Shown piece by piece: positions 1-64,000 of a DNA stretch of 64,000 nt. The notes beneath the pieces were generated by a model. It saw nothing but the letters and a program-made list of their open reading frames with translations. It did no database searches and had not been told where the DNA came from. Origin of the DNA: Rhodoferax sp. WC2427 (GTDB lineage: Bacteria; Pseudomonadota; Gammaproteobacteria; Burkholderiales; Burkholderiaceae_C); contig NZ_CP162006.1 of the NCBI RefSeq assembly GCF_040822085.1, forward strand, positions 2,666,001-2,730,000, given 5' to 3'. The position numbers and the translations under genes are program-made. How positions within the stretch are numbered: the stretch's first letter is position 1; each line of letters begins with the position of its first letter.

Positions 1-827
1 TGCATAGCCACAGGCGCAAAGCCGTGGTTCAACGGGCCCTGGCCGTGGCCGGTGTGCACCTGGGCCCCGCCGCGGATCGCCCCCAGGATGTAACTGCGTG
101 CCAGCCCCACCGCCTCGGGCAAGGCCTGGCCCTGCGCCAGGTACACCGCGATGGCGGACGACAGCGTACAGCCGGTGCCGTGGCCGTTGTGGGTGGCAAT
201 GCGCACCGACTCCCAGCGCTGGCGCGTGCCATCGGCCAGGCCCAGTACATCGACCACCGCACTGCCCGGCAGATGGCCGCCCTTGACCAGCACCGCCTGC
301 GCACCCAGCGCCAGCAGGTCGGCCACGGCGGGCTCCAGTGCGGCGGCATCTTCCACGCTGCGGCCCAGCAGCAAGGCGGCCTCGTCCAGATTCGGCGTAA
401 CCACCGTGGCGCGGGGAAACAGCTGGTCTACCAGCACCTGCACCGTTTCGCGGGCCATCAGCCGGTCGCCGCTGGTGGCCACCATCACCGGGTCGAGCAC
501 CACTTTTTGGAGCTGGTAGTGGTCGATGGCCCAGGCCACTACTTCCACCATTTCGGGGGAATGCAGCATGCCGATCTTCACCGCATCCACGCCAATGTCG
601 TCCAGCACGGCCTGCAGCTGGGCTTTCAGGAAAGCGGGGGGTACAGGGTGGATGGCGGTGACGCCCCGGGTGTTTTGCGCAGTAAGTGCGGCCAGCGCCG
701 TCATGCCATAGCAGCCCAGGGCGCTGAAGGTCTTCAGGTCGGCCTGGATACCGGCGCCGCCGCCGCTGTCGGACCCGGCGATGGACAGCAGGCGCAGGTA
801 GCGGGGGGAGCTTGGTGGGTAGGTCAT
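1..827 (-). CDS. thiD: Hydroxymethylpyrimidine (phosphate) kinase ThiD, partial
   Basis: Kinase that phosphorylates HMP and HMP-P in the pyrimidine branch of thiamine synthesis (cytosolic). The frame starts at ATG 825-827 and runs off the left edge, so only the last few residues should be missing. Family signatures are visible: a GSDSGGGAGIQADLKTFSALG N-terminal substrate motif (first glycines near residue 18), then KIGML, VMVATSGD, TPNLDEAALL, VKGGHL and the anion-hole motif HGTGCTLSSAIA. It is divergent from the riboswitch-led thiO operon, with about 50 bp between its start and the aptamer; no second riboswitch is seen in front of thiD itself. Confidence 0.93.
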   Translation of the reverse strand, partial: MTYPPSSPRYLRLLSIAGSDSGGGAGIQADLKTFSALGCYGMTALAALTAQNTRGVTAIHPVPPAFLKAQLQAVLDDIGVDAVKIGMLHSPEMVEVVAWAIDHYQLQKVVLDPVMVATSGDRLMARETVQVLVDQLFPRATVVTPNLDEAALLLGRSVEDAAALEPAVADLLALGAQAVLVKGGHLPGSAVVDVLGLADGTRQRWESVRIATHNGHGTGCTLSSAIAVYLAQGQALPEAVGLARSYILGAIRGGAQVHTGHGQGPLNHGFAPVAM

Positions 828-876
828 GCGGAAATTATCGGCGAGCGAATGTGATGTAATTCATGCTGCGGATGAA

Positions 877-962
877 ACAGGGGTGTCTGGCTACTGCAAT
901 TGCGGCGGCAGGACTGAGAAAGACCCTCATACCCGATCCAGGTAATACTGGCGTGGGAAGAT
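877..962 (+). promoter_or_regulatory. TPP riboswitch (THI element)
   Basis: The conserved thi-box blocks are present in order: GGGGTGTC, then CTGAGA followed by AAGACCC, then ACCCGATCCAGGTAATACTGG with GCGTGGGAAG after it. These match the pyrimidine-sensing and pyrophosphate-sensing helices of the TPP aptamer. It lies about 50 bp before the GTG start of thiO, the usual place for control of a thiamine operon by its end product. The expression platform was not resolved by eye. Confidence 0.93.
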
Positions 963-1013
963 TTCCATCAACGACTGAGCCTCGTTTTGTCCTGCCTTGA
1001 ATAGGACTTTCAC

Positions 1014-2081
1014 GTGGCTACCAGCCTCTCCACCACCATCCTCGGCGCGGGCCTGATGGGCCGCCTGCTGGCCCTGGCACTGGCACGCGCGGGCCACACG
1101 GTGCAGGTGTTTGAAGCCGGGGGGCCCGAGGCAGAAGGCGCAGCCGCCCGGGTGGCCGCCGCCATGCTGGCCCCGCTGGCCGAGTCGGCCATCACCGAAT
1201 CCAGCGTGGTCCAAATGGGCCAGCACGGGCTGCGGCGCTGGCCGGAGCTGATCGCGCAACTCGACGCGCCGGTGTTTTTCCAGCAAAACGGCACGTTGAT
1301 CCTGTGGCACCGGCAAGACGCGGCCGAGGCCACACGCTTTGGCCACCAACTGACGGCCACGCGCCAGCAGTTGCCCAGCCTGCCCGCGCCCCAGGCAGTG
1401 GATGCCACCGCCATCGCGCAATTGGAGCCCAGCGTCGGCACCCGCTTCGCCCAGGGCCTGTACCTGCCCGGTGAAGGCCAGTTGGACAACCGCCAACTGC
1501 TGGCCGCACTGCTGCTGCAGCTGCAAAAACACCAGGTTGTGATGCACTGGCACACCCCACGCGCGCCCCAGGATTGCCAGGCCGACTGGGTCTTTGACTG
1601 CCGGGGGCTGGGCGCACGCGACCACTGGCCGGGCCTGCGCGCCGTGCGCGGCGAGGTGCTGCGCCTGCATGCGCCGGGCGTGGAGCTGCGCCGCCCGGTA
1701 CGCCTGGTGCACCCGCGCTATCCGCTGTATATCGCGCCCAAAGAAGACCACGTGTTCGTGGTGGGCGCCACCGAAATCGAATCCGACGATATGTCGCCCA
1801 TGAGCGTGCGCTCCAGCCTGGAGCTGCTCAGCGCGGCCTACAGCGTGCACCCCGGCTTTGGCGAGGCGCGCATTCTGGAATCCAGCACCCAGTGCCGCCC
1901 CACCCTGCCCAACAACCTGCCCGCCATCCGCCAGCTCGGCGCCCGCGTGCTGCAAATCAATGGCCTGTACCGGCACGGTTTTCTGATCGCCCCGGCCATG
2001 CTGGACGCGACCTTGGAATTTATGGAAAACGGGCACTCTGTGCTGGCGCAGCAATGGGGTCTTGCTATAGAAACCGTATGA
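1014..2081 (+). CDS. thiO: FAD-dependent glycine oxidase ThiO
   Basis: Oxidises glycine to iminoglycine (dehydroglycine), the nitrogen donor for thiazole ring formation by ThiG in aerobic bacteria. 355 residues, normal for the family. The Rossmann FAD-binding motif ILGAGLMG is at the N-terminus, and the C-terminal part has the D-amino-acid-oxidase-like pattern ending in NGLYRHGFLIAPAM, the FAD-contacting segment. The start chosen is GTG at 1014, because it places the Rossmann strand directly after the N-terminus and follows the riboswitch. Its TGA overlaps the ATG of thiS (ATGA), indicating translational coupling. Confidence 0.93.
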   Translation: MATSLSTTILGAGLMGRLLALALARAGHTVQVFEAGGPEAEGAAARVAAAMLAPLAESAITESSVVQMGQHGLRRWPELIAQLDAPVFFQQNGTLILWHRQDAAEATRFGHQLTATRQQLPSLPAPQAVDATAIAQLEPSVGTRFAQGLYLPGEGQLDNRQLLAALLLQLQKHQVVMHWHTPRAPQDCQADWVFDCRGLGARDHWPGLRAVRGEVLRLHAPGVELRRPVRLVHPRYPLYIAPKEDHVFVVGATEIESDDMSPMSVRSSLELLSAAYSVHPGFGEARILESSTQCRPTLPNNLPAIRQLGARVLQINGLYRHGFLIAPAMLDATLEFMENGHSVLAQQWGLAIETV

Positions 2082-2275
2082 ACGTCCTGATCAACAACCT
2101 CCCCCACACCCTGCCCACCGGGGCCACCCTGGCCGACGCGGTGGCGCTGCTGCAGGCCCGGCCGCCGTTTGCCGCCGCCGTCAACAAAAGCTTTGTGCCG
2201 CGCGCGCAGTACCCGCAGACCGCCCTCACAGAGGCCGACCGCATCGAAATCATCCACCCCGTCACTGGCGGCTGA
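2078..2275 (+). CDS. thiS: Sulfur carrier protein ThiS
   Basis: Ubiquitin-like sulfur carrier of 65 residues that, as C-terminal thiocarboxylate, delivers sulfur to ThiG. The C-terminus is the diagnostic Gly-Gly (IEIIHPVTGG), and the length is typical. ATG at 2078 overlaps the thiO stop. It is followed within 4 bp by thiG, its direct partner. ThiF, which adenylates the Gly-Gly tail, is not in the window. Confidence 0.94.
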   Translation: MNVLINNLPHTLPTGATLADAVALLQARPPFAAAVNKSFVPRAQYPQTALTEADRIEIIHPVTGG

Positions 2276-2278
2276 AAC

Positions 2279-3079
2279 ATGACACACGACCCCCTCATCC
2301 TCTACGGCGAAACGTTTGCCAGCCGCCTGCTGCTGGGCACCTCGCGCTACCCCTCGCCCAGCATTTTGGGCAACGCCATTGCCCGCGCCCGGCCCGCCAT
2401 GCTGACCGCATCGCTGCGCCGCCAGAACCTGGACCACCCGGAAGCGCACAGCAACGGCTTCTGGGACCTGCTGCGCCAGACCGGCGTACCGGTACTGCCC
2501 AACACCGCCGGGTGCCATGGCCTGCAGGAAGCCATCACCACCGCCCACATGGCCCGCGAGGTGTTCGACACGCCGTGGATCAAGCTGGAGCTGATCGGCG
2601 ACGACTACACCCTGCAACCCGACACCCTGAACCTGGTGGAGGCCGCCAGCCGCCTGGTGAAAGACGGCTTCAAGGTGCTGCCCTACTGCACCGAAGACCT
2701 GGTGCTGTGCCAGCGGCTGGTGGACGTGGGCTGCCAGGCCGTGATGCCCTGGGCCGCGCCCATCGGCACCGGCAAGGGGCCCATCAACCCCTACGCCATG
2801 CAGGTGCTGCGCGAGCGGCTCAGCGTGCCGCTGCTGGTCGATGCCGGGCTGGGCCGCCCCTCGCACGCCTGCCAGGTGATGGAGTGGGGCTATGACGCGG
2901 TGCTGCTGAACACGGCCGTCGCCCTGGCCCAGGACCCGGTGTTGATGGCCGGAGCCTTTGCCGACGCCGTGCAGGCCGGGCGCAATGCCTTTCTGGGCGG
3001 CGCCATGCTGGAGCAGCAAGCCGCCCAGCCCAGCACCCCGGTGCTCGGCACGCCGTTTTGGCACCACGCGCAGGAATAA
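2279..3079 (+). CDS. thiG: Thiazole synthase ThiG
   Basis: Condenses deoxyxylulose 5-phosphate, iminoglycine and ThiS thiocarboxylate into the thiazole phosphate. 266 residues, TIM-barrel family of normal length. Recognisable blocks are [12 protein letters not shown] near the N-terminus, VLPNTAGC, and [13 protein letters not shown], in which Lys102 aligns with the Schiff-base lysine of the family. The [10 protein letters not shown] and [11 protein letters not shown] phosphate-binding loops and the VLLNTAVA strand are also present. Tightly packed between thiS and thiE in the riboswitch-controlled operon. Confidence 0.95.
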
Positions 3080-3084
3080 ACCCC

Positions 3085-3948
3085 ATGCCCCACGACATCC
3101 CCACGCGCTATGCCGATATGGCCCTGCCTGCCACGGACGAAGCCCTTCGCCTCAGTGCCTGCCTGCAGCTTGGCTTCATCCCCGCCGATGCCGCCTGCAT
3201 CGCCCAGGCCTGGCAGGCGCAAATTGCGCGGAACGGCAACGGAACCGACTGGCCCGACCAGCCGCAAGATTTCGGCCTGCGCCCCTGGCCGCGCATGCAG
3301 GCCTTTGCGCCCTGCCCGCAGCAACTCGGCCTGTACGCCGTGCTGCCCGATGCCGCCTGGGTCGGCCGCATGGCACGCGCCGGTGTGCCCACGGTGCAGC
3401 TGCGCTTCAAATCGGATGACCCGCAGGCTATCGCCCGCGAAGTCGCTGCCGCCGTGGCTGCCGTACAGGGCACGCCCGCCCTGCTGTTCATCAACGACCA
3501 CTGGCAGGCCGCTGTCGACGCCGGAGCCTACGGCGTGCACCTGGGCCAGGAAGACCTGGACCTGCTGCTGCCGGTCGATCTGGATGCCATCCGCACCGCA
3601 GGCCTGCGCCTGGGTGTCAGCACCCACGGCTACGCCGAGATGCTGCGCGCCGACCGCGTCAGCCCCAGCTACATCGCCCTGGGTGCCGTGTTCCCCACCA
3701 CGCTCAAACGCATGGCCACCGCCCCCCAAGGCACGGCCCGGCTGGCCGCCTACGCCAGGCTGCTGCGCAACTACCCGCTGGTCGCCATCGGCGGCATCGA
3801 TGCCGATCGCTTGCCCGAGGTGCTGGCCAGCGGCGTGGGCTCGATTGGCGTGGTGCGGGCGCTGACCGCCGCGGCCAACCCCGAGCGTGCCGCCACCGAA
3901 TTGCACCAGACTATCCAGAAGTTTTTGGCCTGCGCACAGAAACGGTGA
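3085..3948 (+). CDS. thiE: Thiamine-phosphate synthase ThiE with N-terminal extension
   Basis: Joins thiazole phosphate and HMP-PP into thiamine phosphate. 287 residues from ATG 3085, longer than the roughly 210 of a minimal ThiE. The first 85 or so residues (rich in Ala, Trp and Gln, no known motif seen) precede the catalytic barrel. The barrel shows [57 protein letters not shown] and the phosphate loop [10 protein letters not shown] with SIGVVRAL. Start at 3085 follows thiG by 5 bp; an in-frame upstream codon at 3058 would overlap thiG. Extended ThiE forms are common in Burkholderiales, so the extension alone is not remarkable. Confidence 0.92.
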
Positions 3949-3958
3949 ATTCCCACGC

Positions 3959-3964
3959 TATAAT
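3959..3964 (+). promoter_or_regulatory. Probable -10 box of the tRNA-Asn genes
   Basis: A perfect TATAAT lies 15 bp before the first tRNA-Asn, just after the thiE stop. No clear -35 was found at a standard spacing, so the assignment rests on the -10 and its location. Confidence 0.5.
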
Positions 3965-3979
3965 TTGAGGCTGCAATAT

Positions 3980-4055
3980 TCCTCGATAGCTCAGTTGGTA
4001 GAGCGCCGGACTGTTAATCCGTAGGTCCCTGGTTCGAGCCCAGGTCGAGGAGCCA
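3980..4055 (+). tRNA. tRNA-Asn (GTT), first copy
   Basis: 76 nt including an encoded CCA. The acceptor stem TCCTCGA pairs with TCGAGGA. The D-loop is AGCTCAGTTGGTAGAGC, the anticodon arm is CCGGACTGTTAATCCG with anticodon GTT, and the T-arm is CTGGTTCGAGCCCAG. Identical to the second copy at 4174-4249. Confidence 0.97.
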
Positions 4056-4067
4056 AAATTTCAAAAT

Positions 4068-4099
4068 GGGCTTACGCCAACCGTAGGCCCTTTTTATTT
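4068..4099 (+). terminator. Rho-independent terminator between the two tRNA-Asn genes
   Basis: GGGCTTACG and CGTAGGCCC form a stem with one or two G-T pairs around a CCAAC loop, followed directly by TTTTTATTT. It would end transcripts of the first tRNA, so the second copy may have its own promoter. Confidence 0.75.
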
Positions 4100-4173
4100 C
4101 AGTTAATGTGAAACAACTTTCATGGCTCGGGGTGCCCTGCACCCGAGTCCATAAAAGCTAAAAGTAAACGTAT

Positions 4174-4249
4174 TCCTCGATAGCTCAGTTGGTAGAGCGC
4201 CGGACTGTTAATCCGTAGGTCCCTGGTTCGAGCCCAGGTCGAGGAGCCA
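4174..4249 (+). tRNA. tRNA-Asn (GTT), second copy; left end of the prophage
   Basis: Identical over all 76 nt to the copy at 3980. The stop codon of the minus-strand serine recombinase lies inside it (4208-4210), so its 3' half doubles as the end of the recombinase gene. This is the pattern left when an element integrates into the 3' end of a tRNA gene and restores it. The 5' part should be host, the 3' part element-derived; the exact crossover point cannot be read from one sequence. Confidence 0.95.
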
Positions 4250-5785
4250 CCGAACCCCACTATGAACCGTCGGGTTCACACTGCGTAGGAGAGCATCCTC
4301 GCGGTATTCCACCACCACCGACGTGTTGCTGACAGTGATCAGCTGCACGAAAGTGCCCATCAGCACCCGCAGCTGCTTGGGATCGGGACAAGCCCGTATC
4401 ACCTTCTGAATTGTTTCCACTGCCAGTTCTGGATCGATGTCCACCAGGCGGTAGTCTGGTGCTTCGCATGTTTCCAGGTCGTTCAGCGATGCCTCCAGGG
4501 CCTTGATGTTTTCTTGGAGCACGTTCAGGCGCTCCATGGTGGCGGGCAAATTCGGGGTGTTTTTACCCAAGGTTTCCACCACTTCATACAGCTTGTCGCG
4601 TTTTCCCTCGGCTTCGCGCAGTCCCTTGACCATGGTGCGGCGGCGCACGTCGCGCTCTTGGGCCCACTTTCCGCCGTTCGCCTTGATTTCATCGACCACT
4701 TTTTGCACCACGGTGGTGGTCAGCACCCGGCCCAGCAGCTCATTCACCATCCAGGCATCAAAGGCCTCGGCTGGCGCTGCCTTCAAAAAACACCGTGGCT
4801 TACCGGTTTTGTGCGCCAGACAGGCGTAATAGCTGTACACCACGCCCTTGCGGCCTGTGCCATTGCGGATCTGCAGCTGCGTGTCGCAAATGCCGCACTT
4901 GAGCAGGCCGCTGAAGCCAAAACAGCTTTTGGGCGTTCCGCCGACTTCGTGGGGGGTTCTGTCTTTCATCATGGCCTGCACCTTTTCAAAATCTTCTTTG
5001 CTGACGATGGCCGGATGGCTGGCCACGCTGACAACTTCCGCCGCGGGCTTGGCCTGCCTGCCCTTTTTGCGCATCTGGTTAAACAGCCGTTCTCCCATGT
5101 AGCTCGGGTTTTTCAAGATCGTCGTGACCGCGTTTTTGCCCCAGGCCTTGCCGTTGCGTAGCAGCCCTGTGCTATTCATGCGCAGGGCAATGGCCTGGGA
5201 TCCCATCTTTTCAGCCAGCGCCAGGTCAAACATCCTTGCCACGATGGCAGATTCTTCAGGGTGAGGGGCCAGCTTGGACCGCTTGCCCACCTTTTCCACC
5301 TGGTAACCGAACGGTGCCCGCCCGCCGACAAAAAAACCTTCCCGCGACGACGTGATCATGGACCGCAGGGTGTCGCGCGAGACGTTGCGGGAATACACCT
5401 CGTCCATCATCCCGGTCATCACGCTGAGCATCCAGCCCGCGTCGGTTTCCAGATCCATGTCCTGGTGCACGTACGCGGCCTTGGTGCCCCAATCGCGCAG
5501 CTGGTTGGTGTTCTTCAGCGCGTCTTCCAGGTTGCGGCCAAACCGCGACGTGCTCCAGCAGATGAAATGGCTGATCTTGTGGGCTGCGCAATAGGCCAGG
5601 GCCTGCTGGAAGCCAGGCCGCCGGTCGTTGGTTCCGGTCTTGCCTTCGTCCCGGAATATCTCCACCACATCCACTTCCAGCGCCTTGGCTTTCACCCGAC
5701 ATTGCTCGATCTGGCTATCCATCGACACGCCGTCGTCTGCCTGCCGTTTGGTGCTGACCCGGGCATAAATAACGGCACGCTTCAT
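4208..5785 (-). CDS. Large serine recombinase (phage integrase)
   Basis: 525 residues. The N-terminal resolvase domain (about 1-150) begins AVIYARVSTKRQ with the catalytic serine at residue 11, and has the SRFGRN active-site arginine motif. It is followed by a recombinase domain (about 160-270; FGYQV, KNPSYMGERLFNQ). A zinc ribbon (CGIC with a later C..C pair near residues 300-340) and a coiled coil rich in Glu/Lys/Leu (about 370-440) come next. This is the layout of phiC31/Bxb1-type integrases. The last residues (WLLDLGSNQGPTD) are read from the antisense of tRNA-Asn, with the stop inside the tRNA. The ATG overlaps the stop of the Mor-like gene upstream. Confidence 0.92.
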   Translation of the reverse strand: MKRAVIYARVSTKRQADDGVSMDSQIEQCRVKAKALEVDVVEIFRDEGKTGTNDRRPGFQQALAYCAAHKISHFICWSTSRFGRNLEDALKNTNQLRDWGTKAAYVHQDMDLETDAGWMLSVMTGMMDEVYSRNVSRDTLRSMITSSREGFFVGGRAPFGYQVEKVGKRSKLAPHPEESAIVARMFDLALAEKMGSQAIALRMNSTGLLRNGKAWGKNAVTTILKNPSYMGERLFNQMRKKGRQAKPAAEVVSVASHPAIVSKEDFEKVQAMMKDRTPHEVGGTPKSCFGFSGLLKCGICDTQLQIRNGTGRKGVVYSYYACLAHKTGKPRCFLKAAPAEAFDAWMVNELLGRVLTTTVVQKVVDEIKANGGKWAQERDVRRRTMVKGLREAEGKRDKLYEVVETLGKNTPNLPATMERLNVLQENIKALEASLNDLETCEAPDYRLVDIDPELAVETIQKVIRACPDPKQLRVLMGTFVQLITVSNTSVVVEYREDALLRSVNPTVHSGVRWLLDLGSNQGPTD

Positions 5786-6123
5786 GGTGTGATCCTACCG
5801 GGGCGGGCGAGTCGGTATATGTGACTTACGCTGATTTCCTCACCAAGGTCCTTCTTGACTTTTCGGCGGATTTCATCAATCGGCAGGCCCATGGCGCCCA
5901 GGGCTTCGATGAAGCGATTGCGCTGAAACCGCTGGTAGCTGGAGAAGCGCCGCATCCGGATGGTCAGGCCGTCGTCGCTGTGCAGGTCGCGCTGCATGTC
6001 CATGATCCGCCACACGGCCAGGGCATTGTCGAAGCCGATCGCCGCCGTGATCTCCAGCCACCAGCGGGGCATGCCCATCGCCGCGAACTCGGCCACCAAG
6101 GCCGCTTCCCTCGCGTCGGACAT
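5782..6123 (-). CDS. Mor-like DNA-binding regulator, putative
   Basis: 113 residues from ATG 6123. An N-terminal helical part (WWLEITAAIGFDNALAVWRIMD) is followed by an Arg-rich stretch and a C-terminal helix-turn-helix-like end (IDEIRRKVKKDLG, then ISVSHIYRLAR). The overall plan resembles the Mor/C activator family of Mu-like phages, but that is judged by eye only. Its stop overlaps the serine recombinase ATG (ATGA), so the two should be translated together. It may control recombinase expression or direction. An excisionase-type role is an alternative. Confidence 0.5.
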   Translation of the reverse strand: MSDAREAALVAEFAAMGMPRWWLEITAAIGFDNALAVWRIMDMQRDLHSDDGLTIRMRRFSSYQRFQRNRFIEALGAMGLPIDEIRRKVKKDLGEEISVSHIYRLARPGRITP

Positions 6124-6553
6124 TGGCGAACCCGATCCGGCGAAATTTGCGAATTTTTCAGAATCGCAGTTAGCGACTTTGGCCGGGGTGCATTCATCCA
6201 GGTACCCACCCCCCCGCCGGGGAAGGGGGGGAGAGGGCTGCCGGGCCCCCACCCCCTCGTCCGGAGGCAGCAGATCGAGCTGTGACCACACGCGTGCAGG
6301 TGTGGCACTGCGCCTATGCCCCATGGTTTGCACTCCCCGTAGCCAGGGCCGTGCCTGCATTGACTGCGCTTTCTGACAGTACACGCAGTGGACCCCTGGC
6401 GAGTCTGGTCGTTCTAAGGGATGTTTTGGAGAGCGGTGCAACTGCGCCCTGCGTCGTCGGGGATGGGGTTAAAGGCATGGTGCGATAAGAGGAATTGGGT
6501 AACCGTGTGGTGGGTTCGGGCATGGGTCAGGCCTGGCAGGGGATGGGGTCAGG
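6124..6553. other. 430-bp gap with AT-rich patch and GC hairpin, no gene seen
   Basis: No convincing coding sequence. Just upstream of the Mor-like gene, 6140-6165 is AT-rich (GAAATTTGCGAATTTTTC) and could hold its promoter or an operator. At about 6208-6233 runs of C and G (C7 then G7 around GCCGGGGAA) can form a GC hairpin. The rest shows nothing recognisable. Confidence 0.4.
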
Positions 6554-6556
6554 GGA

Positions 6557-7582
6557 TCAGCGGGGCAAGCGCTTGAGCAGCTCGCTCACCGGCGTTTTCA
6601 TCTTGGCCAAGGGGGCGGCCTTGTCCATCGTGGCGGTCTTCTTGCGCATGGCCAGGTGGGTGTAGATGCTGGTGCTCTTGGGGTCCACGTGGCCCATCAG
6701 GTCTTGCACCTGCAGGGTGGGCGTGTCGTCCTCGGTCAGCTCGGTCCCAAACAGGTGGCGCATGGCATGGGGGTGCAGTTCCCCAGCGGGGATGCCCAGG
6801 CGCTTGCCGTAGCGCTTGATCAGGTCGTTGACCGCCTTGCGCGTGAGGCGGCGCTTCTCGCCGATGTGCTCATGGGCCTGCAGCCTGGTGCTGCGCACCG
6901 ACACGAACAGCACCTTGTCGGCCCGCCCTCCCCGGCCCGTGGTGTCGCGGTCGATGGCCGCCAGATCCTCGTGGCCCAGGTACACCTGCAGCAGCATGGC
7001 CGCCTCGCGTGGCACCGGCATGCGGCGCTCGGCCTCGCCCTTTTCGGTGGTGCGGATGGTCAGCCTGGGCTCGCGCTCCAGCTCAATGGTCTGCAGGTCG
7101 CCCTCGTTCAGCCGGGTCAGGCCCGACACCCGCAGGCCGCAGCCGATCAGCAGGCTGAGCATGGTGGCATCGCGGATCCCGATGAACGTGCCCATGTCGG
7201 GGGCCCACATCAGCTTTTCGGCATTGGTCAGCGAGATGGTGCGCGGCAGCGGTCTGCCCGTCTTGGGGTGCACCAGGGCCTTGCCGGGGTCTTGCGCCAC
7301 CTGGTGGATGGACTGCAGCCAGGCATAAAAGCCCCGCACCGCCGAAATGTAGGGCTTGCGGCTGCGGGCAATCACGCCCTTTTTGTGCAGCCACAGCCCG
7401 CAAAACAGCTGCAGATCCTCGGCGCTGGCATCCACCAGCAGCTTGCCGGCCAAGAACTCCTGCAGACGCTTCAGCGCCGCGCGGTAGGTCTCGATGGTGC
7501 GCACCAAGCGGCCCCGGTCGATCTCGATATATGCCAACCACGCATCAATCGCCTGGTCGTCTGCCCATTTTTCAGCGGCCAT
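6557..7582 (-). CDS. Tyrosine recombinase, XerC/D-like
   Basis: Full-length tyrosine recombinase of 341 residues from ATG 7582. The N-terminal SAM-like core-binding domain reads RTIETYRAALKRLQEFL, and the catalytic domain has GLRVSGLTRL (first Arg), HPHAMRH (H-x-x-R), LMGHVD and SIYTHL (nucleophilic Tyr). An open frame extends to 7699, but that extension would overlap the repeat array that starts at 7616, so the downstream start is preferred. Second recombinase beside the serine integrase. It could act in integration, dimer resolution or inversion; which of these is not visible. Confidence 0.85.
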   Translation of the reverse strand: MAAEKWADDQAIDAWLAYIEIDRGRLVRTIETYRAALKRLQEFLAGKLLVDASAEDLQLFCGLWLHKKGVIARSRKPYISAVRGFYAWLQSIHQVAQDPGKALVHPKTGRPLPRTISLTNAEKLMWAPDMGTFIGIRDATMLSLLIGCGLRVSGLTRLNEGDLQTIELEREPRLTIRTTEKGEAERRMPVPREAAMLLQVYLGHEDLAAIDRDTTGRGGRADKVLFVSVRSTRLQAHEHIGEKRRLTRKAVNDLIKRYGKRLGIPAGELHPHAMRHLFGTELTEDDTPTLQVQDLMGHVDPKSTSIYTHLAMRKKTATMDKAAPLAKMKTPVSELLKRLPR

Positions 7583-7615
7583 TGCGAACCTTTTCCCAAA
7601 GGGCATAGGCATTTT

Positions 7616-7993
7616 TACCCGTGGAACGTGGATTCCCGTGGATAGAACTGCAAGTTGTTGATTTGTAAAGGCTTGTTGCCCACGGGTTGCCCTTTTCATC
7701 CACGGAATAGCTACTCTTTTGATAGCTAACCCGTGGATGCCAAATTTCGGCTTTTAAAAACCCGTGGATGGCCGCTTTTGCCCATGCCGTCCCTCTCTCT
7801 CTCTTTTTTACCAATGAAAAGAGAGATAGAGAGAGGGTCAACGACACAAAACCGCCAAAACCAACCCGTGGAAAGACCATGGCAACCCGTGGATAAAACA
7901 GGCCAACCCGTGGAATCTGCAACGAACCCGTGGGGGCATTTTTCTTACAACCACGCGGGGTAACAAGGTTACAGAGGGGTGTATCCACGGGTT
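7616..7993 (+). repeat. Iteron-like array, consensus AACCCGTGGAT
   Basis: Nine good copies and one partial copy of an 11-bp word. Direct-orientation copies begin at 7616, 7633, 7728, 7759, 7863, 7884, 7905 and 7925; inverted ones are at about 7679-7688 and 7983-7993, with a partial inverted one at 7697-7706. In the cluster 7863-7935 the copies are 21, 21 and 20 bp apart, that is two helical turns. The array fills the gap between the recombinase start and the primase operon end. It could be a replication origin, arm-type sites for the adjacent recombinase, or operators. Confidence 0.8.
7791..7837. repeat. Long inverted repeat inside the iteron-like array
   Basis: A CT-rich arm (CCCTCTCTCTCTCTTTTTT) and its near-perfect complement (AAAAGAGAGATAGAGAGAGGG as two blocks) are separated by a 9-nt loop. 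It may be a bidirectional terminator closing the primase operon, or a cruciform element of an origin. Confidence 0.7.
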
Positions 7994-8200
7994 CTTGGCG
8001 CACTCTCCGACCCCCGGCGAAGGTTTTGGCTATCGGTTGCCCCCCTGATCCTTCCAGGCATCCCCATCCGGGGCCGGTTTTCCTTGGGTGGGGGGTACGG
8101 GGGGGCCAGGGGGAACGATGCGCGGGCGGCATCAATCCACCAGTCGCTGCGCGATGGGCCGTGGAGCGCGCCTGGCGGCGCTGTGGGGCTTTGCAGCGGG

Positions 8201-8431
8201 TCATGCGGCACAGCCCTCCACGCAACTGATCACATCGTCCAGCTGGTTCAGTGCTTCATCCAGTTCACCGACCCGTTCGGCCATCGCCTGAGCGCGGTCA
8301 CCCTGCTGCAGGCTTTCCGGCATGTTCTCCAAAGCGACTTCCTCTTCGTTGCGCAGATCCTCAAGGAACGAGCGCACGTCGGTCAGGCGCTCGGCCAGCA
8401 GCGATAGCCGCTTTCGTCGGTCGCTATTCAT
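8201..8431 (-). CDS. Small acidic helical phage protein
   Basis: 76 residues from ATG 8431, which overlaps the primase stop (ATGA coupling). Strongly helical and acidic with heptad-like spacing (LAERLTDVRSFLEDLRNEEE, VGELDEALNQLDDVIS), suggesting a coiled coil. No known family recognised. Last gene of the primase operon before the repeat array. Confidence 0.65.
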   Translation of the reverse strand: MNSDRRKRLSLLAERLTDVRSFLEDLRNEEEVALENMPESLQQGDRAQAMAERVGELDEALNQLDDVISCVEGCAA

Positions 8432-11259
8432 GCGTGCTCTCCCACCCGATCCATCGGCACCACCGCGTGCAGCCCGTACTGCCGCAGCATCGGCAGGCTG
8501 ATCCCCACCATGTGCCCTACCCGCTTGCCGTGCACCGTGCGCTCGAAGGTCATGGGCTCGCCGTCGCCCGCCAGGTCGACCATCAGCACACCGGCCAGGC
8601 CCAGCTGCTTTTTCAGCGCCCGGTCGCTCTTGATGGGCAGCTCGTCCCAGAACGCCCGCAGGCCGCTGCTTTGGCTCATGTGGTCCATGATGTGGCCGGT
8701 GCGGATGCACAGCACCTCCACCTCGTCTTCAAAATCGAACTTGAAGGGGTAGCGGAACTCGCCGCGGGCAATTTCGCTGAGCAGCTTCTCGATGATCCAC
8801 ACCCAGGGGTGGCGCGTGGCCTTGGTTTCGGCGATGTGCAGGTTCATTTGCTTCGTCAAATCGCCCAGAAAGCCGCCGGTGTCCACGTGGATGTCCAGAA
8901 ACGCACACAGCAGGTGCCAGCCCATGGCCACGCCCGCATAGTTGTTCACCATGCGCTCGGCCCCGGCATCGTCGGCCTTGGCCAGGCTGCTGCCCTGCAA
9001 CTCGCCCACCAGTTGCTCGTGCAGCGCCAGCACCCGGCGCTTGTCCTGCACCGCCAGCCACTGGATCCACTGGCGCATGGGGAACATGGGGCAATCCGGT
9101 GTGATCATCGGGCCGCGCTTTTCCTTGGTCAGGGTGCTGCGGGCAATCTTGCCCTCCAGCCCGTCCACCGGCACGTCCTCGCCGCTCAGCAGCACCGGGG
9201 CGCTCATCAAAAACTTACGCTTCAGGCCGATGCCGCGTGAAGTGCTCTCGTATTGATAGCTCTCTTGCAAGGTGCCGACTGCCTTGGTGCGCAATTCTTG
9301 CTTGTTGGTGCTGAACTCACCCCAGGCTACCGGCTGGCTGGTGTAGCTCACGCTGCCGATGATGCGGTACTCGCTTTGCAGCGTCTGGCGGCTGAACTGT
9401 TTCATGGCCACGGCCGTACCGATGGCCTTTACCACCGCGCTCTTGCCCGCGCCCTTCTCGGCCTGGATCACAAAGTGCGGCCAGTAGCCCAAAAAGGCTT
9501 TCAGGTGCGCGCCCAGCGTCCACACCAGCGCAATGGCGGCCTCGTTGTCGGCAAACGTGCCCTGAAACTGCCGCAGCACCTCCACCCCGTGTGCCACCGT
9601 GCCGCTGGGAAACGTCAGGTTGTAGTACGGGCACTGCTCGGTAGGTTCGGTAAAAAAGCAGTCGGTGCCCTCGTTCAGCGCCAGCCGCCCGTCGCGCCAG
9701 GCCAGGCCCACAAAGTTGATGGCGTCGCGCGCGCCGATGCTGGCCGCCCGCTCCCACACGTTCACCATACGGCTGAAAGGCGTGGGCGCATACACCGGGC
9801 CCAGCTTCTTCCACACCTCGATGTTGTGCAGCCGCTCGTCGTCCACTACCACGCGCTGCAGCACCGGGCCGTGGCGGGCGGTTTGCACGCTCAGGGCAAA
9901 CATGGTGGTGGGCGCGTTGTCCTTGTTGCCCGTCATGGTGCTTTCGTCGCTGGCAATCGACACCCGGGCCACCGCCGCCACGCGGAAGCCACACACGTCG
10001 CCAAAGTCGTGCTTTTCCTCGCCGCTCTCTTCGTCTTTGGTGGTCTTGCCGATCATCTTGGTGAAGTCCGGCTGCACCCGGTACTTCCAATACACCATGT
10101 AGTCGTGGTGCGGCAGGTACAGCCGGGGCTTGCCCAGCCGGTCGTCGTTGCCCACCATGCCCGGTATCAGCCAGTCTTGCAGCTTGCGCAGCGCCTTGGC
10201 CGTGGCATCCACGCCTTTCAGCTTAAGGTAGTCGTTGATGTCGTTGATGGGCGCATCGTCGTCGTCCACCCAGTCGCCCGCATCCACCATCAGGCAGCTG
10301 ATATCCAGGCCCGTCAGCACCTCGTGCAGCCGCCAAAACGCCTTCAGCCCGGCGCAATAGCCGGTGTTGGGCCCGGTTTCAAACGGCATGTCGTTGTCCA
10401 GGCAGCCCAGCACCTGTTTGCCGCGCAGAAACGTCCAGTCGATGGTGTCCACGTTGCCGGTGCCGCGCAGGCTGACCACCGCCGTGCCGGGCAGCTCGCA
10501 GCTCTCGATGCTCAGGGCGTTTATGCTGCTTTCCACCACATAGACCGTCTTGGCCGCTTCCAGCTTGCGCCAGTCGCTGCACCACGGGTAGTGCGCCTTC
10601 TCACCCTGGCTCTGCGTCTTCACGCCGCCGTTGTCGGCCGGGTTGAAGTAGCGCATGTCCACCGCCACCACCTGCCCCGTCATCTGGCTGCGCACCACAA
10701 AGGCGGCGGCCGGGCCGCCCCAGTTCACCTCGCCGCGCTGCGCCGTCTTGCTGTTGTAGAGGTTCAGCCCCAGCGTGCCGCGGGCAATGGCGTGCTCGAT
10801 GGCCTTGGGCGCAATGCCCCGCTCCACTAGGTAGTTCAGCACCTCGGCCGACCCCTTCACGTCGCGCAGGCAGTTGTCGGCGATGAACTCGGCCCGGCTT
10901 TTCTCCACCGGCGCCAGGCGCGGCTTGCTGCCGATGGTTACGCCGTACATGCTAGCCAGCTCTTTCACCGCCGCGGTGAAGTCCAGCCCGCTGTGCAGCA
11001 TCAGCAGGTCAATCGGCCCGCCGTTTTCTTCGGTGCGAAAGTCCTTCCACTTGCTGCCCTTGCCGCTGCCTGCCGCGTAGCAGGCCAGCGTGGCCGGGCG
11101 GTCGGGGTGGTGTGGGTTCTCAAAGCTGCCCTTGCCGCCGGGGCGCTTAAACCCCAGGCGCAGGGCCAGGTCCGCGCAGTCCACCCGTGCGTTCAGTTCC
11201 TTCCCCGCTGCCGCCAGTGGAGATTCGCCGCCCGGGCTCTGTAGGTGTTGTGTTGCCAT
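8428..11259 (-). CDS. Phage primase/helicase with Toprim and ATPase domains
   Basis: 943-residue replication protein. The N-terminal part has the primase zinc-binding-like context (GKGSKWKDFRTEENGGPIDLL; CHC-type cysteines are not evident). A Toprim core follows with VVESSINALS near residue 243 and CLDND near residue 288. A C-terminal DUF927/D5-like ATPase carries the P-loop GAGKSAVVKAIG near residue 603. Expected to prime and unwind phage DNA at the origin. It lies in a run of overlapping small early genes; the next gene downstream overlaps it by four bases. Start at 11259 lies inside the end of the upstream gene (113-bp overlap). Confidence 0.85.
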   Translation of the reverse strand: MATQHLQSPGGESPLAAAGKELNARVDCADLALRLGFKRPGGKGSFENPHHPDRPATLACYAAGSGKGSKWKDFRTEENGGPIDLLMLHSGLDFTAAVKELASMYGVTIGSKPRLAPVEKSRAEFIADNCLRDVKGSAEVLNYLVERGIAPKAIEHAIARGTLGLNLYNSKTAQRGEVNWGGPAAAFVVRSQMTGQVVAVDMRYFNPADNGGVKTQSQGEKAHYPWCSDWRKLEAAKTVYVVESSINALSIESCELPGTAVVSLRGTGNVDTIDWTFLRGKQVLGCLDNDMPFETGPNTGYCAGLKAFWRLHEVLTGLDISCLMVDAGDWVDDDDAPINDINDYLKLKGVDATAKALRKLQDWLIPGMVGNDDRLGKPRLYLPHHDYMVYWKYRVQPDFTKMIGKTTKDEESGEEKHDFGDVCGFRVAAVARVSIASDESTMTGNKDNAPTTMFALSVQTARHGPVLQRVVVDDERLHNIEVWKKLGPVYAPTPFSRMVNVWERAASIGARDAINFVGLAWRDGRLALNEGTDCFFTEPTEQCPYYNLTFPSGTVAHGVEVLRQFQGTFADNEAAIALVWTLGAHLKAFLGYWPHFVIQAEKGAGKSAVVKAIGTAVAMKQFSRQTLQSEYRIIGSVSYTSQPVAWGEFSTNKQELRTKAVGTLQESYQYESTSRGIGLKRKFLMSAPVLLSGEDVPVDGLEGKIARSTLTKEKRGPMITPDCPMFPMRQWIQWLAVQDKRRVLALHEQLVGELQGSSLAKADDAGAERMVNNYAGVAMGWHLLCAFLDIHVDTGGFLGDLTKQMNLHIAETKATRHPWVWIIEKLLSEIARGEFRYPFKFDFEDEVEVLCIRTGHIMDHMSQSSGLRAFWDELPIKSDRALKKQLGLAGVLMVDLAGDGEPMTFERTVHGKRVGHMVGISLPMLRQYGLHAVVPMDRVGEHA

Positions 11260-11587
11260 GCTCTTCTTTTAATAGCTGCTCGTGCACAGCGGGTGTGCGC
11301 TGGGTGAATAAATCACCCATAACCGCCGTGCGTTCGTTGATCTTGTGGTGTTGCTTGGCCGCCAGCGCGGCAACGGCGTTGGCGACGGCGTGGTGGTAAT
11401 TCGTACGGGCATCCAGCCTGGCCTGCCAATCACCTCCCGGTGCCCGGCGCATGTCCCGATGGGTCGCAAGCACGGCGCGGCGCAGGACCACCGGCACCAT
11501 GCGCCAGTGGTCCATGCACATCAGCAGATGTGCGGGGATCTGGTGCTGGCAGCCGGTGGCGGCGCAGGTGTGGATCCTGGCGCTCAT
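11147..11587 (-). CDS. Small phage protein with Cys/His N-terminus
   Basis: 146 residues from ATG 11587, which overlaps the preceding stop. The N-terminus has a zinc-knuckle-like pattern (CAATGCQHQIPAHLLMCMDHW), followed by an Arg-rich helical part and a low-complexity Gly/Thr/Pro tail that overlaps the start of the primase gene. Such proteins are common before phage primases in betaproteobacterial prophages; function unknown. The overlapping tail may be translated with biased composition because of the primase frame. Confidence 0.6.
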   Translation of the reverse strand: MSARIHTCAATGCQHQIPAHLLMCMDHWRMVPVVLRRAVLATHRDMRRAPGGDWQARLDARTNYHHAVANAVAALAAKQHHKINERTAVMGDLFTQRTPAVHEQLLKEEHGNTTPTEPGRRISTGGSGEGTERTGGLRGPGPAPGV

Positions 11588-11775
11588 TTGTCGTAAACCG
11601 ACCGCAGATAGGCCGAATACTCCAGCATCGTCCCGCCCAGGGTGCGCCGCTGGTCGTCCGCGTAGGGGAACGGCTCTCCACAATCCACCCCGGCACGAAT
11701 GAATGCATTCATCGCCGCAGATGCCGCCTCCAGCTTTGCCACAAGAGCCAGGGCAGTCTTTGCTTTGCGCTCCAC
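11584..11775 (-). CDS. Hypothetical phage protein, 63 aa
   Basis: Starts at GTG 11775 just after the preceding gene and ends overlapping the next ATG. Helical (ALALVAKLEAASAAMNAFI), then a segment with FPYADDQRRTLGGTML and SAYLRSVYDK. No family recognised. The coupled overlaps on both sides are the main support. Confidence 0.5.
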   Translation of the reverse strand: MERKAKTALALVAKLEAASAAMNAFIRAGVDCGEPFPYADDQRRTLGGTMLEYSAYLRSVYDK

Positions 11776-11780
11776 GGGGC

Positions 11781-12167
11781 TCAAAACCGCCGCTCCAGTG
11801 CAAAGTGCAGCGTGTGCACCTTCGTCGCCTGGACCTTGGGGATGTAGCTCAGCCGCGCCCCCCAGCCGCCCAGGTCCACATAGGCACTGGGCACCACCGC
11901 CAGCAGCGGCCCGCCCAGGTAGCCGGTGATGGCCCCCAGTGTCACCGCTGGCCGTACCAGCCCCCAGGCCGGGCCGTGCCACTGGTAGCCCGCGTACAGG
12001 CTGGTGCGGCGCACAGAGTTGTAGTACGCCCCGGCGGTCCAGCCGCTGCGCAGCTCAACGTACAGGCCGGGATTCACCGGGTTCAGGTCGTCCACCGGCT
12101 GGTGGCCCACGTGGGCGCTGCCCAGATGCAGGCCCATGGCGGCTATGCAGCAAAGGAGATCGGTCAT
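11781..12167 (-). CDS. Predicted small beta-barrel/outer-membrane-like phage protein
   Basis: 128 residues from ATG 12167, with AAGGG as ribosome site 8 nt upstream. A short hydrophobic N-terminus (LLCCIAAMGLHLGSAHVG) is signal-like. The rest alternates aromatic and small polar residues (GLYVELRSGWTAGAYYNSV, SLYAGYQWHG, ALERRF) and ends in Phe, the signature of an outer-membrane beta barrel. No family name is certain. In a prophage early operon it could alter the host surface, but that is inference. Confidence 0.5.
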   Translation of the reverse strand: MTDLLCCIAAMGLHLGSAHVGHQPVDDLNPVNPGLYVELRSGWTAGAYYNSVRRTSLYAGYQWHGPAWGLVRPAVTLGAITGYLGGPLLAVVPSAYVDLGGWGARLSYIPKVQATKVHTLHFALERRF

Positions 12168-12172
12168 GGCAA

Positions 12173-12490
12173 TCACCCTTGCAGTCGGTGGCGGGTTGTT
12201 CCCACGATGCCAGCCTGTGGAAACGGGCTGGGTACCTGCGTCAAGCGCGGTTGTTCAGGCTCCTCTGGTATCGCCAAAAAACTGGACTTATCCTGGCCAG
12301 TGGCCTTGATGTATTCAATTTCCACCTTGGCCGAATCAATCAACACCGAAGCAACCTGCGCCACAGCACGGGCACGGTCGGGCTCCATGGGCTTTTCGCG
12401 GTTGCGCAGATCGGCCAGCGTGTCCATCAGGTGTGAACGAAGCTGCTGAATGTGTGGCTGTGCCATTGCAAGGCTGTCGGGGGTCGTCAT
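12173..12490 (-). CDS. Hypothetical phage protein, 105 aa
   Basis: Overlaps the HNH gene upstream by four bases. Predicted helical (QHIQQL-type start, LADLRNREK, VAQVASVLIDSAKVEIEYIKAT), with a proline-rich C-terminus. Resembles small phage proteins of unknown role encoded next to HNH genes; no motif supports a function. Confidence 0.6.
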   Translation of the reverse strand: MTTPDSLAMAQPHIQQLRSHLMDTLADLRNREKPMEPDRARAVAQVASVLIDSAKVEIEYIKATGQDKSSFLAIPEEPEQPRLTQVPSPFPQAGIVGTTRHRLQG

Positions 12491-13188
12491 GTTGTGGTCC
12501 TTTGGGCCTCGTCGGCCTCACGTTGAATTCGGTTTACCTGGCGCGTGATGGCGCCCTTGATCTGCACCAGCTTGGCCAGCTCGGGCGACTTGCTGCGGGG
12601 GTGGTTGCGGCGGATGTTTTCGCCCCGGCTGATGCACTCCACGCAGTCCAGGGTGATGCGCTCCAAAACGGTGGAGGCTCGACCCGGCTTGAAGACCACT
12701 ATGTGGTTCTTTGGTACCGGGCCATTGGCTTCTTCCCAAATCAGGCGCGCCACCGGATGCCAGCGGACATGGTTGGCACCCGGCAAGTCGTTCACCTTGC
12801 GCTCGAGCACGCCGCAAGAGTTGATGCGGTAGCTACCAATGGGCAACCAGGTATGCGGGCGCACACCTGGACGAAACCGGGTCTCCGCGCTACGCCCGCC
12901 GGCCACATAGTGCGTACCTTTGTTCCAGGACTCTTGACCAGCTGAAAACCTTGTGGCCGCGCCGCGCTGGCTACCCGTCAGCATGCGGCCGCTCTCGGGG
13001 GATGCCAGGAACTCAGCACTTTTGCCGATACCTATACGGCGCGCCTTTGCAGATAGCACAGCATCTGTACACCCGAGTCTTTGGGCGAGTACCCGAGTCT
13101 TGACACGGGGAAAATCTTGGCGGATCAGCGCCAATTGCTCAGAGGTCCACACCCATTTGGGGCGGTTGATGCCTCGGCTTTTGGTCAT
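12487..13188 (-). CDS. HNH-type endonuclease/DNA-binding phage protein
   Basis: 233 residues. The N-terminal part looks like a DNA-binding helix-turn-helix (WVWTSEQLALIRQDFPRVKTRVLAQRLGCTDAVLSAKARRIGI). The C-terminal part matches the HNH_3-like pattern (WHPVARLIWEEANGPVP, then NHIVVFKPG and ITLDCVECISRGENIRRN). Phage proteins of this kind are often homing-like or processing nucleases. Catalytic residues are not all clear, so activity is uncertain. Confidence 0.7.
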   Translation of the reverse strand: MTKSRGINRPKWVWTSEQLALIRQDFPRVKTRVLAQRLGCTDAVLSAKARRIGIGKSAEFLASPESGRMLTGSQRGAATRFSAGQESWNKGTHYVAGGRSAETRFRPGVRPHTWLPIGSYRINSCGVLERKVNDLPGANHVRWHPVARLIWEEANGPVPKNHIVVFKPGRASTVLERITLDCVECISRGENIRRNHPRSKSPELAKLVQIKGAITRQVNRIQREADEAQRTTT

Positions 13189-13637
13189 TGGGCACCGCCT
13201 TCCACACCCTCCAACGACCGCTGCGGCCGCACCGCCACCACCGTGGCGTAATGCCCCATCGCCAGCGGCTGCAGGGCTTGCTGCCCAATGGTCAAAACCA
13301 CCCCGAAAGCCTTGGCACGGGCCACCAGCGCCTTGGCCAACTGCTCAATGTTCTCGGCCCCGTCCGCTGGCGCCGCACCTTCAGGCTGGCCGCAAAACGG
13401 GCAAAAGCTGAACATCATGTTGATGTGCTTCGTCTGCAACTTGGCCCCGCCCTTCTTCAGCGGGAACATCGCCGCCTGCTTGAACGGCATGTAGGCCTGG
13501 GTACGCATGCCAGCGTTACCCAGCAAAAAGGCATAGCCCTCCAGCGAAACACCATGGTCCGAAGCTTCCGGCGACTGTTCCTTGAAGCGTGCCAGCAGCT
13601 TGGCCTCGATATCGGCCCGACAGTTGCAATTGCTCAT
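13185..13637 (-). CDS. Hypothetical phage protein with zinc-ribbon CxxC
   Basis: 150 residues from ATG 13637. It contains FCPFCGQP, one half of a zinc ribbon, with a further CNC pair at the N-terminus (MSNCNCRADIEAKLLARF). Overlaps both neighbours by four bases. No function can be assigned. Confidence 0.6.
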   Translation of the reverse strand: MSNCNCRADIEAKLLARFKEQSPEASDHGVSLEGYAFLLGNAGMRTQAYMPFKQAAMFPLKKGGAKLQTKHINMMFSFCPFCGQPEGAAPADGAENIEQLAKALVARAKAFGVVLTIGQQALQPLAMGHYATVVAVRPQRSLEGVEGGAQ

Positions 13638-13876
13638 GCGGCACCGCCTTCCGCCCCAACCACCACCAGCCCCACCGGCACCGCAGGCAGCACCTGCACG
13701 CTGGTCACAATCCACTGGCCCGGCTTGGTTTTGGGGTGGCTGATTTCGATGTTTTGCGCCACGGCCACGCGCTCGGCGTGGTTTTGGCAGGTGGCCATCA
13801 CGTCGATGCGGCCATGGGTGCGGCCCGCGCGGCGGCGCATGAAGACGCGGAAGGGTTTCAACTTGGCGTTGTTCAT
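13634..13876 (-). CDS. Hypothetical basic phage protein, 80 aa
   Basis: Basic N-terminal half (KLKPFRVFMRRRAGRTHGR), then HAERVAVAQNIEISHPKTKPGQWIVTSVQVL and a hydrophobic Gly/Val tail. Overlaps both neighbours by four bases. No recognised family. Confidence 0.55.
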   Translation of the reverse strand: MNNAKLKPFRVFMRRRAGRTHGRIDVMATCQNHAERVAVAQNIEISHPKTKPGQWIVTSVQVLPAVPVGLVVVGAEGGAA

Positions 13877-14244
13877 GCTGCCACCTCCGCAGCCGCCGCC
13901 ACCACACCCGCCACCGGCTCCACCCTGGCAAAGCCGCGCGTCCAGCCTTCAAAATCCCCTTCCGGCGGCACCACCACTAGGTCCAGTGCCGTGGCCACCT
14001 GAAACTCCACCCGGGCACCCTTCGACAAATGCCAGCCAGGCAGCAGCAGGATGGCATCCGCAGTCACCAGCTGGGCCAGCGCGCTGCGCATGTAGCCCAC
14101 CCAGGTCTCGGGCTGGGGCACGGGGTTTTCGGCGGGGTTCAGCGCCTCATGGCCTGCCCGGCGCAGCTTGTCGGCCATGGCGTGGAAGGCGGGGTAGTTG
14201 AACCCCGGCAGGCCCGTCATCGGCCCGGCAATGTAAATTTTCAT
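13873..14244 (-). CDS. DUF4406 nucleoside-deoxyribosyltransferase-like protein
   Basis: 123 residues. It begins MKIYIAGPMTGLPGFNYPAF, the hallmark of DUF4406, a family related to nucleoside 2-deoxyribosyltransferases. It continues ADAILLLPGWHLSKGARVEFQVATAL, the second conserved block. Many phages carry it; a role in nucleotide handling is supposed but not shown. The C-terminal Val/Ala-rich tail is variable. Confidence 0.85.
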   Translation of the reverse strand: MKIYIAGPMTGLPGFNYPAFHAMADKLRRAGHEALNPAENPVPQPETWVGYMRSALAQLVTADAILLLPGWHLSKGARVEFQVATALDLVVVPPEGDFEGWTRGFARVEPVAGVVAAAAEVAA

Positions 14245-14257
14245 GGTCCCAATCCCC

Positions 14258-14548
14258 TTAAATATGTGAATGTTCTGCTACAGAAATACTAGCTACCCGT
14301 GACCGCTCATCAGGCGCTAGGCCCTCTTTTGGCTCCAAAAATTCGGGCCGCGAAGTGGCAATCCACCAGCCTTCGCCCGCCGCATACGTCACCAGGCCAC
14401 CGGCCTGCGCCGCCTCCAGGCCCGCATCCACCGCATAGGTCGGCAAATGCAGGGCCAGCGCCATCCAGTCGCGGCCCACGGCCTTTTTCTGACCGCGCAG
14501 CAGGTGCAACACCTGGTCGCGCACGGTCTCAATTCGGTAAATCCCCAT
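14258..14548 (-). CDS. Hypothetical phage protein, winged-helix-like
   Basis: 96 residues from ATG 14548, which overlaps the upstream stop. The sequence IETVRDQVLHLLRGQKKAVGRDWMALALHLPTYAVDAGLEAAQAGGLVTY reads as a small winged-helix fold (helices plus a GGLV turn). Possible regulator or replication accessory; no family assigned. Confidence 0.6.
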   Translation of the reverse strand: MGIYRIETVRDQVLHLLRGQKKAVGRDWMALALHLPTYAVDAGLEAAQAGGLVTYAAGEGWWIATSRPEFLEPKEGLAPDERSRVASISVAEHSHI

Positions 14549-15012
14549 CACTCGCTCCCTCGCATTGAAAAATCCATCACCGCTTGCACCTGTTTCTGGT
14601 GCTGCGCCATAAATTGCGGGCCCGCCCCCGGCAGGGGCAGCACCAGCTCGTACATCACCGGCCCCACGCCGGGCACCAGCTCGGCCACCCCTACGCGGTA
14701 GGCCCCGTTGATCTCGCGGCCCAGCACCTGGCGGGCGTGGCCCCCGGCCTGCCGCTTCTGCGCCGCCTGCCGGGCCAGCAGCCCACCCGCCAGCCGGTAG
14801 CCCGCCCCGTCGCGCCATTCGGCCTTTGCGTCCACCACCAGGTCGGCCAGCGCGTCTTCCAGCGCCACCGCGCTGGTGCTCAGCCCGCGCACCAAAGTGG
14901 CCCGGTTTACCCAGGTGCCTGCGGCCACCAGGCGCTCCACCAGCACCGCGGCCAGCGGGCGGGCGGTGCACGGGGCCAGCGGCGCCACAGCTTTGGCCGC
15001 CGCGCCCATCAC
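14548..15012 (-). CDS. Hypothetical phage protein, 154 aa
   Basis: Ala-rich and helical. The central segment LVERLVAAGTWVNRATLVRGLSTSAVALEDALADLVVDAKAEW resembles a winged-helix domain similar in plan to the next gene. Overlaps both neighbours. Function unknown. Confidence 0.55.
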   Translation of the reverse strand: MMGAAAKAVAPLAPCTARPLAAVLVERLVAAGTWVNRATLVRGLSTSAVALEDALADLVVDAKAEWRDGAGYRLAGGLLARQAAQKRQAGGHARQVLGREINGAYRVGVAELVPGVGPVMYELVLPLPGAGPQFMAQHQKQVQAVMDFSMRGSE

Positions 15013-15236
15013 CAGTCCCCCATGGACTCGTCAAACTGCGCCCGGGTCATGCCCTTGGCTTTCAGCTTGGCGGCCAGGGCTGCATTCACCCCGGCCAGGA
15101 TCCAGTTGATCTCGGCCGCATCGGCCGCACGGCGCAGCAGGCCGCCGATGCGGTCCACCAGCACCTCGGGCAGCAGCCACACGAACTCCACGCCCAGCAG
15201 CACAAACATCGCCAAACGCCACAGCACTACGCGCAT
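15009..15236 (-). CDS. Small single-span membrane phage protein
   Basis: 75 residues from ATG 15236. The N-terminal hydrophobic helix VVLWRLAMFVLLGVEFVWLL is followed by a helical soluble part ending MTRAQFDESMGDW. Membrane anchoring is clear; role unknown. Confidence 0.6.
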   Translation of the reverse strand: MRVVLWRLAMFVLLGVEFVWLLPEVLVDRIGGLLRRAADAAEINWILAGVNAALAAKLKAKGMTRAQFDESMGDW

Positions 15237-15448
15237 AAGGTTCTCCCGGTGATTTGAAAATGGTGGTGGCCGCGGGCCACCAGTTGCAGCACAGGCCGGG
15301 CAGGCATGCGCACACAGGCCAGCGAGCGGGGCACGCCCCACAGGCGCTCCACCTGGTCGATGGCATCGCCTACGCTCAGGGCCGACACCCGGGCCTGGTG
15401 GCGGTGGCCGGCACGGTCGATGTGGGTTACTTTGAAAAGCATGCTCAT
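15227..15448 (-). CDS. Hypothetical phage protein, 73 aa
   Basis: MLFKVTHIDRAGHRHQARVSALSVGDAIDQVERLWG suggests a small alpha/beta domain. Its end overlaps the next gene by 10 bases. No family recognised. Confidence 0.55.
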   Translation of the reverse strand: MSMLFKVTHIDRAGHRHQARVSALSVGDAIDQVERLWGVPRSLACVRMPARPVLQLVARGHHHFQITGRTLCA

Positions 15449-15879
15449 GCCCTCCGCAGCTCGGGCAGCTGGCTCTTTTTGCAGCAGCCCTTCAGGCCGA
15501 TGTCGTAGGCCCAGTGCTCCAGCTCCGCACCCACATTGGCGCTGGGACCCAGGATGGCGTTCAGCAGCACATGGATCTCGCAGTAGGTGTGCTCGGCATC
15601 CATGCGCAGTACCACCATGGCCGCCTGGAAGGTGGAGGGGTCGAAACAGCGCAGGTCCGTCAGGTCAAACGGGAAGCGCGGGCCGTTGTACAAGCCCAGC
15701 AAGAACTTGGCAGCCCGGATACCTCCACCGGTGTCGGGGCAGCGCTTCACCAGCTTGTAGATCAGCAACGCTGCGGCCTGCTGCTCGGCCGTGTAGCGGC
15801 TCAGCGTGCCCATGCGGTCGCGCTCCAGCAGCTCTTCACGGGTGCGCGGTGCAGCCGCTTGTGCCACCGCCGCGCTCAC
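15445..15879 (-). CDS. DUF7673-like phage protein
   Basis: 144 residues. The central block AAKFLLGLYNGPRFPFDLTDLRCFD is a pattern I know from conserved prophage/plasmid proteins of unknown function (DUF7673); the family name is from memory. A CEIHVLL segment follows and a Cys pair (GCCKKS) is near the C-terminus. Overlaps the tyrosine recombinase stop by four bases, so the two are co-expressed. Confidence 0.6.
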   Translation of the reverse strand: MSAAVAQAAAPRTREELLERDRMGTLSRYTAEQQAAALLIYKLVKRCPDTGGGIRAAKFLLGLYNGPRFPFDLTDLRCFDPSTFQAAMVVLRMDAEHTYCEIHVLLNAILGPSANVGAELEHWAYDIGLKGCCKKSQLPELRRA

Positions 15880-16589
15880 GCCGCCACCCCACTACCCTGC
15901 CCTGCCGAGCCCCGGGCCGCTGCCTTGCGCATGCGCCCGCCTGCCACGTTGTGCAGCTCCTGCTCGTACTCTTCGCGGCACATCTGGGTGTAGATGCCGG
16001 TGCTGGCAATCGACACATGGCCCAGCGCCTGCTGCGCCACCTTCAGCGGGTTTTTGCCCCGGCTGCGACGGATGATGTTGACGCCCCGGGTGTGGCGCAG
16101 CCAATGCGGGCTCACGCCGGGCGGCAGGCCTGCCACCTGGGTCCAATGCGCCATGCGGGCCTGCAGGCTGCGCACGCTCAGGTGCTCCACGGCCACCTGG
16201 GCGATATCGCCATCGGCGCCCCACTCGCTGCAGCGGCCCCACAGCAATGGCGGCTCGCCGTCCCAGCCGTGCGCCAGCGCGGGGCGCATGTCAGCGTGCA
16301 GCTTCAGCAGGCGCTCCAGGCACTGGCGCACCGGCTCGGTCACCAGGTACTCGTGCCCCTGCTTGCCCCCCTTGCGCTGTGCCTTGGTCAGCACCAGCCA
16401 GCCACTGGCCAGGGCCCGTATCGCCTGCGCCTGGCTCAGGGTGGCCAGCTCGTTCACCCGCATGCCCGTCTCGATCAGTAGGCGCATCCAGGCATGGTCG
16501 CGCTGCGCCAGCACATCGCTGCAGCCCCGTGCTGCCATCAGCAGCAGCCGTTGCTCCCCGTCCGTCAAATACCGTTTGTTCATTGCCAT
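15876..16589 (-). CDS. Tyrosine recombinase, compact (catalytic-domain only)
   Basis: 237 residues from ATG 16589; an alternative ATG is at 16583. It has little beyond the catalytic domain: IETGMRVNELATLS (first Arg), SPHWLRHTRGV (H-x-x-R), ALGHVSIASTGIY with the Tyr nucleophile in GIYTQM. No N-terminal core-binding domain is visible, unlike the recombinases at 6557 and 40284. Similar short recombinases sit in early regions of betaproteobacterial phages. Possible roles are multimer resolution or regulation. Confidence 0.8.
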   Translation of the reverse strand: MAMNKRYLTDGEQRLLLMAARGCSDVLAQRDHAWMRLLIETGMRVNELATLSQAQAIRALASGWLVLTKAQRKGGKQGHEYLVTEPVRQCLERLLKLHADMRPALAHGWDGEPPLLWGRCSEWGADGDIAQVAVEHLSVRSLQARMAHWTQVAGLPPGVSPHWLRHTRGVNIIRRSRGKNPLKVAQQALGHVSIASTGIYTQMCREEYEQELHNVAGGRMRKAAARGSAGQGSGVAA

Positions 16590-16691
16590 CGCCGTGTCCT
16601 TTGTTTGTAGAAACCCCATCCAGTGCCAGCCCCAAGCCGCCCAAGGCCGCCGCCAGCACCGCCCCACCCAGCCAGTCGCCGCCGCTCGGCA

Positions 16692-16937
16692 TCACCAGCC
16701 AAATCTCTTGGCGCGCTGCAGCCGGTTACGCACCACTGCTGCCGCCGCCATCGCCACGCACCGCCCCGTGACCGGGTGCGCCATCAGCGCGTCGAAACTG
16801 GTAAACCGTTGCCGCAACACCGCGCTGCTGCGGTACATGGCCAGCGCCACCGCCTGCTGCTGGTCGGGCACCGGCACTGCTGTCAGGGCCTGCACCAATG
16901 CCTGTGCATCCGGGTGGTGTTGAAAAAGCTTTGGCAT
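16692..16937 (-). CDS. Hypothetical phage protein (second half of a split pair)
   Basis: 81 residues from ATG 16937: helical, Ala/Gln-rich (QALVQALTAVPVPDQQQAVALAMYRSSAVL), ending RAKRFGW. It overlaps the upstream frame (16726-17064). It could be an independent overlapping gene, or the natural continuation of the upstream protein across a one-base shift in a T5 run at about 16925. Confidence 0.5.
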   Translation of the reverse strand: MPKLFQHHPDAQALVQALTAVPVPDQQQAVALAMYRSSAVLRQRFTSFDALMAHPVTGRCVAMAAAAVVRNRLQRAKRFGW

Positions 16938-17064
16938 CCGCGTACTCCGCGTTAAAGGCGGCCGCAATCTCGGCCCCAAACAGGGCCGCCAGGTTCTTGG
17001 CCAGCCGGTCGCCGCCCAGCTCGTACCCGGCGGGCACGGCGTGGGTGATCTCGTAGTCAGTCAT
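16726..17064 (-). CDS. Hypothetical phage protein (first half of a split pair)
   Basis: The first 45 or so residues (MTDYEITHAVPAGYELGGDR, then LAKNLAALFGAEIAAAFNAE) look like real coding sequence. After DAKAF the frame becomes Gly/Ala/Pro-rich and looks like a shadow of the other frame. Skipping one T in the T5 run would join it to the HHPDAQALVQ continuation. Either the genes overlap or a frameshift (natural, mutational or sequencing) is present. Confidence 0.4.
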   Translation of the reverse strand: MTDYEITHAVPAGYELGGDRLAKNLAALFGAEIAAAFNAEYADAKAFSTPPGCTGIGAGPDSSAGARPAAGGGAGHVPQQRGVAATVYQFRRADGAPGHGAVRGDGGGSSGA

Positions 17065-17527
17065 CGAGCAGGCCCTCCAGCCGGGCCACCAGCGTCATCA
17101 GGGCGCCGACCACATCGAAGGCCTCGGCCCGGATGGCGTTCAGTGCATGGCGGTTGAAGTTGTGGTCGATCAGGGCAGAGCGCACCACGCTGAGGAACTC
17201 GCCATGCTCCGCGCCCAACTTGCACACCAGCTCCAGCAGCGCCTCGTCGCTGTCGCTGGTGTGCGGCCGCACGTCAAACGCCGCCCGGCCAAAGGACTCG
17301 TTCATTGCGTCCAGCACCCGCATGTCGCCGGTCAGGCGGGTGGCCAGCATCACGTCGCGCAGCGTGGGCTGGTGGTGCGATTTCTCATCGGCATCGGCCT
17401 TGTTGTAGAGCGTGCCGATACGCATGCCCATCTGGACAGCGAGATCAGCAGTGCCCGCTTTGTCCACCAGGTCGCTGAAAGCTCTAAACGGATTTGCCGT
17501 TGGCCCCACTTCGTGTTTGGTCGTCAT
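17057..17527 (-). CDS. CII-like phage regulatory protein
   Basis: 156 residues: helical, with the plan of the phage regulatory CII family (PF06892-like), as ADLAVQMGMRIGTLYNKADADEKSHHQPTLRDVMLATRLTGD near the N-terminus suggests an HTH that contacts DNA. First gene of the long minus-strand early operon, immediately downstream of RHH regulators and their operator region, so it probably sits in the lysis-lysogeny switch. Family assignment by eye. Confidence 0.7.
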   Translation of the reverse strand: MTTKHEVGPTANPFRAFSDLVDKAGTADLAVQMGMRIGTLYNKADADEKSHHQPTLRDVMLATRLTGDMRVLDAMNESFGRAAFDVRPHTSDSDEALLELVCKLGAEHGEFLSVVRSALIDHNFNRHALNAIRAEAFDVVGALMTLVARLEGLLDD

Positions 17528-17601
17528 TGGTGAATTTCCCGCTTCGTTTCACTTGTAGTGGCGGGGCGCATGCGCCACAGTCACGCCATGCACCACGCCG
17601 C

Positions 17602-17778
17602 TCATGCCACCACCTCGGCAACCATTGGTTTTTTCGCCTTGAAACTTTCGGAAAGCCGCAGGCATGCCTCGGCATTGCGGCTGCGGCTTTGGGACCGTGC
17701 CGCTGCGTCCAGCTTCTTCAACAAAGGGGGAGGTAACCGCAGCAAGGCGGGTACAGGGGTTTTGCTTGGTTTTTTCAC
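17602..17778 (-). CDS. Small ribbon-helix-helix (Arc-like) regulator
   Basis: 58 residues from GTG 17778. The sequence VPALLRLPPPLLKKLDAAAR followed by SQSRSRNAEACLRLSESF is a ribbon-helix-helix DNA-binding domain: a beta strand (LLRLPP), then two helices with the Arc-like SRSRNAEACLRL. Very short and easily missed. It is divergent from the RHH gene at 17892, with operator-like repeats between them. Confidence 0.7.
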   Translation of the reverse strand: MKKPSKTPVPALLRLPPPLLKKLDAAARSQSRSRNAEACLRLSESFKAKKPMVAEVVA

Positions 17779-17791
17779 TTGTTGATCTCAT

Positions 17792-17832
17792 GTGATTTCA
17801 TTGCGATATCAAATGGTATCAAACGATTTCAC
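17792..17832. promoter_or_regulatory. Operator-like repeats between divergent RHH genes
   Basis: GTGATTTCA (17792) and CGATTTCAC (17824-17832) flank the tandem words CGATATCAAA (17804-17813) and GGTATCAAA (17815-17823). AT-rich against a GC-rich background, between two divergent RHH regulators. RHH dimers usually bind tandem short sites, so this is a likely operator and promoter region of the immunity switch. Confidence 0.6.
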
Positions 17833-17891
17833 TTTTGTAAATGTTTTTGTTCGCCGTCAAAAGGCATGAAAATCAGCGACCCTTGAAAGCC

Positions 17892-18221
17892 ATGAAATCT
17901 GTGGAAAAAAACGACGATTCGCTGTTACTTCGCCTTCCGGCACCGCTCAAACTGGAGTTGATGCGCCAAGCCACGCTCAGCGGAAGGCGCATCACGGCTG
18001 AAATAAACATTCGTCTGCGCGACAGCCTTCAAGCCGCTGCAGAACCGCCACCCGCCCCCAAGGTTCATCCCATGAGTCAGCCCCACGCCGCGACGGTGCT
18101 GCACATCAACGAAAAAGGCCCGGGCGAAGCCCTTTCGGAGCTCGACCGGGCCATGCTCCGTGTGTTCCACGGCCTGCCACCCGAGAAGCAACTGGCGCTG
18201 CTCTCGCTGTTCAAAAACTAA
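17892..18221 (+). CDS. Arc-family RHH regulator
   Basis: 109 residues from ATG 17892. The N-terminal ribbon-helix-helix reads DDSLLLRLPAPLKLELMRQATLSGRRITAEINIRLRDSL, with the Arc/Mnt pattern of a strand (LLLRLP) and an R-ITAEIN-RL helix. A proline-rich linker leads to a C-terminal helical domain (LSELDRAMLRVFHGLPPEKQLALLSLF), perhaps for oligomerisation. One of the few plus-strand prophage genes. Likely a repressor opposing the early operon. Confidence 0.8.
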   Translation: MKSVEKNDDSLLLRLPAPLKLELMRQATLSGRRITAEINIRLRDSLQAAAEPPPAPKVHPMSQPHAATVLHINEKGPGEALSELDRAMLRVFHGLPPEKQLALLSLFKN

Positions 18222-18225
18222 GTCA

Positions 18226-18570
18226 CTACTGACTAGGCGCAGGCCCCTCCTGCAGCAACACCCAGTTGAAGCGGTGCCCCTCGATCTCGCAGCCGCCCGC
18301 CAGTTCCTCCAGCCATATGCCCGGTAGCCGGGTGCGCATCAGCCGCAGGTGCGCATCGCTCACGGCGGCATACACGTAGCGCACCCCCTTCTTTGCAAAG
18401 GCCGCCAGTCCTTCCTCGGCCAGCATGGCGTAGAAGCCCGGGCCAATCAGGCTGTGGATGAAAGCCCGGTCGCCGATCTGCACCACCTGCAGGCTGCTGC
18501 TGGGGTTGACCGTGCCGGGCCGGTCAAACATCAGCACCGTGAATTCACGCGGCAAAGTGACGGTGCGCAT
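18226..18570 (-). CDS. Hypothetical phage protein, end of the tail operon
   Basis: 114 residues: REFTVLMFDRPGTVNPSS, then VVQIGDRAFIHSLIGPGFYAMLAEEGLAAFAKKGVRYVYAAVS. The layout resembles small acetyltransferase-like phage proteins (a GNAT-like ending), but the acetyl-CoA motif is not clear. It lies after the tail-fibre genes and ends 5 bp from the convergent RHH gene. Confidence 0.55.
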   Translation of the reverse strand: MRTVTLPREFTVLMFDRPGTVNPSSSLQVVQIGDRAFIHSLIGPGFYAMLAEEGLAAFAKKGVRYVYAAVSDAHLRLMRTRLPGIWLEELAGGCEIEGHRFNWVLLQEGPAPSQ

Positions 18571-18592
18571 GGTGTGGCCAGCCTTTATGGGT

Positions 18593-18970
18593 TCAACGCG
18601 TGGCCGCGTCTACAAACAGCGCGTCCAGCGCCGCGCCGTCCAGCCCCAGCACCTGGGCCATGGCCGCCACCAGGTTGGAGTCGCGCCGCACGCGGGGGCC
18701 AAACTCCCACACTTCCCGGGCCTCGTCGCCTGCCAGGCCGGGCATGCTGGCAATGGCCGTTTTGACGGTGGCCAGGTGCCCGGCGTGCAGCAGGGCCAGG
18801 CGGGCCTGCACCATCTCGACCACCTGGGGCACGGCGGGGGATGGAGGGGCAAGGTGCGCGGCTACCTCCTCGGGGGTCATGACCACCATGTCGTCGGTGA
18901 TCAAGTCATCTTGTGTGCCGTCGGCTTCAAAGGCCCACACCTGGCCATCGGGTGTTTTGTAGTACTGCAT
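18593..18970 (-). CDS. Tail-fibre-associated protein, putative chaperone
   Basis: 125 residues. It begins MQYYKTPDGQVWAFEADGTQ, the N-terminal pattern seen in small proteins beside phage tail-fibre genes, then has an Asp-rich turn and a helical C-terminus. Position directly after the short fibre gene suggests tail-fibre assembly. The specific family is unverified. Confidence 0.6.
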   Translation of the reverse strand: MQYYKTPDGQVWAFEADGTQDDLITDDMVVMTPEEVAAHLAPPSPAVPQVVEMVQARLALLHAGHLATVKTAIASMPGLAGDEAREVWEFGPRVRRDSNLVAAMAQVLGLDGAALDALFVDAATR

Positions 18971-18978
18971 TTTTTACC

Positions 18979-19497
18979 TTAGCTCAATTCACGCCAAGCG
19001 GATACGGTCGCTCCGCCGTCCACCAGGACCACGTAGCCGGTCGAAGGCGGTATGACGGCTCGCAGCATGTTGGCACCGTACGCGCTGGTGTAGAGGTAGT
19101 CGGTCCCAACCCCGCCGATAGAGAGTTGCGCAGTGGAGCCCGGCACCAGAGAGACCACGACGCATATTTCAATAGGGCGCCCCGGTGACGTGTAGTTGAC
19201 CGACGCAGCCCGGGAGCCAGTCACATCGCGCCATACCTGCCCGGCCCCGATGGCGTTGGCCGCATTGATATTCCAGTTGCCTGTGGCCCCGCCCCCGGTG
19301 ATGGTGGGCACATCCAGAGCCGTGCGCACGGCTGCAGCGTTGGCGCTGGCCAGCAGCCCTTGCATGAACGAACTGATGTGGTTGCGCAGCAGATTGAACT
19401 TGTCAATCAAGTCCAAGGCATCGCTGCGGAACGTGGCCGGGCTGTCGGTGCTGGCATCCGCGTTGGTGCGGTTTACATCGCTTGCCGGGTAGGTCAT
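18979..19497 (-). CDS. Short tail fibre / tip protein
   Basis: 172 residues from ATG 19497; a TTG start two codons earlier would overlap the J stop. An N-terminal helical segment (ALDLIDKFNLLRNHISSFMQGLLASANAAAVRTALDVPTITGGG) resembles the repeat seen in tail-fibre proteins, and is followed by a beta-rich domain with Ser/Thr/Gly. It follows the host-specificity protein, so it is likely part of the tail tip. Confidence 0.6.
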   Translation of the reverse strand: MTYPASDVNRTNADASTDSPATFRSDALDLIDKFNLLRNHISSFMQGLLASANAAAVRTALDVPTITGGGATGNWNINAANAIGAGQVWRDVTGSRAASVNYTSPGRPIEICVVVSLVPGSTAQLSIGGVGTDYLYTSAYGANMLRAVIPPSTGYVVLVDGGATVSAWRELS

Positions 19498-19499
19498 GG

Positions 19500-22400
19500 T
19501 CAATATCCTTCTACAAAAAAATCCACGTATTGCGGGTCGGTCAGCGTGCCGTTCAGGCGGAACTGCCAGCGTGGGCCGGGGCTCAGGGCCTGGTCGATGC
19601 GCACATAGGTCCAGGTGCCCGACCGGTTGTCCTGGACCACGATGGTGGTGCGCTTCAGGATGCTGTAGCTGCCGCCCAGCGGTATGCGCACGTCGCCCAC
19701 GCCCAGGCGGTACAGGGTGCCCAGGGTGGCAATCTGCACGTCGTTGATGTACTCGCTCTTGATGGGCGCGTTGATCTGGTAGCGCCAGCTGCGCACCGTG
19801 GGCACAGGGCTGGGGGTGGTGGCCGCCACGGTAATGCGCAGCTGGATGTAACGGGTGTTGAACGGTGCCACCGAACTACCCCATGCGCCCCAGGTGCTGC
19901 CGTCGGCGCTCACCCGTATCTCCTGCACCAGGGTGCCGTCGGCATCAATCGTGCTGTTCACCTGGCCCGCAATCACGGTGCCAAAGTCGCGCACCGGGGT
20001 GGTGTAGGTGATGGGGCTGGTGGGGTTGAGATTCCAGCGCGTCCAGCCCGCCCAGGTGCTGGGCAGCGTGGCCCAGGTGGTGCTGTCCAGCGCTTCCAGA
20101 ATGCCGCCCTGCACCTGGCAGCCGGTTTTGGTGCCCAGCCACCCCTCTTGTTCTTCAAAAAACTCGTCAAACACGTTGCCCAGCCGCCGGTCGGGCAGCG
20201 CAATGGTGCGCACCAGCATGCTGCTCTCGTTACCCGTGGTGTCGATGGACTTGGCCGCAAAGGTGTAAATGCCACTGAGCGGCGCGTTGAGCTCCACCGG
20301 GCTGTGCGTGTAGTAGGTGGTGGTGTCTTGCAGCAGTTGCATGCTGGCCCAGTCGGGCGCGGGCACGGTGCCGCTGGTGTAGCGGATCTCGCAGCCCAGC
20401 CAGTCGGCGGGCTGTGCGTCCAGCGAGTTGTAGCCAAAGTTGTACTGGCGCGTGCCGTCTGGCTGCACCTGGATGGTGAAGAAGTCGAACGGCTCGGGCG
20501 GCACCGACAGGCCGGCCACCTTGTAGCCCGTGGCGTAGGGCGTGCCGGTGTGCAGGTCGCTGAAGGTGCGCAGCTCCAGGTACCACGTCTCGCTCAGCCC
20601 GCCCTGCCAGGTGAGGCGGGTGCCGCGGGTGGTGGCCAGCAGAGCTTTGACCCCATCGCCCATGGCGCCCCACAGCTCGGCCTGGGCGTAGCTGCCGGTC
20701 ACGTCGAAGGTGAGCGTGAGTTCGGTGTAGTAGGTGGTGCCTTGGCGCTTGAGCTGCTCGGTCACCAGCACGCCCGACACCACCGGCCCGCCCTGCAGCA
20801 GACTGGTATTGGGCGGCGGGGTGTAGGCCCCAGTCCACACGTAGGTCCAAAACTCCGGGCTCTCGGGCACCAGGGCCACGCGTGCGCCCTCCATGTTGCC
20901 CTGCGGGCTGATGTCGGCCACCCGCATCTTTTGGCCTGGGGTGGCCTTGAAGTCGTAGATCCACACTGCGTCCCAAGCGGGGTTGCTGGCGCTGTCGCCC
21001 GGTACCGACACGCCGCCAGGCCAGGCGGTGGCCAGTGTGAGCACTCGGCTGCTGCCGGTGAAGGCGGCAATGGGAAAAATGCGGTACTGCCGCTCACCCG
21101 CCAGGCGCAGGCCTACGTAGCGGCTGGTGGCGCCGGTGGGCGAGACGGCGGGTACCACGTCGTCCAGCGTGAGGGTGACGGTGCCGCCCGCGTTGCTGGC
21201 CGCCTTAAGCCGCCCGCCATAGCCCCACTGGGTGACGTCGTGGCTCACGGCTATCACGGTGCCGCGGCGGAAGGTCATGTGCTCCAGGTCCACCTCGCAG
21301 TTCACGGTTTTGCGCAGGTAGATGTTTTGCGCCATGCTGAAGCGGGCCAGGATGGCGGCGTGCGCCTCGCTGGTCACGCCCACCAGCTTCTGGCGGGCGG
21401 TGTCGGTGGGCGTGGTGACGCCGGGGGCCAGCACGCGCACGCTCTTCCAGGCATTGCCCCGGTTGCGGTCAAAGTACTGGTACTCCATTTCGTCGGCGGT
21501 GGCGCCGGTGTCGTAGTCCACGCTGAAGCTTTTGGCCTTCATGGTGCCCATGTTCAGCACGCTCTCCACCGGGTCGTCTTCGCTGAACCAGACTACGCCC
21601 AGCTTGCCGGTGTGCCAGCTCACGGTGCCCATGCCTGCGGCGGCAATGGCATTGAGCAGGTCGCCCACGCTGGTGCTCTCTTGCACAAAATAGTCGAAGG
21701 TGAAGCCCTTGGCCGCGCAGCGCACCATGAAGCCCTGCAGCCCGGCGATGTCAATCTGGCTGTCGGCAAACCCCAGCCCGGCCAGCAGCCGCCCATCCGG
21801 CCCGTAGATGCCGCGCGCCAGCAGCAATATCAGCGCGCCGGGGTTGCTCAGGCCGTTGCCGCGGTTTGTGGCGGTGGTCCAGGTGCTGCCGTTCCAGTAC
21901 GGGTGCGGGTTGGCGGTGGCCATCCAGTTCAGCTCGTCCAGGCTGCCGCTGAGTTGGCCACTGGCCTGGATCTGCACGCCCAGGCGGGCCTGGCCTGCGT
22001 AGTTGCCGGTGTCGAGCTGGTAGCTTTTCAGCACGGTCCACTGGATGGCATTTTGGGCGGAAGTGGATGTTTCGTTGGCCGTGATCTTGCGCGCCCGCAC
22101 CTCGTACTGCCCAGCGGGCACGCTGCGCTGCAGGCTCAGGCGCAGCGGCTTGCTGTTGGCGTTGTTGAGCCGCACATTGGTGGGGGTGATGGTGGTGGTA
22201 TAGCCCGGGCTGACCAGGGTGGATTCGTAGTCGGCCCCATGGCCCACGTGGGTGTACACCGGTGGGGTCACCACGTCGTAGGGTTCGCTGTGCAGCATCT
22301 GCCAGGTGCTGCTGCCCACGGCCCGGAATTCCACCTCCAGGATGCACAGCAGGTTTTCATACGCGCCATTGCCGCCCACCTTGAACAGCTGGCCCTCCAG

Positions 22401-23231
22401 GTCGACCACCAATTGGATGGTGTTCACGCTGGTGGTGCGGGTGACCCATGCGCCAGGGCTGGTGGGAGCGTCCAGCAGGGCCCCGGCCACAGTGTCCACG
22501 CTGGATGTGAGTACCGGTAGGCCCGTGTTGCCGCTGGCAAAGCCTTGGTAACTCAGGGTTACGCCCTGGTAGGTGCCAATGGCCGTCTGCCCGATGCGCA
22601 GCGTGTCCACGCTGGCGCAGTTAAGCCCTGCGTGGAACAGCTGCCACAGAAACTGCTCGCCGTTGGCAAAGAAGGTGTAGTTTTGTGCGGCCAGGTCGGG
22701 CACGCAATAGGGCTGGCCCAGCACCAGGCCCATGGGTTCAAACAGGCGGGAGGTATTGCGCCCACCGGTCAGCGAATAGCTGGGGTTTTCGGAATTGGTT
22801 ACCGGGGTCAGCGCCTTGGGGCCCAGCAGCTTGTTTATCACCATGCTGCCAGCCATGAAGATCACACCGGCCGCAATGTAGCCAGTGACACCCGAGAACC
22901 CCATACCCGTCAGCCACCCACTGGCACCCAAGCCACCGGCGCCGAAAGTGAAATATGCCAAAGCTGCAATCGCCACAAGCTGCAGCACCTGCTTTTGCGG
23001 CACCCGACGCGCCTCGATCAGGTGGCCGTGCTTGGGCCGCAGGCGCAGCCAGTGCGCCTCGGCCACCTCCACCCCGCCGATGGATACCACCCACTGCTGC
23101 CCGGCAACCACGCCGTGGCGCTGCAAAAACAGGTCCAGGGTTTCACCCGGTACCAGCGCCGCCGCCTGTGCGTCCAGCACCTGCTGGCCCTGGGTGCTCA
23201 GCGGGTGCGGGGTGACTACCAGCGCCGTCAT
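19500..23231 (-). CDS. Host-specificity protein J-like tail tip protein
   Basis: 1243 residues from ATG 23231, which overlaps the upstream stop. The N-terminus has the tail-tip transmembrane-like segment (LQLVAIAALAYFTFGAGGLG and GYIAAGVIFMAGSMVI) that J-like proteins show. The centre carries FADSQIDIAGLQGFMVRCAAKGFTFDYFVQESTSVGDLLNAIAAAG, a strong gpJ-type block. Beta-rich fibronectin-like domains (near 900-1150) follow. The C-terminal part probably contacts the receptor. A lambda/T1-like tail. Confidence 0.9.
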   Translation of the reverse strand: MTALVVTPHPLSTQGQQVLDAQAAALVPGETLDLFLQRHGVVAGQQWVVSIGGVEVAEAHWLRLRPKHGHLIEARRVPQKQVLQLVAIAALAYFTFGAGGLGASGWLTGMGFSGVTGYIAAGVIFMAGSMVINKLLGPKALTPVTNSENPSYSLTGGRNTSRLFEPMGLVLGQPYCVPDLAAQNYTFFANGEQFLWQLFHAGLNCASVDTLRIGQTAIGTYQGVTLSYQGFASGNTGLPVLTSSVDTVAGALLDAPTSPGAWVTRTTSVNTIQLVVDLEGQLFKVGGNGAYENLLCILEVEFRAVGSSTWQMLHSEPYDVVTPPVYTHVGHGADYESTLVSPGYTTTITPTNVRLNNANSKPLRLSLQRSVPAGQYEVRARKITANETSTSAQNAIQWTVLKSYQLDTGNYAGQARLGVQIQASGQLSGSLDELNWMATANPHPYWNGSTWTTATNRGNGLSNPGALILLLARGIYGPDGRLLAGLGFADSQIDIAGLQGFMVRCAAKGFTFDYFVQESTSVGDLLNAIAAAGMGTVSWHTGKLGVVWFSEDDPVESVLNMGTMKAKSFSVDYDTGATADEMEYQYFDRNRGNAWKSVRVLAPGVTTPTDTARQKLVGVTSEAHAAILARFSMAQNIYLRKTVNCEVDLEHMTFRRGTVIAVSHDVTQWGYGGRLKAASNAGGTVTLTLDDVVPAVSPTGATSRYVGLRLAGERQYRIFPIAAFTGSSRVLTLATAWPGGVSVPGDSASNPAWDAVWIYDFKATPGQKMRVADISPQGNMEGARVALVPESPEFWTYVWTGAYTPPPNTSLLQGGPVVSGVLVTEQLKRQGTTYYTELTLTFDVTGSYAQAELWGAMGDGVKALLATTRGTRLTWQGGLSETWYLELRTFSDLHTGTPYATGYKVAGLSVPPEPFDFFTIQVQPDGTRQYNFGYNSLDAQPADWLGCEIRYTSGTVPAPDWASMQLLQDTTTYYTHSPVELNAPLSGIYTFAAKSIDTTGNESSMLVRTIALPDRRLGNVFDEFFEEQEGWLGTKTGCQVQGGILEALDSTTWATLPSTWAGWTRWNLNPTSPITYTTPVRDFGTVIAGQVNSTIDADGTLVQEIRVSADGSTWGAWGSSVAPFNTRYIQLRITVAATTPSPVPTVRSWRYQINAPIKSEYINDVQIATLGTLYRLGVGDVRIPLGGSYSILKRTTIVVQDNRSGTWTYVRIDQALSPGPRWQFRLNGTLTDPQYVDFFVEGY

Positions 23232-23647
23232 GCTGCGGCCCTCCAGGCGTAAAAGCCGTCCAGCCGCATGCCAAAGCGCTGCAGGTCTTCCAGGCGCTGC
23301 AGGGCGGCGCTGCCCAGGCCAAAGCTGTTGTGCAGCACCCATACCTGCCCGTCGCGCATGAACACGGTGCCCACATGCCACAGCGGAGCCGTGGGGCCGG
23401 GCTCAAACATCAGCACGGCGCAGCCGTCGGCAGGCGTGGCCACCGGGTCGGCCAGGGTGCCCTGCAGGCGGTGGATCTCCCGGGCCTGGCCCAGTGCGCC
23501 GCCTGGGCGCTTGCGGTGGGTGGGCAGCTCGACCACGCGGCCAAACACCTGCCACTGCACCTGGGCGGCCAGGTCGGCACAGTCGAACTCGCCCACCAAG
23601 TAGGGCGTGCCCACGTAGCGCTGCGCTTGGTCAAAAAGGGTTGGCAT
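23228..23647 (-). CDS. Tail tip NlpC/P60-type cell-wall peptidase
   Basis: 139 residues. The Cys in GEFDCADLAAQVQWQVFG and the later WHVGTVF with a His form the NlpC/P60-like catalytic Cys-His pair; the third residue is not obvious. This corresponds to the peptidase part of lambda gpK, used to open peptidoglycan during DNA entry. It lies between the minor tail proteins and J, as expected. Confidence 0.75.
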   Translation of the reverse strand: MPTLFDQAQRYVGTPYLVGEFDCADLAAQVQWQVFGRVVELPTHRKRPGGALGQAREIHRLQGTLADPVATPADGCAVLMFEPGPTAPLWHVGTVFMRDGQVWVLHNSFGLGSAALQRLEDLQRFGMRLDGFYAWRAAA

Positions 23648-23655
23648 GGGGGGTT

Positions 23656-24132
23656 TCAGTCCGGGAACAGCGCCGGGGCGCTTATGGGGTCGTAGCGCAG
23701 CAGCACCGCAGGGCGGCGCAGCAGGTCGTCTGGGCCCATGGTGGCGCTCAGGGTGTGCATGTCCACCCGCACGCCGCTGAGCGGAGCGGTAAAGCTGTAG
23801 TCCACCACCCCCGGCGTGGTGCGATGGACCATCAAGATGGTGGCCATGAGTGCCGCACCGGGGGGCAGGCGCTCCAGCTCGGCGGTGAGCTCGCGGCCCA
23901 CGTTGTCCATCTGCAGCTTGGCACGCGGCACTTCCTTAGCCTTGTCGTTGGGCAGGGAGATGGAAAACGGCAGGCCCAGGTAGGTCGCGCCCAGGGTGAC
24001 CAGGTTGCGGGTGTCGTTGACCAGGCGCACCGGGCCGCTGAGTGCGGGGTGGTCCAGCTGCAGCAGCATGAGCACGCCCTGCGGGTCGTCTACCGCGTGC
24101 AAGTTGCGGGTGGTGGCGGCGCTGGTAGTCAC
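23656..24132 (-). CDS. Minor tail protein, DUF1833 (gpL-like)
   Basis: 158 residues, beta-rich. It shows the gpL-like pattern (LLQLDHPALSGPVRLVNDTR, YLGLPFSISLPND, ALMATILMVHRTTPGVVDYSF). Its stop is 8 bp before the peptidase start and its ATG overlaps the gene upstream. Part of the tail-tip assembly module (M-L-K-J order). Confidence 0.8.
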   Translation of the reverse strand: MTTSAATTRNLHAVDDPQGVLMLLQLDHPALSGPVRLVNDTRNLVTLGATYLGLPFSISLPNDKAKEVPRAKLQMDNVGRELTAELERLPPGAALMATILMVHRTTPGVVDYSFTAPLSGVRVDMHTLSATMGPDDLLRRPAVLLRYDPISAPALFPD

Positions 24133-24497
24133 AGGGCGGCCTTCACGTATTCCAGCTTCACGCTGCGCTGCGTGCGGCCCCAGCTGCCGATGCTGGGGGT
24201 CAGGGTGCCGATGTCGCCGCCCACAATGCGCGCCTGCACCGTCACGCCGGTGCGCGGCAGCACAAAGTCGAACCAGGCCGCCCCGCCACTGGCATCGGTG
24301 TACACCCAGGTTTCAAAGGCGGCTGCGTTGGCGGCGGTGTCGAAGTACAGCATCATGGGCACAGTCACGGTTACATCGGCCTGGGTGCGGCGCTGCTTGG
24401 CCACGCCGCGCTCCATCTCGCTGCGCGCCACGATGGGCTGCGCCTGCTCGCCGCTGTCGCGCCAGCCCAGCTTTACGTAGGTAGGGAAGGTGGCCAT
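24129..24497 (-). CDS. Minor tail protein M-like
   Basis: 122 residues: FPTYVKLGWRDSGEQAQPIVARSEMERGVAKQRRTQADVTVTVPMMLYFDTAANAAAFETWV, the small beta-sheet fold of gpM-type proteins. It begins directly at the end of the tape measure. Family assignment supported by order as much as by sequence. Confidence 0.7.
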   Translation of the reverse strand: MATFPTYVKLGWRDSGEQAQPIVARSEMERGVAKQRRTQADVTVTVPMMLYFDTAANAAAFETWVYTDASGGAAWFDFVLPRTGVTVQARIVGGDIGTLTPSIGSWGRTQRSVKLEYVKAAL

Positions 24498-26848
24498 CAG
24501 TTCACCGCCGTTCTAAGGCCGTAACGGCCTTCCATGGAGCGGGCCAGGCTGCCAGAACCGGCGCTCACGTTGTCGGCCAGCATGTCTTCCACCTGGCGCA
24601 GCATTACGTCGATCTGCAGGCCGCCGCCGTTTTGCGACTGCTGCACGGTAGCTGTTTGCCCGGCAGTGGGGTACACGTTCACTGTTACCTGCTGCTGGCC
24701 ACCGCCTCCTGCTGCGCGCACGCCCAGCGAGCCGTCAGCGCCGCGCGACAGCGGCATGATGGCCTCGGGCCCGGCCTCGCCCATCAGGCCCGTACCCTGT
24801 GCAAACTTGAACAAGGTAGGCGAGCTCACCACGCTATTGGTAAAGGTGCCGCCCTGGGCAAATGCCTGGAGGCCGTCCATCCAGGCCCCGCCATGGGCCA
24901 TCGTGGTGGCCGGTAACTGCGGCCCCACATTGGGTGCCCCCATAGGGCTTGTGGCACCCCCAAAAAAGCCGGACACCAGCCCGGTGATCGCACCCTCCAG
25001 CGGCTTCAGCCACGGGTTGGTGATGGACTCTGCAATGGCCCGGATCAGCCGCGTCTTGACGGTGCTGGCCAGGGTGGCAGCCAGGGCCTCGGCCGGGTTC
25101 TTGCCCGACTCGAAGGCGCGCTGTAGTGAATCGGTCATGTCGCGGCGCAGGTCGTCGCTGAACTGCTTGCTGTCGGCCTCATTTTTCTTGCGCTGGTCGT
25201 CGGCCAGCTGGACCTGGCCCAGCTGGGCCGTGAGGTCGCGTTCCTGGATCAGGGCGTCGATCAGGCGCTGTTTTTGGGTGATCTGCTGCTCGTCAAAACC
25301 AAAGCCGTCCATGGAGGCCAGGTCTTCCTGTTTCATGGCAATGATGTGGTCCAGACGGGCGGCTTTCAGCGCGTCGATCTGGCCCTTGGTCTTGCCGACC
25401 GATTCAATCTGCAGCTCCAGCGTGCTGTTGGCCTTGAGCAGGCCGGCAATCTCTTGCTCGCGGGCCTCGTAGTCTTTGGTGGCGGCGGCCGCGGCGGCCT
25501 CGCGGTTCTTGGTGGCTTCGCGCAGGGCATCGGCCTCGGCTTTGGCCGCCTCGCGCATGAAGGGCTGCCTGGCCAGCAGCTCTTGCAGCGCCCGCTGGTA
25601 GGTGGCGGTGGACAGCGTGCCCTTGTCGTACATGGCCGCCAGGCGCTGCACGTCCTTCTCATAGCTGGCTGAGTAGCCCGACAGCTCGGCCAGCACGCGG
25701 CGCTGGGCCTCAATCTCGGGGTCTACGCGTTCGGCCTTGGGGGTTTTGGGCTTTTCGCGGGCAGCGGCAATGGCGGCTTCGTTGGCCTGGGCTTCTTGCG
25801 ATTTGCCGTCTGCCGCACGACGCTCCACGCGGGCGGCTTCCTGGGCCGATTGCAATTGGCTTTGCAGGTTGGCAACCAGCTCGGCCCGGGTGTCGTCGGT
25901 GTAGCGCCCCGTGTTCTTGCGGGTGGCCAGGGCGTCCAGCTGCGCCTTGATCTTGGCAATCTTGTCGGCGGTGGTGTCCTCGCGGCCCACGTTGAGCATG
26001 GCATCCCAGGCCCGGCTGGCCCAGTTGTTCACGCCTTGCCATGCCTTTTGCAGAGTGCCCAGGTTGGTAGTCATGTCGCCGCCCAGGTGGCGGCTCAGTG
26101 CCTCGCTGGTGACCTGCATGGCCTCTTGGGTCTTGCCTGCCTTTTCCAGCGACTCGATGTATTTGTACTGTTCGAGGTTCAGGAAGTGATAGGCCTGGTT
26201 GTGCTTGGCCGCCCAGGTGGCCACACCGTCGGCCATGCCCGCAAAGTCGCTCAGCACGGCCTCGCGGTTCTTGCTGCTGTACTGGGTAACCAACTGCACC
26301 GCCTGGGCCACACTCGTCAGGCTTTGGCTGGTCACGCGCCCGGTGGCCACCAGGCCTTCCATGGTCTCGCGGGTGTTGGCCACGTTGCCGTTGATGGCCG
26401 CAGCCGACTCCCGGGCCATTTGGTTCAGCTGCCCGCCCACCAGCCCGGCGTAATTGCCGGTAAGCAGCAGGGCATCGTTCTGGCGCTGGGTTTCAGCATG
26501 GGCTTGCACTACGGCAGCAACGTAGCCGCCCAGGGCCACGGTGGCCAGCGCCACGCCGCCCGCCATCAGCGCCAGACCGCCACTGGCGGCCCCGGTACCG
26601 ACCGCAAGGCGCCCGGCTTCCAGCGCGGCATTGCGCCAATCACCCTGCGCCAGCTCGCGCCCTACCGTGGCGACCGACTGCCCTGCCTTGCCAATCTGCG
26701 TGCCTGCGGCCTCGGCCTGCTTGCCGGTTTGGGTGAGGTGGTCGCCCAGGTCGCGTATCTGTTGCGCGCTCAGTTTGGTGCCGTCGCTCAGGGCGGCGGT
26801 GCCGTCCAGTTCGATGACGACGCGCAGGCGTTCGGTTTGGTCAGCCAT
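24497..26848 (-). CDS. Tail tape measure protein
   Basis: 783 residues. The helical N-terminal part contains the transmembrane-like segment (GGLALMAGGVALATVALGGYVAAVV), then long coiled coil (350-570; Ala/Glu/Lys-rich), and a C-terminal part with GLVSGFFGGATSPMG and AHGGAWMDGLQAFAQGGTFTNSVVSSPTLFKFAQG, a typical tape-measure tail. Length predicts a tail of roughly 110-120 nm at 1.5 angstroms per residue (inference). Its start overlaps the end of the frameshifted chaperone. Confidence 0.9.
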   Translation of the reverse strand: MADQTERLRVVIELDGTAALSDGTKLSAQQIRDLGDHLTQTGKQAEAAGTQIGKAGQSVATVGRELAQGDWRNAALEAGRLAVGTGAASGGLALMAGGVALATVALGGYVAAVVQAHAETQRQNDALLLTGNYAGLVGGQLNQMARESAAAINGNVANTRETMEGLVATGRVTSQSLTSVAQAVQLVTQYSSKNREAVLSDFAGMADGVATWAAKHNQAYHFLNLEQYKYIESLEKAGKTQEAMQVTSEALSRHLGGDMTTNLGTLQKAWQGVNNWASRAWDAMLNVGREDTTADKIAKIKAQLDALATRKNTGRYTDDTRAELVANLQSQLQSAQEAARVERRAADGKSQEAQANEAAIAAAREKPKTPKAERVDPEIEAQRRVLAELSGYSASYEKDVQRLAAMYDKGTLSTATYQRALQELLARQPFMREAAKAEADALREATKNREAAAAAATKDYEAREQEIAGLLKANSTLELQIESVGKTKGQIDALKAARLDHIIAMKQEDLASMDGFGFDEQQITQKQRLIDALIQERDLTAQLGQVQLADDQRKKNEADSKQFSDDLRRDMTDSLQRAFESGKNPAEALAATLASTVKTRLIRAIAESITNPWLKPLEGAITGLVSGFFGGATSPMGAPNVGPQLPATTMAHGGAWMDGLQAFAQGGTFTNSVVSSPTLFKFAQGTGLMGEAGPEAIMPLSRGADGSLGVRAAGGGGQQQVTVNVYPTAGQTATVQQSQNGGGLQIDVMLRQVEDMLADNVSAGSGSLARSMEGRYGLRTAVN

Positions 26849-27250
26849 TCAGCACCCCGCGCGCAGCGGCTTCCATGCCCTGCAGTTGGTCAAAGGCCAG
26901 GGCGGCATCGGGTACCAAAGGTGTGTTGTGCCGCATCACGACTTCCACGCCGGGGTAGTTGAAGCCCAGCACCCTGCCCTGCGGGGTGAGCACCCACTGG
27001 GATACCGCGCATTTGAGGAACAGGCTGACCACGCCCCAGTTGTCTGGCCACACGCGCAGGGGTTCGCCGGGCGGCGGTTCGTCCGGGTCGGTGGCAGGCG
27101 CTGGCTCGTCAGCCCAGTCAAAGGCCGCGTCCCAGTCCGCTTCGCTGATACCCAGGGCTGTGCGTTCGTCGTCATCGTGGTCGTCCTCTGGCTGCTGGGC
27201 ACCGCCGCGCTCTTGGCGCGCCCAGTGCCGCGCAGCCGCTAGGCGTTTTT
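26841..27250 (-). CDS. Tail assembly chaperone GT extension (made by -1 frameshift)
   Basis: After a -1 shift at the slippery site the reading continues LAAARHWARQERGGAQQPED and then through LGISEADWDAAFDWADEPAP, PDNWGVVSLFLKCAVSQWVL to the stop at 26841. This is a DUF1799-like T part. It has no good initiation codon of its own at the front, and the frame is open straight back to the heptamer, as in lambda G/GT. The end overlaps the start of the tape measure, its partner. Confidence 0.85.
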
Positions 27251-27613
27251 TTCTGCGGCTACTCCACGGGTGACGGCCAGGAAGGTGCCCACCACGGCGT
27301 TCGCCACGCGGGGCTGGGCCAGCAGCGCGGCCTTGTTCTCGGGGGTGAATGGCAAGGTGCTGCCGTCGGGCATCTTGAGGTCGCTGAAGCTGATCAGCAC
27401 CTTGTCGGCCACTTGCACGTTGGTGAATTGGGCGGCGCCGCTTGCGTCGCTGGCCACCAGGGCATCGCGTTCGGCGTCGGCCATGTTGGGAAACTCGCCG
27501 GTGAAAGTGGCCTGGCCATAGGTACCGTTCAGCGGCACGCGCACATTGACGGGCCAGGTGAAGGTGTCGGGCTGGGCCATCACAAACAAGGCGGCAGAGA
27601 GGGCTGATTTCAT
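27239..27613 (-). CDS. Tail assembly chaperone (G-like, short product)
   Basis: 124 residues from ATG 27613. It starts MKSALSAALFVMAQPDTFTW and has the immunoglobulin/beta-type body (VNVRVPLNGTYGQATFTGEFP) and a helical end with NKAALLAQPRVANAVVGTFLAVTRGVAA. The last codons are on the slippery site, so a fraction of ribosomes makes the longer GT product. Located between tail tube and tape measure, the fixed place for this pair. Confidence 0.85.
   Translation of the reverse strand: MKSALSAALFVMAQPDTFTWPVNVRVPLNGTYGQATFTGEFPNMADAERDALVASDASGAAQFTNVQVADKVLISFSDLKMPDGSTLPFTPENKAALLAQPRVANAVVGTFLAVTRGVAAEKNA
27245..27251 (-). promoter_or_regulatory. Programmed -1 frameshift slippery site A AAA AAC
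   Basis: On the minus strand the chaperone ends GAA AAA AAC GCC TAG. The heptamer A AAA AAC is in the phase required for -1 slippage, and the -1 frame is the open T extension. It sits two codons before the stop of the short product. Confidence 0.85.
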
Positions 27614-27665
27614 GGGTTGTCTCGTAATGAAGGGGTAAACCGGGGTGGCATGGGCCAGCGGCCTG

Positions 27666-28601
27666 TCAGGTGAAGGTGAACAGGTAGTGGTCGTTACCGG
27701 CGGTGGTGGGCAGCAGCTCAAACTTGGCGGTGGTGAAGATCACGCCCCGGTCGTCGCCCTCGCTCATGTCCACCAGCTGGGCCCGCGCTGCACCAAAGCC
27801 CACGCGGTTGCCCACCACGGTGCCGTGGGCGATGGCCAGGGTCTGGGTGGTGGTGGTTTCCAGCTCGCTGTAAAGGTTTTTCACCGCAGCCACCGGCAGC
27901 TCGAACTTCATGGACACCGTGGGGCGGCAGTCCATGGGCACGATGTCTTCGGCGTTGGCCAGGTTGCGGTAGGTGTGGGTGCGGACTTCGTCAATCTCGA
28001 TGCTCGACACCTTCAGCGTGGTGCCGCCCAGGGTGACCACCGTGTTGCTCTTGCTGAAGCCCACGCTCTTGGGTACCACGGGCAGGGTGATGGCGGGCAT
28101 GGCCAGATCCGCCGGGGTGCTGTACATGCCCATCAGGGCCACCGCCATGCGGGGCACCTTGCCTTCTTCAAACATCCACTTCATGGAGCCGCGCGCAAAC
28201 GTCATCTTGCGCAGGAAGCCATCTTCGTTGACGTTGAGCGTGGCGGCTTCTTCCCCGGCGCTGATGGGGTTCACCAGCACGTTGGTGCTGGTGGTGGGGG
28301 TGACGGCATGGCCGCAGGCCCGCCACACCGCCAGCCACGATGCGCTGAAATTGGTGCCCAACGGGGCGCCCGCGCCCACCAGCGGCAGGGTGAAGCTGCA
28401 TTCGCGGGTCAGGCTGACCATGAACTTGTCGCGGCTGCCGTAGCCGCCGCTGGCGTACTCAAACTCGTCGGTCACGGCCTTGGCAGCGGCGTCCCACTTG
28501 AAGTCGATAGCGGCCAGGTAGTCGGTGGCACCCGCCAGGGTGGCCTCGGTGCCGGGCGTAGCCTCGACCTTGATGCCTACGCCTTTACGCTTGCTCTTCA
28601 T
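27666..28601 (-). CDS. Major tail tube protein
   Basis: 311 residues. KSKRKGVGIKVEATPGTEATLAGATDYLAAIDFKWDA at the N-terminus is the form of tail tube proteins of the siphovirus/HK97-like group, with a beta-rich body (VSSIEIDEVRTHTYRN, PTVSMKFELPVA, TTKFELLPTT-type end). Lies between the lysis genes and the chaperones. Forms the tail tube through which DNA passes. Confidence 0.8.
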   Translation of the reverse strand: MKSKRKGVGIKVEATPGTEATLAGATDYLAAIDFKWDAAAKAVTDEFEYASGGYGSRDKFMVSLTRECSFTLPLVGAGAPLGTNFSASWLAVWRACGHAVTPTTSTNVLVNPISAGEEAATLNVNEDGFLRKMTFARGSMKWMFEEGKVPRMAVALMGMYSTPADLAMPAITLPVVPKSVGFSKSNTVVTLGGTTLKVSSIEIDEVRTHTYRNLANAEDIVPMDCRPTVSMKFELPVAAVKNLYSELETTTTQTLAIAHGTVVGNRVGFGAARAQLVDMSEGDDRGVIFTTAKFELLPTTAGNDHYLFTFT

Positions 28602-28767
28602 GCTCGTCTCCCAAAGTTGCAGGCTCTGCAGCCACTATGGCCAGGGTGACCTGGCCGCCTTCTACCGCCACCACGCCGTCGCCCTGGCGGGCATACACGC
28701 CGCCGTGGGTGGGCAGCGCAAACGGCGGCTCGGTGTGCACCGTGGCACGTTCAACTTTGTCCATCAC
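28585..28767 (-). CDS. Hypothetical small phage protein, 60 aa
   Basis: Short acidic protein (PFALPTHGGVYARQGDGVVAVEGGQVTLAIVAAEPATLGDEHEEQA) overlapping the holin-like gene upstream and the tail tube downstream. Beta-rich, with a repeated G-D-G-V turn. No family known; the overlaps support expression. Confidence 0.45.
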   Translation of the reverse strand: MMDKVERATVHTEPPFALPTHGGVYARQGDGVVAVEGGQVTLAIVAAEPATLGDEHEEQA

Positions 28768-29125
28768 TCGGCTCCTTTGCCCTTCCGGGCGGGTTAATCG
28801 TTACGCTGATACCCAGCTTGTGTTTCACCAGCATGAGCACCACATCGGCGGCACTGGCGCTGCCCATGCCACTCAAAATGCTCAGGCCCAGCAACATGGG
28901 TACGTCGGCCTTCAAGGTGCTGTAGCCGGTTAAAAAAACCACCATGCCCCACATCAGGCTGTGCAGCAGCGCACCCACCAGGGCCCGCAGGGTCAACGCG
29001 CCGCCGCCGCGCAGGTGCACGCTCAGGCCCAGCATGGAGGCCCCTGCCCCGCTGAACAGCAGAAACAGCACCCACCACGCCACGTCGTCACCGGCTGCCT
29101 GCATAAATTTCTCCAAGCGCTGCAT
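28751..29125 (-). CDS. Holin-like membrane protein, LydA-type
   Basis: 124 residues with three hydrophobic segments: VAWWVLFLLFSGAGASMLGL, LVGALLHSLMWGMVVFLTGY and PMLLGLSILSGMGSASAADVVL. The last matches the LydA holin superfamily pattern (LGLSILSGMGS). Probably forms or regulates the lysis pore. Adjacent to the other holin-like gene and the endolysin. Confidence 0.7.
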   Translation of the reverse strand: MQRLEKFMQAAGDDVAWWVLFLLFSGAGASMLGLSVHLRGGGALTLRALVGALLHSLMWGMVVFLTGYSTLKADVPMLLGLSILSGMGSASAADVVLMLVKHKLGISVTINPPGRAKEPSDGQS

Positions 29126-29128
29126 GGC

Positions 29129-29743
29129 CTAGCCCTTGTTTCCGATTTGTTTCATGGTTTCGCTCAGGGCATCACCCAGCCGCTGGCCGTTGTCTTTGCT
29201 GCCCTTGCTGCTACCAAAGAAGTAGCTGACTACCTGCTGGGCATTCGCAGCGGCATAGCCCACTACAGTGCCGATCAGCCCGGCCACCACGGCCACGGCC
29301 CCCATGTCCATCTTGGCTTCGCCGATCACAAACCGGTAGCAGCCCAGCAGCACCAGGACCATCAGCATGGCAAAGGTGCCCAGTACCGATATGCCCAGCC
29401 AGTACACCTTGGTGTCGCCGCTGTTGGAGTGCCGCGCATCGGCTGTGTCGGCCACGAACACCTTGGCCTCTTCCACCGCCAAGCGCGCCATATCCTCGAC
29501 GTGGGTGAAGCCCATGGCCTGCATGCGCTCTTGAAACCCCAGCTCGCGGTCCTTCAGGGCCAGCAGTTGCTCGGGGGTGGCGTGGGCTACGGCGCTGCCG
29601 ATCGCGTCTGCCGTGGCGGCCACATCCACGCCCAGGGCGCTGCCCACCTCGTTGGCGGCCAGCGTGATCAGGGCAGGCACATTGCCGGTGGCGGCCGCGC
29701 CTATCCACGGCAGGGCCTTAGTCAACAGGTTGGAGAAGTCCAT
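29129..29743 (-). CDS. 3TM-type phage holin
   Basis: 204 residues, with N-terminal hydrophobic region (LPWIGAAATGNVPALITLA), a helical middle (RELGFQERMQAMGF) and two further spans (WLGISVLGTFAMLMVLVLLG; MGAVAVVAGLIGTVVGYA). Matches the plan of the 3TM phage holin family (PF11351-like). Directly downstream of the endolysin, so the two make a lysis cassette. Confidence 0.75.
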   Translation of the reverse strand: MDFSNLLTKALPWIGAAATGNVPALITLAANEVGSALGVDVAATADAIGSAVAHATPEQLLALKDRELGFQERMQAMGFTHVEDMARLAVEEAKVFVADTADARHSNSGDTKVYWLGISVLGTFAMLMVLVLLGCYRFVIGEAKMDMGAVAVVAGLIGTVVGYAAANAQQVVSYFFGSSKGSKDNGQRLGDALSETMKQIGNKG

Positions 29744-30217
29744 CTAGTTGTCCTCCGCCGCATATTCCAGCTGCCGCGCGCCGCGGTTGACCCAGCCCGC
29801 GCCCTGCGATGGCCAGGCGGAGCACTTGACCCAGAACCGCAGGCGTTGGGCCATGAAGCGCATGAGCGCATCGTTTACGTCCATGCTGGCCAGCTTGGCG
29901 GCGCTGAGCGGCCCCCAGTGGCCATCGTCTGCCACGCCGATGGCGGCCTGCAGCTTGCGCACGGCGGTGGAGATGCCGCTATTCACGGCAAAGTCGAAGG
30001 TCTGGAAGCGCACGGCAGGATGGGCATCCACCAGCGGTGCCCAAAAGTCGCGCAGGTAAATGGCCTTGGCGCCCTCGCGGGTCAGGGCTTTGATGTCCAC
30101 GGTGGGGTAGCTGCGCTTGCTGATACCCCAATTGGTCTCGCCGCCGGGGTCGTGGGGGTCGTTGACGTAGCCGCCCTCTGCGCCCATCAGCCGGTCAAAT
30201 GCCTGGTCAAAGTTCAT
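29744..30217 (-). CDS. Endolysin, GH108 family muramidase
   Basis: 157 residues from ATG 30217. The catalytic block EGGYVNDPHDPGGETNWGIS at residues 14-33 contains the conserved Glu of the glycosyl hydrolase 108 family. It is followed by AIYLRDFWAP and VNSGISTAVRKLQAAIG, the predicted C-terminal peptidoglycan-binding helices. No signal peptide, so release probably needs the holin. Confidence 0.9.
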   Translation of the reverse strand: MNFDQAFDRLMGAEGGYVNDPHDPGGETNWGISKRSYPTVDIKALTREGAKAIYLRDFWAPLVDAHPAVRFQTFDFAVNSGISTAVRKLQAAIGVADDGHWGPLSAAKLASMDVNDALMRFMAQRLRFWVKCSAWPSQGAGWVNRGARQLEYAAEDN

Positions 30218-30639
30218 ACGTTCCTCACGGTCAGGTCCAGCACCAGCCAGCCGTAGGGGTGTTCCACCTGGCTGCTTTGCTGGTAGTTGCCCGGCACCAC
30301 GTCGTCCAGCGGCTCGGGTTTTATGTCTTGGCACCAGGCCAGCAGGTCGGCCAGCAATGCGTTTTCAGCCTGCTCGATGGCCTGCGGCTCGGTGTCTTCG
30401 TCCACCGCCAGGAAGGCCACCACCTTGACGTTCATGCTGCCCAGCTCGCCCTCGCGGCCGCTCCAGTTGGCAAAGCTGCCGCCACCGGCGGCGACGATGC
30501 ACACCAGGCCGGGCACCAGGTCGGCCACCTGCAGGCCTGCCGGGTCTTTGGGCAGGCTGCGCTGCACCGTGCGTCCGGGCATGCGGGCTGCCAGGCTGGC
30601 CACCATCGCGGCCAGGGTTTGCTCTTGGATGCCGCTCAT
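30214..30639 (-). CDS. Head-tail joining / tail terminator protein (gpU-like)
   Basis: 141 residues. Helical start (QEQTLAAMVASLAARMPGR), beta core (LVPGLVCIVAAGGGSFANW; NVKVVAFLAV), C-terminal PYGWLVLDLTVRNV. Overlaps both the endolysin start and the preceding gene. Functional name by position between the gp10-like protein and the tail tube; sequence match only moderate. Confidence 0.65.
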   Translation of the reverse strand: MSGIQEQTLAAMVASLAARMPGRTVQRSLPKDPAGLQVADLVPGLVCIVAAGGGSFANWSGREGELGSMNVKVVAFLAVDEDTEPQAIEQAENALLADLLAWCQDIKPEPLDDVVPGNYQQSSQVEHPYGWLVLDLTVRNV

Positions 30640-31193
30640 GCGCTGGTACCCGCTGCGGTGTCTGCCGCCAGGCCCTTGGCCACGGCGCGGCGCAGGGCCT
30701 CGCCGACGTTGCGGCTCTGCTCGGCAAAGGTGGGCTTGACGAACGGGCTGGCCTTGGTGCCCTTGTGGCGGATGGCCCAGGCCAGGCCCTCGTAGCGGTC
30801 GCGCAGTTCCAGGTTGCGCAGCACCGCCTTGCGGCTGCCCTTGCGCGGTGTGCGCTGGCCCGCAAAGGCCTTGCTCTGCAGCCAGGCAATGATGGGCCCG
30901 GCGGCGGGGTCGTTGAAGCGTGGCAGGCCCCGGCCACCGGGGGCAATGCCGTGCTCTTGGTAAGGCGCATAGTCCACGCCCGGCGCAATCACGCGCTGGA
31001 AAGGGCTGGGCGAGTCCATGCGGATCGAGTTGGTCAGCAGGCTTTGAAATTTGGGGGCCTTGGTGCGCATCACCCGCGCCAGCATCTGGCCCTGGGTGTC
31101 CAGCGCGGCCTTGGCGGCCGCCTCGACCCGGGGGCCGCGCGCAGCCAGGCGTTCGGCCACCTGGTAGGCGTTGTGGCGGATGCCGCTGGTCAT
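30636..31193 (-). CDS. HK97 gp10-like / Mu-type virion morphogenesis protein
   Basis: 185 residues from ATG 31193. It starts RHNAYQVAERLAARGPRVEAAAKAALDTQG and contains SPFQRVIAPGVDYAPYQEHG, a hallmark of the gp10-like head-tail connector (the YAPYQEHG block). C-terminal helical part with Arg/Lys-rich stretch. Coupled to genes on both sides. Confidence 0.8.
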   Translation of the reverse strand: MTSGIRHNAYQVAERLAARGPRVEAAAKAALDTQGQMLARVMRTKAPKFQSLLTNSIRMDSPSPFQRVIAPGVDYAPYQEHGIAPGGRGLPRFNDPAAGPIIAWLQSKAFAGQRTPRKGSRKAVLRNLELRDRYEGLAWAIRHKGTKASPFVKPTFAEQSRNVGEALRRAVAKGLAADTAAGTSA

Positions 31194-31819
31194 TTTGCTT
31201 CCCAGAACAGGCGCAGCAGCATTTCGTGCAGTGCGGCGGGGGTGCTGTTGCGGGGTGTACCGCTGAGGCCGTCGCGCATGGACACGGGCTTGTTGGCCTG
31301 GTGCAGCGTGAGCTCGCGCATGGCCTCGGCCTGGGCGCGCAGCAGCAGCAGGCCCCGATCGGCAGCGGCCACGGTGGTTTCGGCCGCTGTAGCACCCAGC
31401 ACATGCTGGGCAAAGTAATAGAACTTGAAGGTGCTGCCCAGCGCGGCCAGGTGCAACGCGGTGGGCGCGGGGCTGAAGTCCAGCGCATAGGCGGCACCGT
31501 CTGACGATGCACACACTCGGGGCGTAGCACCGGGGTAGCCGGGTTCCCATGGCTGCGGGAAACACGCAGTGCGGTCCCACAGGTGCGCCTTGTAGGCGCT
31601 GAAAGCAGGCAGCGCGGCCAATGGGTACTGCGCCACGCCCGCGCTCAGTGTCACCTGGCCCAGCAGCGTGCGGGGCCGCTTGGTGGCCATGTCGGGCAGG
31701 GCCTGCAGCAAAAACCGGGTCAGATCGGCATAGTCGTCGGCTTTGAACAGGCTCGCGCCGTCGTGCAGACTGCGTTGAAAGTCTGCCGCCAGGTCTGCCA
31801 ATGCCATCGAGCCCGCCAT
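31190..31819 (-). CDS. Phage adaptor / head-tail connector protein
   Basis: 209 residues. The central segment LLGQVTLSAGVAQYPLAALPAFSAYKAHLW, DRTACFPQPWEPGYPGATPRVCASSDGAAYALDFSPAP suggests the beta-sheet adaptor seen next to the capsid gene in Mu-like/HK97-like phages, then helices rich in Ala/Glu. Located immediately after the capsid decoration gene. Family not certain. Confidence 0.6.
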   Translation of the reverse strand: MAGSMALADLAADFQRSLHDGASLFKADDYADLTRFLLQALPDMATKRPRTLLGQVTLSAGVAQYPLAALPAFSAYKAHLWDRTACFPQPWEPGYPGATPRVCASSDGAAYALDFSPAPTALHLAALGSTFKFYYFAQHVLGATAAETTVAAADRGLLLLRAQAEAMRELTLHQANKPVSMRDGLSGTPRNSTPAALHEMLLRLFWEAK

Positions 31820-31842
31820 GTTGCTGCCGCCTTAGGTCTGGT

Positions 31843-32175
31843 TTACAAAGGGTCGCTGGTCAGCTTGGCATCGGCGCGGCGGATTCGCTCGTCGGCCAGG
31901 GCCGTCAGCAGCGTGGTGCGGGGCTTGTCGGCCTGGCCTTCCAGCGCGGCCATCATGTCCAGCGCGTCGTCGCCGGTTGCGGCAAAGCCCGCCACCAGTT
32001 CGGGTACCGGCTTTTTCAGTTCCAGCGCCACCAGCTCGGCCAGGGTGGGCAGAGGCGCAGCGGCGAGGGGCGCGGCTTCGTCGGGCACCTCCAGCATCAC
32101 CTGCTCGCCGGGCGGGATCATCTGGCCGCGGACGTACATCGGGCTGTTGGTGTCGTTGGTAAAAATCTTTTGCAT
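31843..32175 (-). CDS. Head protein accessory, putative capsid decoration/stabilising protein
   Basis: 110 residues from ATG 32175. Begins MQKIFTNDTNSPMYVRGQMIPPGEQVMLEVPDEAA, a small beta domain of the kind found after the major capsid in Mu-like phages; the rest is Ala/Leu-rich helix ending DAKLTSDPL. Name given mainly by position. Confidence 0.55.
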   Translation of the reverse strand: MQKIFTNDTNSPMYVRGQMIPPGEQVMLEVPDEAAPLAAAPLPTLAELVALELKKPVPELVAGFAATGDDALDMMAALEGQADKPRTTLLTALADERIRRADAKLTSDPL

Positions 32176-32261
32176 CGAAGGCTCCATGGGGGTTTGGCAA
32201 GCTCCCGGCCCGCACATAAGGCGGGCCGGGGGGCAACTAGCGGCGGGGAGTTATGCCGGGG

Positions 32262-34862
32262 CTAGATGGCGCGTGCAACACGCCCATTGGTGCTGTACAA
32301 GATGATGCTGGTGGCCGCGCCCTTGAGCTGGCTGGGCGTGTGGCTGCCCACCCACTGGGTGCCAAAGCCTTCCATGGCGTCGATGAAGGCGCCAGCAGAG
32401 TTGCGGGCTTGCTCCAGAGGCGTCATGGACCAGGGCTTGGCCATGCGGAAGCGGGTGTTAAGGCGCTGGCCCACCACAATGCGCGTGTCGCCAAACAGCG
32501 AGCCCGGCGCACGGGGGCGGAACACCGGCATATCTTTCACCAGGCCCACGCTGCCGTCGGCTGCCAGGCCGGTCGCGACGCGGGCGGAGTTGGCGCCAAA
32601 GGTCTTGGCCTGGCTGAGCGCGTTGTTCACGTTGCCGCTCATCAGGATCATGTTGGCGTTGTAGTAGCGCGTGTCTTCGATCACCGACTTGCGGCCGCCG
32701 ATGGCGAAGAGCAACGTGTCATAGAACACATCGGTGGCTACGGCACCCTGGTCGGTGTCGAACTTCTTGACGTTGGTGGTGGTGCTGTAGGCCACCGTCA
32801 GCGCCGTGGCGTTGGGAGGCGTGTAGGCCGCGCCGGTTTCGGTCAGAAACTGCAGCTCGCCCATGTTGTAGTCCATCACCCAGTACTGGCCAGCGGCCAG
32901 GGTGCTGCCATCGGCGGGCACCAGGTACTCGGTCTTGGCCGCGCCGTTCAGCATCACGGTGATGGGGTTCAGCGTGGTGCCCTGCTGCACGCCCTTCAGG
33001 TCGTACATGGCGCGCGGCTTGACCACGGGGAAGTTGGCCAGCGGGAAAATCCGCTTGGTGCCGTTGACGTTGGCGGTCAGGGTTTCGGTGCTGACGGCAT
33101 AGGCGCCCCACTCGTCTGCGCTACCCGCGATTTCGTTCAGGTTCAGCAGTTCCACGTCTTCGCCCACGATGCGGGCCATGTTCAGCACGTTGTCGGCGAT
33201 GGGGTCAAAGTCGATGTTGGCCGCGGCCATCAGCAGCTTCATTTCGTTGCTGACCTGCATGGCCAGCTTTTGCGGGATGGGCCGGGTTTCTTCGCTGGTC
33301 TGGATCACTCCGGCGTTGCGGATGGCCTGGCGCTCGTAGCGGCGCAGGCCCGATGCCACGGCGGCCGTCTGGTCGCGGTAGCTGTAGTTGATGCTGAGCA
33401 CGTTGGTGAACGGGATGGTGCCCACATCCACCAGGCCCAGGCTCATCAGGTTGTACAGCGACTCACGCACCACCGTGCGCTCAGCAATCTTGGGGATCGC
33501 CACGTCACTGATACTGCCCGCGCCTGCGGCCAGGGCTTTGTGCTCGTCGCTGAGCTGCTGGCCGTTGACGGCATCGAACAGCGCCAGGCACTTGTCGGCA
33601 AAGTCCTTGTTCTGGGCCAGCAACACGCCACCGGTGCGGTCAAAGCGGCGGTCGGCCTTTTTGCCCTCGGCAAAGCCCAGGCGCTTGTCCACCGTCTCCT
33701 GCAGGGCCTTGATGCCATTGCTGCTGTCCACGCTGATCTGGATCGTGCCGCCTACAGGGTTGTAGCCCAGCGTGGCCAGCTTCACCGCGGCGGTCATGCT
33801 CTGCGTCTGCTTGATGGCCAGGGCGGCCAGGTGCTTCACCTGGTCGTCGGTGGTGGCGGACGACACCATGGGGGCGTAGTCGTCGGCAAACTTCTTCACG
33901 CCCTCGGGGGTCAGGGTCTTGTCGCCGTCGGCAATGGTGTCGCTGAGCAGCTTGAGCTTGGCGGCCATGCCGGTGCGGTCGGCCAGGGTGGCGGCATCGC
34001 GGGCATCCAGGGCCAGGCGCACAGCGCCTGCCACGTCTACCGTGGGGGCCGCCAGCTGGATGGTCACATGCTTGCCATCGCCGCCTGCGGCCTTGATCTG
34101 TGCCATGGCGGCATCGCCCGCCACTGCCCAGGTGTCCACCACCGCAAGGCATTTGGCCTCGTCATCGGCAGCGGCGGTCAGTTGGATGGCAGCCGCATCC
34201 AGCAGCGGCTTGGCCGTCGATTCGGTAAAGCCCAGCTTGATCAGGCGGGCCAGCAGGGCTTGCAAAAATTTGTTCATGGAAAACTCCGAGAGTTCTTTAA
34301 GAAGGGATGGGGAGATCGCCGTGCGCACGGCACGGTCGTGGTCGTTGTCGGCGGAGAGCTGCACCGGCTCCAGGTGCTTGATCACGGGCCGCACCGTCAA
34401 GCCAGCGCCCAGCAAAACGCAGCCGTACGGCTGTTGCTTTTCGTTGTCTTGCCACTGCTCGTGGTATTCGGCGCTCAAGTAGGTAAAGCCCCGGTCCTGG
34501 ATCGCGGCCACACCGAAAGGTGTCCACTCCACCAGGGCACGCAGTCGGCCGCCCTCGACCGAAAGCTTCACCACCTTGCCCGCAGCGCCGTCGCTGGGCT
34601 TGTGGCTCACGTCGATAAACACGTCCTGGCCCAGCACGCGCTTGTCAAAGTTGGCCACCATCTGGCCCAGCATGTCGTTGGTGATCGCAAATGCGCCGTA
34701 GCGCGGGTCGGTGAAATTGCCCGTCCGGGTCAAGGTCACCCACGTCTGCGTAACGCCGTCAGCCAGCGTGACCGACTGGCTCAGGAACCGCACCACGCCG
34801 GGCGCATCCCCTTGGGCCAGCAGCATGTGCCGGGCTGCAATTGCAATGATCGAACGCTTCAT
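32262..34862 (-). CDS. Prohead protease-scaffold-major capsid fusion
   Basis: 866 residues from ATG 34862. Residues 1-195 are a Mu I-like prohead protease (TGNFTDPRYGAFAITNDM, FIDVSHKPSDGAAGKV, FTYLSAEYHEQW). Around 196-400 is a helical, Ala/Asp/Lys-rich scaffold-like region. Roughly 430-866 match a major capsid fold (IAERTVVRESLYNLMSLGLVD, GTIPFTNVLSINYSYRD, AMQVSNEMKLLMAAANIDFDPIADNVLNMA). No stop separates them. An internal ATG at 34277 (residue 196, MNKFLQ) has GGAG six bases upstream, giving a 671-residue scaffold-capsid product. The 28-bp late motif stands about 50 bp upstream. Confidence 0.85.
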   Translation of the reverse strand: MKRSIIAIAARHMLLAQGDAPGVVRFLSQSVTLADGVTQTWVTLTRTGNFTDPRYGAFAITNDMLGQMVANFDKRVLGQDVFIDVSHKPSDGAAGKVVKLSVEGGRLRALVEWTPFGVAAIQDRGFTYLSAEYHEQWQDNEKQQPYGCVLLGAGLTVRPVIKHLEPVQLSADNDHDRAVRTAISPSLLKELSEFSMNKFLQALLARLIKLGFTESTAKPLLDAAAIQLTAAADDEAKCLAVVDTWAVAGDAAMAQIKAAGGDGKHVTIQLAAPTVDVAGAVRLALDARDAATLADRTGMAAKLKLLSDTIADGDKTLTPEGVKKFADDYAPMVSSATTDDQVKHLAALAIKQTQSMTAAVKLATLGYNPVGGTIQISVDSSNGIKALQETVDKRLGFAEGKKADRRFDRTGGVLLAQNKDFADKCLALFDAVNGQQLSDEHKALAAGAGSISDVAIPKIAERTVVRESLYNLMSLGLVDVGTIPFTNVLSINYSYRDQTAAVASGLRRYERQAIRNAGVIQTSEETRPIPQKLAMQVSNEMKLLMAAANIDFDPIADNVLNMARIVGEDVELLNLNEIAGSADEWGAYAVSTETLTANVNGTKRIFPLANFPVVKPRAMYDLKGVQQGTTLNPITVMLNGAAKTEYLVPADGSTLAAGQYWVMDYNMGELQFLTETGAAYTPPNATALTVAYSTTTNVKKFDTDQGAVATDVFYDTLLFAIGGRKSVIEDTRYYNANMILMSGNVNNALSQAKTFGANSARVATGLAADGSVGLVKDMPVFRPRAPGSLFGDTRIVVGQRLNTRFRMAKPWSMTPLEQARNSAGAFIDAMEGFGTQWVGSHTPSQLKGAATSIILYSTNGRVARAI

Positions 34863-34912
34863 AAGGCCTCTCATCCGACGACCGGATGGGGCACAGTTTC
34901 AAGGGTTCAGCT

Positions 34913-34940
34913 CGCCAAAAAAAGGGGGGTAAAGTGGCAA
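34913..34940 (-). promoter_or_regulatory. Late regulatory motif, copy A (before protease-capsid)
   Basis: Minus-strand reading: TTGCC, three variable bases (ACT), then TTAC6T7GGCG. Identical at 25 of 28 positions to copies at 40244 and 50964. Here the gap to the ATG is about 50 bp. Lies just downstream of the inserted Arc/antirepressor block. Confidence 0.75.
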
Positions 34941-35024
34941 TTGATTGCGGGAATCAAGGCCAGGGTAAAGCGCGGGATGCTACGCATTCGGTAGCACCCC
35001 GCCGGGCCGGTGAGGCCTACTGCA

Positions 35025-35243
35025 TTACGCCTGAAAGCGGGTGTGCCGTGCCACCCGCAGGCCGTCCACCACGTTGGCCATCTGCACGCCTACACCCTCC
35101 ACCAGCCCGACAAACAGGCCTGCCGACAGCGGGTATTCCGGTGGGCAACCGTGCAGCAGCTCCAACAGGGCGCGGATGCTGGTGTAAGCGCCGTCGGCAT
35201 CCACGGCGGTGTCGGACAGGGTTTCTTGAAGTTCATCGCTCAT
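35025..35243 (-). CDS. Hypothetical phage protein, 72 aa
   Basis: Acidic small protein (DELQETLSDTAVDADGAYTSIRALLELLHGCPPEYPLSAGLFVGLVEGVGVQMANVVDGLR). Its ATG overlaps the antirepressor stop. Helical with a hydrophobic middle; similar short proteins accompany phage antirepressors. No known function. Confidence 0.55.
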   Translation of the reverse strand: MSDELQETLSDTAVDADGAYTSIRALLELLHGCPPEYPLSAGLFVGLVEGVGVQMANVVDGLRVARHTRFQA

Positions 35244-35863
35244 GGTGCACCGCCTTCCAGGGCAAGAATCTGCTGCCGCACACCTGGGGCCAAATCCAGC
35301 ATCGCAGATGCGCGCTGCCCCAGCAAAGCACTGACCATCACGTAGTCGGCATAGGCATCGGTGGCGACACCCAGGCTAGCGGTGTTGCCCAGCTCTTTGC
35401 GCAAATCACCGCGCCTCCGCATGAGCCGGTCGCTGTCGCTGGCCCCCAGTCGTTTCCCTCCATGCAGCGGTTCTTGCTGGGTCCAGTGCCGCCACAGCAC
35501 CTCGTCGCACTCGTCCTGGTACCGGATGACCTTGGGGCGCAGCGCAGCGGTCAGCTTGCCAGGGTTGAGGGAGTACAGCCAGCCGGGGAGCTTGCGGAGA
35601 GGTTGACAAATCATGGTGCGAGGCTTTCCGTCCTCTGCAACTGTGGTGATTTCCACCATAGTTGACCCGAATTTCTCAGCAAGTTTGACGTACTGGCTGC
35701 GCCAATCGAGGCCCATGGCGGTCACCAAGGGCTTCATGACCACGTAGGGCTGCGCATTATGCTCAACCAAAACCAGGGTGTCCTCGTGGAATAGCACGGG
35801 CATCAGCTGTACCGGCTCTGATTTCTCTATAGCCGATGCTGGGTGTTGGGTATTAGAATTCAT
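35240..35863 (-). CDS. Phage antirepressor, P22 Ant N-terminal domain
   Basis: 207 residues from ATG 35863; an in-frame start at 35959 is also possible. The conserved block VLFHEDTLVLVEHNAQPYVVMKPLVTAMGLDWRSQYVKLAEK and TMICQPLRKLPGWLYSLNPGKL is the P22_AR_N domain, followed by a helical C-terminus. In P22, Ant inactivates the main repressor and is held off by Arc. Here it lies just after a minus-strand Arc-like gene, the same arrangement. Confidence 0.85.
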   Translation of the reverse strand: MNSNTQHPASAIEKSEPVQLMPVLFHEDTLVLVEHNAQPYVVMKPLVTAMGLDWRSQYVKLAEKFGSTMVEITTVAEDGKPRTMICQPLRKLPGWLYSLNPGKLTAALRPKVIRYQDECDEVLWRHWTQQEPLHGGKRLGASDSDRLMRRRGDLRKELGNTASLGVATDAYADYVMVSALLGQRASAMLDLAPGVRQQILALEGGAP

Positions 35864-35948
35864 GGGCTTGGTTCTTTCATTGGTAATGGGGTTCTGGGCA
35901 CTCGATGCCCCGGCTGTTGACGCAGCCGGGGCATTTTCTTTTGTGGGC

Positions 35949-36122
35949 TCACTTCGCATCTTCAGCCCTCTTTTCGAGCTGTTGCCGCCTGGATTCCTCC
36001 AGCCGGGTAACGATTTCAGCAGTCAAGCTGCGGGAGTTATCTACCGCCTCATGCTTGAGCCACTTTTCCAAGTCAACGGGCATGCGCAGCGAATAGGGCT
36101 TTCGTTGTGGTGGTTTCTCCAT
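35949..36122 (-). CDS. Arc-like ribbon-helix-helix repressor, 57 aa
   Basis: 57 residues from ATG 36122. PPQRKPYSLRMPVDLEKWLK followed by HEAVDNSRSLTAEIVTRLEE is a textbook Arc fold: strand YSLRMP, helix A, then SRSLTAEIVTRLEE. It overlaps nothing and is just upstream of the antirepressor, so it is expected to repress it as in P22 immI. It is divergent from a second Arc-like gene at 36233. Confidence 0.9.
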   Translation of the reverse strand: MEKPPQRKPYSLRMPVDLEKWLKHEAVDNSRSLTAEIVTRLEESRRQQLEKRAEDAK

Positions 36123-36171
36123 TTGTTCCTTTCACACACTGTTGTTCGTGTGGATGAAGTATAGATTCCAC

Positions 36172-36189
36172 ATTTGATGGATGTCAAAT
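36172..36189. promoter_or_regulatory. Operator palindrome between divergent Arc genes
   Basis: ATTTGA and TCAAAT (36172-36189, spacer TGGATG) form a perfect 6-bp inverted repeat, beside repeated GATTC words (36162-36167 and 36191-36195). The AT-rich gap of 110 bp holds the two divergent start sites. Likely binding site for the Arc dimers. Confidence 0.6.
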
Positions 36190-36232
36190 AGATTCTTTGT
36201 CAAGATTCCAATTGGCATCCACAATTTCGGCC

Positions 36233-36613
36233 ATGACCGATCGACACCAATCTCCCTCGTATCCATTACGCATTTCCAGCGAACTCAAATACCAAGTAAC
36301 TAAAGCGGCTTTTGCGATGGGCCGCAGCTTTAACGCAGAGGTCACAGCCCGCCTTCAGAGCTCCTTTGCATCACCCATTCCAGATCTACCTGCAGAGGTG
36401 AAAGCAGCGGTGGAAGCTGAGGCAAAAAGTAGAAATTGCACAGAGAGTGAGGCGCTCACACGACTGGTGCTGGCTGGCCAATCGAAGGGCGGCACGCTGT
36501 TGCAGATCACCCTGACCCCACAGACCACCTACCAGCAGCTGAAAGACTTGCTCAAAGCAGGCGAAACCATCATTCCGCCCAACGCCGCGTTGGTGGTCGA
36601 AACCAAGCGCTAG
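36233..36613 (+). CDS. Arc-like RHH regulator with C-terminal domain
   Basis: 126 residues from ATG 36233. The N-terminal RHH reads SYPLRISSELKYQVTKAAFAMGRSFNAEVTARLQS, followed by an acidic/Ala-rich region and a C-terminal beta-alpha part (GGTLLQITLTPQTTYQQLKDLLKAGETIIPP). Divergent from the 57-residue Arc gene, comparable to arc/mnt of P22. Ends 3 bp from the convergent SRAP gene. Confidence 0.85.
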   Translation: MTDRHQSPSYPLRISSELKYQVTKAAFAMGRSFNAEVTARLQSSFASPIPDLPAEVKAAVEAEAKSRNCTESEALTRLVLAGQSKGGTLLQITLTPQTTYQQLKDLLKAGETIIPPNAALVVETKR

Positions 36614-36616
36614 CCG

Positions 36617-37237
36617 CTACGCCTGGGCCACCAGCTCGCCCGGGTACATCTGCATGAAAGCCATGCTGTCCTCGGCCGGGGCGTTCAGCCAGGCACCGTA
36701 GGCATCCTCCTGCAGGATGACCACCATGCGCTTCTCGTCTTCGGTTTTATGGAAATTGCGCATCAGCGCATGGTCCGCCGCGTTGATCGTCAGCATGGTG
36801 TAGCTGCGCACAATGCTGCCGTCGGGTGCCTTCCACCCGGTCCACAGGCCTGCGATGCCCATGGGCTGTTCGTCTGCCCGGGAGATGCGGGTGGCGATGG
36901 CTTTGCCGCTGCGCCAGTCGGGCTCGTAGATCGCATCGGCCGGAATGATGCAGTGTCGCCCCAGCCGCCAGGCATCGCGGAAGCTGGGTTTCTCGGCCAC
37001 GGTTTCGGTGCGCGCGTTGTAGGTGAACCGGGTGCCTTTGGTGTCGTCTGCCCAGTGCGGCACCATGCCAAACAGGCCCGGCAGGGCTTCACGCCCATCT
37101 TCCTCACGCGGTCGCCGGATGAATAGGCCTTGCTTGCCTGGCCACAAATCGGCCACGCCCGCTTCCTCGGGCATGTCGCACCCAAAATGTTTGCGGAATT
37201 GCTCGCGCTTTTTTACGGCTTGGTAGTGGCTGCACAT
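36617..37237 (-). CDS. SRAP-family protein (YedK/HMCES-like abasic-site protector)
   Basis: 206 residues. It starts MCSHYQ with Cys2, the residue that forms the thiazolidine crosslink with abasic sites in ssDNA. TYNARTETVAEKPSFRDAW, CIIPADAIYEPDWR, WTGWKAPDGSIVRSYTMLTINA and HKTEDEKRMVVIL give the rest of the fold, including the Asn, Glu and His expected in the active site. 26 bp beyond its start is a LexA-type box. In a phage it probably protects ssDNA during induction-linked replication; host acquisition is also possible. Confidence 0.9.
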   Translation of the reverse strand: MCSHYQAVKKREQFRKHFGCDMPEEAGVADLWPGKQGLFIRRPREEDGREALPGLFGMVPHWADDTKGTRFTYNARTETVAEKPSFRDAWRLGRHCIIPADAIYEPDWRSGKAIATRISRADEQPMGIAGLWTGWKAPDGSIVRSYTMLTINAADHALMRNFHKTEDEKRMVVILQEDAYGAWLNAPAEDSMAFMQMYPGELVAQA

Positions 37238-37262
37238 GGCAATATCGTAGCGCCGTGGTTTA

Positions 37263-37278
37263 CTGTATATTTAACCAG
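37263..37278. promoter_or_regulatory. LexA (SOS) box between SRAP gene and a divergent gene
   Basis: CTGTATATTTAACCAG (CTG-N10-CAG, AT-rich centre), the LexA consensus of most proteobacteria. It sits 26 bp from the SRAP start and its last base is the first base of the GTG of the plus-strand gene, so both should be derepressed by DNA damage. Confidence 0.75.
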
Positions 37279-37658
37279 TGTTCTGTGAAATTACATCCCT
37301 GCGAGACAAAGGCCGCCGACTTCGGGAAGCCGAATGGCCCCAGCCCGTGCGCGCCCACCTGGTCATTGCCGACAGCGATGCCAAACACAACAACTTCCGG
37401 CGCCACCTGCGCTTCGCCACCTTGTACGAGCGGGTGGGCGGCAGCTCATGGCGCACGGTGGCAGTGATGGCCGACCCGGTAATTCTGCGCACCGTCGGCA
37501 ATGGCATGCTGCTGGCAGGCGTGGAGGTGGAGCTGCAGGAAGCCCGCACCCACGAATATGCCCAGCTTTGGCTGTGCCGCCCTACCCACCCCGGATCGCC
37601 ACCACTGTCCCCCTTGGACTACCAGCGGGAGCTGGAGAAACTGCTGCCCACGTCGTAG
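37278..37658 (+). CDS. Hypothetical protein under LexA control, 126 aa
   Basis: GTG at 37278 lies on the LexA box, so the transcript may be leaderless or begin elsewhere. The sequence has a beta-rich core (VRAHLVIADSDAKHNNFRRHLRFATLYERVGGSSWRTVAVMADPVILRTVGNGMLLAGVEVELQ), ending LDYQRELEKLLPTS. I do not recognise the family. Divergent from the SRAP gene, which suggests a role in the SOS-linked phage response. No ribosome site visible upstream. Confidence 0.6.
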   Translation: MFCEITSLRDKGRRLREAEWPQPVRAHLVIADSDAKHNNFRRHLRFATLYERVGGSSWRTVAVMADPVILRTVGNGMLLAGVEVELQEARTHEYAQLWLCRPTHPGSPPLSPLDYQRELEKLLPTS

Positions 37659-37701
37659 CAGGCCGTTGAATATCCATCAAAATTCATAGCTGCCTGCGCA
37701 G

Positions 37702-38799
37702 TCAGGCTCTGCGCAAGAGCCTTTTATTCACTGCATACAGCGGGCTGCGAATCATGCCCTGCGATAGCTTTCCCTCGTCCCACAGCGTGGCCTTTTGCTG
37801 GCCCAGAATGCCCTCGCGCACATCGGGCGGCATGCGGCCCATGGCATCGGTCACGGTTTCCTTGCCCGCCGCGTCGGCAGTGGTCAGGTCCGACGCAAAC
37901 ACGATGTTCACAAAGCTGAGTGTGTTGGGGTGTGCGGGCCAGGGGCAGCGGTCGGCGCTGGGGTACACGCCCTGGCCCAGGCCGTACAGGTTCTGCGCGG
38001 CCAGCAGGTCGCAAATGTCGGGCTTGGGGTGCTGCGGGCTCAACAGGTACTTGAAGCCCACAAAGCCCGGCGTTTGCGCGGCGCCCTGCATGTAGGCGGT
38101 GCCGTGGGCGCGGTTGGCTTCGGTGCGGAACACGCGGGCGGCCTTCCACACTTCAGCCTGATCATTGCCGGCCAGCAAATCGGCCGCGCGGGCCACCTGC
38201 CCCACGGTGCCGCCCTGGAGGCGCGCCGACACATCGGCCGGTACCGGCTGGCCGCTGTACATGAACTGCGCCGCCGCGCGCTGCGCGTCCCAGCCCTGCA
38301 CCACCGCGCTGTTGATAGCCCGGCCTAGCACTTCTTTGGCCCCCTGGTCCAGCCGCCACACCCGGTCGCTCAGCTGCAGTCCGTCGGCGGCGCGGAAGTT
38401 CAGCACGAATTTCACGGCATCGGTGGCCACACGCATGGCCGCATCGCTGCCCAGCACCGCCTGTGCGCCCGCCTGGCCCGTAGCCGCCACCGCTGCCGGG
38501 GTGTACGGCTGTACGCCCAGCGCGGCCGCCTGCTCCAGGCCCTGGGCCATCAGGGTGTTGCGCTGGTGGCCCAGCGCGTCGATCACGTCGTTTACCTGGC
38601 GCAGCAGATCCTGCAGGCGCTCCAGCGGCACCAGGTCGCCATTGTTGGCCTTGGAGGCCACCAGCGCTTGTACATCCTGCGCAGCTTGCTCGTATATTTG
38701 TAGCAGCTCTGCGGCCTGCTGAGCGTCCAGATCCTGCATGGCATTGCGTGCCTGCTGGCTGGCACGATGGATGGCGGCACGGGTGACAGCGGACTTCAC
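37702..38799 (-). CDS. Phage head morphogenesis protein (Mu gp30/SPP1 gp7-like)
   Basis: 365 residues, helical N-terminal region (LQIYEQAAQDVQALVASKANNGDL), then the conserved C-terminal block: FRTEANRAHGTAYMQGAAQTPGFVGFKYLLSPQHPKPDICDLLA, NLYGLGQGVYP and RCPWPAHPNTLSFV. That block (D-I-C with a C-P-W-P-H-P) is the head morphogenesis family. Overlaps the portal stop by four bases. Follows the portal as in Mu-like phages. Confidence 0.88.
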   Translation of the reverse strand: MKSAVTRAAIHRASQQARNAMQDLDAQQAAELLQIYEQAAQDVQALVASKANNGDLVPLERLQDLLRQVNDVIDALGHQRNTLMAQGLEQAAALGVQPYTPAAVAATGQAGAQAVLGSDAAMRVATDAVKFVLNFRAADGLQLSDRVWRLDQGAKEVLGRAINSAVVQGWDAQRAAAQFMYSGQPVPADVSARLQGGTVGQVARAADLLAGNDQAEVWKAARVFRTEANRAHGTAYMQGAAQTPGFVGFKYLLSPQHPKPDICDLLAAQNLYGLGQGVYPSADRCPWPAHPNTLSFVNIVFASDLTTADAAGKETVTDAMGRMPPDVREGILGQQKATLWDEGKLSQGMIRSPLYAVNKRLLRRA

Positions 38800-40217
38800 C
38801 CGCGCCCTCGCCCGCCATTGCTACCCGGTTGCCCCACCGCCGTGCTGCTCTCGCCTTTGGGTGCGTTGCCGGGCGTGGTGCTGACCTTCAACGAACCCTG
38901 GGCCATGGGCAGGCCGTCCGGCCCCACTTTCAACGGGTTGGGGTACGGGTCGGTGCTGTTGGCCTGCTTGATCTTCATCGCCCGGATCTTCTGCGGATCC
39001 AAACCCATCTCGGTCTGGATGTACTCATCCGGCAGGCCCAGCGCCATCCATTTCAGCGCCAGGTCCGCCACCTGGTTGGATGTCTCGGTGCGGCGGGTGG
39101 CAAAGCGAAGGTAGAAATCGTCCGGACCGGGGTCTATGCCTTGCAGCAGCAGGTGGATGCGGAAGGCAAAGGCGTACACCCCGCCCTGCGCGTCCTGCAG
39201 GCCGTCCACGTAGTCGTAATACTGGCGCTTCATGTCCTCCAGCACATCGCGGGCCACGCCGTCGGTGTAGCCAAACAAGGCCTTGGGCGCGGGCGAACCG
39301 GCAAAAAAGGTGCTCAGCAGGTGGGCTACGTCGCCGATATCGCCCAGGGTGGCGTCTCCCTGGATGGCCTGCACGCCGCCCTTGCGGTTTAAAAAGAAGT
39401 CGGTGGTGATCTCGTTCTGTTCGCCCTGGGTCTGCTGGCGGTAGGCGGCCATGGTGGGTTCGTCGGCATTTTCCAGAATGTGGGCCAGGCGCAGCGGCGC
39501 GCGGGTGCGGCGGCGGATCACCAGGTCTTCCTCGGTCATGATCAGTTTGCGCCAGGTGCTGGCGCAGCCGTCCAGCATGGGGCGCCCCATGCTGCCCAGG
39601 TCGTCCCAGTTGTCGGGGTCCAAGCGGCCCAGCGCCAACTGCCAGGCGGCGAAGCTGGCCAGGGTCTGGCCGGTCATCACGTCGCGCTGCTCAAACGCTG
39701 CGGCCGGGTTCTTGAAGCGGCCGCCCATGTCGGTCATGGGCTGCAGGGTGTCGCTGGGCATGCGCACCGCGGCCACCACCTGGGCGGTGGTGCCCGACGT
39801 GTCCAGCACCAGCTGCAGCGGCAGGTTGCCCTCGATTACCAGCCCGCCCCGGGCATCGCTTTTGAGCTTCTCCCAATTGTTGAGCTGCAACCGCGCCTGG
39901 AAGCCATCCCACTCGCGCTTCAGCACCTCGCTGGCGGTCTGCATCACGAGCCCGCCCCGGATCACGTCGCTGGCGGTGCGGCCGTGCACCATCTTCACCC
40001 GGCCATCCTTGCGGTCCATCTCGCGCATGGTGGCCACGAGCGCGCGCCGGTCGTAGTCCACAAACATGGCGTTGCGCATGGCGCGCTGCATGGCCAGGTC
40101 GGAGGCAATGCGCTGGCCCTGCTCGCCTGGCAGGCTGCTGGAGGACGGGAACAGCGCCGACCATTTGGATGCCAGCGGGGCCAGGACATTGTTGGTTAGT
40201 GCGCGGAAGATGGCCAT
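38796..40217 (-). CDS. Portal protein, Mu gp29-like (DUF935)
   Basis: 473 residues from ATG 40217. LAMQRAMRNAMFVDYDRRALVATMREMDRKDGRVKMVHGR and later PEVMDRAAVLARAF-type segments (DEYIQTEMGLDPQKIRAM, GLPDEYIQTEMG) match DUF935 portal proteins, which form the dodecameric portal at the capsid vertex. The C-terminal part is proline/Gly-rich. Preceded by copy B of the 28-bp late motif; the preceding in-frame extension (MPDYPPFFG) is not used. Confidence 0.88.
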   Translation of the reverse strand: MAIFRALTNNVLAPLASKWSALFPSSSSLPGEQGQRIASDLAMQRAMRNAMFVDYDRRALVATMREMDRKDGRVKMVHGRTASDVIRGGLVMQTASEVLKREWDGFQARLQLNNWEKLKSDARGGLVIEGNLPLQLVLDTSGTTAQVVAAVRMPSDTLQPMTDMGGRFKNPAAAFEQRDVMTGQTLASFAAWQLALGRLDPDNWDDLGSMGRPMLDGCASTWRKLIMTEEDLVIRRRTRAPLRLAHILENADEPTMAAYRQQTQGEQNEITTDFFLNRKGGVQAIQGDATLGDIGDVAHLLSTFFAGSPAPKALFGYTDGVARDVLEDMKRQYYDYVDGLQDAQGGVYAFAFRIHLLLQGIDPGPDDFYLRFATRRTETSNQVADLALKWMALGLPDEYIQTEMGLDPQKIRAMKIKQANSTDPYPNPLKVGPDGLPMAQGSLKVSTTPGNAPKGESSTAVGQPGSNGGRGRG

Positions 40218-40243
40218 AGGCGGCCATCGTCGGACAGTTTTCG

Positions 40244-40271
40244 CGCCAAAAAAAGGGGGGTAATCCGGCAA
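40244..40271 (-). promoter_or_regulatory. Late regulatory motif, copy B (before portal)
   Basis: TTGCC, GGA, TTAC6T7GGCG on the minus strand, 27 bp before the portal ATG. The following leader also shares GGCCGCCTATGGCC around the start with copy C. Lies directly after the inserted integrase block. Confidence 0.8.
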
Positions 40272-40283
40272 CCAAATGGTCTA

Positions 40284-41207
40284 TCAGGTAGTCAGAACCA
40301 ACCGCTTCCACTCACCCACGCTGAGCCCTCTATCATCGTTGTAGCGGTCGGTCATAGACTGGTGCTTGTGTCCCAGCAGCGTCTGGGTATCGATACCCTG
40401 CTTGCGATAAAGCCGCTCAGCCAGCGATCGGCATTCATGCAAGCTGGGGCGGACACCGCGGAGCCACGTACCTATTTTGTTGATGCACTCTTCAAAGCGA
40501 TAGCTGAGCATGTCGGGGCGCTCAAATGCTGCGCCGTTCTTTTTTCGCAAAAGCGTCGGACCTGCCTTTGCATAAAAGCGGCATAGTTCAATCACCTCGC
40601 CCAAAGTCAGGCCGACTGCATCAAGGCGCAACGACAGCGGCAGCGCTACCCGCGCGCCATGTGGCTTGCCCGCTTTTTTTTGCTGCTCGATGTGAAGGTA
40701 TCCATCGCTCACATCATCGAAGCGCATTTTGCAAAGGTCTGCCCGCCGCTGCCCAGTTGCAAGTGCCAGCAAAAGCATGGGCTCCAACCACTTGATGGAC
40801 CCCGCAGCGGCGAGCGTCCGCATCTGCTGCCACTGCTCTAACGTTAGGCGCTGGCGTTTGACCTTGGCCGCCGGGCGACGGACGTGCAACGCCGGGTTCA
40901 AATCCATCCAGCCATTCGCCACCGCTTCTGAAAACACATCACGCAACTCATCGAGCACACGCTGCGCAGTAGGCGCTCGATCTGGCAAAAAACTGCGGAT
41001 GGCCGTCGTCAGGTGATGGGGCCGGATGCTGCGCATCGTGTGGCTGCCCAGGCCCCGCCGAATATGGCGCACACAGATGGATTTGTTCTTGACGGTTTGC
41101 GGGTTGTACTCACGCTGTTTGATGATTTCTTGGTACACATCCAACCACTCAGAGAGGGAGCGCCACTGTGGAGACACCCGCCCCAAAATCCTCGACATAA
41201 GACCCAT
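40284..41207 (-). CDS. Tyrosine integrase, phage HP1/P2-like
   Basis: 307 residues from ATG 41207, just after GGAGGGG; 41198 and 41219 are alternatives. N-terminal arm/core-binding part (LSEWLDVYQEIIKQREYNPQTVKNKSICVRHIRRGLG), catalytic domain with ATGQRRADLCKM (first Arg), HECRSLAERLYRK (H-x-x-R), LLGHKHQSMTDRYND (Tyr). In sequence closest to integrases of small prophages. It lies between the capsid/portal genes, which is not where an integrase belongs, so it marks an inserted element or cargo. Divergent RHH gene and repeats lie upstream. Confidence 0.85.
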   Translation of the reverse strand: MGLMSRILGRVSPQWRSLSEWLDVYQEIIKQREYNPQTVKNKSICVRHIRRGLGSHTMRSIRPHHLTTAIRSFLPDRAPTAQRVLDELRDVFSEAVANGWMDLNPALHVRRPAAKVKRQRLTLEQWQQMRTLAAAGSIKWLEPMLLLALATGQRRADLCKMRFDDVSDGYLHIEQQKKAGKPHGARVALPLSLRLDAVGLTLGEVIELCRFYAKAGPTLLRKKNGAAFERPDMLSYRFEECINKIGTWLRGVRPSLHECRSLAERLYRKQGIDTQTLLGHKHQSMTDRYNDDRGLSVGEWKRLVLTT

Positions 41208-41221
41208 AAACCCCTCCATTT

Positions 41222-41294
41222 GTTGAGACTCAACAATTAGGATAATTTATGAGTCTCAAAAATAAACCAACCTGCCATTTATGAGTCTCAAAAA
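41222..41294. promoter_or_regulatory. Operator-like repeats between integrase and RHH gene
   Basis: A perfect palindrome GTTGAGACTCAAC (41222-41234) and a perfect direct repeat ATTTATGAGTCTCAAAAA at 41245-41262 and 41277-41294 (32 bp apart). The shared word GAGACTCA/TGAGTCTC is the same in both orientations. This is a set of three related sites covering the intergenic region, probably bound by the RHH protein. Confidence 0.75.
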
Positions 41295-41313
41295 CTGCGC
41301 ATAAAATCACGAA

Positions 41314-41505
41314 ATGACTACATCAAAACCCAAACCTGGCCGCCCTGCCACACCAGACGATCAAAGACTTATCTCCAAGTCCATGCGGTTCACTGCGGGC
41401 CAGTGGGCAAAGATTGATGAAGCAGGCAGGGCCTGGCTGCGTGACCTTGTCGACGCAGCTCCGATGCCAAAGAAAAAGCCACCCGAAGGTGGCTCTGAAG
41501 ACTGA
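41314..41505 (+). CDS. Small RHH regulator divergent from the integrase
   Basis: 63 residues from ATG 41314. SKPKPGRPATPDDQRLISKSMRFTAGQWAKIDEAGRAWLRDLVDAAP shows a ribbon-helix-helix with an AT-hook-like basic N-terminus (KPKPGRP). Likely represses the integrase or itself through the repeats upstream. Ends at a small hairpin (GCCACCCGAAGGTGGC, 41479-41494). Confidence 0.7.
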   Translation: MTTSKPKPGRPATPDDQRLISKSMRFTAGQWAKIDEAGRAWLRDLVDAAPMPKKKPPEGGSED

Positions 41506-41548
41506 CGGGTTCACCGGCAGGGGATGGGAATACTGTCAGTGGCCGAAC

Positions 41549-41570
41549 AAAAAAACTCGCCGAGGCGAGT
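41549..41570 (-). terminator. Terminator of the PEP-CTERM gene
   Basis: Minus strand: ACTCGCCTCGGCGAGT hairpin (7-bp stem) followed by T7. It ends the PEP-CTERM transcript and also separates it from the integrase block. Confidence 0.8.
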
Positions 41571-41591
41571 CAGATCTTGATGTTGTCGAAG

Positions 41592-42158
41592 TCAGACCAG
41601 CTTGAGCCTACGATTAGCCAAAAGTCCTGCAAATCCAAGACCGACGAGTGCTAGTGAACCAGGCTCCGGTACAGAATTGGAATTGCTTCCCGTGAGATTG
41701 ATAACTGAGTTGGTAAGCGCCACACCCCAACCGGAGTTGCTTGCATCGATATCAATTCTCAACTTTAGACCGGTCGCTATGTCATCAAAAAAGTTGCTTG
41801 TAAGGGTGAAGCTGGTATCAGAGAAAAGCTTATCACCTCCAGTAAGCATACCGAGAAGCACCCATGTTCCTCCGGCCGAATTTGAGTCATAGGCATAGAT
41901 GTTGTCAAATTCGCCTGGGTCCACATCATTTGCACCAATGGTTAACGCGGCGGAAGTGAATGCCCCACTATAGGCAGCCTGACTCCAGTTCCAATCTTGA
42001 TTGGAAAATCGGGCGTATGGAGCATTTGTTATTTGACTGGATACAGGGCCGAAATAGGTGGTCGCTGTAGGAACATAATTTACAGGCGTTGCCTGGGCTA
42101 CGCCAAAAAAAACGCCGCCAAAAAGAACGCCCAAAAGTACTTTGGAAGAAATTGTCAT
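41592..42158 (-). CDS. PEP-CTERM sorting-signal protein
   Basis: 188 residues from ATG 42158. Signal peptide SSKVLLGVLFGGVFFGVAQA, Ser/Thr/Asn-rich beta domain (SFTLTSNFFDDIATGLKLRIDIDAS), and a C-terminal tripartite tail: VPEP, then GSLALVGLGFAGLLA, then NRRLKLV. This is the PEP-CTERM signal, cleaved by an exosortase in EPS-forming bacteria. No exosortase is in the window, so sorting must rely on the host. Unusual as prophage cargo. Confidence 0.92.
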   Translation of the reverse strand: MTISSKVLLGVLFGGVFFGVAQATPVNYVPTATTYFGPVSSQITNAPYARFSNQDWNWSQAAYSGAFTSAALTIGANDVDPGEFDNIYAYDSNSAGGTWVLLGMLTGGDKLFSDTSFTLTSNFFDDIATGLKLRIDIDASNSGWGVALTNSVINLTGSNSNSVPEPGSLALVGLGFAGLLANRRLKLV

Positions 42159-42372
42159 GAGTGAAAAAAGGTAGGCTGCGGCGGATGCCTGGATAGATGA
42201 ACGCTCGAATTTTCCCCGCTCAGTCGAAAAATTGCCGTGACTTAGTTTGCAGATCTTACGAATAGTTACATTGATGTCGTCGAAATATCCCAACTAAAGG
42301 GATGGGGTTAGGCGCTTCGACGCCTGCGCTACAGTCACTTTGCTCCTACGCATCTTCTAGAAACTAATAAAT
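42159..42372. other. AT-rich divergent promoter gap, cargo cassette
   Basis: 214 bp between the divergent PEP-CTERM and acyltransferase genes. Lower in GC than the flanks. No clear ribosome-binding site or operator stands out; both genes' promoters must lie here. Confidence 0.4.
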
Positions 42373-43452
42373 ATGTCCGACAAAAATCAGCGGCTGATCA
42401 CTTTAGATGCCATGCGAGGCATCGCCGCAATCCTCGTTGTGATCTTCCATCTCCGGAACGTTGGCTTTTCACAGGCTAAAAGTGCCTACCTCGCCGTTGA
42501 CCTTTTTTTCCTACTGAGCGGCTTTGTGATCGCCAAGACTTACGATCCAAGACTGAGGGCAGGGCTGGAACTCTGGCGGTTTGCCATCCTGCGTTACATC
42601 CGGCTCTACCCCCTCTTCGCGGTTGGGTTGTTTATTGCACTTGCCCACAGGCTTTGGCAAATCAGTCTAGGACGACCCGACGCGATGACATCGACAGACG
42701 TTTGGCTGAGCCTGGCCACCGAAGCTTTCATGCTTCCCTCGATTCCAGGCATGGATCTGTACATGCTCAATCTGCCTGGCTGGTCTTTGTTTTTTGAGAT
42801 TGCTGTGAATCTCATCTATGCAGCATTTCTTTTCAAAGCTCCAGTGAAAGTTCTTGTTGCTATTGCAGCGCTGACTGGCACCGCCCTTGTTTGGCTTACT
42901 GTCTCTGGTGATGGCATAAACCATGGGCCTCGTTGGGAAGGCCTTTGGTTCGGCTTCATCAGGGCCGGATTCGCATTCACCGTAGGCGCCATCCTCGCAA
43001 GAGTTCACAACAGTCCGCCTCGCGAAAGCCGCATCGCATTGATTCCGATGGTTGTTCTGATCGCGCTACTATGTGTGCCACCAAAAGGCTACCTCTTCGG
43101 TGCGGCCTACGAACTTACCGTAGTAGTGATTCTTGCCCCAATATTGGTTTGGGTTGGGGCAACGCTCAATCCACCACGCTCTTTCTTTAGAGCCAGCGAA
43201 GCGATGGGCGATCTGTCATATGCGATTTACGTGATCCACTATCCGCTTATTTTTATCTGCGCGTGGGCAGCCGAAGAAGCGGGCATCGACAGAATTATTT
43301 GGATGCCAGCATTCCTAGTAGTGGCTCTCTCACTTGCATGGTCACTACACCGTTTCTTCGATGTTCCTATCCGCATTTGGTTAAATGACATCGTTCGAAG
43401 AAAATATGCTCATACCAAACAGGGGCAACCCACTATTGTGGGGACGAAATGA
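42373..43452 (+). CDS. Acyltransferase family 3 membrane protein (OafA/OatA-like)
   Basis: 359 residues with about ten transmembrane helices. N-terminal motif LITLDAMRGIAAILVVIFHLRNV with the His of the R/K-x10-H acyltransferase-3 signature, LFFLLSGFVIAKTY, and an FRASEAMGDLSYAIYVIHYPLIF block near the C-terminus. Such enzymes O-acetylate O-antigen or other envelope sugars. As a prophage gene it fits lysogenic conversion of the surface. Its stop overlaps the ATG region of the next frame. Confidence 0.9.
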   Translation: MSDKNQRLITLDAMRGIAAILVVIFHLRNVGFSQAKSAYLAVDLFFLLSGFVIAKTYDPRLRAGLELWRFAILRYIRLYPLFAVGLFIALAHRLWQISLGRPDAMTSTDVWLSLATEAFMLPSIPGMDLYMLNLPGWSLFFEIAVNLIYAAFLFKAPVKVLVAIAALTGTALVWLTVSGDGINHGPRWEGLWFGFIRAGFAFTVGAILARVHNSPPRESRIALIPMVVLIALLCVPPKGYLFGAAYELTVVVILAPILVWVGATLNPPRSFFRASEAMGDLSYAIYVIHYPLIFICAWAAEEAGIDRIIWMPAFLVVALSLAWSLHRFFDVPIRIWLNDIVRRKYAHTKQGQPTIVGTK

Positions 43453-43517
43453 AATTAAGGCTTGTATCGCAATCAAGATCATTGGAAACGAACGCACTTA
43501 TTCTCTCACTTATTCCT

Positions 43518-45605
43518 ATGCGTAAAGTCTTCAAGGTTTCAGTGATGGCATTCACTTTTCTAATATTCGGGACTACTCACGCTGCGGAATTTAAATTCAA
43601 AAGCGAATTTGTAAAAATAGTTCCCGAAAAAATTAAAGACAAAAGCCATACAAATTGCACATTCCCAACAGATCCATATGAAATCTCCAAATACGAATTA
43701 AGCAATACGGAATATGTTGAATTCTTGAACTCTGTCGCAAAGAAAGGCGACCCGTTCAATTTATACACGAAAATTCAATCGCAACATTTTTGGGGTGGAA
43801 TTATCGCAAAGAAAGTCGGCGAGGAAACCATATTCTACGTAAAGTACGGGTATGAAAAACTACCCGCAACATTCATATCTTGGTTTGATGCCATAAGATA
43901 CCTAAACTGGCTAAGTTATGGAAAACCAAATACAGGACGCAGTGAATTAGGAACAACGGAGGGAAATGCAACCCACGGGGCTTACAACACGGCCGACCTA
44001 GAAACAAATAAAGTACCTCCGCAGAGAAACAAAAATGCAACTTACTTTTTACCGACTTGCGGAGAATGGATATATGCGGGCTTCTACAACCCTATCAACA
44101 AGATCATAAGCCGGGACTCCGGCGGCGACACGCCGCCAATCGCTGGGCCTCCTAACGCCAACACAAGATCCGCAAACTACTACACAGATCAGTGGGCAAT
44201 CCCATATCCACACCTTGCCGCAGTTGACGCATATACGAGCAACTCAAGCGCACTTGGTACTTTAAACCAAGCTGGAAATGTAATGGAATGGGTAGAAACG
44301 GACGGCAATATGGCGCTTGGAGGTTCACTCTTCTTGCCTGGCGACACCATCACGAGCACTTATCGTGATCTCGAACTACCATCAAAAAAATTGAGTTCCT
44401 TTGGATTTCGGATAGCAAAAAAAACTCCAAGCAATGACTCAGCGACTTTGAGCGCAACAGCAGAGACCAGTGAACCATTCGTAAAATCAGTTTCAGCAGC
44501 GCAGACAACCAATAAAACGGTGCCAATTGAAAAATGGATAAGAATCAGTATCCCCGGTAATACTTCCGATTTCCAAACAGGCAGAGGCTGTGTGGCAAAT
44601 GAGTATGAAATAGCCGCATTCAAAATCACTAATCAAGAATATTCAGACTTTCTGAACTCAGTTGCAGCTAGCAGAGATACTTATTTTCTATATCTTGACG
44701 ACATGTCAACAGGTATTGCCGGAGGCATAGAACGAAAAAAAACTTTGGAAACTTATAGATATTCTTCAAAAAATGGCTATGAAAATAGACCAGTCGCATA
44801 TCTCTCTTGGTTCATGATTGCACGGTATGCCAACTGGATGCATTTTGGCAAACCTGTTGGAGATCAAGTGCTTGGGGTCACCGAAGGGAATTCTTCAACT
44901 GGCGCCTATGACACTACCGCACTAAACGCTTATAAAAATAATAAAAGTATTAAGCATTTACTTACACGTAATCCAGATGCAAAGTACTTTATCCCCAACG
45001 ATGATGAATGGTACAAAGCCGCCTATTACGATCCTGAAAAATCCGGGCTATCAAAATATTGGATTTATCCTGAAAGAGTTGATGCCATACCCGAAAATTC
45101 AATGGAATCTAAAAATGGTGCGAATTTCCAAAATGAAACTATGGGGGAAGGCGCTCCTTATTACGTGAGCGAGTCTGGCGTTTTCAAGGGTTCAGGATAT
45201 TTTAAGGTTTCTGACATGGGCGGTAATCTGTGGGAATGGACCGAAACGTGGCGTAATTTTGGCGGCGAAGATTGCTGGCGCTGCGACACACCAAAAAAAG
45301 GACTTCGCGGCGGTTCCTTCAACTACATCGAAATAGGTTTGGACAAAAAAAATATTGACCCTGGTATTCCTGATAACCATTACTTTACCTACGGCGGTCG
45401 ACTCGCGCGGCGAGTTGAGTCTTCCGCCACTAGTTGGTGCATTCCGGCAGATGTCCGCTATCGCGCCGCGAATACTGCGGGGGCAGCATTCGCTCATAAA
45501 AAGGAGGGCGCTGCAGGCCTTGGAATAATAGGGGCCTGTGGTGTTCTCCTCCTATTCTGGAGACGACGGCGATCGCAAGAGCAACGAGCAAAACCTAAAC
45601 TTTAG
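43518..45605 (+). CDS. Two-domain SUMF1-like secreted protein with C-terminal anchor
   Basis: 695 residues from ATG 43518, preceded by a good hydrophobic signal peptide (RKVFKVSVMAFTFLIFGTTHAAE). Two tandem formylglycine-generating-enzyme-like (SUMF1) domains, about 30-310 and 340-640; both carry Y-E-I/N-E-Y-E-I, L-S/SNTEYVEFLNSVA and A-x-Y-x-S-W-F/D-A-x-R-Y-x-N-W repeats. The FGE catalytic Cys pair after RGGS is absent (LRGGSFNYIEIG), so no sulfatase activation is expected. The C-terminus AAGLGIIGACGVLLLFWRRRR resembles a sorting/anchor tail. GC is far below the neighbours. Confidence 0.85.
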   Translation: MRKVFKVSVMAFTFLIFGTTHAAEFKFKSEFVKIVPEKIKDKSHTNCTFPTDPYEISKYELSNTEYVEFLNSVAKKGDPFNLYTKIQSQHFWGGIIAKKVGEETIFYVKYGYEKLPATFISWFDAIRYLNWLSYGKPNTGRSELGTTEGNATHGAYNTADLETNKVPPQRNKNATYFLPTCGEWIYAGFYNPINKIISRDSGGDTPPIAGPPNANTRSANYYTDQWAIPYPHLAAVDAYTSNSSALGTLNQAGNVMEWVETDGNMALGGSLFLPGDTITSTYRDLELPSKKLSSFGFRIAKKTPSNDSATLSATAETSEPFVKSVSAAQTTNKTVPIEKWIRISIPGNTSDFQTGRGCVANEYEIAAFKITNQEYSDFLNSVAASRDTYFLYLDDMSTGIAGGIERKKTLETYRYSSKNGYENRPVAYLSWFMIARYANWMHFGKPVGDQVLGVTEGNSSTGAYDTTALNAYKNNKSIKHLLTRNPDAKYFIPNDDEWYKAAYYDPEKSGLSKYWIYPERVDAIPENSMESKNGANFQNETMGEGAPYYVSESGVFKGSGYFKVSDMGGNLWEWTETWRNFGGEDCWRCDTPKKGLRGGSFNYIEIGLDKKNIDPGIPDNHYFTYGGRLARRVESSATSWCIPADVRYRAANTAGAAFAHKKEGAAGLGIIGACGVLLLFWRRRRSQEQRAKPKL

Positions 45606-45626
45606 CTACGCTGCTCCTGCGGAAGA

Positions 45627-47267
45627 TTAAAGCATCACTATCTGACCATTGACGATAGTGCCGCTGTTCTGTGTGTTGACTTGTGCAGGTAGCAAAGTGC
45701 CCGACGCGGTACTAGCATCCCATACTTCTGCTAGTCCAGTGGTCACATCGGCAGCGGCGGAACCTAGTGCCGCGATAGAAAAACGGGTTGCGGCTTCTGA
45801 CAAGTTCAATTGCCGGTTGTAAACCCTGGCACCAATAAATGCCATTCGCAACGGGTCGGCCCAGCCACTGCCGTTTTGCCACGCACCGATACCGGTACGG
45901 TGACCTGAAACTGATGCAATATTTGTCGCCAGCGGCTTCACGCGCTGCTTTACAAGCACCCCATTCACAATTAGTTTCCACCCCCCCGCGCCATCGTGGG
46001 TAGTGATAACGTGCTGCGCCGCACCGTACTTCCCGAGAATCCCCGTGCGCCAAGCGCAGGTATCTAGGGGTTTACCTATGCCAATTTGCGGCAACGGGAC
46101 AACCATGTACTGCCCACCTGGCCAAAAGAGCTCCGTAGTGGTCTCATCTGTTGCGACCAGCAGCGACGCCCAAGAATATCCATTGGCGGTGTCTATTGGG
46201 CCAAGTCCTCGACCGATTAACTGCCCAATCTTGTTGGACAGACCCGGCACGAAAGGGATGCCAAACCACTCGACTGTCATGGCGCCAGAAATATTCAACG
46301 TAGCGTCTGATACGCCGCAATCAATGACACTGGCAATATCTCGGCCAGGCAGATACACGGCCTTTTTACCCGACGTGATAATAGTTGGCGCTTCAGCAGG
46401 AGTTCCATCCACGCCACCAAAGACAATGGCCTTAAATGGAACTCCGGATACGCCACCAAAGCCTGTGCTGAATGAAATATTCCCAGAATTTAATACTGCA
46501 TCGTTTGCCACTGCTGCTGTCGCACCCATGGGCAGCGTTGTGCCCACCACTGCAATCCGGGCTTGATTTGTCTGCGTAGCGTCATCGCGGTAGATAAACG
46601 CGAACTTCGGGTTTGGCATTGCGATGGTGACAGTTCCCGAAGATCCGGTCCCGGTCCATGCTACTACTTCGCAGCTTGTAGACGCACTAGAGACAAAAAC
46701 ACCATCAATGCCTTCGCCAATACCGTTCGCAGAGTCGTACTGATTGACGTTGTTGACGCTCGCGGCAAGCGTGACTAGCCCCGAGGTTACTCCCGTAACA
46801 GGCTCCCCAGCCAGGGTTGCCCCATCCAGGCCACGCCCCGCCCCACCGTTAAGCGGCGAAACGCGCAAAATGCCTGACAACGCATTATCGCGCTTGATAA
46901 ACATGGCTTTCGGGGTAAATCCTTTTTGCAGTGCGATCGGTAAAGCGATAGCTCCACGACCAAGCCAAGATTGCGTTTCTAAGTCGTCAGTAGTGTCTTC
47001 ACCTAATGCGCCCCATATAAAGTTAACGCCACTCGCCGCAACTTTTGCGTCGGTTCCGAGGCGAATCGTATTTCCGACGATGCGAATCAGGTTATTGCCG
47101 CTTTCCAAATTAGACATTCCAACAGAGCGCCCGCACCACTGATTTGGCGTGTGGAACATTCCGTGAAGTGCCTGGTCACCTTTGATAAATACGACCTTGG
47201 GGGCGAATGCCAAAGTTATGGTGCGGCGCGCACCGTTACCGGTAAAAGTTCCAGAAGTTACAAGCAT
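45627..47267 (-). CDS. Tail fibre-like protein with LamG-like C-terminal domain
   Basis: 546 residues from ATG 47267, which overlaps the preceding stop. The N-terminal half has repeats of the form GTFTGNGARRTITLAFAPKVVFIKGD and TVTIAMPNPKFAFIYRD, a pattern seen in phage fibre proteins. The C-terminal half (TVEWFGIPFVPGL, WKLIVNGVLVKQRV, AFIGARVYNRQLNLSEAATRF) is a concanavalin/LamG-like jelly roll that may bind sugars. Unusual place, between terminase and portal genes. Confidence 0.7.
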   Translation of the reverse strand: MLVTSGTFTGNGARRTITLAFAPKVVFIKGDQALHGMFHTPNQWCGRSVGMSNLESGNNLIRIVGNTIRLGTDAKVAASGVNFIWGALGEDTTDDLETQSWLGRGAIALPIALQKGFTPKAMFIKRDNALSGILRVSPLNGGAGRGLDGATLAGEPVTGVTSGLVTLAASVNNVNQYDSANGIGEGIDGVFVSSASTSCEVVAWTGTGSSGTVTIAMPNPKFAFIYRDDATQTNQARIAVVGTTLPMGATAAVANDAVLNSGNISFSTGFGGVSGVPFKAIVFGGVDGTPAEAPTIITSGKKAVYLPGRDIASVIDCGVSDATLNISGAMTVEWFGIPFVPGLSNKIGQLIGRGLGPIDTANGYSWASLLVATDETTTELFWPGGQYMVVPLPQIGIGKPLDTCAWRTGILGKYGAAQHVITTHDGAGGWKLIVNGVLVKQRVKPLATNIASVSGHRTGIGAWQNGSGWADPLRMAFIGARVYNRQLNLSEAATRFSIAALGSAAADVTTGLAEVWDASTASGTLLPAQVNTQNSGTIVNGQIVML

Positions 47268-47269
47268 GC

Positions 47270-47686
47270 TCAGGCCCCTATCACAAAGTCGAATGTGGCT
47301 GTCCCACTGAATGCGGCCCAAATACCGTCCTGGCAATACGTCGGATTCGTCGCAAGCGTTGCAGACTGGCCGCTAGATAGCGCGCCGGTAAACAGCACGG
47401 CACCTGATGCTGCATATGGATTGTCATAAACAGTCAAAACGATAGAGGTGCCTGCCGTGCAACTGATGCCTACCAAGGTTCCGTAGGAGCCTTTCACGCG
47501 ACCTGTTGCTGTAATCGAGACTGTTCCCGCATTTGCTGGCAATGAGGGCAGATTGGAAATAACTGCTTGATAAACCCCCAGCACTTTGACCCAGATACCA
47601 ACAGCCGCAGAGTAAATGCTGGATTTCTTGACGCTTACGCCCACAATTGGCGAATATGTGCCAGCCTTCTTCGCATAAATCGTCAT
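47270..47686 (-). CDS. Beta-rich phage protein, fibre/decoration-like
   Basis: 138 residues: MTIYAKKAGTYSPIVGVSVKKSSIYSAAVGIWVKVLGVYQAV with a regular Y-x(5)-V spacing, then GTVSITATGRVKGSYGTLVG and a beta sandwich ending FDFVIGA. It shares composition with the following fibre-like gene. No family name; probably a structural adornment. Confidence 0.6.
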   Translation of the reverse strand: MTIYAKKAGTYSPIVGVSVKKSSIYSAAVGIWVKVLGVYQAVISNLPSLPANAGTVSITATGRVKGSYGTLVGISCTAGTSIVLTVYDNPYAASGAVLFTGALSSGQSATLATNPTYCQDGIWAAFSGTATFDFVIGA

Positions 47687-47689
47687 GAT

Positions 47690-47947
47690 TTATACCGTCT
47701 GGATGTAGATCGTGCCATCAGGACGACCGTCGGCATTATTGGGAGCTATCGCCGAAACGATAATCCCACCCCCATCCACCAGGGATCCGTCTGGCTTCTT
47801 GATCCCAACGATGGTCTTCCCGTCCGCCCCGCCATAAACCCACAACGGCGGTGGATTTCCCATCTCGTCCACGTGTTCCGCTTCAAAAGAGCCGGGCTGT
47901 GGTTTGGTAGGGTCAGGCTGATAGATCCGTGTGTGTTTCAGTGCCAT
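47690..47947 (-). CDS. Hypothetical phage protein, 85 aa
   Basis: HTRIYQPDPTKPQPGSFEAEHVDEMGNPPPLWVYGGADGKTIVGIKKPDGSLVDGG: small beta domain with a proline-rich N-terminus. Overlaps nothing, lies between terminase and fibre genes. Unknown. Confidence 0.6.
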   Translation of the reverse strand: MALKHTRIYQPDPTKPQPGSFEAEHVDEMGNPPPLWVYGGADGKTIVGIKKPDGSLVDGGGIIVSAIAPNNADGRPDGTIYIQTV

Positions 47948-47966
47948 CGATCGCTCCAGTTAAATC

Positions 47967-49568
47967 TCAATATCCCAACAGCACAGGCGCTTCACCCAGC
48001 AGGCTTTCGCGCGTGGTCTTGCGCTGCTGGATCACCACCGGCGCGTCGGCCAGGCCGCGCGTCAGCAGGGCGTACACGCCCGCGCACACGGCATCAAACA
48101 AGTCGTCGCCCACCTTTTGGTCCACCATCTGGAAGCTGCTGTAGCTGGCCAGGGTAGGCAGCGCTTTCATGTTGCCCAGCTGGCGCATGAAGGTCAGCCA
48201 GGCGGGGTCTTCGCGGTCGTCGGTGGTGTCTACGTAGGGAAAGGCGGCGCGGTTGTTGTGGAAGGCCTCGCGCACGGCGCTGGCCATCACGTGTTTGGTC
48301 ATGCCCTCGAAGCGCAGGGGGGCAAACGCCCAGCCGCCCCAGGCGCTGGCATTGCTTTGCCCCTCGGCCACGGTTTCGCGGTTGATCTCGGTCAGGCCGC
48401 GGCGGAACAGGTCGTCGTTCACCGCGGTCATCATGCCCACGCCGTAGGCATCGCCGATGGCGTAATCCGGGCGAAAGTAGTCCCAAATGGCCACGATGTC
48501 CTGGCGCAGCGTGGCATCGCTGGTTCCGGGCGGCCACAGCTTCACATAGGGGAAGGTCAGCCAGTTGCCCATCACTTCCACGATCACCAGCGCGCTTTTG
48601 GAGGCCTCGGGGGTTTCGCCATGGCCGGTGTGGTCGTAGCCCAGGCCGATCAGGCCTCTGCGTTTGTAGCGTTGGCCTGGCAGGGGTTCGGCACGCTGTA
48701 GGCCTGCTTCCAGGCCCAGGGCGCAGGCCCGGCGGATATGTTCTTCCCAGATCCAGTTGCGGGCCTTGATGTTTTTGCACAAAAACTGGCGGATCCACTC
48801 TTCAGGGCTTTGCTGGGCCTGCATGGACTTGGCCCAGGCGGCATCCACCATGCCCATCTCCACCCCCAGGTGGATGTTGACGGCGGGCAGCACGTGGTAC
48901 TCGCCGGTGTTGATCAGCCGCTGCAGCACGTCCGCGCCCTTGTACACCCCGGTGATACGGATCGACGGCTTGAACTTGCCGGTGTTGGCCGCCACTCCCG
49001 GCCTCCGCGCCGCTCCCAGCATGGGCAAAAACCGGCTCATCAGCCGGTCTTGGGGCATGTCGTCAATTTCTTCCAGGCTGCCAATGGTCAGCGAGTCGCC
49101 ATCGATCTGACTCATGATCCCGTAGATGGTGCACATGCTCAGGTTGACGAACTGGAAGCCGGTGTCCTTGAGCTGGCTGCGCCCGTTCACGTAGTTGATG
49201 AACGCCCGCAGCATCTCGCTGCGCTTGATCGCGTCCGTCATGTAGTTCAGGTTGTTCTGGCTCTGCTGCATGCGCGGTGCCACGATGCCGCACTGCTGGT
49301 GCGAGTCGGTGGCCAGCATCTCCAGGTTGTAGAGCTCTTTATTGAACGTCTTGCCGGTGCGCCGTGAGCTGAAGTCCACGGTGTTGTCGTGGAGGTCCAT
49401 TTCCTGCATCTTCAGGCATTGCATCGGGTCTAGCTCGACGTTGTGCACGTGCTTGTGCCACAGGGCGTGCGGCCGCAGGCCGGTCACCGCATCCGGCACA
49501 GCAAAACGCATGATCTCGCGCTCGGCCACGATGGAGCTTTTACGGCGGTCGGCTGCGGTGTTGCGCAT
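47967..49568 (-). CDS. Terminase large subunit (Mu gp28-like)
   Basis: 533 residues. Walker A-like FSSRRTGKTFN at residues 66-76, followed by a P-loop-type strand; Walker B-like IGSLEEIDD near residue 164; C-terminal nuclease-like GYDHTGHGE with Asp in the second motif. The domain plan is that of the gp28-like packaging ATPase/nuclease. Adjacent to the small subunit through two tiny genes. ATG at 49568 chosen; an internal ATG at residue 20 is an alternative. Confidence 0.88.
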   Translation of the reverse strand: MRNTAADRRKSSIVAEREIMRFAVPDAVTGLRPHALWHKHVHNVELDPMQCLKMQEMDLHDNTVDFSSRRTGKTFNKELYNLEMLATDSHQQCGIVAPRMQQSQNNLNYMTDAIKRSEMLRAFINYVNGRSQLKDTGFQFVNLSMCTIYGIMSQIDGDSLTIGSLEEIDDMPQDRLMSRFLPMLGAARRPGVAANTGKFKPSIRITGVYKGADVLQRLINTGEYHVLPAVNIHLGVEMGMVDAAWAKSMQAQQSPEEWIRQFLCKNIKARNWIWEEHIRRACALGLEAGLQRAEPLPGQRYKRRGLIGLGYDHTGHGETPEASKSALVIVEVMGNWLTFPYVKLWPPGTSDATLRQDIVAIWDYFRPDYAIGDAYGVGMMTAVNDDLFRRGLTEINRETVAEGQSNASAWGGWAFAPLRFEGMTKHVMASAVREAFHNNRAAFPYVDTTDDREDPAWLTFMRQLGNMKALPTLASYSSFQMVDQKVGDDLFDAVCAGVYALLTRGLADAPVVIQQRKTTRESLLGEAPVLLGY

Positions 49569-49585
49569 GTCAGTACGTCGCTGGA

Positions 49586-49828
49586 CTATTTACCTTCGGG
49601 GCGCTTATCCAAGCCCTTTTCGGCCAATACCGCGGCCAGGTCGTCCACATGGATACAGTCAACCATGCAGGCATAGTCATTCGGCTGTTGGATTGCCGCG
49701 ATGTTGCCGTTGCAATAGTCATTTCCAGGCGTCGCGCTGTGAAGCACGCCGAAAGAAACAACCTTCCCTCCGTCCAGTTTCACGATCTTGTCGCCGTTCT
49801 TTGCCTCGCGGCCATTTCGGTAATGCAT
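49586..49828 (-). CDS. Conserved small phage protein, 80 aa
   Basis: HYRNGREAKNGDKIVKLDGGKVVSFGVLHSATPGNDYCNGNIAAIQ: a KOW-like start (NGREAKNGD) and a conserved Cys/Asn core. Common between terminase subunits in betaproteobacterial prophages; function unknown. Confidence 0.65.
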   Translation of the reverse strand: MHYRNGREAKNGDKIVKLDGGKVVSFGVLHSATPGNDYCNGNIAAIQQPNDYACMVDCIHVDDLAAVLAEKGLDKRPEGK

Positions 49829-49831
49829 TTT

Positions 49832-49990
49832 TCAGTCCTTTGGTTGGGGAATTTGGTCACTCGGTGCCGCCGTGACCTTGTGGCGGTGGGGGCACTCGAT
49901 GTGTGAGCACTCCCATAGATGGTTTTCACCAGCGGGTAGCTGTGGCCTGGGTTTGTATTGGCAGACCTGGCATGGGTTGGGCTTCTTCAC
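49832..49990 (-). CDS. Tiny zinc-finger-like phage protein, 52 aa
   Basis: Starts GTG 49990, overlapping the small terminase stop. KKPNPCQVCQYKPRPQLPAG then ECSHIECPHRHKV: four Cys and several His spaced as in a small zinc finger (CxxC and CxxxxC/H). Too short to notice on length alone; the overlap and motif support it. Unknown function. Confidence 0.6.
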   Translation of the reverse strand: MKKPNPCQVCQYKPRPQLPAGENHLWECSHIECPHRHKVTAAPSDQIPQPKD

Positions 49991-50937
49991 GTTTTGCCCT
50001 CCCGCGCCTCGTGTGCCACCAGCACAGGGTCTTCCTGGGTCGTTTTGTGTGCCCGGGCCAGCATTTCGCGGGCAGTGCCCATGGCCAGCTCCATGCGCTT
50101 GCCGAAGCCCTGCAGGGTTTCCTGGGTCTCGGCATCCAGTTTCAACACCCCGCCACCCTTCTCATCCTCGGGGTCGGCGGTGCGCGCCGTCATGCCCAGG
50201 TCGTTCATGCTCAGGCCCAGGCGGTTCACAAAATCGGTAATCGACTTCAAGGCCGGGTGCGCGCTGAGCTCGTACACATTGCGGCGTTCACCGAATTCAT
50301 CCAGATAGGACAACGTGACGCAATTTCCCTCCCGGTCTAGTTCGACCTTGGGCACCTTCAGCGTTACGCCGTCGGCCAGCACGCCCTGCATCAGCATCTG
50401 CAGCATGGCCGTCAGCCCCGCTTGCAAGTCGGCGTGCACGCCGGCCAGCACGCGCGGGTTGCGCGACTCGAAGGCGGCGTGGTGCAGCATGAAAATCTCG
50501 GTCTGTTTGACGCATGCCGCCTGGCCTTCGCACCATCCACGGTTTACCTCGCACTGCGCGCAAAAGCTGTAACCGTCCGGCTTGGCCGGAAAGTAGGTGG
50601 CCGTCTTGGCCGCCATGCCGTGCTTCATGGCGTTGAACCGGGTGCGCCGCTGCGCTTCGCTGTTGGGGTGACCCGCCAGGTTCTGGCCCACCTTGGCCAG
50701 GCCTTCGGCCGTGCGCGGCCCGGTAGCCGCCTGGTGCGCCCGCATTAGGTTGCGCGCCCAGGCCGCCTGCGGCTGGTGCTCGCGCTGGCAGCGCGGGCAG
50801 GTAGCAAAGTACCGGTGCGGGTGGTGCTCGTCGTCCGGCGCGTCCTCGATCAGGTCCGGCTGCGCCTCCCAGGCGTGCCGACACCCGCCGCAGCGAAAGT
50901 TCACCGTATCGAGTGGAGCCGTCCAGTCCTGTGCCAT
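49987..50937 (-). CDS. Terminase small subunit / DNA-binding packaging protein
   Basis: 316 residues from ATG 50937. An N-terminal zinc ribbon (RCGGCRHAW, then TCPRCQREH) and a central RTAEGLAKVGQNLAGHPNSEAQRRTRFNAMKHGMAAKTATYF, a segment with helix-turn-helix character, suggest DNA recognition for packaging. Position directly before the large subunit (with two tiny genes between) supports the name, not a firm family match. Preceded by copy C of the 28-bp late motif and first in the late operon. Confidence 0.7.
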   Translation of the reverse strand: MAQDWTAPLDTVNFRCGGCRHAWEAQPDLIEDAPDDEHHPHRYFATCPRCQREHQPQAAWARNLMRAHQAATGPRTAEGLAKVGQNLAGHPNSEAQRRTRFNAMKHGMAAKTATYFPAKPDGYSFCAQCEVNRGWCEGQAACVKQTEIFMLHHAAFESRNPRVLAGVHADLQAGLTAMLQMLMQGVLADGVTLKVPKVELDREGNCVTLSYLDEFGERRNVYELSAHPALKSITDFVNRLGLSMNDLGMTARTADPEDEKGGGVLKLDAETQETLQGFGKRMELAMGTAREMLARAHKTTQEDPVLVAHEAREGKT

Positions 50938-50963
50938 AGGCGGCCATGGTCGGCCAGACGGCA

Positions 50964-50991
50964 CGCCAAAAAAAGGGGGGTAATTTGGCAA
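50964..50991 (-). promoter_or_regulatory. Late regulatory motif, copy C (before small terminase)
   Basis: TTGCC, AAA, TTAC6T7GGCG on the minus strand, 27 bp before the small terminase ATG. The leader to the ATG also shares GGCCGCCTATGGC with copy B. It heads the whole late region. Confidence 0.8.
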
Positions 50992-51113
50992 AAAAATGGG
51001 CAGCAGAGCCAAGCCCCACCGCCCAAATTGACCGTTATCGGGTCAAGGAGACACGCTGCCTACAGCGCAGCCCCAATGTAGTCAGCCCGATAGGGCAAAA
51101 CAAGCAAAGTCAA

Positions 51114-51626
51114 TTAGCGGCCCAGTGAAAAGCATCGTGCAATCGGCCCAGTCCCCTTTAAAACCTGGTCACGGGTCAGGTCGGTGTACCCATCAGGGAC
51201 AAACGGGCCACCAGCCACACGGCGAAATGCAATGGAGGATCGACCACCGGTAAGAACCCAAGCTCGATCTTGGTACGCGAAATCCAGGCGACGAATCTGC
51301 ATGATGCCTTTGCCATCGGCAGGTACATCAAGATCATTGGCAGCGAGTGCATCGGGCGCTGTACCAAAGGCAGCAGAGTCGGTGAGTTCAAGGAAGGCAG
51401 AAAACGGTGATACCAACGAGTCGGTTCGCTTTACGTCATAGGTCGATTTCATGGGCGACCACACACGCTTCACCCAATTTTTATTTCTTTCAACGAAATC
51501 GACCTCCACCACGGACCGATTTTCAAAAGATTGGCGGCATTGCGACACCAGGGCCTCGAAATCCTTCAAAGGCTCGGCAAATGAATTTGCGCAAAACAGT
51601 ACTAAAACCACCGCCAAAGTCTTCAT
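51114..51626 (-). CDS. Secreted hypothetical protein at the prophage end
   Basis: 170 residues with a signal peptide (KTLAVVLVLFCANSFA, cut before EPLKD). The mature part is alpha/beta (VSQCRQSFENRSVVEVDFVERNKNWVKRVW, GKGIMQIRRLDFAYQDRAWVLTGGRS). I do not recognise the family. Whether it is host or a phage moron is unclear, because the right attachment site is not resolved. Confidence 0.65.
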   Translation of the reverse strand: MKTLAVVLVLFCANSFAEPLKDFEALVSQCRQSFENRSVVEVDFVERNKNWVKRVWSPMKSTYDVKRTDSLVSPFSAFLELTDSAAFGTAPDALAANDLDVPADGKGIMQIRRLDFAYQDRAWVLTGGRSSIAFRRVAGGPFVPDGYTDLTRDQVLKGTGPIARCFSLGR

Positions 51627-51672
51627 TTCCGCCCTTTTCTTGCAAAAGTGGCACTTTAGCAGCGCAAAAAGA

Positions 51673-51804
51673 TTCGTAGTGACTCTCGGACGACTCTGCA
51701 GCGTTTCTGCAGTAAATCTAGAGTCAAGCAGCCATACGCAAAATTTTCGGCCAAATCTGAGGACGTAGAATCTCCACTCGCCCGGTTCGTACTGACTCTC
51801 GGAC
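51673..51804. repeat. 19-bp direct repeat with one mismatch near the prophage end
   Basis: TTCGTAGTGACTCTCGGAC (51673-51691) and TTCGTACTGACTCTCGGAC (51786-51804), 113 bp apart. The second copy is also inside a CCCGGT/ACCGGG imperfect inverted repeat (51781-51808). Possible remnant of an attachment site or integration scar. Confidence 0.6.
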
Positions 51805-51818
51805 CGGGAGCCAGAAAC

Positions 51819-51857
51819 AAAAAAAGCACTTACCCCTCCCGGTTAAGTGCTTTTTTT
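51819..51857. terminator. Bidirectional rho-independent terminator
   Basis: A perfect 14-bp stem (AAAAAAAGCACTTA with TAAGTGCTTTTTTT) around an 11-nt loop, A-run on one side and T-run on the other. It closes the region between prophage and host genes. Confidence 0.92.
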
Positions 51858-51901
51858 ATGTCCAATTCACCCCGCAGTAAATGCAATTACCGAAAGCACA
51901 C

Positions 51902-52174
51902 ATGTTCGACCCCAACGGCCAATGGATTCCCCTTGAGACCTACGACGACTTCGACAACGGCCTGGGCGAACTGATCGACCTGTGGTCCAGCGCCGACAAG
52001 TCCGTGACCCCCAAAATCAAGCAAGCCGCCCTGGCCCACTACAAGGCCGACCTCGAAGCCGCCACCCTCCAGTGGGCCGACAACAAAGCCAAGTCCAAGA
52101 AATACGCCGCCATCGCACTGGAGCTGGCCGAGTTTGAAGACGTGCTGGTCAACGGCGCGGGTCCTGCGGCGTAA
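51902..52174 (+). CDS. Hypothetical host protein, 90 aa
   Basis: From ATG 51902; an upstream ATG at 51881 is equally open. FDPNGQWIPLETYDDFDNGLGELIDLWSSADK begins an acidic-helical protein (IKQAALAHYKADLEAATLQWADNKAKSKKYAAIALELAEFEDVLV). No family recognised. Confidence 0.6.
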   Translation: MFDPNGQWIPLETYDDFDNGLGELIDLWSSADKSVTPKIKQAALAHYKADLEAATLQWADNKAKSKKYAAIALELAEFEDVLVNGAGPAA

Positions 52175-52215
52175 TCTGCTGCCCAATGTGAGACCCAATG
52201 TGGTAATGTTTTGCC

Positions 52216-52440
52216 ATGAACGCCCACATCTTGCAAGAACTCGAGAACCTGAGCAGCGCTGAAAAGCGCTCGCTGAGCGAAGCCTTGATCGTCAGCGCCG
52301 ACAGCGAGGCCTCCGGCGCTTTGCTCACCGAGGCCCAACGTGCAGAGCTCCGGTCGCGGCTGGCCCACCACCGGGCGCACCCCGATGAGCAGGGCCTGGA
52401 TTTTGCCCAGCTGAAAGCCCGACTAGCCACCTCTGCCTAG
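52216..52440 (+). CDS. Addiction-module antitoxin
   Basis: 74 residues, helical and acidic (ILQELENLSSAEKRSLSEALIVSADSEASGALLTEAQRAELRSRLA, then FAQLKARLAT). Matches the putative addiction-module antidote family (small helical proteins paired with ParE/RelE toxins). Followed immediately by the toxin gene. Confidence 0.75.
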   Translation: MNAHILQELENLSSAEKRSLSEALIVSADSEASGALLTEAQRAELRSRLAHHRAHPDEQGLDFAQLKARLATSA

Positions 52441-52460
52441 GTCAGGTCATCTACAAGCCC

Positions 52461-52739
52461 TTGGCCCAGTTGGAAGTGGCCGAGGCCTTCCAGTGGTATG
52501 GCCAGTCGCACATCAAAATGGGCGAAGACTTTCTGGCCGAACTGGAACGCACCGACAGATTTTTGGCCCGCAACCCCTATCTCTGCCCTTGTGTGGAACT
52601 GGAAGTCCGGCGGGCCAATCTCACCCGCTTTCCCTACGCGCTGTTTTGTGCCATCGACGGCGACACGGTGAACGTGCTGTCGGGCTTTCACCAGCACCGC
52701 AATCCCTTGTCCAGAGCCGCGCTTTTGGGCTTGACTTAG
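52461..52739 (+). CDS. ParE/RelE-type toxin
   Basis: 92 residues from TTG 52461. AQLEVAEAFQWYGQSHIKMGEDFLAELERTDRFL, PCVELEVRRANLTRFPYALFCAIDG and VNVLSGFHQHRNP are the ParE fold. The in-frame codons before TTG (VIYKP, encoded 52446-52460) look like the real N-terminus of the family, but there is no ATG/GTG after the antitoxin stop, so the true start is uncertain. Pairs with the antitoxin gene 21 bp upstream. Confidence 0.75.
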   Translation: MAQLEVAEAFQWYGQSHIKMGEDFLAELERTDRFLARNPYLCPCVELEVRRANLTRFPYALFCAIDGDTVNVLSGFHQHRNPLSRAALLGLT

Positions 52740-52748
52740 CCACCACCC

Positions 52749-53363
52749 ATGCCCATCCACTCCTACCAACCCCGCCACGGCCACGGTCTGCCGCACGATC
52801 CGTTCAACGCCATCGTCGGGCCCCGGCCCATCGGCTGGATTGCCTCGCACAGCGCCACGGGGGCCTTGAACCTGGCGCCGTACAGCTTTTTCAACGGCTT
52901 CAACTACACGCCACCCATCATTGGTTTTGCCAGCGTGGGCTACAAAGACACGGTGCGCAATATCGAGGCGACCGGGGAGTTTGTGTGGAACCTGGCGACG
53001 CGCACCTTGGCCGAGGCCATGAACCAGACCTGTGCCGCCGTGCCGCCGGAGGTAAGCGAATTCGGGCTGGCAGGGCTGACCCCGGTGGCATCGCAGCTGG
53101 TGGCGGTGCCGCGGGTGCGGGAGAGCCCGGTGGCGTTCGAGTGCCGCACCACGCAGATTGTGCAGTTGCAGGCCGCCAACGGCGACAAGGTGCCGACCTG
53201 GCTGGTGCTGGGCGAGGTGGTGGCGGTGCACATCGACACCGCGCTGCTCAAAGACGGGGTGTACGACACGGCCCGCGCCGGGCATATTCTGCGCGGCGGC
53301 GGCCCGGCAGACTACTTCCACATCGGGCCGGAGCAGCTGTTCCAGATGCGCCGCCCGGTTTAA
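52749..53363 (+). CDS. Flavin reductase family protein (FMN-binding split barrel)
   Basis: 204 residues. HDPFNAIVGPRPIGWIASHSATGALNLAPYSFFNGFNYTPPIIGFAS is the conserved split-barrel FMN-binding block, then VPRVRESPVAFECRTTQIVQL and FHIGPEQLFQMRRP. Probably an NAD(P)H-flavin oxidoreductase-like protein; substrate not visible. Ten bases after the toxin stop. Confidence 0.88.
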   Translation: MPIHSYQPRHGHGLPHDPFNAIVGPRPIGWIASHSATGALNLAPYSFFNGFNYTPPIIGFASVGYKDTVRNIEATGEFVWNLATRTLAEAMNQTCAAVPPEVSEFGLAGLTPVASQLVAVPRVRESPVAFECRTTQIVQLQAANGDKVPTWLVLGEVVAVHIDTALLKDGVYDTARAGHILRGGGPADYFHIGPEQLFQMRRPV

Positions 53364-53535
53364 GAAAAACCGGCCGCTGGCGCGCATCCCGCCTGCGCCT
53401 CACCATCAAAATACATAGCGCAGCAGCACCGGCCCGGCACACCGGTATTTTTCCTACACAGCTTACCCAAACTGTCTGACAGCAGGCGGGCGGGCGCTCG
53501 GCAATCATCGCTCCACACAACTTCTGGAGACCTGT

Positions 53536-54420
53536 ATGAGCCGCCCCTACCCTGCCACAGCCGATGACCTCGGCAGCTTGGCCACCACCGTCCCCACGGC
53601 CAGCGCCGTGTCCTGGGGGGCGATCCTGGCGGGTGCTGCTGCCGCGGCGGCCCTGTCGCTGATCTTGCTGATGCTGGGCGTGGGCTTGGGCCTGTCGTCG
53701 GTGTCGCCCTGGGCCCGGGATGGGGTCAGCGCCAGCACCTTTGGCACCTCCACCGTGGTGTGGATCACGGTGACCCAGGTGGCGGCTTCGGCGTTTGGCG
53801 GCTACCTGGCCGGGCGGCTGCGGCAGCGCTGGGCCCACACGCACAGCGACGAGGTGTACTTTCGCGACACCGCGCATGGCTTTCTGGCCTGGGCGATTGC
53901 CTCGCTGGCGACGGTGACCTTGTTGGCCTCGGCCGTGGGCTCCATCCTCGGCAGTGGCGCACAGGCCGTGGGCACCGCGGCCGCGGCTGGCGCGCAACTG
54001 GTGGCCAAAGCCGACAGCGCAGACACCCCCATGGGCTATTTTGTCGATAGCTTGTTCCGCAAGGAAGGGGATGCAGCGGTGGCAGACCCTGTCTCGGCAG
54101 CCCCGCTGATCGAGGTCGGCCGCATTTTTGCCACCAACCTGCAAGCCACCACCCTGCCCCCGGCCGATGCGCGTTACGTGGCCCAGCTGGTGGCACAGCG
54201 CACCGGCTTGCCGCAGGCAGACGCCGAAAAGCGCGTCAACACCGTCTATACCCAGATGCAGACCCAACTGCACAGCGCCAAGACCACCGCACTGGAGGCC
54301 GTAGAGAAGAGCCGCAAGCTGTCGGCCTACGCCGCCCTGTGGCTGTTCATTGCGCTGCTGATGGGGGCCTTTGTGTCCAGCTGGGTCGCCACCTACGGCG
54401 GCCGCCAGCGCGATCTCTAA
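53536..54420 (+). CDS. Predicted multi-span membrane protein, unknown family
   Basis: 294 residues. Three hydrophobic spans near the N-terminus (ILAGAAAAAALSLILLMLGVGLGL; WITVTQVAASAFGGYLAG; AWAIASLATVTLLASAVGSIL), a soluble helical middle (DAEKRVNTVYTQMQTQLHSAKTTALEAVEKSRK), and a last span (YAALWLFIALLMGAFVSSWV). No function known. Precedes a 24-residue membrane peptide, a pairing I have seen in other proteobacteria. Confidence 0.7.
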   Translation: MSRPYPATADDLGSLATTVPTASAVSWGAILAGAAAAAALSLILLMLGVGLGLSSVSPWARDGVSASTFGTSTVVWITVTQVAASAFGGYLAGRLRQRWAHTHSDEVYFRDTAHGFLAWAIASLATVTLLASAVGSILGSGAQAVGTAAAAGAQLVAKADSADTPMGYFVDSLFRKEGDAAVADPVSAAPLIEVGRIFATNLQATTLPPADARYVAQLVAQRTGLPQADAEKRVNTVYTQMQTQLHSAKTTALEAVEKSRKLSAYAALWLFIALLMGAFVSSWVATYGGRQRDL

Positions 54421-54462
54421 ACCACTCCGTCCCCCGACCTTTTAAATTTTTTGGAGAACAGC

Positions 54463-54537
54463 ATGCGTTCACTGCTTTTGTACCTGATCGGAATTCCCAT
54501 CCCCATCATCATCTTGATTGCGCTATTTGTCCGATAA
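54463..54537 (+). CDS. Tiny hydrophobic membrane peptide, 24 aa
   Basis: ATG 54463, preceded at 8 bases by GGAGA: RSLLLYLIGIPIPIIILIALFVR. A single hydrophobic helix with two prolines. Similar 24-residue peptides are common in proteobacterial genomes after such membrane proteins. Role unknown. It overlaps the convergent anti-sigma gene by 15 bases. Confidence 0.65.
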   Translation: MRSLLLYLIGIPIPIIILIALFVR

Positions 54538-55353
54538 GCCCGCTCCGCCCGGCACCAGCTGCCGGTACACCTCGTGGGCCACGCGCGCCAGCTCAGGCTT
54601 GGGCACGCTGCCCGACAAGGCGTAGCCAAAGCTTTTGTCCACCCAGTAGAAGACGTTGACCGGGCCGTCCTGGCCGAACTGGAAGGCGGTGGCGGGCTGG
54701 TGGGGCAGCGTGGGCGCTTCGTGCGTGAGGTATAGCGTGAGGCGCTGGCCGCTGGCATCGGCGTACATGAACTGGGCCACTGGCCCGCTGTCACCGGGCA
54801 GCAAACGCCCGCCCAGCAGCGCATAGCCGATGGGCTGCAGGCTGGGCACGGTGACCGCCGTCCCCAGGCGCTTGGACAGCCAGGCCACCAGGTGCTGCTC
54901 CTGGTCGGCGCTGACCTCCACCGGGTGCCGTACCTCGGGGCTGAACACCACATGGGCCACAGCGGCGCGCAGGGCAAAACCGGTCAGCGCGGGCTGTGCC
55001 GCCTGCGGAGCCAGCGCCAGCGTCGGCTCGACATGGCCGCGCACAAACCAGGCCGATGCGGCGCTGACCACGGCAATCGCCACGCCCGCGGCCAGGCGTT
55101 GGCCGTACCAGGGCGTGGTGGGCACACGGGGCAGCGCTGCCCGGACCAGGCGCGGCGGCAGGGTTTCCGCCAGCACCGGGGCGAACAGCGTGCGCAGGCC
55201 CCGGGTCTGGGCACGGTAGGCGGCCAGGCGCCGGGCTTCGTCGGGGTGCTGGGCCAGGTAGGCCTGCACAGCATCCTGGCGCTCGGGGGCCAGCTGGCCG
55301 TCGGTATAGGCCTGCAGCTCGGCTTCGGTGATCGGGGGGTGCTCGGGGGTCAT
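54523..55353 (-). CDS. Anti-sigma factor with one transmembrane helix
   Basis: 276 residues from ATG 55353. N-terminal helical ITEAELQAYTDGQLAPERQDAVQAYLAQHPDEARRLAAYRAQTR is the zinc-free anti-sigma domain; a transmembrane helix follows (AAGVAIAVVSAASAWFV). The periplasmic C-terminal domain (VEVSADQEQHLVAWLSKRL, FYWVDKSFGYALSG) is probably the sensor. Overlaps the sigma factor stop by four bases. Confidence 0.85.
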   Translation of the reverse strand: MTPEHPPITEAELQAYTDGQLAPERQDAVQAYLAQHPDEARRLAAYRAQTRGLRTLFAPVLAETLPPRLVRAALPRVPTTPWYGQRLAAGVAIAVVSAASAWFVRGHVEPTLALAPQAAQPALTGFALRAAVAHVVFSPEVRHPVEVSADQEQHLVAWLSKRLGTAVTVPSLQPIGYALLGGRLLPGDSGPVAQFMYADASGQRLTLYLTHEAPTLPHQPATAFQFGQDGPVNVFYWVDKSFGYALSGSVPKPELARVAHEVYRQLVPGGAGLSDK

Positions 55354-55856
55354 GGGACAACTTTCAGGTGCACCGGTTCGGCGCGGCCTTCCATCAGGGC
55401 GCGCAGGCGCTCGCGGCCACGCGACAGGCGCGACATCACCGTGCCGATGGGGATGCCCAGGGTGCTGGCGATGTCGGCATAGGCCATGTCTTCCAGCGCC
55501 ACCAGCAGCAGGACCTCTTGTTGCTCGTGCGGCAGCAAGGCCAGGGCGGCCTGCAGGTCCAGCACATCCAGGCGCTCGCTGTGGCTGCCCGCGACAGGAC
55601 TCTCGGGCATGGCATCGTCCAGATCCACGGTGGCCAGCCGGGGGCGGCGCTGGCCGTCTGCGTGCAGGTTGTGCATGATGCCGAACAGCCAGGCGCGCAT
55701 GTCGGCCACACCGCGCCACAGGCCGGATTTGGTCCAGGCGCGCTCCAGGGTGTCTTGCACCAGGTCGTCGGCATCTTCGCGGTTGCGCACCAGGGCCCGC
55801 GCGTAGCGGCGCAGGCGCGGCACGGCGCTGAGGAGTTGCAGGTCGTCCTGGGGCAT
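55350..55856 (-). CDS. ECF RNA polymerase sigma factor
   Basis: 168 residues from ATG 55856. Sigma-2 region DADDLVQDTLERAWTKSGLW (DNA melting and core contact) and sigma-4 region LLPHEQQEVLLLVALEDMAYADIASTLGIPIGTVMSRLSRGRERLR (-35 recognition). Length and layout are ECF group. The anti-sigma gene follows directly, so the two form a signal-response pair. Confidence 0.93.
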   Translation of the reverse strand: MPQDDLQLLSAVPRLRRYARALVRNREDADDLVQDTLERAWTKSGLWRGVADMRAWLFGIMHNLHADGQRRPRLATVDLDDAMPESPVAGSHSERLDVLDLQAALALLPHEQQEVLLLVALEDMAYADIASTLGIPIGTVMSRLSRGRERLRALMEGRAEPVHLKVVP

Positions 55857-55863
55857 CGGTCCC

Positions 55864-56235
55864 TTATTTCGCCAGGTGCCAAACATCCTTGAAGTTATCG
55901 CCCATGCGGTCGGTGGCGGCTTTGTCGTTCTGGAAGTAGTACAGCGGCTTGCCCTTGTAGGCCCACTGCTTGCCACCGTCGTCGCGGGTGACCAGGGTGA
56001 AGCCGTCTACGGGCTGGTCGGCGGCGCTGGCCATCAGCGGCGGCCACAGAGTGGCACAAGGGCCGCTGCAGGCGCTTTTGCCGTTGCCCGCCATGTCTTT
56101 GTCAAATGTGTACAGCGCCATGCCATTGGGGCCGACCAGCACACCACCGGCCATTTTGGCGGGTGCATCGGCGGCGCTGGCGGCCAGTGCCGCACAGCCG
56201 AGCAAAAGGGCTGCAGCAAAGGATTTGGTGAACAT
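55864..56235 (-). CDS. Secreted-repeat protein (COG4315-like)
   Basis: 123 residues, signal peptide SFAAALLLGCAALAASAA, then two secreted-repeat blocks: GGVLVGPNGMALYTFDKDMAGNGKSACSGPCATLWPP and KQWAYKGKPLYYFQNDKAATDRMGDNF with the conserved W-P-P and Y-x-F residues. Function of the family unknown, often near ECF sigma operons. Eight bases before the sigma gene, so likely part of the same operon or its target. Confidence 0.88.
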   Translation of the reverse strand: MFTKSFAAALLLGCAALAASAADAPAKMAGGVLVGPNGMALYTFDKDMAGNGKSACSGPCATLWPPLMASAADQPVDGFTLVTRDDGGKQWAYKGKPLYYFQNDKAATDRMGDNFKDVWHLAK

Positions 56236-56296
56236 GGTGTTGAACTCCTTGGGTAAAACCAGGCAAGAGCGCCTATGCCTGGGTAGACGCAAAGTG

Positions 56297-57385
56297 TCAG
56301 CGGTTTATTCCCGCCGGCGCAGAAATAATTTCTGCGACCCCATGCTGGATGCCCGCCCCGCCGACCACCAGCCAGGCAAACAGCAGTCCGGCCAGCAACA
56401 GCGGCCGTACACCCGCGCGGCGGATGGCGCCCAGCTGGGTCGATAGGCCCAGGGCCGCCATGGCCATGGCCAGCAGCACCGTATCCACCTGGTTGCCCAC
56501 CGCCACCACGGATACGGGCAGCCACTGCAGCGAATGGAACAGCACCATGCCGACAAAGCCCACAGCAAACCACGGGATCGCCAGCGGCTGCGGCGCCGCT
56601 TGTGCCGGTGTGTGGGCGCCCTCGCGGGCCAGCCAGGCCGACAGCGCCAGCAGCACCGGGGCCAGCATCATCACCCGCACCATCTTGGCGATCACCGCGG
56701 CATCGGCCGCCTCGGGCCCGATGGCGCGGGCCGCGGCCACGACCTGCGCCACCTCGTGGATGGTGGAGCCCGTGTAGATGCCAAAGCCGTGGGCGCCGCC
56801 CGGCACCCACTGCGCCTGCAGGTTCCAGGCGTACAGCAGCGGGTAGACAAAGGTGGCCAGCGTGCCAAACACCACCACCGTGGCCACCGCCACCGTGACC
56901 TGCTCGGCCCGGGCACGCAGCACCGGCCCGGTGGCCATCACCGCGGCGGCGCCGCAGACCGCGCTGCCCATGCCGACCAGCATGGCGGTGTTGCGGTCCA
57001 AGCCCAGCCAACGGGTGCCGACCCAGCAGGCCAGCGCAAACGTGGAGCCCAGCACCAGCGCATCCACCAGCACCCCGGCCAGGCCCACGCTGGCCATGTC
57101 CTGGGTGGTCAGGCGCAGGCCGTACAGCACCACGCCCAGGCGCAACAGGCGCTGCTTGGCAACATGCACCCCGGGACCACTGGCCCCGGCCCAGCGCGGG
57201 TAGACCGTGTTGCCCACCAGCATGCCCAGCACGATGGCCAGGGTCAGCACGCCCAGTCCGTGCGCCTGGAAGCTGGGTAGATCGCCCAGCACCATGGCAC
57301 AGGCCGCCAACACCGCGCACAGCGCCAGCCCCGGCAAGAGGCGCAAACCAGGGGCAAATATGGGTGTGAGAAGCGTGGCGGTCAT
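56297..57385 (-). CDS. yeiH: YeiH-family putative sulfate exporter
   Basis: 362 residues with about ten membrane spans (LLTPIFAPGLRLLPGLALCAVLAACA, VLTLAIVLGMLVGNTVYP, GSAVCGAAAVMATGPVL, GIYTGSTIHEVAQVVAAARAIG). The last is diagnostic of the YeiH/UPF0324 family. Divergent from a YeiE-like LysR gene, as in E. coli, so regulation by it is likely. The sulfate-exporter name is a prediction for the family only. Confidence 0.9.
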   Translation of the reverse strand: MTATLLTPIFAPGLRLLPGLALCAVLAACAMVLGDLPSFQAHGLGVLTLAIVLGMLVGNTVYPRWAGASGPGVHVAKQRLLRLGVVLYGLRLTTQDMASVGLAGVLVDALVLGSTFALACWVGTRWLGLDRNTAMLVGMGSAVCGAAAVMATGPVLRARAEQVTVAVATVVVFGTLATFVYPLLYAWNLQAQWVPGGAHGFGIYTGSTIHEVAQVVAAARAIGPEAADAAVIAKMVRVMMLAPVLLALSAWLAREGAHTPAQAAPQPLAIPWFAVGFVGMVLFHSLQWLPVSVVAVGNQVDTVLLAMAMAALGLSTQLGAIRRAGVRPLLLAGLLFAWLVVGGAGIQHGVAEIISAPAGINR

Positions 57386-57505
57386 GTGGCGGGTGGGGTG
57401 GTTTCAGGGAATGGAGCGGACTGTAAAGAGCCCTCTTCAAACCGTCCAACAGCTTGTTTCTGTAATATGTATCTACACAATCGTTATATAGAAAGCCCCG
57501 CCGCC
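57386..57505. promoter_or_regulatory. Divergent promoter region of yeiH and yeiE
   Basis: 120 bp between the two starts. AT-rich (TATCTACACAATCGTTATATAG near 57470-57490); the LysR-type T-N11-A pattern can be read here but not proved. Expected YeiE binding site. Confidence 0.4.
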
Positions 57506-58450
57506 ATGGATGTCCTGCGCCTGACCCTGCGCCAACTGCAGATTTTTGTGGCCGTGGCCCAGGGTGGCAGCACCACGGCGGCCAGCCTGGCGATTGCGCT
57601 GTCGCAGTCGGCCACCAGCTCGGCCGTGACCGAGCTGGAGCGGCTGCTGTCGCTGCAGTTGTTTGACCGCGTGGGCAAGCGCCTGTTGCTCAACGACAAC
57701 GGCCGCGCCCTGCTGCCGCGCGCGCTGGCCTTGCTGGACGGGGCGGCGGGCATCGAGCAGATGGCGCGCGATGGTGGCGACCAGGCCCAGTCGCTGCGCA
57801 TCGGGGCTAGCACCACCATCGGCAACTACGTGCTGCCGCCGCTGCTGGGTGGCTGGGCGGCCTGGCAGGCAGCGGCCCAGGCCAGCGCCTGGCAGTCCCG
57901 GGTGCAGATCGGCAATACCGGGCAAATAGCCCGCGCGGTGGCCGACTTTGCGCTGGACGTGGGCCTGATCGAAGGGGCCTGCCACGAGGCCACGCTGCAA
58001 GTCACGCCCTGGCTGCAGGACACGCTGGTGCTGGTGGCCGCACCCACGCATCCGCTAGCCCAAGAAAATATCGCCACGCTGGACGGCCTGCGCGAAGCCG
58101 TGTGGCTGCTGCGCGAGCCCGGCTCCGGTACCCGCGAAACCACCGACCAGGCGCTGCTGCCGCACCTGCACGCCTACCGGCGCAGCATCGAACTCAACAG
58201 TTCCGAGGCCATGCAGCAAGCCGCCGTGCACGGCCTGGGCATTGCCTGCCTGTCGCGCTGGGTGGTGCAGGACAAGCTGGCGGCCGGGCAATTGCGCTGC
58301 CTGCAAACGCCGCTGCCCGCCATCCAGCGCCAATGCCACCTCATCGTGCCGCGCCACAAGCAGACCACCCCGGCGCTGCAGGCTTTCATCGCCTTCGCCA
58401 CCAGCTTTGCAACAACCCCTGGCCATGCTGCGCTGATGCAAAAGCACTAG
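57506..58450 (+). CDS. yeiE: LysR-type regulator YeiE-like
   Basis: 314 residues from ATG 57506. N-terminal winged HTH: LTLRQLQIFVAVAQGGSTTAASLAIALSQSATSSAVTELERLL, with the YeiE-typical SATSSAV helix. The effector domain includes IGNYVLPPLLGG, DVGLIEGACHEATLQV, WLLREPGSGTRE and SSEAMQQAAVHGLGIACLSRW, matching E. coli YeiE closely. Divergent from yeiH, the partner gene. Start chosen at the beginning of the HTH; a longer upstream open frame is not needed. Confidence 0.88.
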   Translation: MDVLRLTLRQLQIFVAVAQGGSTTAASLAIALSQSATSSAVTELERLLSLQLFDRVGKRLLLNDNGRALLPRALALLDGAAGIEQMARDGGDQAQSLRIGASTTIGNYVLPPLLGGWAAWQAAAQASAWQSRVQIGNTGQIARAVADFALDVGLIEGACHEATLQVTPWLQDTLVLVAAPTHPLAQENIATLDGLREAVWLLREPGSGTRETTDQALLPHLHAYRRSIELNSSEAMQQAAVHGLGIACLSRWVVQDKLAAGQLRCLQTPLPAIQRQCHLIVPRHKQTTPALQAFIAFATSFATTPGHAALMQKH

Positions 58451-58476
58451 AGTTAGCGGCACACCAGGAGCCCGCC

Positions 58477-59046
58477 ATGCACCCCACTTTCTACGCCCTT
58501 ACCTTCGCGCTGGCCGCCAGCAGCCTGCCTGCCGCCGCCCAAAGCGCCACCCCACCCGCTTCCTGCCCCGCCGTGCTGCAGCACCAGTTCCCGCGCCTGC
58601 AAGACGAAGCGCCGCAGAACCTGTGCCAGTACGCTGGCCGTGTGGTGCTGGTGGTCAACACCGCCAGCTACTGTGGCTTTGCAGGCCAGTTCGAGGGGCT
58701 GGAGGCGCTGTACGCCAAACAAAAAGACAAGGGCCTGGTGGTGCTGGGCTTTCCGTCCAACGACTTCGCGCAAGAGGCCAAGACCTCCAAGGAAATTGCC
58801 GACTTCTGCTACAACACCTATGGCGTGAAGTTCCCGATGATGGGCAAGTCGGTCGTGTCGAGCGCGGGCAAAAATGCGTTTTACGCCCAACTGGTCAAGG
58901 CCACCGGCCAGGAACCGCGCTGGAACTTCTACAAGTACCTGATCGACCGCAAGGGCCAGGTGGTGGACAGCTACAACTCCATGACCGGGCCCGACAGCCC
59001 CAAGCTGCTGGCGGCCATCGACAAGGCTTTGGCCCAGAAACCATAG
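58477..59046 (+). CDS. Glutathione peroxidase-like protein, periplasmic
   Basis: 189 residues from ATG 58477. Predicted signal peptide (FYALTFALAASSLPAAAQS), then the peroxidase fold: VVNTASYCGFAGQFEGLEALY with the peroxidatic Cys, VVLGFPSNDFAQEAKTSKEI, and EPRWNFYKYLIDRKG with Trp-Asn of the active site. Cys is used instead of selenocysteine, so thioredoxin-dependent activity is likely. An export signal is less common for this family and points to a periplasmic role. Confidence 0.88.
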   Translation: MHPTFYALTFALAASSLPAAAQSATPPASCPAVLQHQFPRLQDEAPQNLCQYAGRVVLVVNTASYCGFAGQFEGLEALYAKQKDKGLVVLGFPSNDFAQEAKTSKEIADFCYNTYGVKFPMMGKSVVSSAGKNAFYAQLVKATGQEPRWNFYKYLIDRKGQVVDSYNSMTGPDSPKLLAAIDKALAQKP

Positions 59047-59123
59047 CAAAATTCAAGGCATCCAATCGGCACCCTGCGCTCATTCCATCAGCGTGAGCAG
59101 CTCTTTATTCGATAGCAATTTCT

Positions 59124-59759
59124 TCAATTTTTGCTGTTTTCCATCGCAAACCGCAGCAGCGCGGCACTGCTGTCCAGGTGGAAGCGCTGGCGGATGTTGG
59201 CGCGGTGGGCGTCCACGGTGCGAAAGTCGATGCCCAGAAAGCGCGCAATCTCCTTGCTGGTCAACCCCTGGGCCACCAGGGCCAGCACTTCGGCCTCGCG
59301 GGCCGTGAGGCTGGGCTGCTGCTGGCGGCGCTCCAGGGCGCGCATCAGCCCCGCGGGGTAGTGGGTGGAGCCGCCCATCACCGCCTCGATGGCCTGGACG
59401 ATCACCTCCACCTCGGACTCTTTCACCACAAAACCGGCGGCACCCGCATCAAAGGCCTGCAGCATGTGCTCGTCTTGCGTGGAGGCGGTAAACACCACGT
59501 AGCGGATGCCCGGCTGGCGCGCGCTCAGGCGCTCAATCAGGGTGATGCCGCTGGTGGGCTGCATGCGCAGGTCGGTGAGCACGATGTCGGGCTGGCTTTG
59601 CTCGGCCAGCACCAGGGCTTCTTCGGCGCTGCGGGCCTGGGCCACCACCTGCACCGGCGGGCCGTAGGTGGTGAGCAGGCTGACCAGACTGTGCAGCACG
59701 ATGGGGTGGTCGTCCACGATCAGCAGCTTGATGGGGGGGCGCGTAGCGGGGGATGTCAC
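59124..59759 (-). CDS. NarL/FixJ-type response regulator
   Basis: 211 residues. Receiver domain with DDHP (Asp16-Asp17) and phosphoacceptor Asp63 in IVLTDLRMQ, Lys near KESEVE; LuxR-type HTH at the C-terminus (LTAREAEVLALVAQGLTSKEIARFLGIDFRTVDAHRANI). Overlaps the sensor kinase stop (ATGA), so it is its cognate partner. Possibly regulates cstA. Confidence 0.92.
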   Translation of the reverse strand: MTSPATRPPIKLLIVDDHPIVLHSLVSLLTTYGPPVQVVAQARSAEEALVLAEQSQPDIVLTDLRMQPTSGITLIERLSARQPGIRYVVFTASTQDEHMLQAFDAGAAGFVVKESEVEVIVQAIEAVMGGSTHYPAGLMRALERRQQQPSLTAREAEVLALVAQGLTSKEIARFLGIDFRTVDAHRANIRQRFHLDSSAALLRFAMENSKN

Positions 59760-61117
59760 AACTTCAAGGCTTCCGGGGGTAGATGGGCGGTAAGTACGGT
59801 CGCACCGGGCTCTGACTGCAGGCTGAACTGCCCGCCCAGGGTGGCGATGCGCTCGCGCATGTGGGTCAGGCCCAGGCCCTCGCGCACCTGGCGCTGGCTG
59901 GCCTGCACGTCAAAACCGCGGCCATCGTCGTGCAGCGCCAGGTGCAGGCCTGCAGTGCCATGCCGCAGTTGCAGCACCACCTGGCGGGCCTGGGCGTGTT
60001 TTTCCACATTGCCCAGCGCCTCTTGCAGCACCCGGAACACGGCGGTGGCCACGGCGTCGGGCAGCTGCGGCAGCGTGTCCACCCGGGTATCCACCGCGAT
60101 GCCGGTGCGCTCGCCGAATTCGCGGGCAATCTGGGCCACGGCACCGGCCAGGCCCACGTCGTCCAGCAGTGTGGGGCGCAGGTCGTGCGAGATGCGGCGC
60201 ACGTCGCGCATCACACCCTGCATCAAGTCCAGCCCGCTGCGCAGCGTGGCCGGTGCATCGGCCTGCCCGCGCTGCACCTGCACCAGGGCCGACTCGAAGA
60301 CAAACTTCACCGACACCAGCCACTGGCTGATGCCGTCGTGCAGCTCGCGCGACACGCGGGAGCGCTCGGCCTCTTGCGACAGCACCACCTTCTGGGCCAT
60401 AGCGCGCAGCCGGGCATCGGCGGCGCGCTGCTCCACCAAATTCAAGGCAAATCCGCCCCCAGCGACCAGCAGCAGGGCGGCGAGTGCTATCAAAAGTATC
60501 TGGTTGCGGGTTTGCACAATGGCCGCCGCGGTGGAGCTGGTGATCAGCGCCTGGGTTTCCTGCAGGTGGTCCAGGTACAGGCCGGTGCCCACCACCCAGC
60601 CCCAGGCCGGGATGAATTCCACATAGCCCAGCTTGCGCTCCACGCGGTGGGTGGAGGGCCGGTTCCAGGGGTAGTCCACAAAGCCGCCGCCGCCCTGGGC
60701 CCGGGCCACCAGCTGCTGGATGGTCAGGCCGCCCGCGGCATCGCGTAGCTCCCACTGGCTGCGCCCTTCCAGCTGCGGCAGGCGCGGGTGCATCAGGCTG
60801 TTGCCGTTCTGGTCGTAGACAAAAAAGTAGTTGTCTTCGTCAAAGTCCATGCGCCGCAGCAGCGCCAGGGCCTGCTGCTGGGCGGCGGCTACGTCGCCTT
60901 TTTGCTCCACCAGGGTGGCGATGGCGCGCAGGCCCACGCGCACAAAATGCGCCAGTTCGTCCTTGCGGGCCTGCAGCAGGATGGGCTGCACCGCCGCAAT
61001 CTGGGCCTGGGCCAACTGGTCGGACTGCTGGCGCACCGTCCAGGCCACCGCCGCCATCGCCAGCAGCAGCGGCACGGCGGCCAGCAGCAGCACTTTCCAC
61101 CGTAAACGCATCGCCAT
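59756..61117 (-). CDS. Sensor histidine kinase with Cache domain
   Basis: 453 residues from ATG 61117 (RLRWKVLLLAAVPLLLAMAAVAWTV is the first membrane helix). A periplasmic single-Cache sensor follows (RRMDFDEDNYFFVYDQNGNSLMHP; LGYVEFIPAWGWVVGTGLYLD), then a second membrane helix (NQILLIALAALLLVAGGGFAL). The HisKA_3 phosphoacceptor His is in SRELHDGISQWL, and the ATPase has DDGRGFD. Cache domains of this kind often bind small carboxylates. Next to cstA. Confidence 0.9.
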   Translation of the reverse strand: MAMRLRWKVLLLAAVPLLLAMAAVAWTVRQQSDQLAQAQIAAVQPILLQARKDELAHFVRVGLRAIATLVEQKGDVAAAQQQALALLRRMDFDEDNYFFVYDQNGNSLMHPRLPQLEGRSQWELRDAAGGLTIQQLVARAQGGGGFVDYPWNRPSTHRVERKLGYVEFIPAWGWVVGTGLYLDHLQETQALITSSTAAAIVQTRNQILLIALAALLLVAGGGFALNLVEQRAADARLRAMAQKVVLSQEAERSRVSRELHDGISQWLVSVKFVFESALVQVQRGQADAPATLRSGLDLMQGVMRDVRRISHDLRPTLLDDVGLAGAVAQIAREFGERTGIAVDTRVDTLPQLPDAVATAVFRVLQEALGNVEKHAQARQVVLQLRHGTAGLHLALHDDGRGFDVQASQRQVREGLGLTHMRERIATLGGQFSLQSEPGATVLTAHLPPEALKL

Positions 61118-61268
61118 CCTTTCGGTTTGAATGCCAATGGTAGACCGCCGGGGTCTAGGGAAAACGCTTACGTATTCACACAGAGCGGCGCTCCGCACTA
61201 GCACCAATGCCTTGGCGTGTCGCGGAATGAATACTCATGGAGTTCATTTTTAACAACGAGACAAGAGC

Positions 61269-63371
61269 ATGCACACTCCGACAAAAAGCTGGACCCAGCA
61301 CGCCCTGTGGGCGCTGGTAGCCCTGGGGGGCGCGGGGGCGCTGGCCACCATTGCGCTGCACCGGGGCGAAACCGTCAACGCCCTGTGGGTGGTGGCCACG
61401 GCGATTGCCGTGTACCTGATTGCCTACCGCTACTACAGCCTGTTCATTGCCGATACGGTGCTCAAGCTGGACCCCGACCGCCCTACCCCCGCGGTGCGGC
61501 TCAATGACGGACTGGACTACGTGCCCACCAACAAATACGTGCTGTTTGGCCACCACTTTGCAGCGATTGCCGGGGCCGGCCCGCTGGTGGGCCCGGTATT
61601 GGCCGCGCAAATGGGCTACCTGCCCGGCATGCTGTGGATTTTGGCGGGCGTAGTGTTTGCCGGGGCGGTGCAGGACTTCATGGTGCTGTTCATCTCGACC
61701 CGGCGCGATGGCCGCTCGCTGGGCGACCTGATCAAGTCGGAGCTGGGCGCGGTGCCCGGCGTGATCGCCTTGTTTGGCACCTTCATGATCATGGTGATCA
61801 TTTTGGCGGTGCTGGCGCTGATCGTGGTCAAGGCGCTGGCTGACAGCCCCTGGGGCACGTTCACAGTGGCGGCCACGATTCCGCTGGCGCTGTTCATGGG
61901 CGTGTACACCCGCTATATCCGGCCCGGCAAGATTGGCGAGGTGTCGGTGATCGGCTTTGTGCTGCTGATCGCCTCTATCGTCGGTGGCGGCCAGGTGGCA
62001 GCCAGCCCCGAGTGGGCACCGCTGTTCACCTTTGACGGCAAACAGCTCACCTGGATCTTGATTGCCTACGGCTTCATTGCCTCCGTGCTGCCGGTGTGGC
62101 TGCTGCTGGCCCCGCGCGACTATTTGTCCACCTTCTTGAAAATCGGCGCGATTCTGGCGCTGGCCATTGGCATCGTGGTGATTGCCCCCGACCTGAAGAT
62201 GCCCGCCGTCACCCGCTTTGTGGACGGCAGCGGCCCGGTGTGGGCGGGCAGCCTGTTTCCGTTTTTGTTCATCACCATCGCCTGCGGCGCGGTGTCGGGC
62301 TTTCACGCGCTCATTTCTTCGGGCACCACGCCCAAGCTGCTGGAAAACGAGGCCCAGGCCCGCTTTATCGGCTACGGCGCGATGCTGATGGAGTCGTTTG
62401 TGGCCATCATGGCCCTGGTGGCCGCGTCCATCATCGAGCCGGGCGTGTACTTTGCAATGAACAGCCCGCTGGCCGTGCTGGGCCCCACGGCCGAGAGCGC
62501 CGCGCAGGTGATCTCGCAGTGGGGCTTTGTGGTCACGCCCGAGATGCTGCTGCAAACCGCCCAGGACGTGGGTGAAACCACCATCATCTCGCGCGCCGGG
62601 GGCGCACCCACGCTGGCCGTGGGCATGGCGCAGATCTTCTCGCACATGGTGGGCGGCAAGGCCATGATGGGCTTCTGGTACCACTTTGCCATTTTGTTTG
62701 AAGCCCTGTTCATCCTCACCGCGGTAGACGCGGGCACCCGCGCCGGGCGCTTCATGCTGCAAGACCTGCTGGGCACCTTTGTGCCCTCGCTCAAGAAGAC
62801 CGACTCGTGGATCAGCAGCGGCCTGGCCACCGGCCTGTGCGTGGCCGCCTGGGGCTACTTTTTGTACCAGGGCGTGGTCGATCCGCTGGGCGGCATCAAC
62901 ACCCTGTGGCCGCTGTTTGGCATCTCCAACCAGATGCTGGCCAGCGTGGCGCTGATCCTGGGTACCGTGGTGCTGTTCAAGATGAAGCGCGAGCGCTACG
63001 CCTGGGTGAGCATGCTGCCCGCCGCCTGGCTACTGATTTGCACCATGACGGCTGGCTGGCAAAAGCTGTTCGATGCGAACCCGAAGATCGGCTTCCTGGC
63101 CCACGCCGCCAAGTACCGCGACGCGCTCGACCAGGGCAAGCTGCTGGCCCCCGCCAAGGCCCTGGAGGACATGCACCGCGTGATCGTCAACGACTACATC
63201 GACGCCACGCTATGCGCCTTCTTCATGGTGGTGGTCGTCAGCATCCTGTTCTACGGCATCCGCGCCTGCCTGGCCGCCCTGCGCGCCAGCAAGCCCACCA
63301 CCCGCGAAACCGGTGCGCCCGTGGTGATGCCGGTGCGCATGACCGCCCCCAACGCCCGCGCCCGTGTTTAA
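61269..63371 (+). CDS. cstA: Carbon starvation protein CstA (pyruvate transporter-type)
   Basis: 700 residues, with many transmembrane helices. [38 protein letters not shown] loop ([11 protein letters not shown]), and SGTTPKLL are conserved in CstA. Members import pyruvate or peptides on starvation. Divergent from the Cache-kinase pair and followed by its usual small partner. Start ATG 61269 with a good match to the family N-terminus ([11 protein letters not shown]). Confidence 0.93.
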
Positions 63372-63576
63372 AGACCTCGCCAGCCTGGGCCAGAACCTGG
63401 GCAGCTATTTGGGCCAGACCGCCCGCCTAATGGTGGGCGTGCCCAACTACGACACCTACGTCGCCCACCAGCGCAGCCAGCACCCCGACCAGCCGGTGAT
63501 GGGCTACGAAGCCTTCTTCCGTGAGCGCCAGGAGGCGCGGTACGGGGGCAAGGGGCGTGTGGGGCGGTGTTGTTGA
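63364..63576 (+). CDS. ybdD: CstA partner YbdD/YjiX family protein
   Basis: 70 residues from GTG 63364 (eight bases inside the end of cstA). [46 protein letters not shown] is the YbdD/YjiX signature. Translationally coupled to cstA. The symbol follows E. coli usage. Confidence 0.88.
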
Positions 63577-64000
63577 GTTTTTGGGGTGTTTTTAGGTGTT
63601 GAATGGGCTGCTTGCGCTGATGGAATGGGCGGTAGCAGCTCTTATTTTGATAGTGGAAAAGTGTAGCGGGTGGGGTTTTATTTCGATCCCTGGCCGGGAT
63701 GTGCGCCCGGCGGCGCAGTAACTTTCTTTTGCTTGGCCAAAAGAAAGTCACCAAAGAAAAGGCCACCCCCACTGCCAGCGCCCCGTCGCTCTCGCGCCGG
63801 GGAACCTGCGGTGCTCGCCACCGATGGGGTCTGGCTAAACTCGCTGCGCTCAAACAACGCCAGCCCTGGTCCATCGCTAGCTGCGCTCCTCGGCGCATTG
63901 CAGAGGGGGACCCCGGGGAGCGGGATCGGCCCGGCGCAGCCGGGCATCGCGCCTAGGGCGCGAGCTGGTCGGTGTTGGTGGTTGTGCAATCGATTCGGCT
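63577..64000. other. Noncoding end of the window with one genome-repeat-like element
   Basis: No convincing gene. Apart from the palindrome at 63721 and neighbouring GC-rich sequence of the kind that recurs in Comamonadaceae intergenic regions, nothing is recognisable. Short open frames here have no homologue-like pattern. Confidence 0.6.
63721..63748. repeat. Palindromic intergenic repeat
   Basis: ACTTTCTTTT, 8-nt loop GCTTGGCC, AAAAGAAAGT: a perfect 10-bp inverted repeat. The flanking GGCGCAGTA and CACCAAAGAAAAGGCC are familiar from dispersed intergenic repeats of betaproteobacteria; family identity is from memory. Confidence 0.65.

What the first reader, a model, noticed from the sequence alone, without database searches (positions are those of the whole stretch)
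34913..50991. A 28-bp motif at the head of three late-gene blocks
On the minus strand TTGCC-N3-TTAC6T7GGCG occurs at 34913-34940, 40244-40271 and 50964-50991, with 25 of 28 positions identical. The three copies stand just before the protease-capsid, portal and small terminase genes. Two of these positions are exactly where non-structural blocks (Arc/antirepressor/SRAP, and integrase/cargo) break the late operon. So each copy would restart late transcription after an interruption. Copies B and C also share the leader GGCCGCCTATGGC around the start. It is not a sigma-70 promoter; it may be a phage-specific activator site or an mRNA element.
Basis: partly seen in the sequence, partly recalled or inferred. 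Interest (0 to 1): 0.72.

Follow-up and report, generated by a model that had tools for sequence, protein, structure and literature searches.

The report
Phage late promoters with private activator boxes
The repeated 28-base motif is most likely part of a promoter that switches on the particle-building genes of a little-studied phage group, and each phage seems to keep its own matched spelling of it, which points to a phage-encoded activator that still has to be proven.

Summary
Relatives carry an element of the same design before the TerS-like and the capsid-protease genes; 8 of 14 phage records have further copies, six of which precede tail or connector genes. Each copy is a ~27-bp box, 15 nt, then a -10-like GAnnnT, which emerges at a fixed distance when only the box is aligned. 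In the 46 of 56 loci where both copies were located, the box is much more alike within than between genomes (0.73 v 0.505, p=0.001); spacer and -10 are not (p=0.14, 0.055). In 35 of 42 TerS-like copies the start codon lies 5-8 nt past the -10, and an SD-like tetramer occurs in 0 of 42: leaderless mRNA is predicted. Best reading: activator-dependent late promoters, host sigma on the -10, a phage factor on the box. C and A are the standard pair; only B (portal) is extra, apparently a duplicate of C after the cargo block. Candidate activator: the HTH gene at 5782-6324; co-divergence tests do not settle it.

The parts
50962..50989 (-).
   Evidence: PWM 39.2 bits, best hit of the window
50946..50951 (-). 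-10-like GACCAT of copy C; start codon ATG after 8 nt (50937), predicted leaderless
50990..51024 (-). Intrinsic-terminator-like hairpin and T run just upstream of copy C (the T run overlaps the first two bases of the 28-mer)
   Evidence: fold of 81 nt, -28.1 kcal/mol
40242..40269 (-).
   Evidence: 31.2 bits
40226..40231 (-). -10-like GACGAT of copy B; portal ATG after 8 nt (40217)
34911..34938 (-).
   Evidence: 31.0 bits
34895..34900 (-). -10-like GAAACT of copy A
34872..34888 (-). Leader hairpin CATCCG-GTCGT-CGGATG starting at the predicted +1 of the capsid transcript; AGAGG and ATG (34862) follow
   Evidence: (p=0.04)
49987..50937 (-). TerS-like Cys-rich protein, first late gene
   Evidence: no family hit
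47967..49568 (-). Large terminase
   Evidence: phrog_2, 3.7e-06
38796..40217 (-). Portal
32262..34862 (-). Capsid-protease (Mu-like prophage I protein domain)
40284..47947 (.). Cargo block with genes on both strands between TerL and portal (tyrosine integrase, PEP-CTERM protein, acyltransferase, FGE-sulfatase-domain protein, unassigned ORFs)
5782..6324 (-). Candidate late activator X (C-terminal HTH; ORF is open to 6441, start uncertain)
   Evidence: yong1 homologue (31% identity) annotated 'middle operon regulator'
4208..5785 (-). Large serine recombinase; in many relatives it lies between X and the TerS-like gene

Best explanation
Each copy is the upstream half of an activator-dependent late promoter. 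Shown by sequence: a ~27-bp box (consensus GCCAnTTnCCCCCCTTTTTTTGnCTTG, about -49 to -23) sits where a -35 hexamer would be, followed by 15 nt and a -10-like GAnnnT; the box changes from phage to phage but is kept alike among the copies of one phage, while the -10 is common to the family. Inferred: host RNA polymerase with its main sigma factor reads the -10, and a phage-encoded DNA-binding protein, most likely the HTH protein X (5782-6324), binds the box and recruits or isomerises polymerase, as Mor and C do at Mu promoters. At the TerS-like gene transcription is predicted to start at or next to the ATG (leaderless). In the window C and A are the standard pair; B is a third copy, derived from C by duplication, which lets portal be transcribed downstream of a cargo block that contains opposing genes. 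The confidence given is for the promoter reading; that X is the factor I put near one half.
For: Exact triple copy, absent elsewhere in the genome. Same-genome TerS-like and capsid upstream regions share a 16-mer with mean 14.1/16 (17 of 56 perfect) v 12.0 for other-genome pairings (16 of 3080 perfect) (35, recounted in 112). A leave-one-out PWM finds both copies in 46 of 56 loci (48 and 49 of 56 singly; shuffled upstreams 6 and 7 of 56); box identity within genome 0.731 v permuted 0.505 (max of 1000 0.555, p=0.001), spacer 0.299 v 0.275 (p=0.14), -10 0.482 v 0.443 (p=0.055). Box-only alignment of 85 copies reveals A 0.72 at -11 and T 0.74 at -7 after a near-flat spacer. 35 of 42 S copies have the start codon 5-8 nt after the -10 (register allowed to shift by 1), SD-like tetramer in 0 of 42. 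In 14 records 39 block hits, 38 on the late strand; of the 12 not used to define the block, 10 were followed up and 6 precede tail/connector genes by PHROG (43, 81, 109). X in 27 of 30 records, 56-174 nt upstream of the TerS-like gene in 7 loci. B/C leader identity 14 of 15.
Against: No transcript data. In 10 of 56 loci one or both copies were not located, among them yong1. The training set of the PWM was chosen for a shared block of at least 13 of 16 (42 of 56 loci). The co-divergence tests do not single out X: whole X has partial r 0.052 (p=0.29) over 24 genomes; its HTH half 0.282 (p=0.007), but in a fair 50-column scan the best X window ranks 19th of 187; near-identical promoters go with X HTH halves 34% different (L115/L116). 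X is missing from 3 of 30 records, of which G010 and G017 do carry the box (25, 43, 91; records may be fragments). No Pfam Mor hit in 38 X sequences; fold search unspecific. In 7 of 42 S copies the start lies 29-32 nt downstream. In some relatives the outer capsid-leader palindrome overlaps the -10 (by eye), awkward for an RNA hairpin.
Confidence: 0.8

Rival explanations
1. The box is the 3' arm and T tract of an intrinsic terminator that closes the preceding transcription unit, so its repetition at block heads is a terminator, not a promoter.
For: In some relatives (L032, L033, L034, L026) the C run pairs with an upstream G run to give a terminator-like hairpin (by eye); a terminator-like hairpin lies just upstream of copy C.
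Against: Copies A and B have no terminator hairpin ending at their T run; in several phages the T run is replaced (L056 GTGAAACGG, L076 GTTGTATTG, L103 GAACATGG) while the element is kept; a terminator does not explain the fixed distance to a -10-like hexamer nor identity between copies.
Confidence: 0.06
2. The box is a binding or crossover site for one of the phage's tyrosine recombinases; copies flank exchangeable modules and stay identical because recombination needs identity.
For: 24-28 bp with partial outer dyad symmetry (two outer pairs complementary 0.45 v 0.28 control); tyrosine integrases are conserved in the family; over 38 genomes integrase divergence tracked the box as well as the X HTH did (partial 0.307 v 0.308); module order differs in Rctr41k.
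Against: 38 of 39 hits are in direct orientation around essential genes; fixed spacing to the -10 and, at the TerS-like gene, to the start codon; over 24 genomes with a five-protein control the integrase does not track the box (partial r -0.114).
Confidence: 0.05
3. The box is an mRNA element (translational operator or antitermination site) in a long late transcript.
For: Some capsid leaders carry a hairpin after the box (9 of 42 C copies at p<=0.05).
Against: S copies rarely have one (4 of 42); the distance from box to start codon differs between S and C copies but the distance to the -10 does not.
Confidence: 0.06
4. The promoter reading is right but the factor is not X: CP76/CII, an unrecognised small protein, or an unusual use of a host sigma factor reads the box. 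(Not exclusive of the promoter reading above.)
For: CP76 is in 29 of 30 records, more than X (27 of 30); the co-divergence tests do not single out X.
Against: CP76 shows even less tracking of the box (partial r 0.028; best window 0.059); a host sigma factor would not explain phage-private boxes; X lies at the edge of the late region and has a HTH.
Confidence: 0.4

Closest known systems
Mu late promoters (lys, I, P, mom) with activator C, and middle promoter Pm with Mor
   Same: Several promoters per phage, one activator, dyad-type site upstream of and overlapping -35, non-consensus promoter elements, -10 present (PMC4287176 and PMC4461284, passages only)
   Different: Here the box is centred near -38 rather than -43.5, its sequence is C6T7-like and unrelated by eye; the TerS-like promoter is predicted leaderless; X is not recognised by the Pfam Mor model
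Microcystis phage vB_MaeS-yong1 (MT855965)
   Same: Only named phage in the collection that matched the TerS-like gene and X; homologues of portal, capsid-protease and CP76 too; X annotated 'middle operon regulator'; both upstream regions share CTTCCCGT...CCTGC (by eye)
   Different: Its spelling is so different that the family matrix does not find it (-6.3 and -4.1 bits); no promoter feature is listed in the stretches shown
P2 late promoters with Ogr / P4 Delta
   Same: Phage-encoded activator turning on several late operons (recalled; only a search listing was seen)
   Different: Ogr is a zinc-finger protein and its site lies further upstream (recalled); no such similarity was tested
T4 middle promoters with MotA
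   Same: Activator box replaces the -35 while a -10 is kept (recalled)
   Different: Box sequence and factor differ; T4 also uses AsiA (recalled); not tested

Membership tests
Canonical sigma-70 promoter | -10 hexamer with A at -11 and T at -7 | tested here: met
   A 0.72 and T 0.74 at fixed offset over 85 copies; window copies GACCAT, GACGAT, GAAACT; position -12 is mostly G, not T
Canonical sigma-70 promoter | -35 TTGACA at ~17 nt from the -10 | tested here: not met
   The T run of the box occupies that place; a TTG[AC]C in some relatives is only 7 nt from the -10
Mu C/Mor-type activator-dependent promoters | dyad element upstream of and overlapping -35 | tested here: inconclusive
   Two outer pairs covary weakly (0.45 v 0.28) about an axis near -38; inner part is asymmetric; Mu Pm axis is -43.5 (PMC4287176, passage)
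Mu C/Mor-type activator-dependent promoters | same site at several late promoters of one phage | tested here: met
   2 or more copies in 13 of 14 records, all but one hit on the late strand; identity within genome
Mu C/Mor-type activator-dependent promoters | activator needed for transcription | not testable with these tools
   needs transcription assays
Mor/C protein family (PF08765) for X | match to the Pfam model above its cut-off | tested here: not met
   0 of 38 X sequences match PF08765 at E<=1; no match in the own genome
Mor/C protein family (PF08765) for X | profile similarity over the whole domain | tested here: inconclusive
   hhalign of X v 24 Mor sequences, one pairwise comparison: E 0.00063, probability 28%, collinear over 89 columns; no control alignments were run
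Mor/C protein family (PF08765) for X | Mor fold | tested here: inconclusive
Intrinsic terminator | G+C hairpin directly before the T run | tested here: not met
   Folds of the stretches before A and B show none; C has a separate hairpin further upstream
P2 Ogr-type promoters | Ogr binding site and zinc-finger activator | not tested
   only a search listing was seen

The most novel reading that the evidence does not exclude
A widespread, undescribed late-transcription system of phages of beta- and gammaproteobacteria in which an activator and its two to four promoter boxes diverge together, so that the family holds dozens of mutually orthogonal activator-promoter pairs; the boxes stand in for the -35, the first late mRNA is leaderless, and a phage that takes up cargo copies the promoter to rescue the genes downstream.
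Probability: 0.45. Interest if true: 0.75.

Novelty: new variant of a known kind. Interest (0 to 1): 0.6.

Why it matters
It turns a curious repeat into a readable late regulon for a phage group with one named relative in the collection searched. It predicts transcription start sites almost to the base, a leaderless mRNA for the first late gene, and a natural series of diverging activator-promoter pairs, useful for studying how a regulator and several sites change specificity together. It also suggests how a prophage keeps its structural genes running after taking up cargo.

Tried and rejected
Exact-motif scans of IMG/VR: the full 28-mer pattern gave 0 hits; the 18-mer core gave 3 contigs. L004 reads as an AKKRGVS stretch of a HTH-like frame on the other strand (by eye) and was taken as chance; L005 and L006 were not examined further.

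Reading frame: B and C read LPxYPPFFG in frame upstream of the ATG; A runs into a stop, so a leader-peptide reading was dropped.

Capsid-leader hairpin as a family-wide feature: only 9 of 42 C copies reach p<=0.05, so it is kept only for the window and close relatives. The planned covariation count was not run.

Search for the trans factor by co-divergence: the first result (14 genomes) favoured the tyrosine integrase (r 0.604), but the G016 row had taken the wrong protein; over 38 genomes X HTH and integrase tied (partial 0.308 and 0.307, X N-terminal half 0.155); over 24 genomes with a five-protein control the integrase fell to -0.114 and whole X to 0.052, the top family being the structural protein 31190-31819 (0.219); X HTH 0.282, X N-terminal half -0.008; in a scan of 187 windows the best X window (0.194) was 19th, primase windows leading. 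Rows dropped: 66 loci to 56 for redundancy, 14 of 56 loci with a shared block under 13 of 16; (L055 and L096 no promoter above 0, L102 duplicate of L122); (G016 below score, G025 and G033 without upstream sequence). G010 was left out, and G017 was fetched but left out. One search kept the best 80 of 114 loci.

Mor family: Pfam 0 of 38; the first hhalign used wrongly oriented loci and is replaced. Foldseek and VIA gave only generic HTH matches; Mor did not appear in the lists.

Other weaker copies in the window: the next-best PWM hit is 18.0 bits at 44531 inside the cargo, taken as noise. att repeats around tRNA-Asn: no shared 12-mer between 3901-4350 and 50951-53000. Extra copies: 4 of the 10 followed up gave no identified gene; for G032 the script cut the wrong piece.

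Literature: searches (open-licence papers only; where many papers matched, only the top rows were listed) showed no title or abstract start describing this promoter family. Read: passages of PMC4461284, PMC4287176 and PMC12860723 (111: a PF08765 Mor of Burkholderia phages, no late promoters); no paper was read whole.
Full report
WHAT WAS CHECKED. No other copy with up to 3 mismatches exists in the 4.78-Mb genome or in 7 other genomes of the genus, and the pattern has no exact match in IMG/VR. If the sequence alone is followed the trail ends; it reopens when the genes behind the copies are followed instead.

RELATIVES. Searches with the TerS-like, portal and capsid-protease proteins gave relatives in IMG/VR (best 80 of 114 kept) and 45 loci in genomes of beta- and gammaproteobacteria. 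Among 50,697 annotated phage records only Microcystis phage yong1 matched the TerS-like gene. Upstream of the TerS-like gene most of the relatives shown have a C run, a T run and G some 30-45 nt before the ATG (not L039 and L040; L019 and L024 have a G run in place of the C run; L031 has no upstream sequence). The same phage shows the same spelling again before the capsid-protease gene: L030 has CCCTTTTTCTG at both places, L041 CCCTGTTTTTG, L040/L044 (one contig) CACCCCTGCA. The portal gene of relatives has no copy (11 loci shown, by eye).

WITHIN-GENOME IDENTITY. Of 66 loci with both genes, 56 remain after removal of near-duplicates. The best shared 16-mer between the TerS-like and the capsid upstream regions averages 14.1 matches in the same genome (17 of 56 perfect) and 12.0 between genomes (16 of 3080 perfect). 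A position matrix, with each locus left out in turn, finds both copies independently in 46 of 56 loci (48 and 49 of 56 singly; 6 and 7 of 56 in shuffled sequence). Column by column, the box (columns 0-28) is identical in 0.731 of within-genome comparisons against 0.505 after permutation of genomes (maximum of 1000 permutations 0.555, p=0.001). The spacer (0.299 v 0.275, p=0.14) and the -10 (0.482 v 0.443, p=0.055) show no clear excess. CCCT and one G are common to nearly all; the rest of the box is phage-private. This is what is expected if something encoded by each phage reads the box while something common to the hosts reads the -10. Limits: the matrix was trained on 42 of the 56 loci, chosen for a shared block of at least 13 of 16; the loci are related, not independent; 10 of 56 fail, including yong1 and L066, whose two copies nevertheless share blocks with each other.

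THE -10 AND THE START. Aligning 85 copies (42 loci plus copy B) on the box alone exposes, at a fixed distance downstream, G-A-A-n-(A/C)-T with A 0.72 at -11 and T 0.74 at -7; spacer columns are near background. In the window the hexamers are GACCAT, GACGAT and GAAACT. Between the -7 T and the start codon of the TerS-like gene there are 5-8 nt in 35 of 42 loci (mode 7) and 29-32 nt in 7, the -10 register being allowed to shift by one. An SD-like tetramer (GGAG, GAGG, AGGA, AAGG at -16 to -4) is found in 0 of 42; by a looser criterion 26 of 42 capsid copies have one followed by a start codon, so the two counts are not like for like. The first late mRNA is therefore predicted to be leaderless in most of these phages. 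At the capsid promoter of the window a hairpin starts at the predicted +1 and is followed by AGAGG and the ATG; similar hairpins occur in L012, L013, L030 and L053, but only 9 of 42 capsid copies reach p<=0.05.

MORE COPIES. In 14 phage records, examined nearly whole and in pieces, the genome's own block, allowing 3 mismatches (4 for blocks of 20-22), occurs 39 times, 38 on the late strand. 27 of these are the S and C copies used to define the blocks (G010, whose contig starts inside the TerS-like gene, has one). Of the other 12, one is on the wrong strand (G027) and one lies inside the XerD-like gene of G030; 10, from 8 of the 14 records, were followed: 2 precede tape-measure genes, 2 tail-completion/neck genes, 1 a tail chaperone gene and 1 a minor tail gene by PHROG; 4 were not resolved.

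THE WINDOW. In relatives portal follows TerL closely (gaps of 29-140 nt in 4 of 5 loci); L013 has 3.1 kb between them and no copy. In the window the interval carries genes on the opposite strand (42373-45605), which would hinder read-through. Duplication of the TerS-like promoter to the head of portal is the simplest account; it is inference. No direct repeat flanking the whole cargo block stood out.

WHO READS THE BOX. Families present in nearly all relatives and able to bind DNA include CP76/CII (29 of 30 records), tyrosine recombinases and X (5782-6324; 27 of 30 records; absent from G010, G017 and G036, of which the first two carry the box). In the window and in yong1 X lies between a tyrosine integrase and the serine recombinase; in 7 loci it ends 56-174 nt before the TerS-like gene (L078 and L145 look alike), in others about 1.7-3.9 kb before it. 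Its model has a helical N-terminal part and a C-terminal HTH. Similarity to Mor is weak: no Pfam hit in 38 sequences, profile-profile E 0.00063 with probability 28%, unspecific fold matches. Co-divergence tests do not settle it: the HTH half of X tracks the box (0.282, p=0.007) and the N-terminal half does not (-0.008), but windows of other proteins do as well or better. I put the chance that X is the factor near one half.

COMPARISON. It works like the Mu late promoters with C, or Pm with Mor: several promoters, one activator site overlapping -35, a -10, poor -35 (PMC4461284 and PMC4287176, passages). It is not shown to be a member: the site position and sequence differ and the activator is unproven. 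Nine literature searches showed no title or abstract start that describes this family (open-licence papers, top rows only).

Noticed in passing
window 49987-50937 (-): The gene called small terminase has no Pfam, PHROG or NCBIfam match and carries conserved Cys (C16, C19, C47, C50, C126, C129, C136, C142 invariant in 17 sequences); yong1 annotates it as 'putative glutamine amidotransferase'. It may be a zinc-binding small terminase or something else.
   Followed up: partly
window 40284-47947: Cargo inside the late operon: tyrosine integrase, PEP-CTERM protein, and on the opposite strand an acyltransferase and an FGE-sulfatase-domain protein with a weak kinase PHROG match.
   Followed up: partly
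L013, between TerL and portal: A relative has a 3.1-kb interval at the same place, without a portal promoter copy.
   Followed up: partly
window 12173-12490 (-): 105-aa protein matching phrog_2044, labelled 'RNA polymerase beta subunit' (E 8.2e-09); role unknown.
   Followed up: no
window 4208-7699 and 15876-16667: Serine recombinase, tyrosine integrase and a second XerD-like recombinase occur in most of 15 genomes, more than integration seems to need; two tRNA-Asn genes (3980-4055, 4174-4249) lie beside the serine recombinase but no matching repeat was found at the far end.
   Followed up: partly
window 40271 and 50991 (-): Copies B and C read LPxYPPFFG in the frame of open reading frames that run into the start region; A does not continue. 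Taken as coincidence.
   Followed up: partly
L055, L070, G028, G037: X sits in longer open frames (345-377 aa) there, possibly fused to an N-terminal domain.
   Followed up: no
L114, L124, L029, L030, L031 capsid leaders: Outer palindromic arms before the capsid gene overlap the -10 and differ between phages in a matched way (GATTA/TAATC, GATCC/GGATC); could be an operator or a longer RNA hairpin. By eye only.
   Followed up: no
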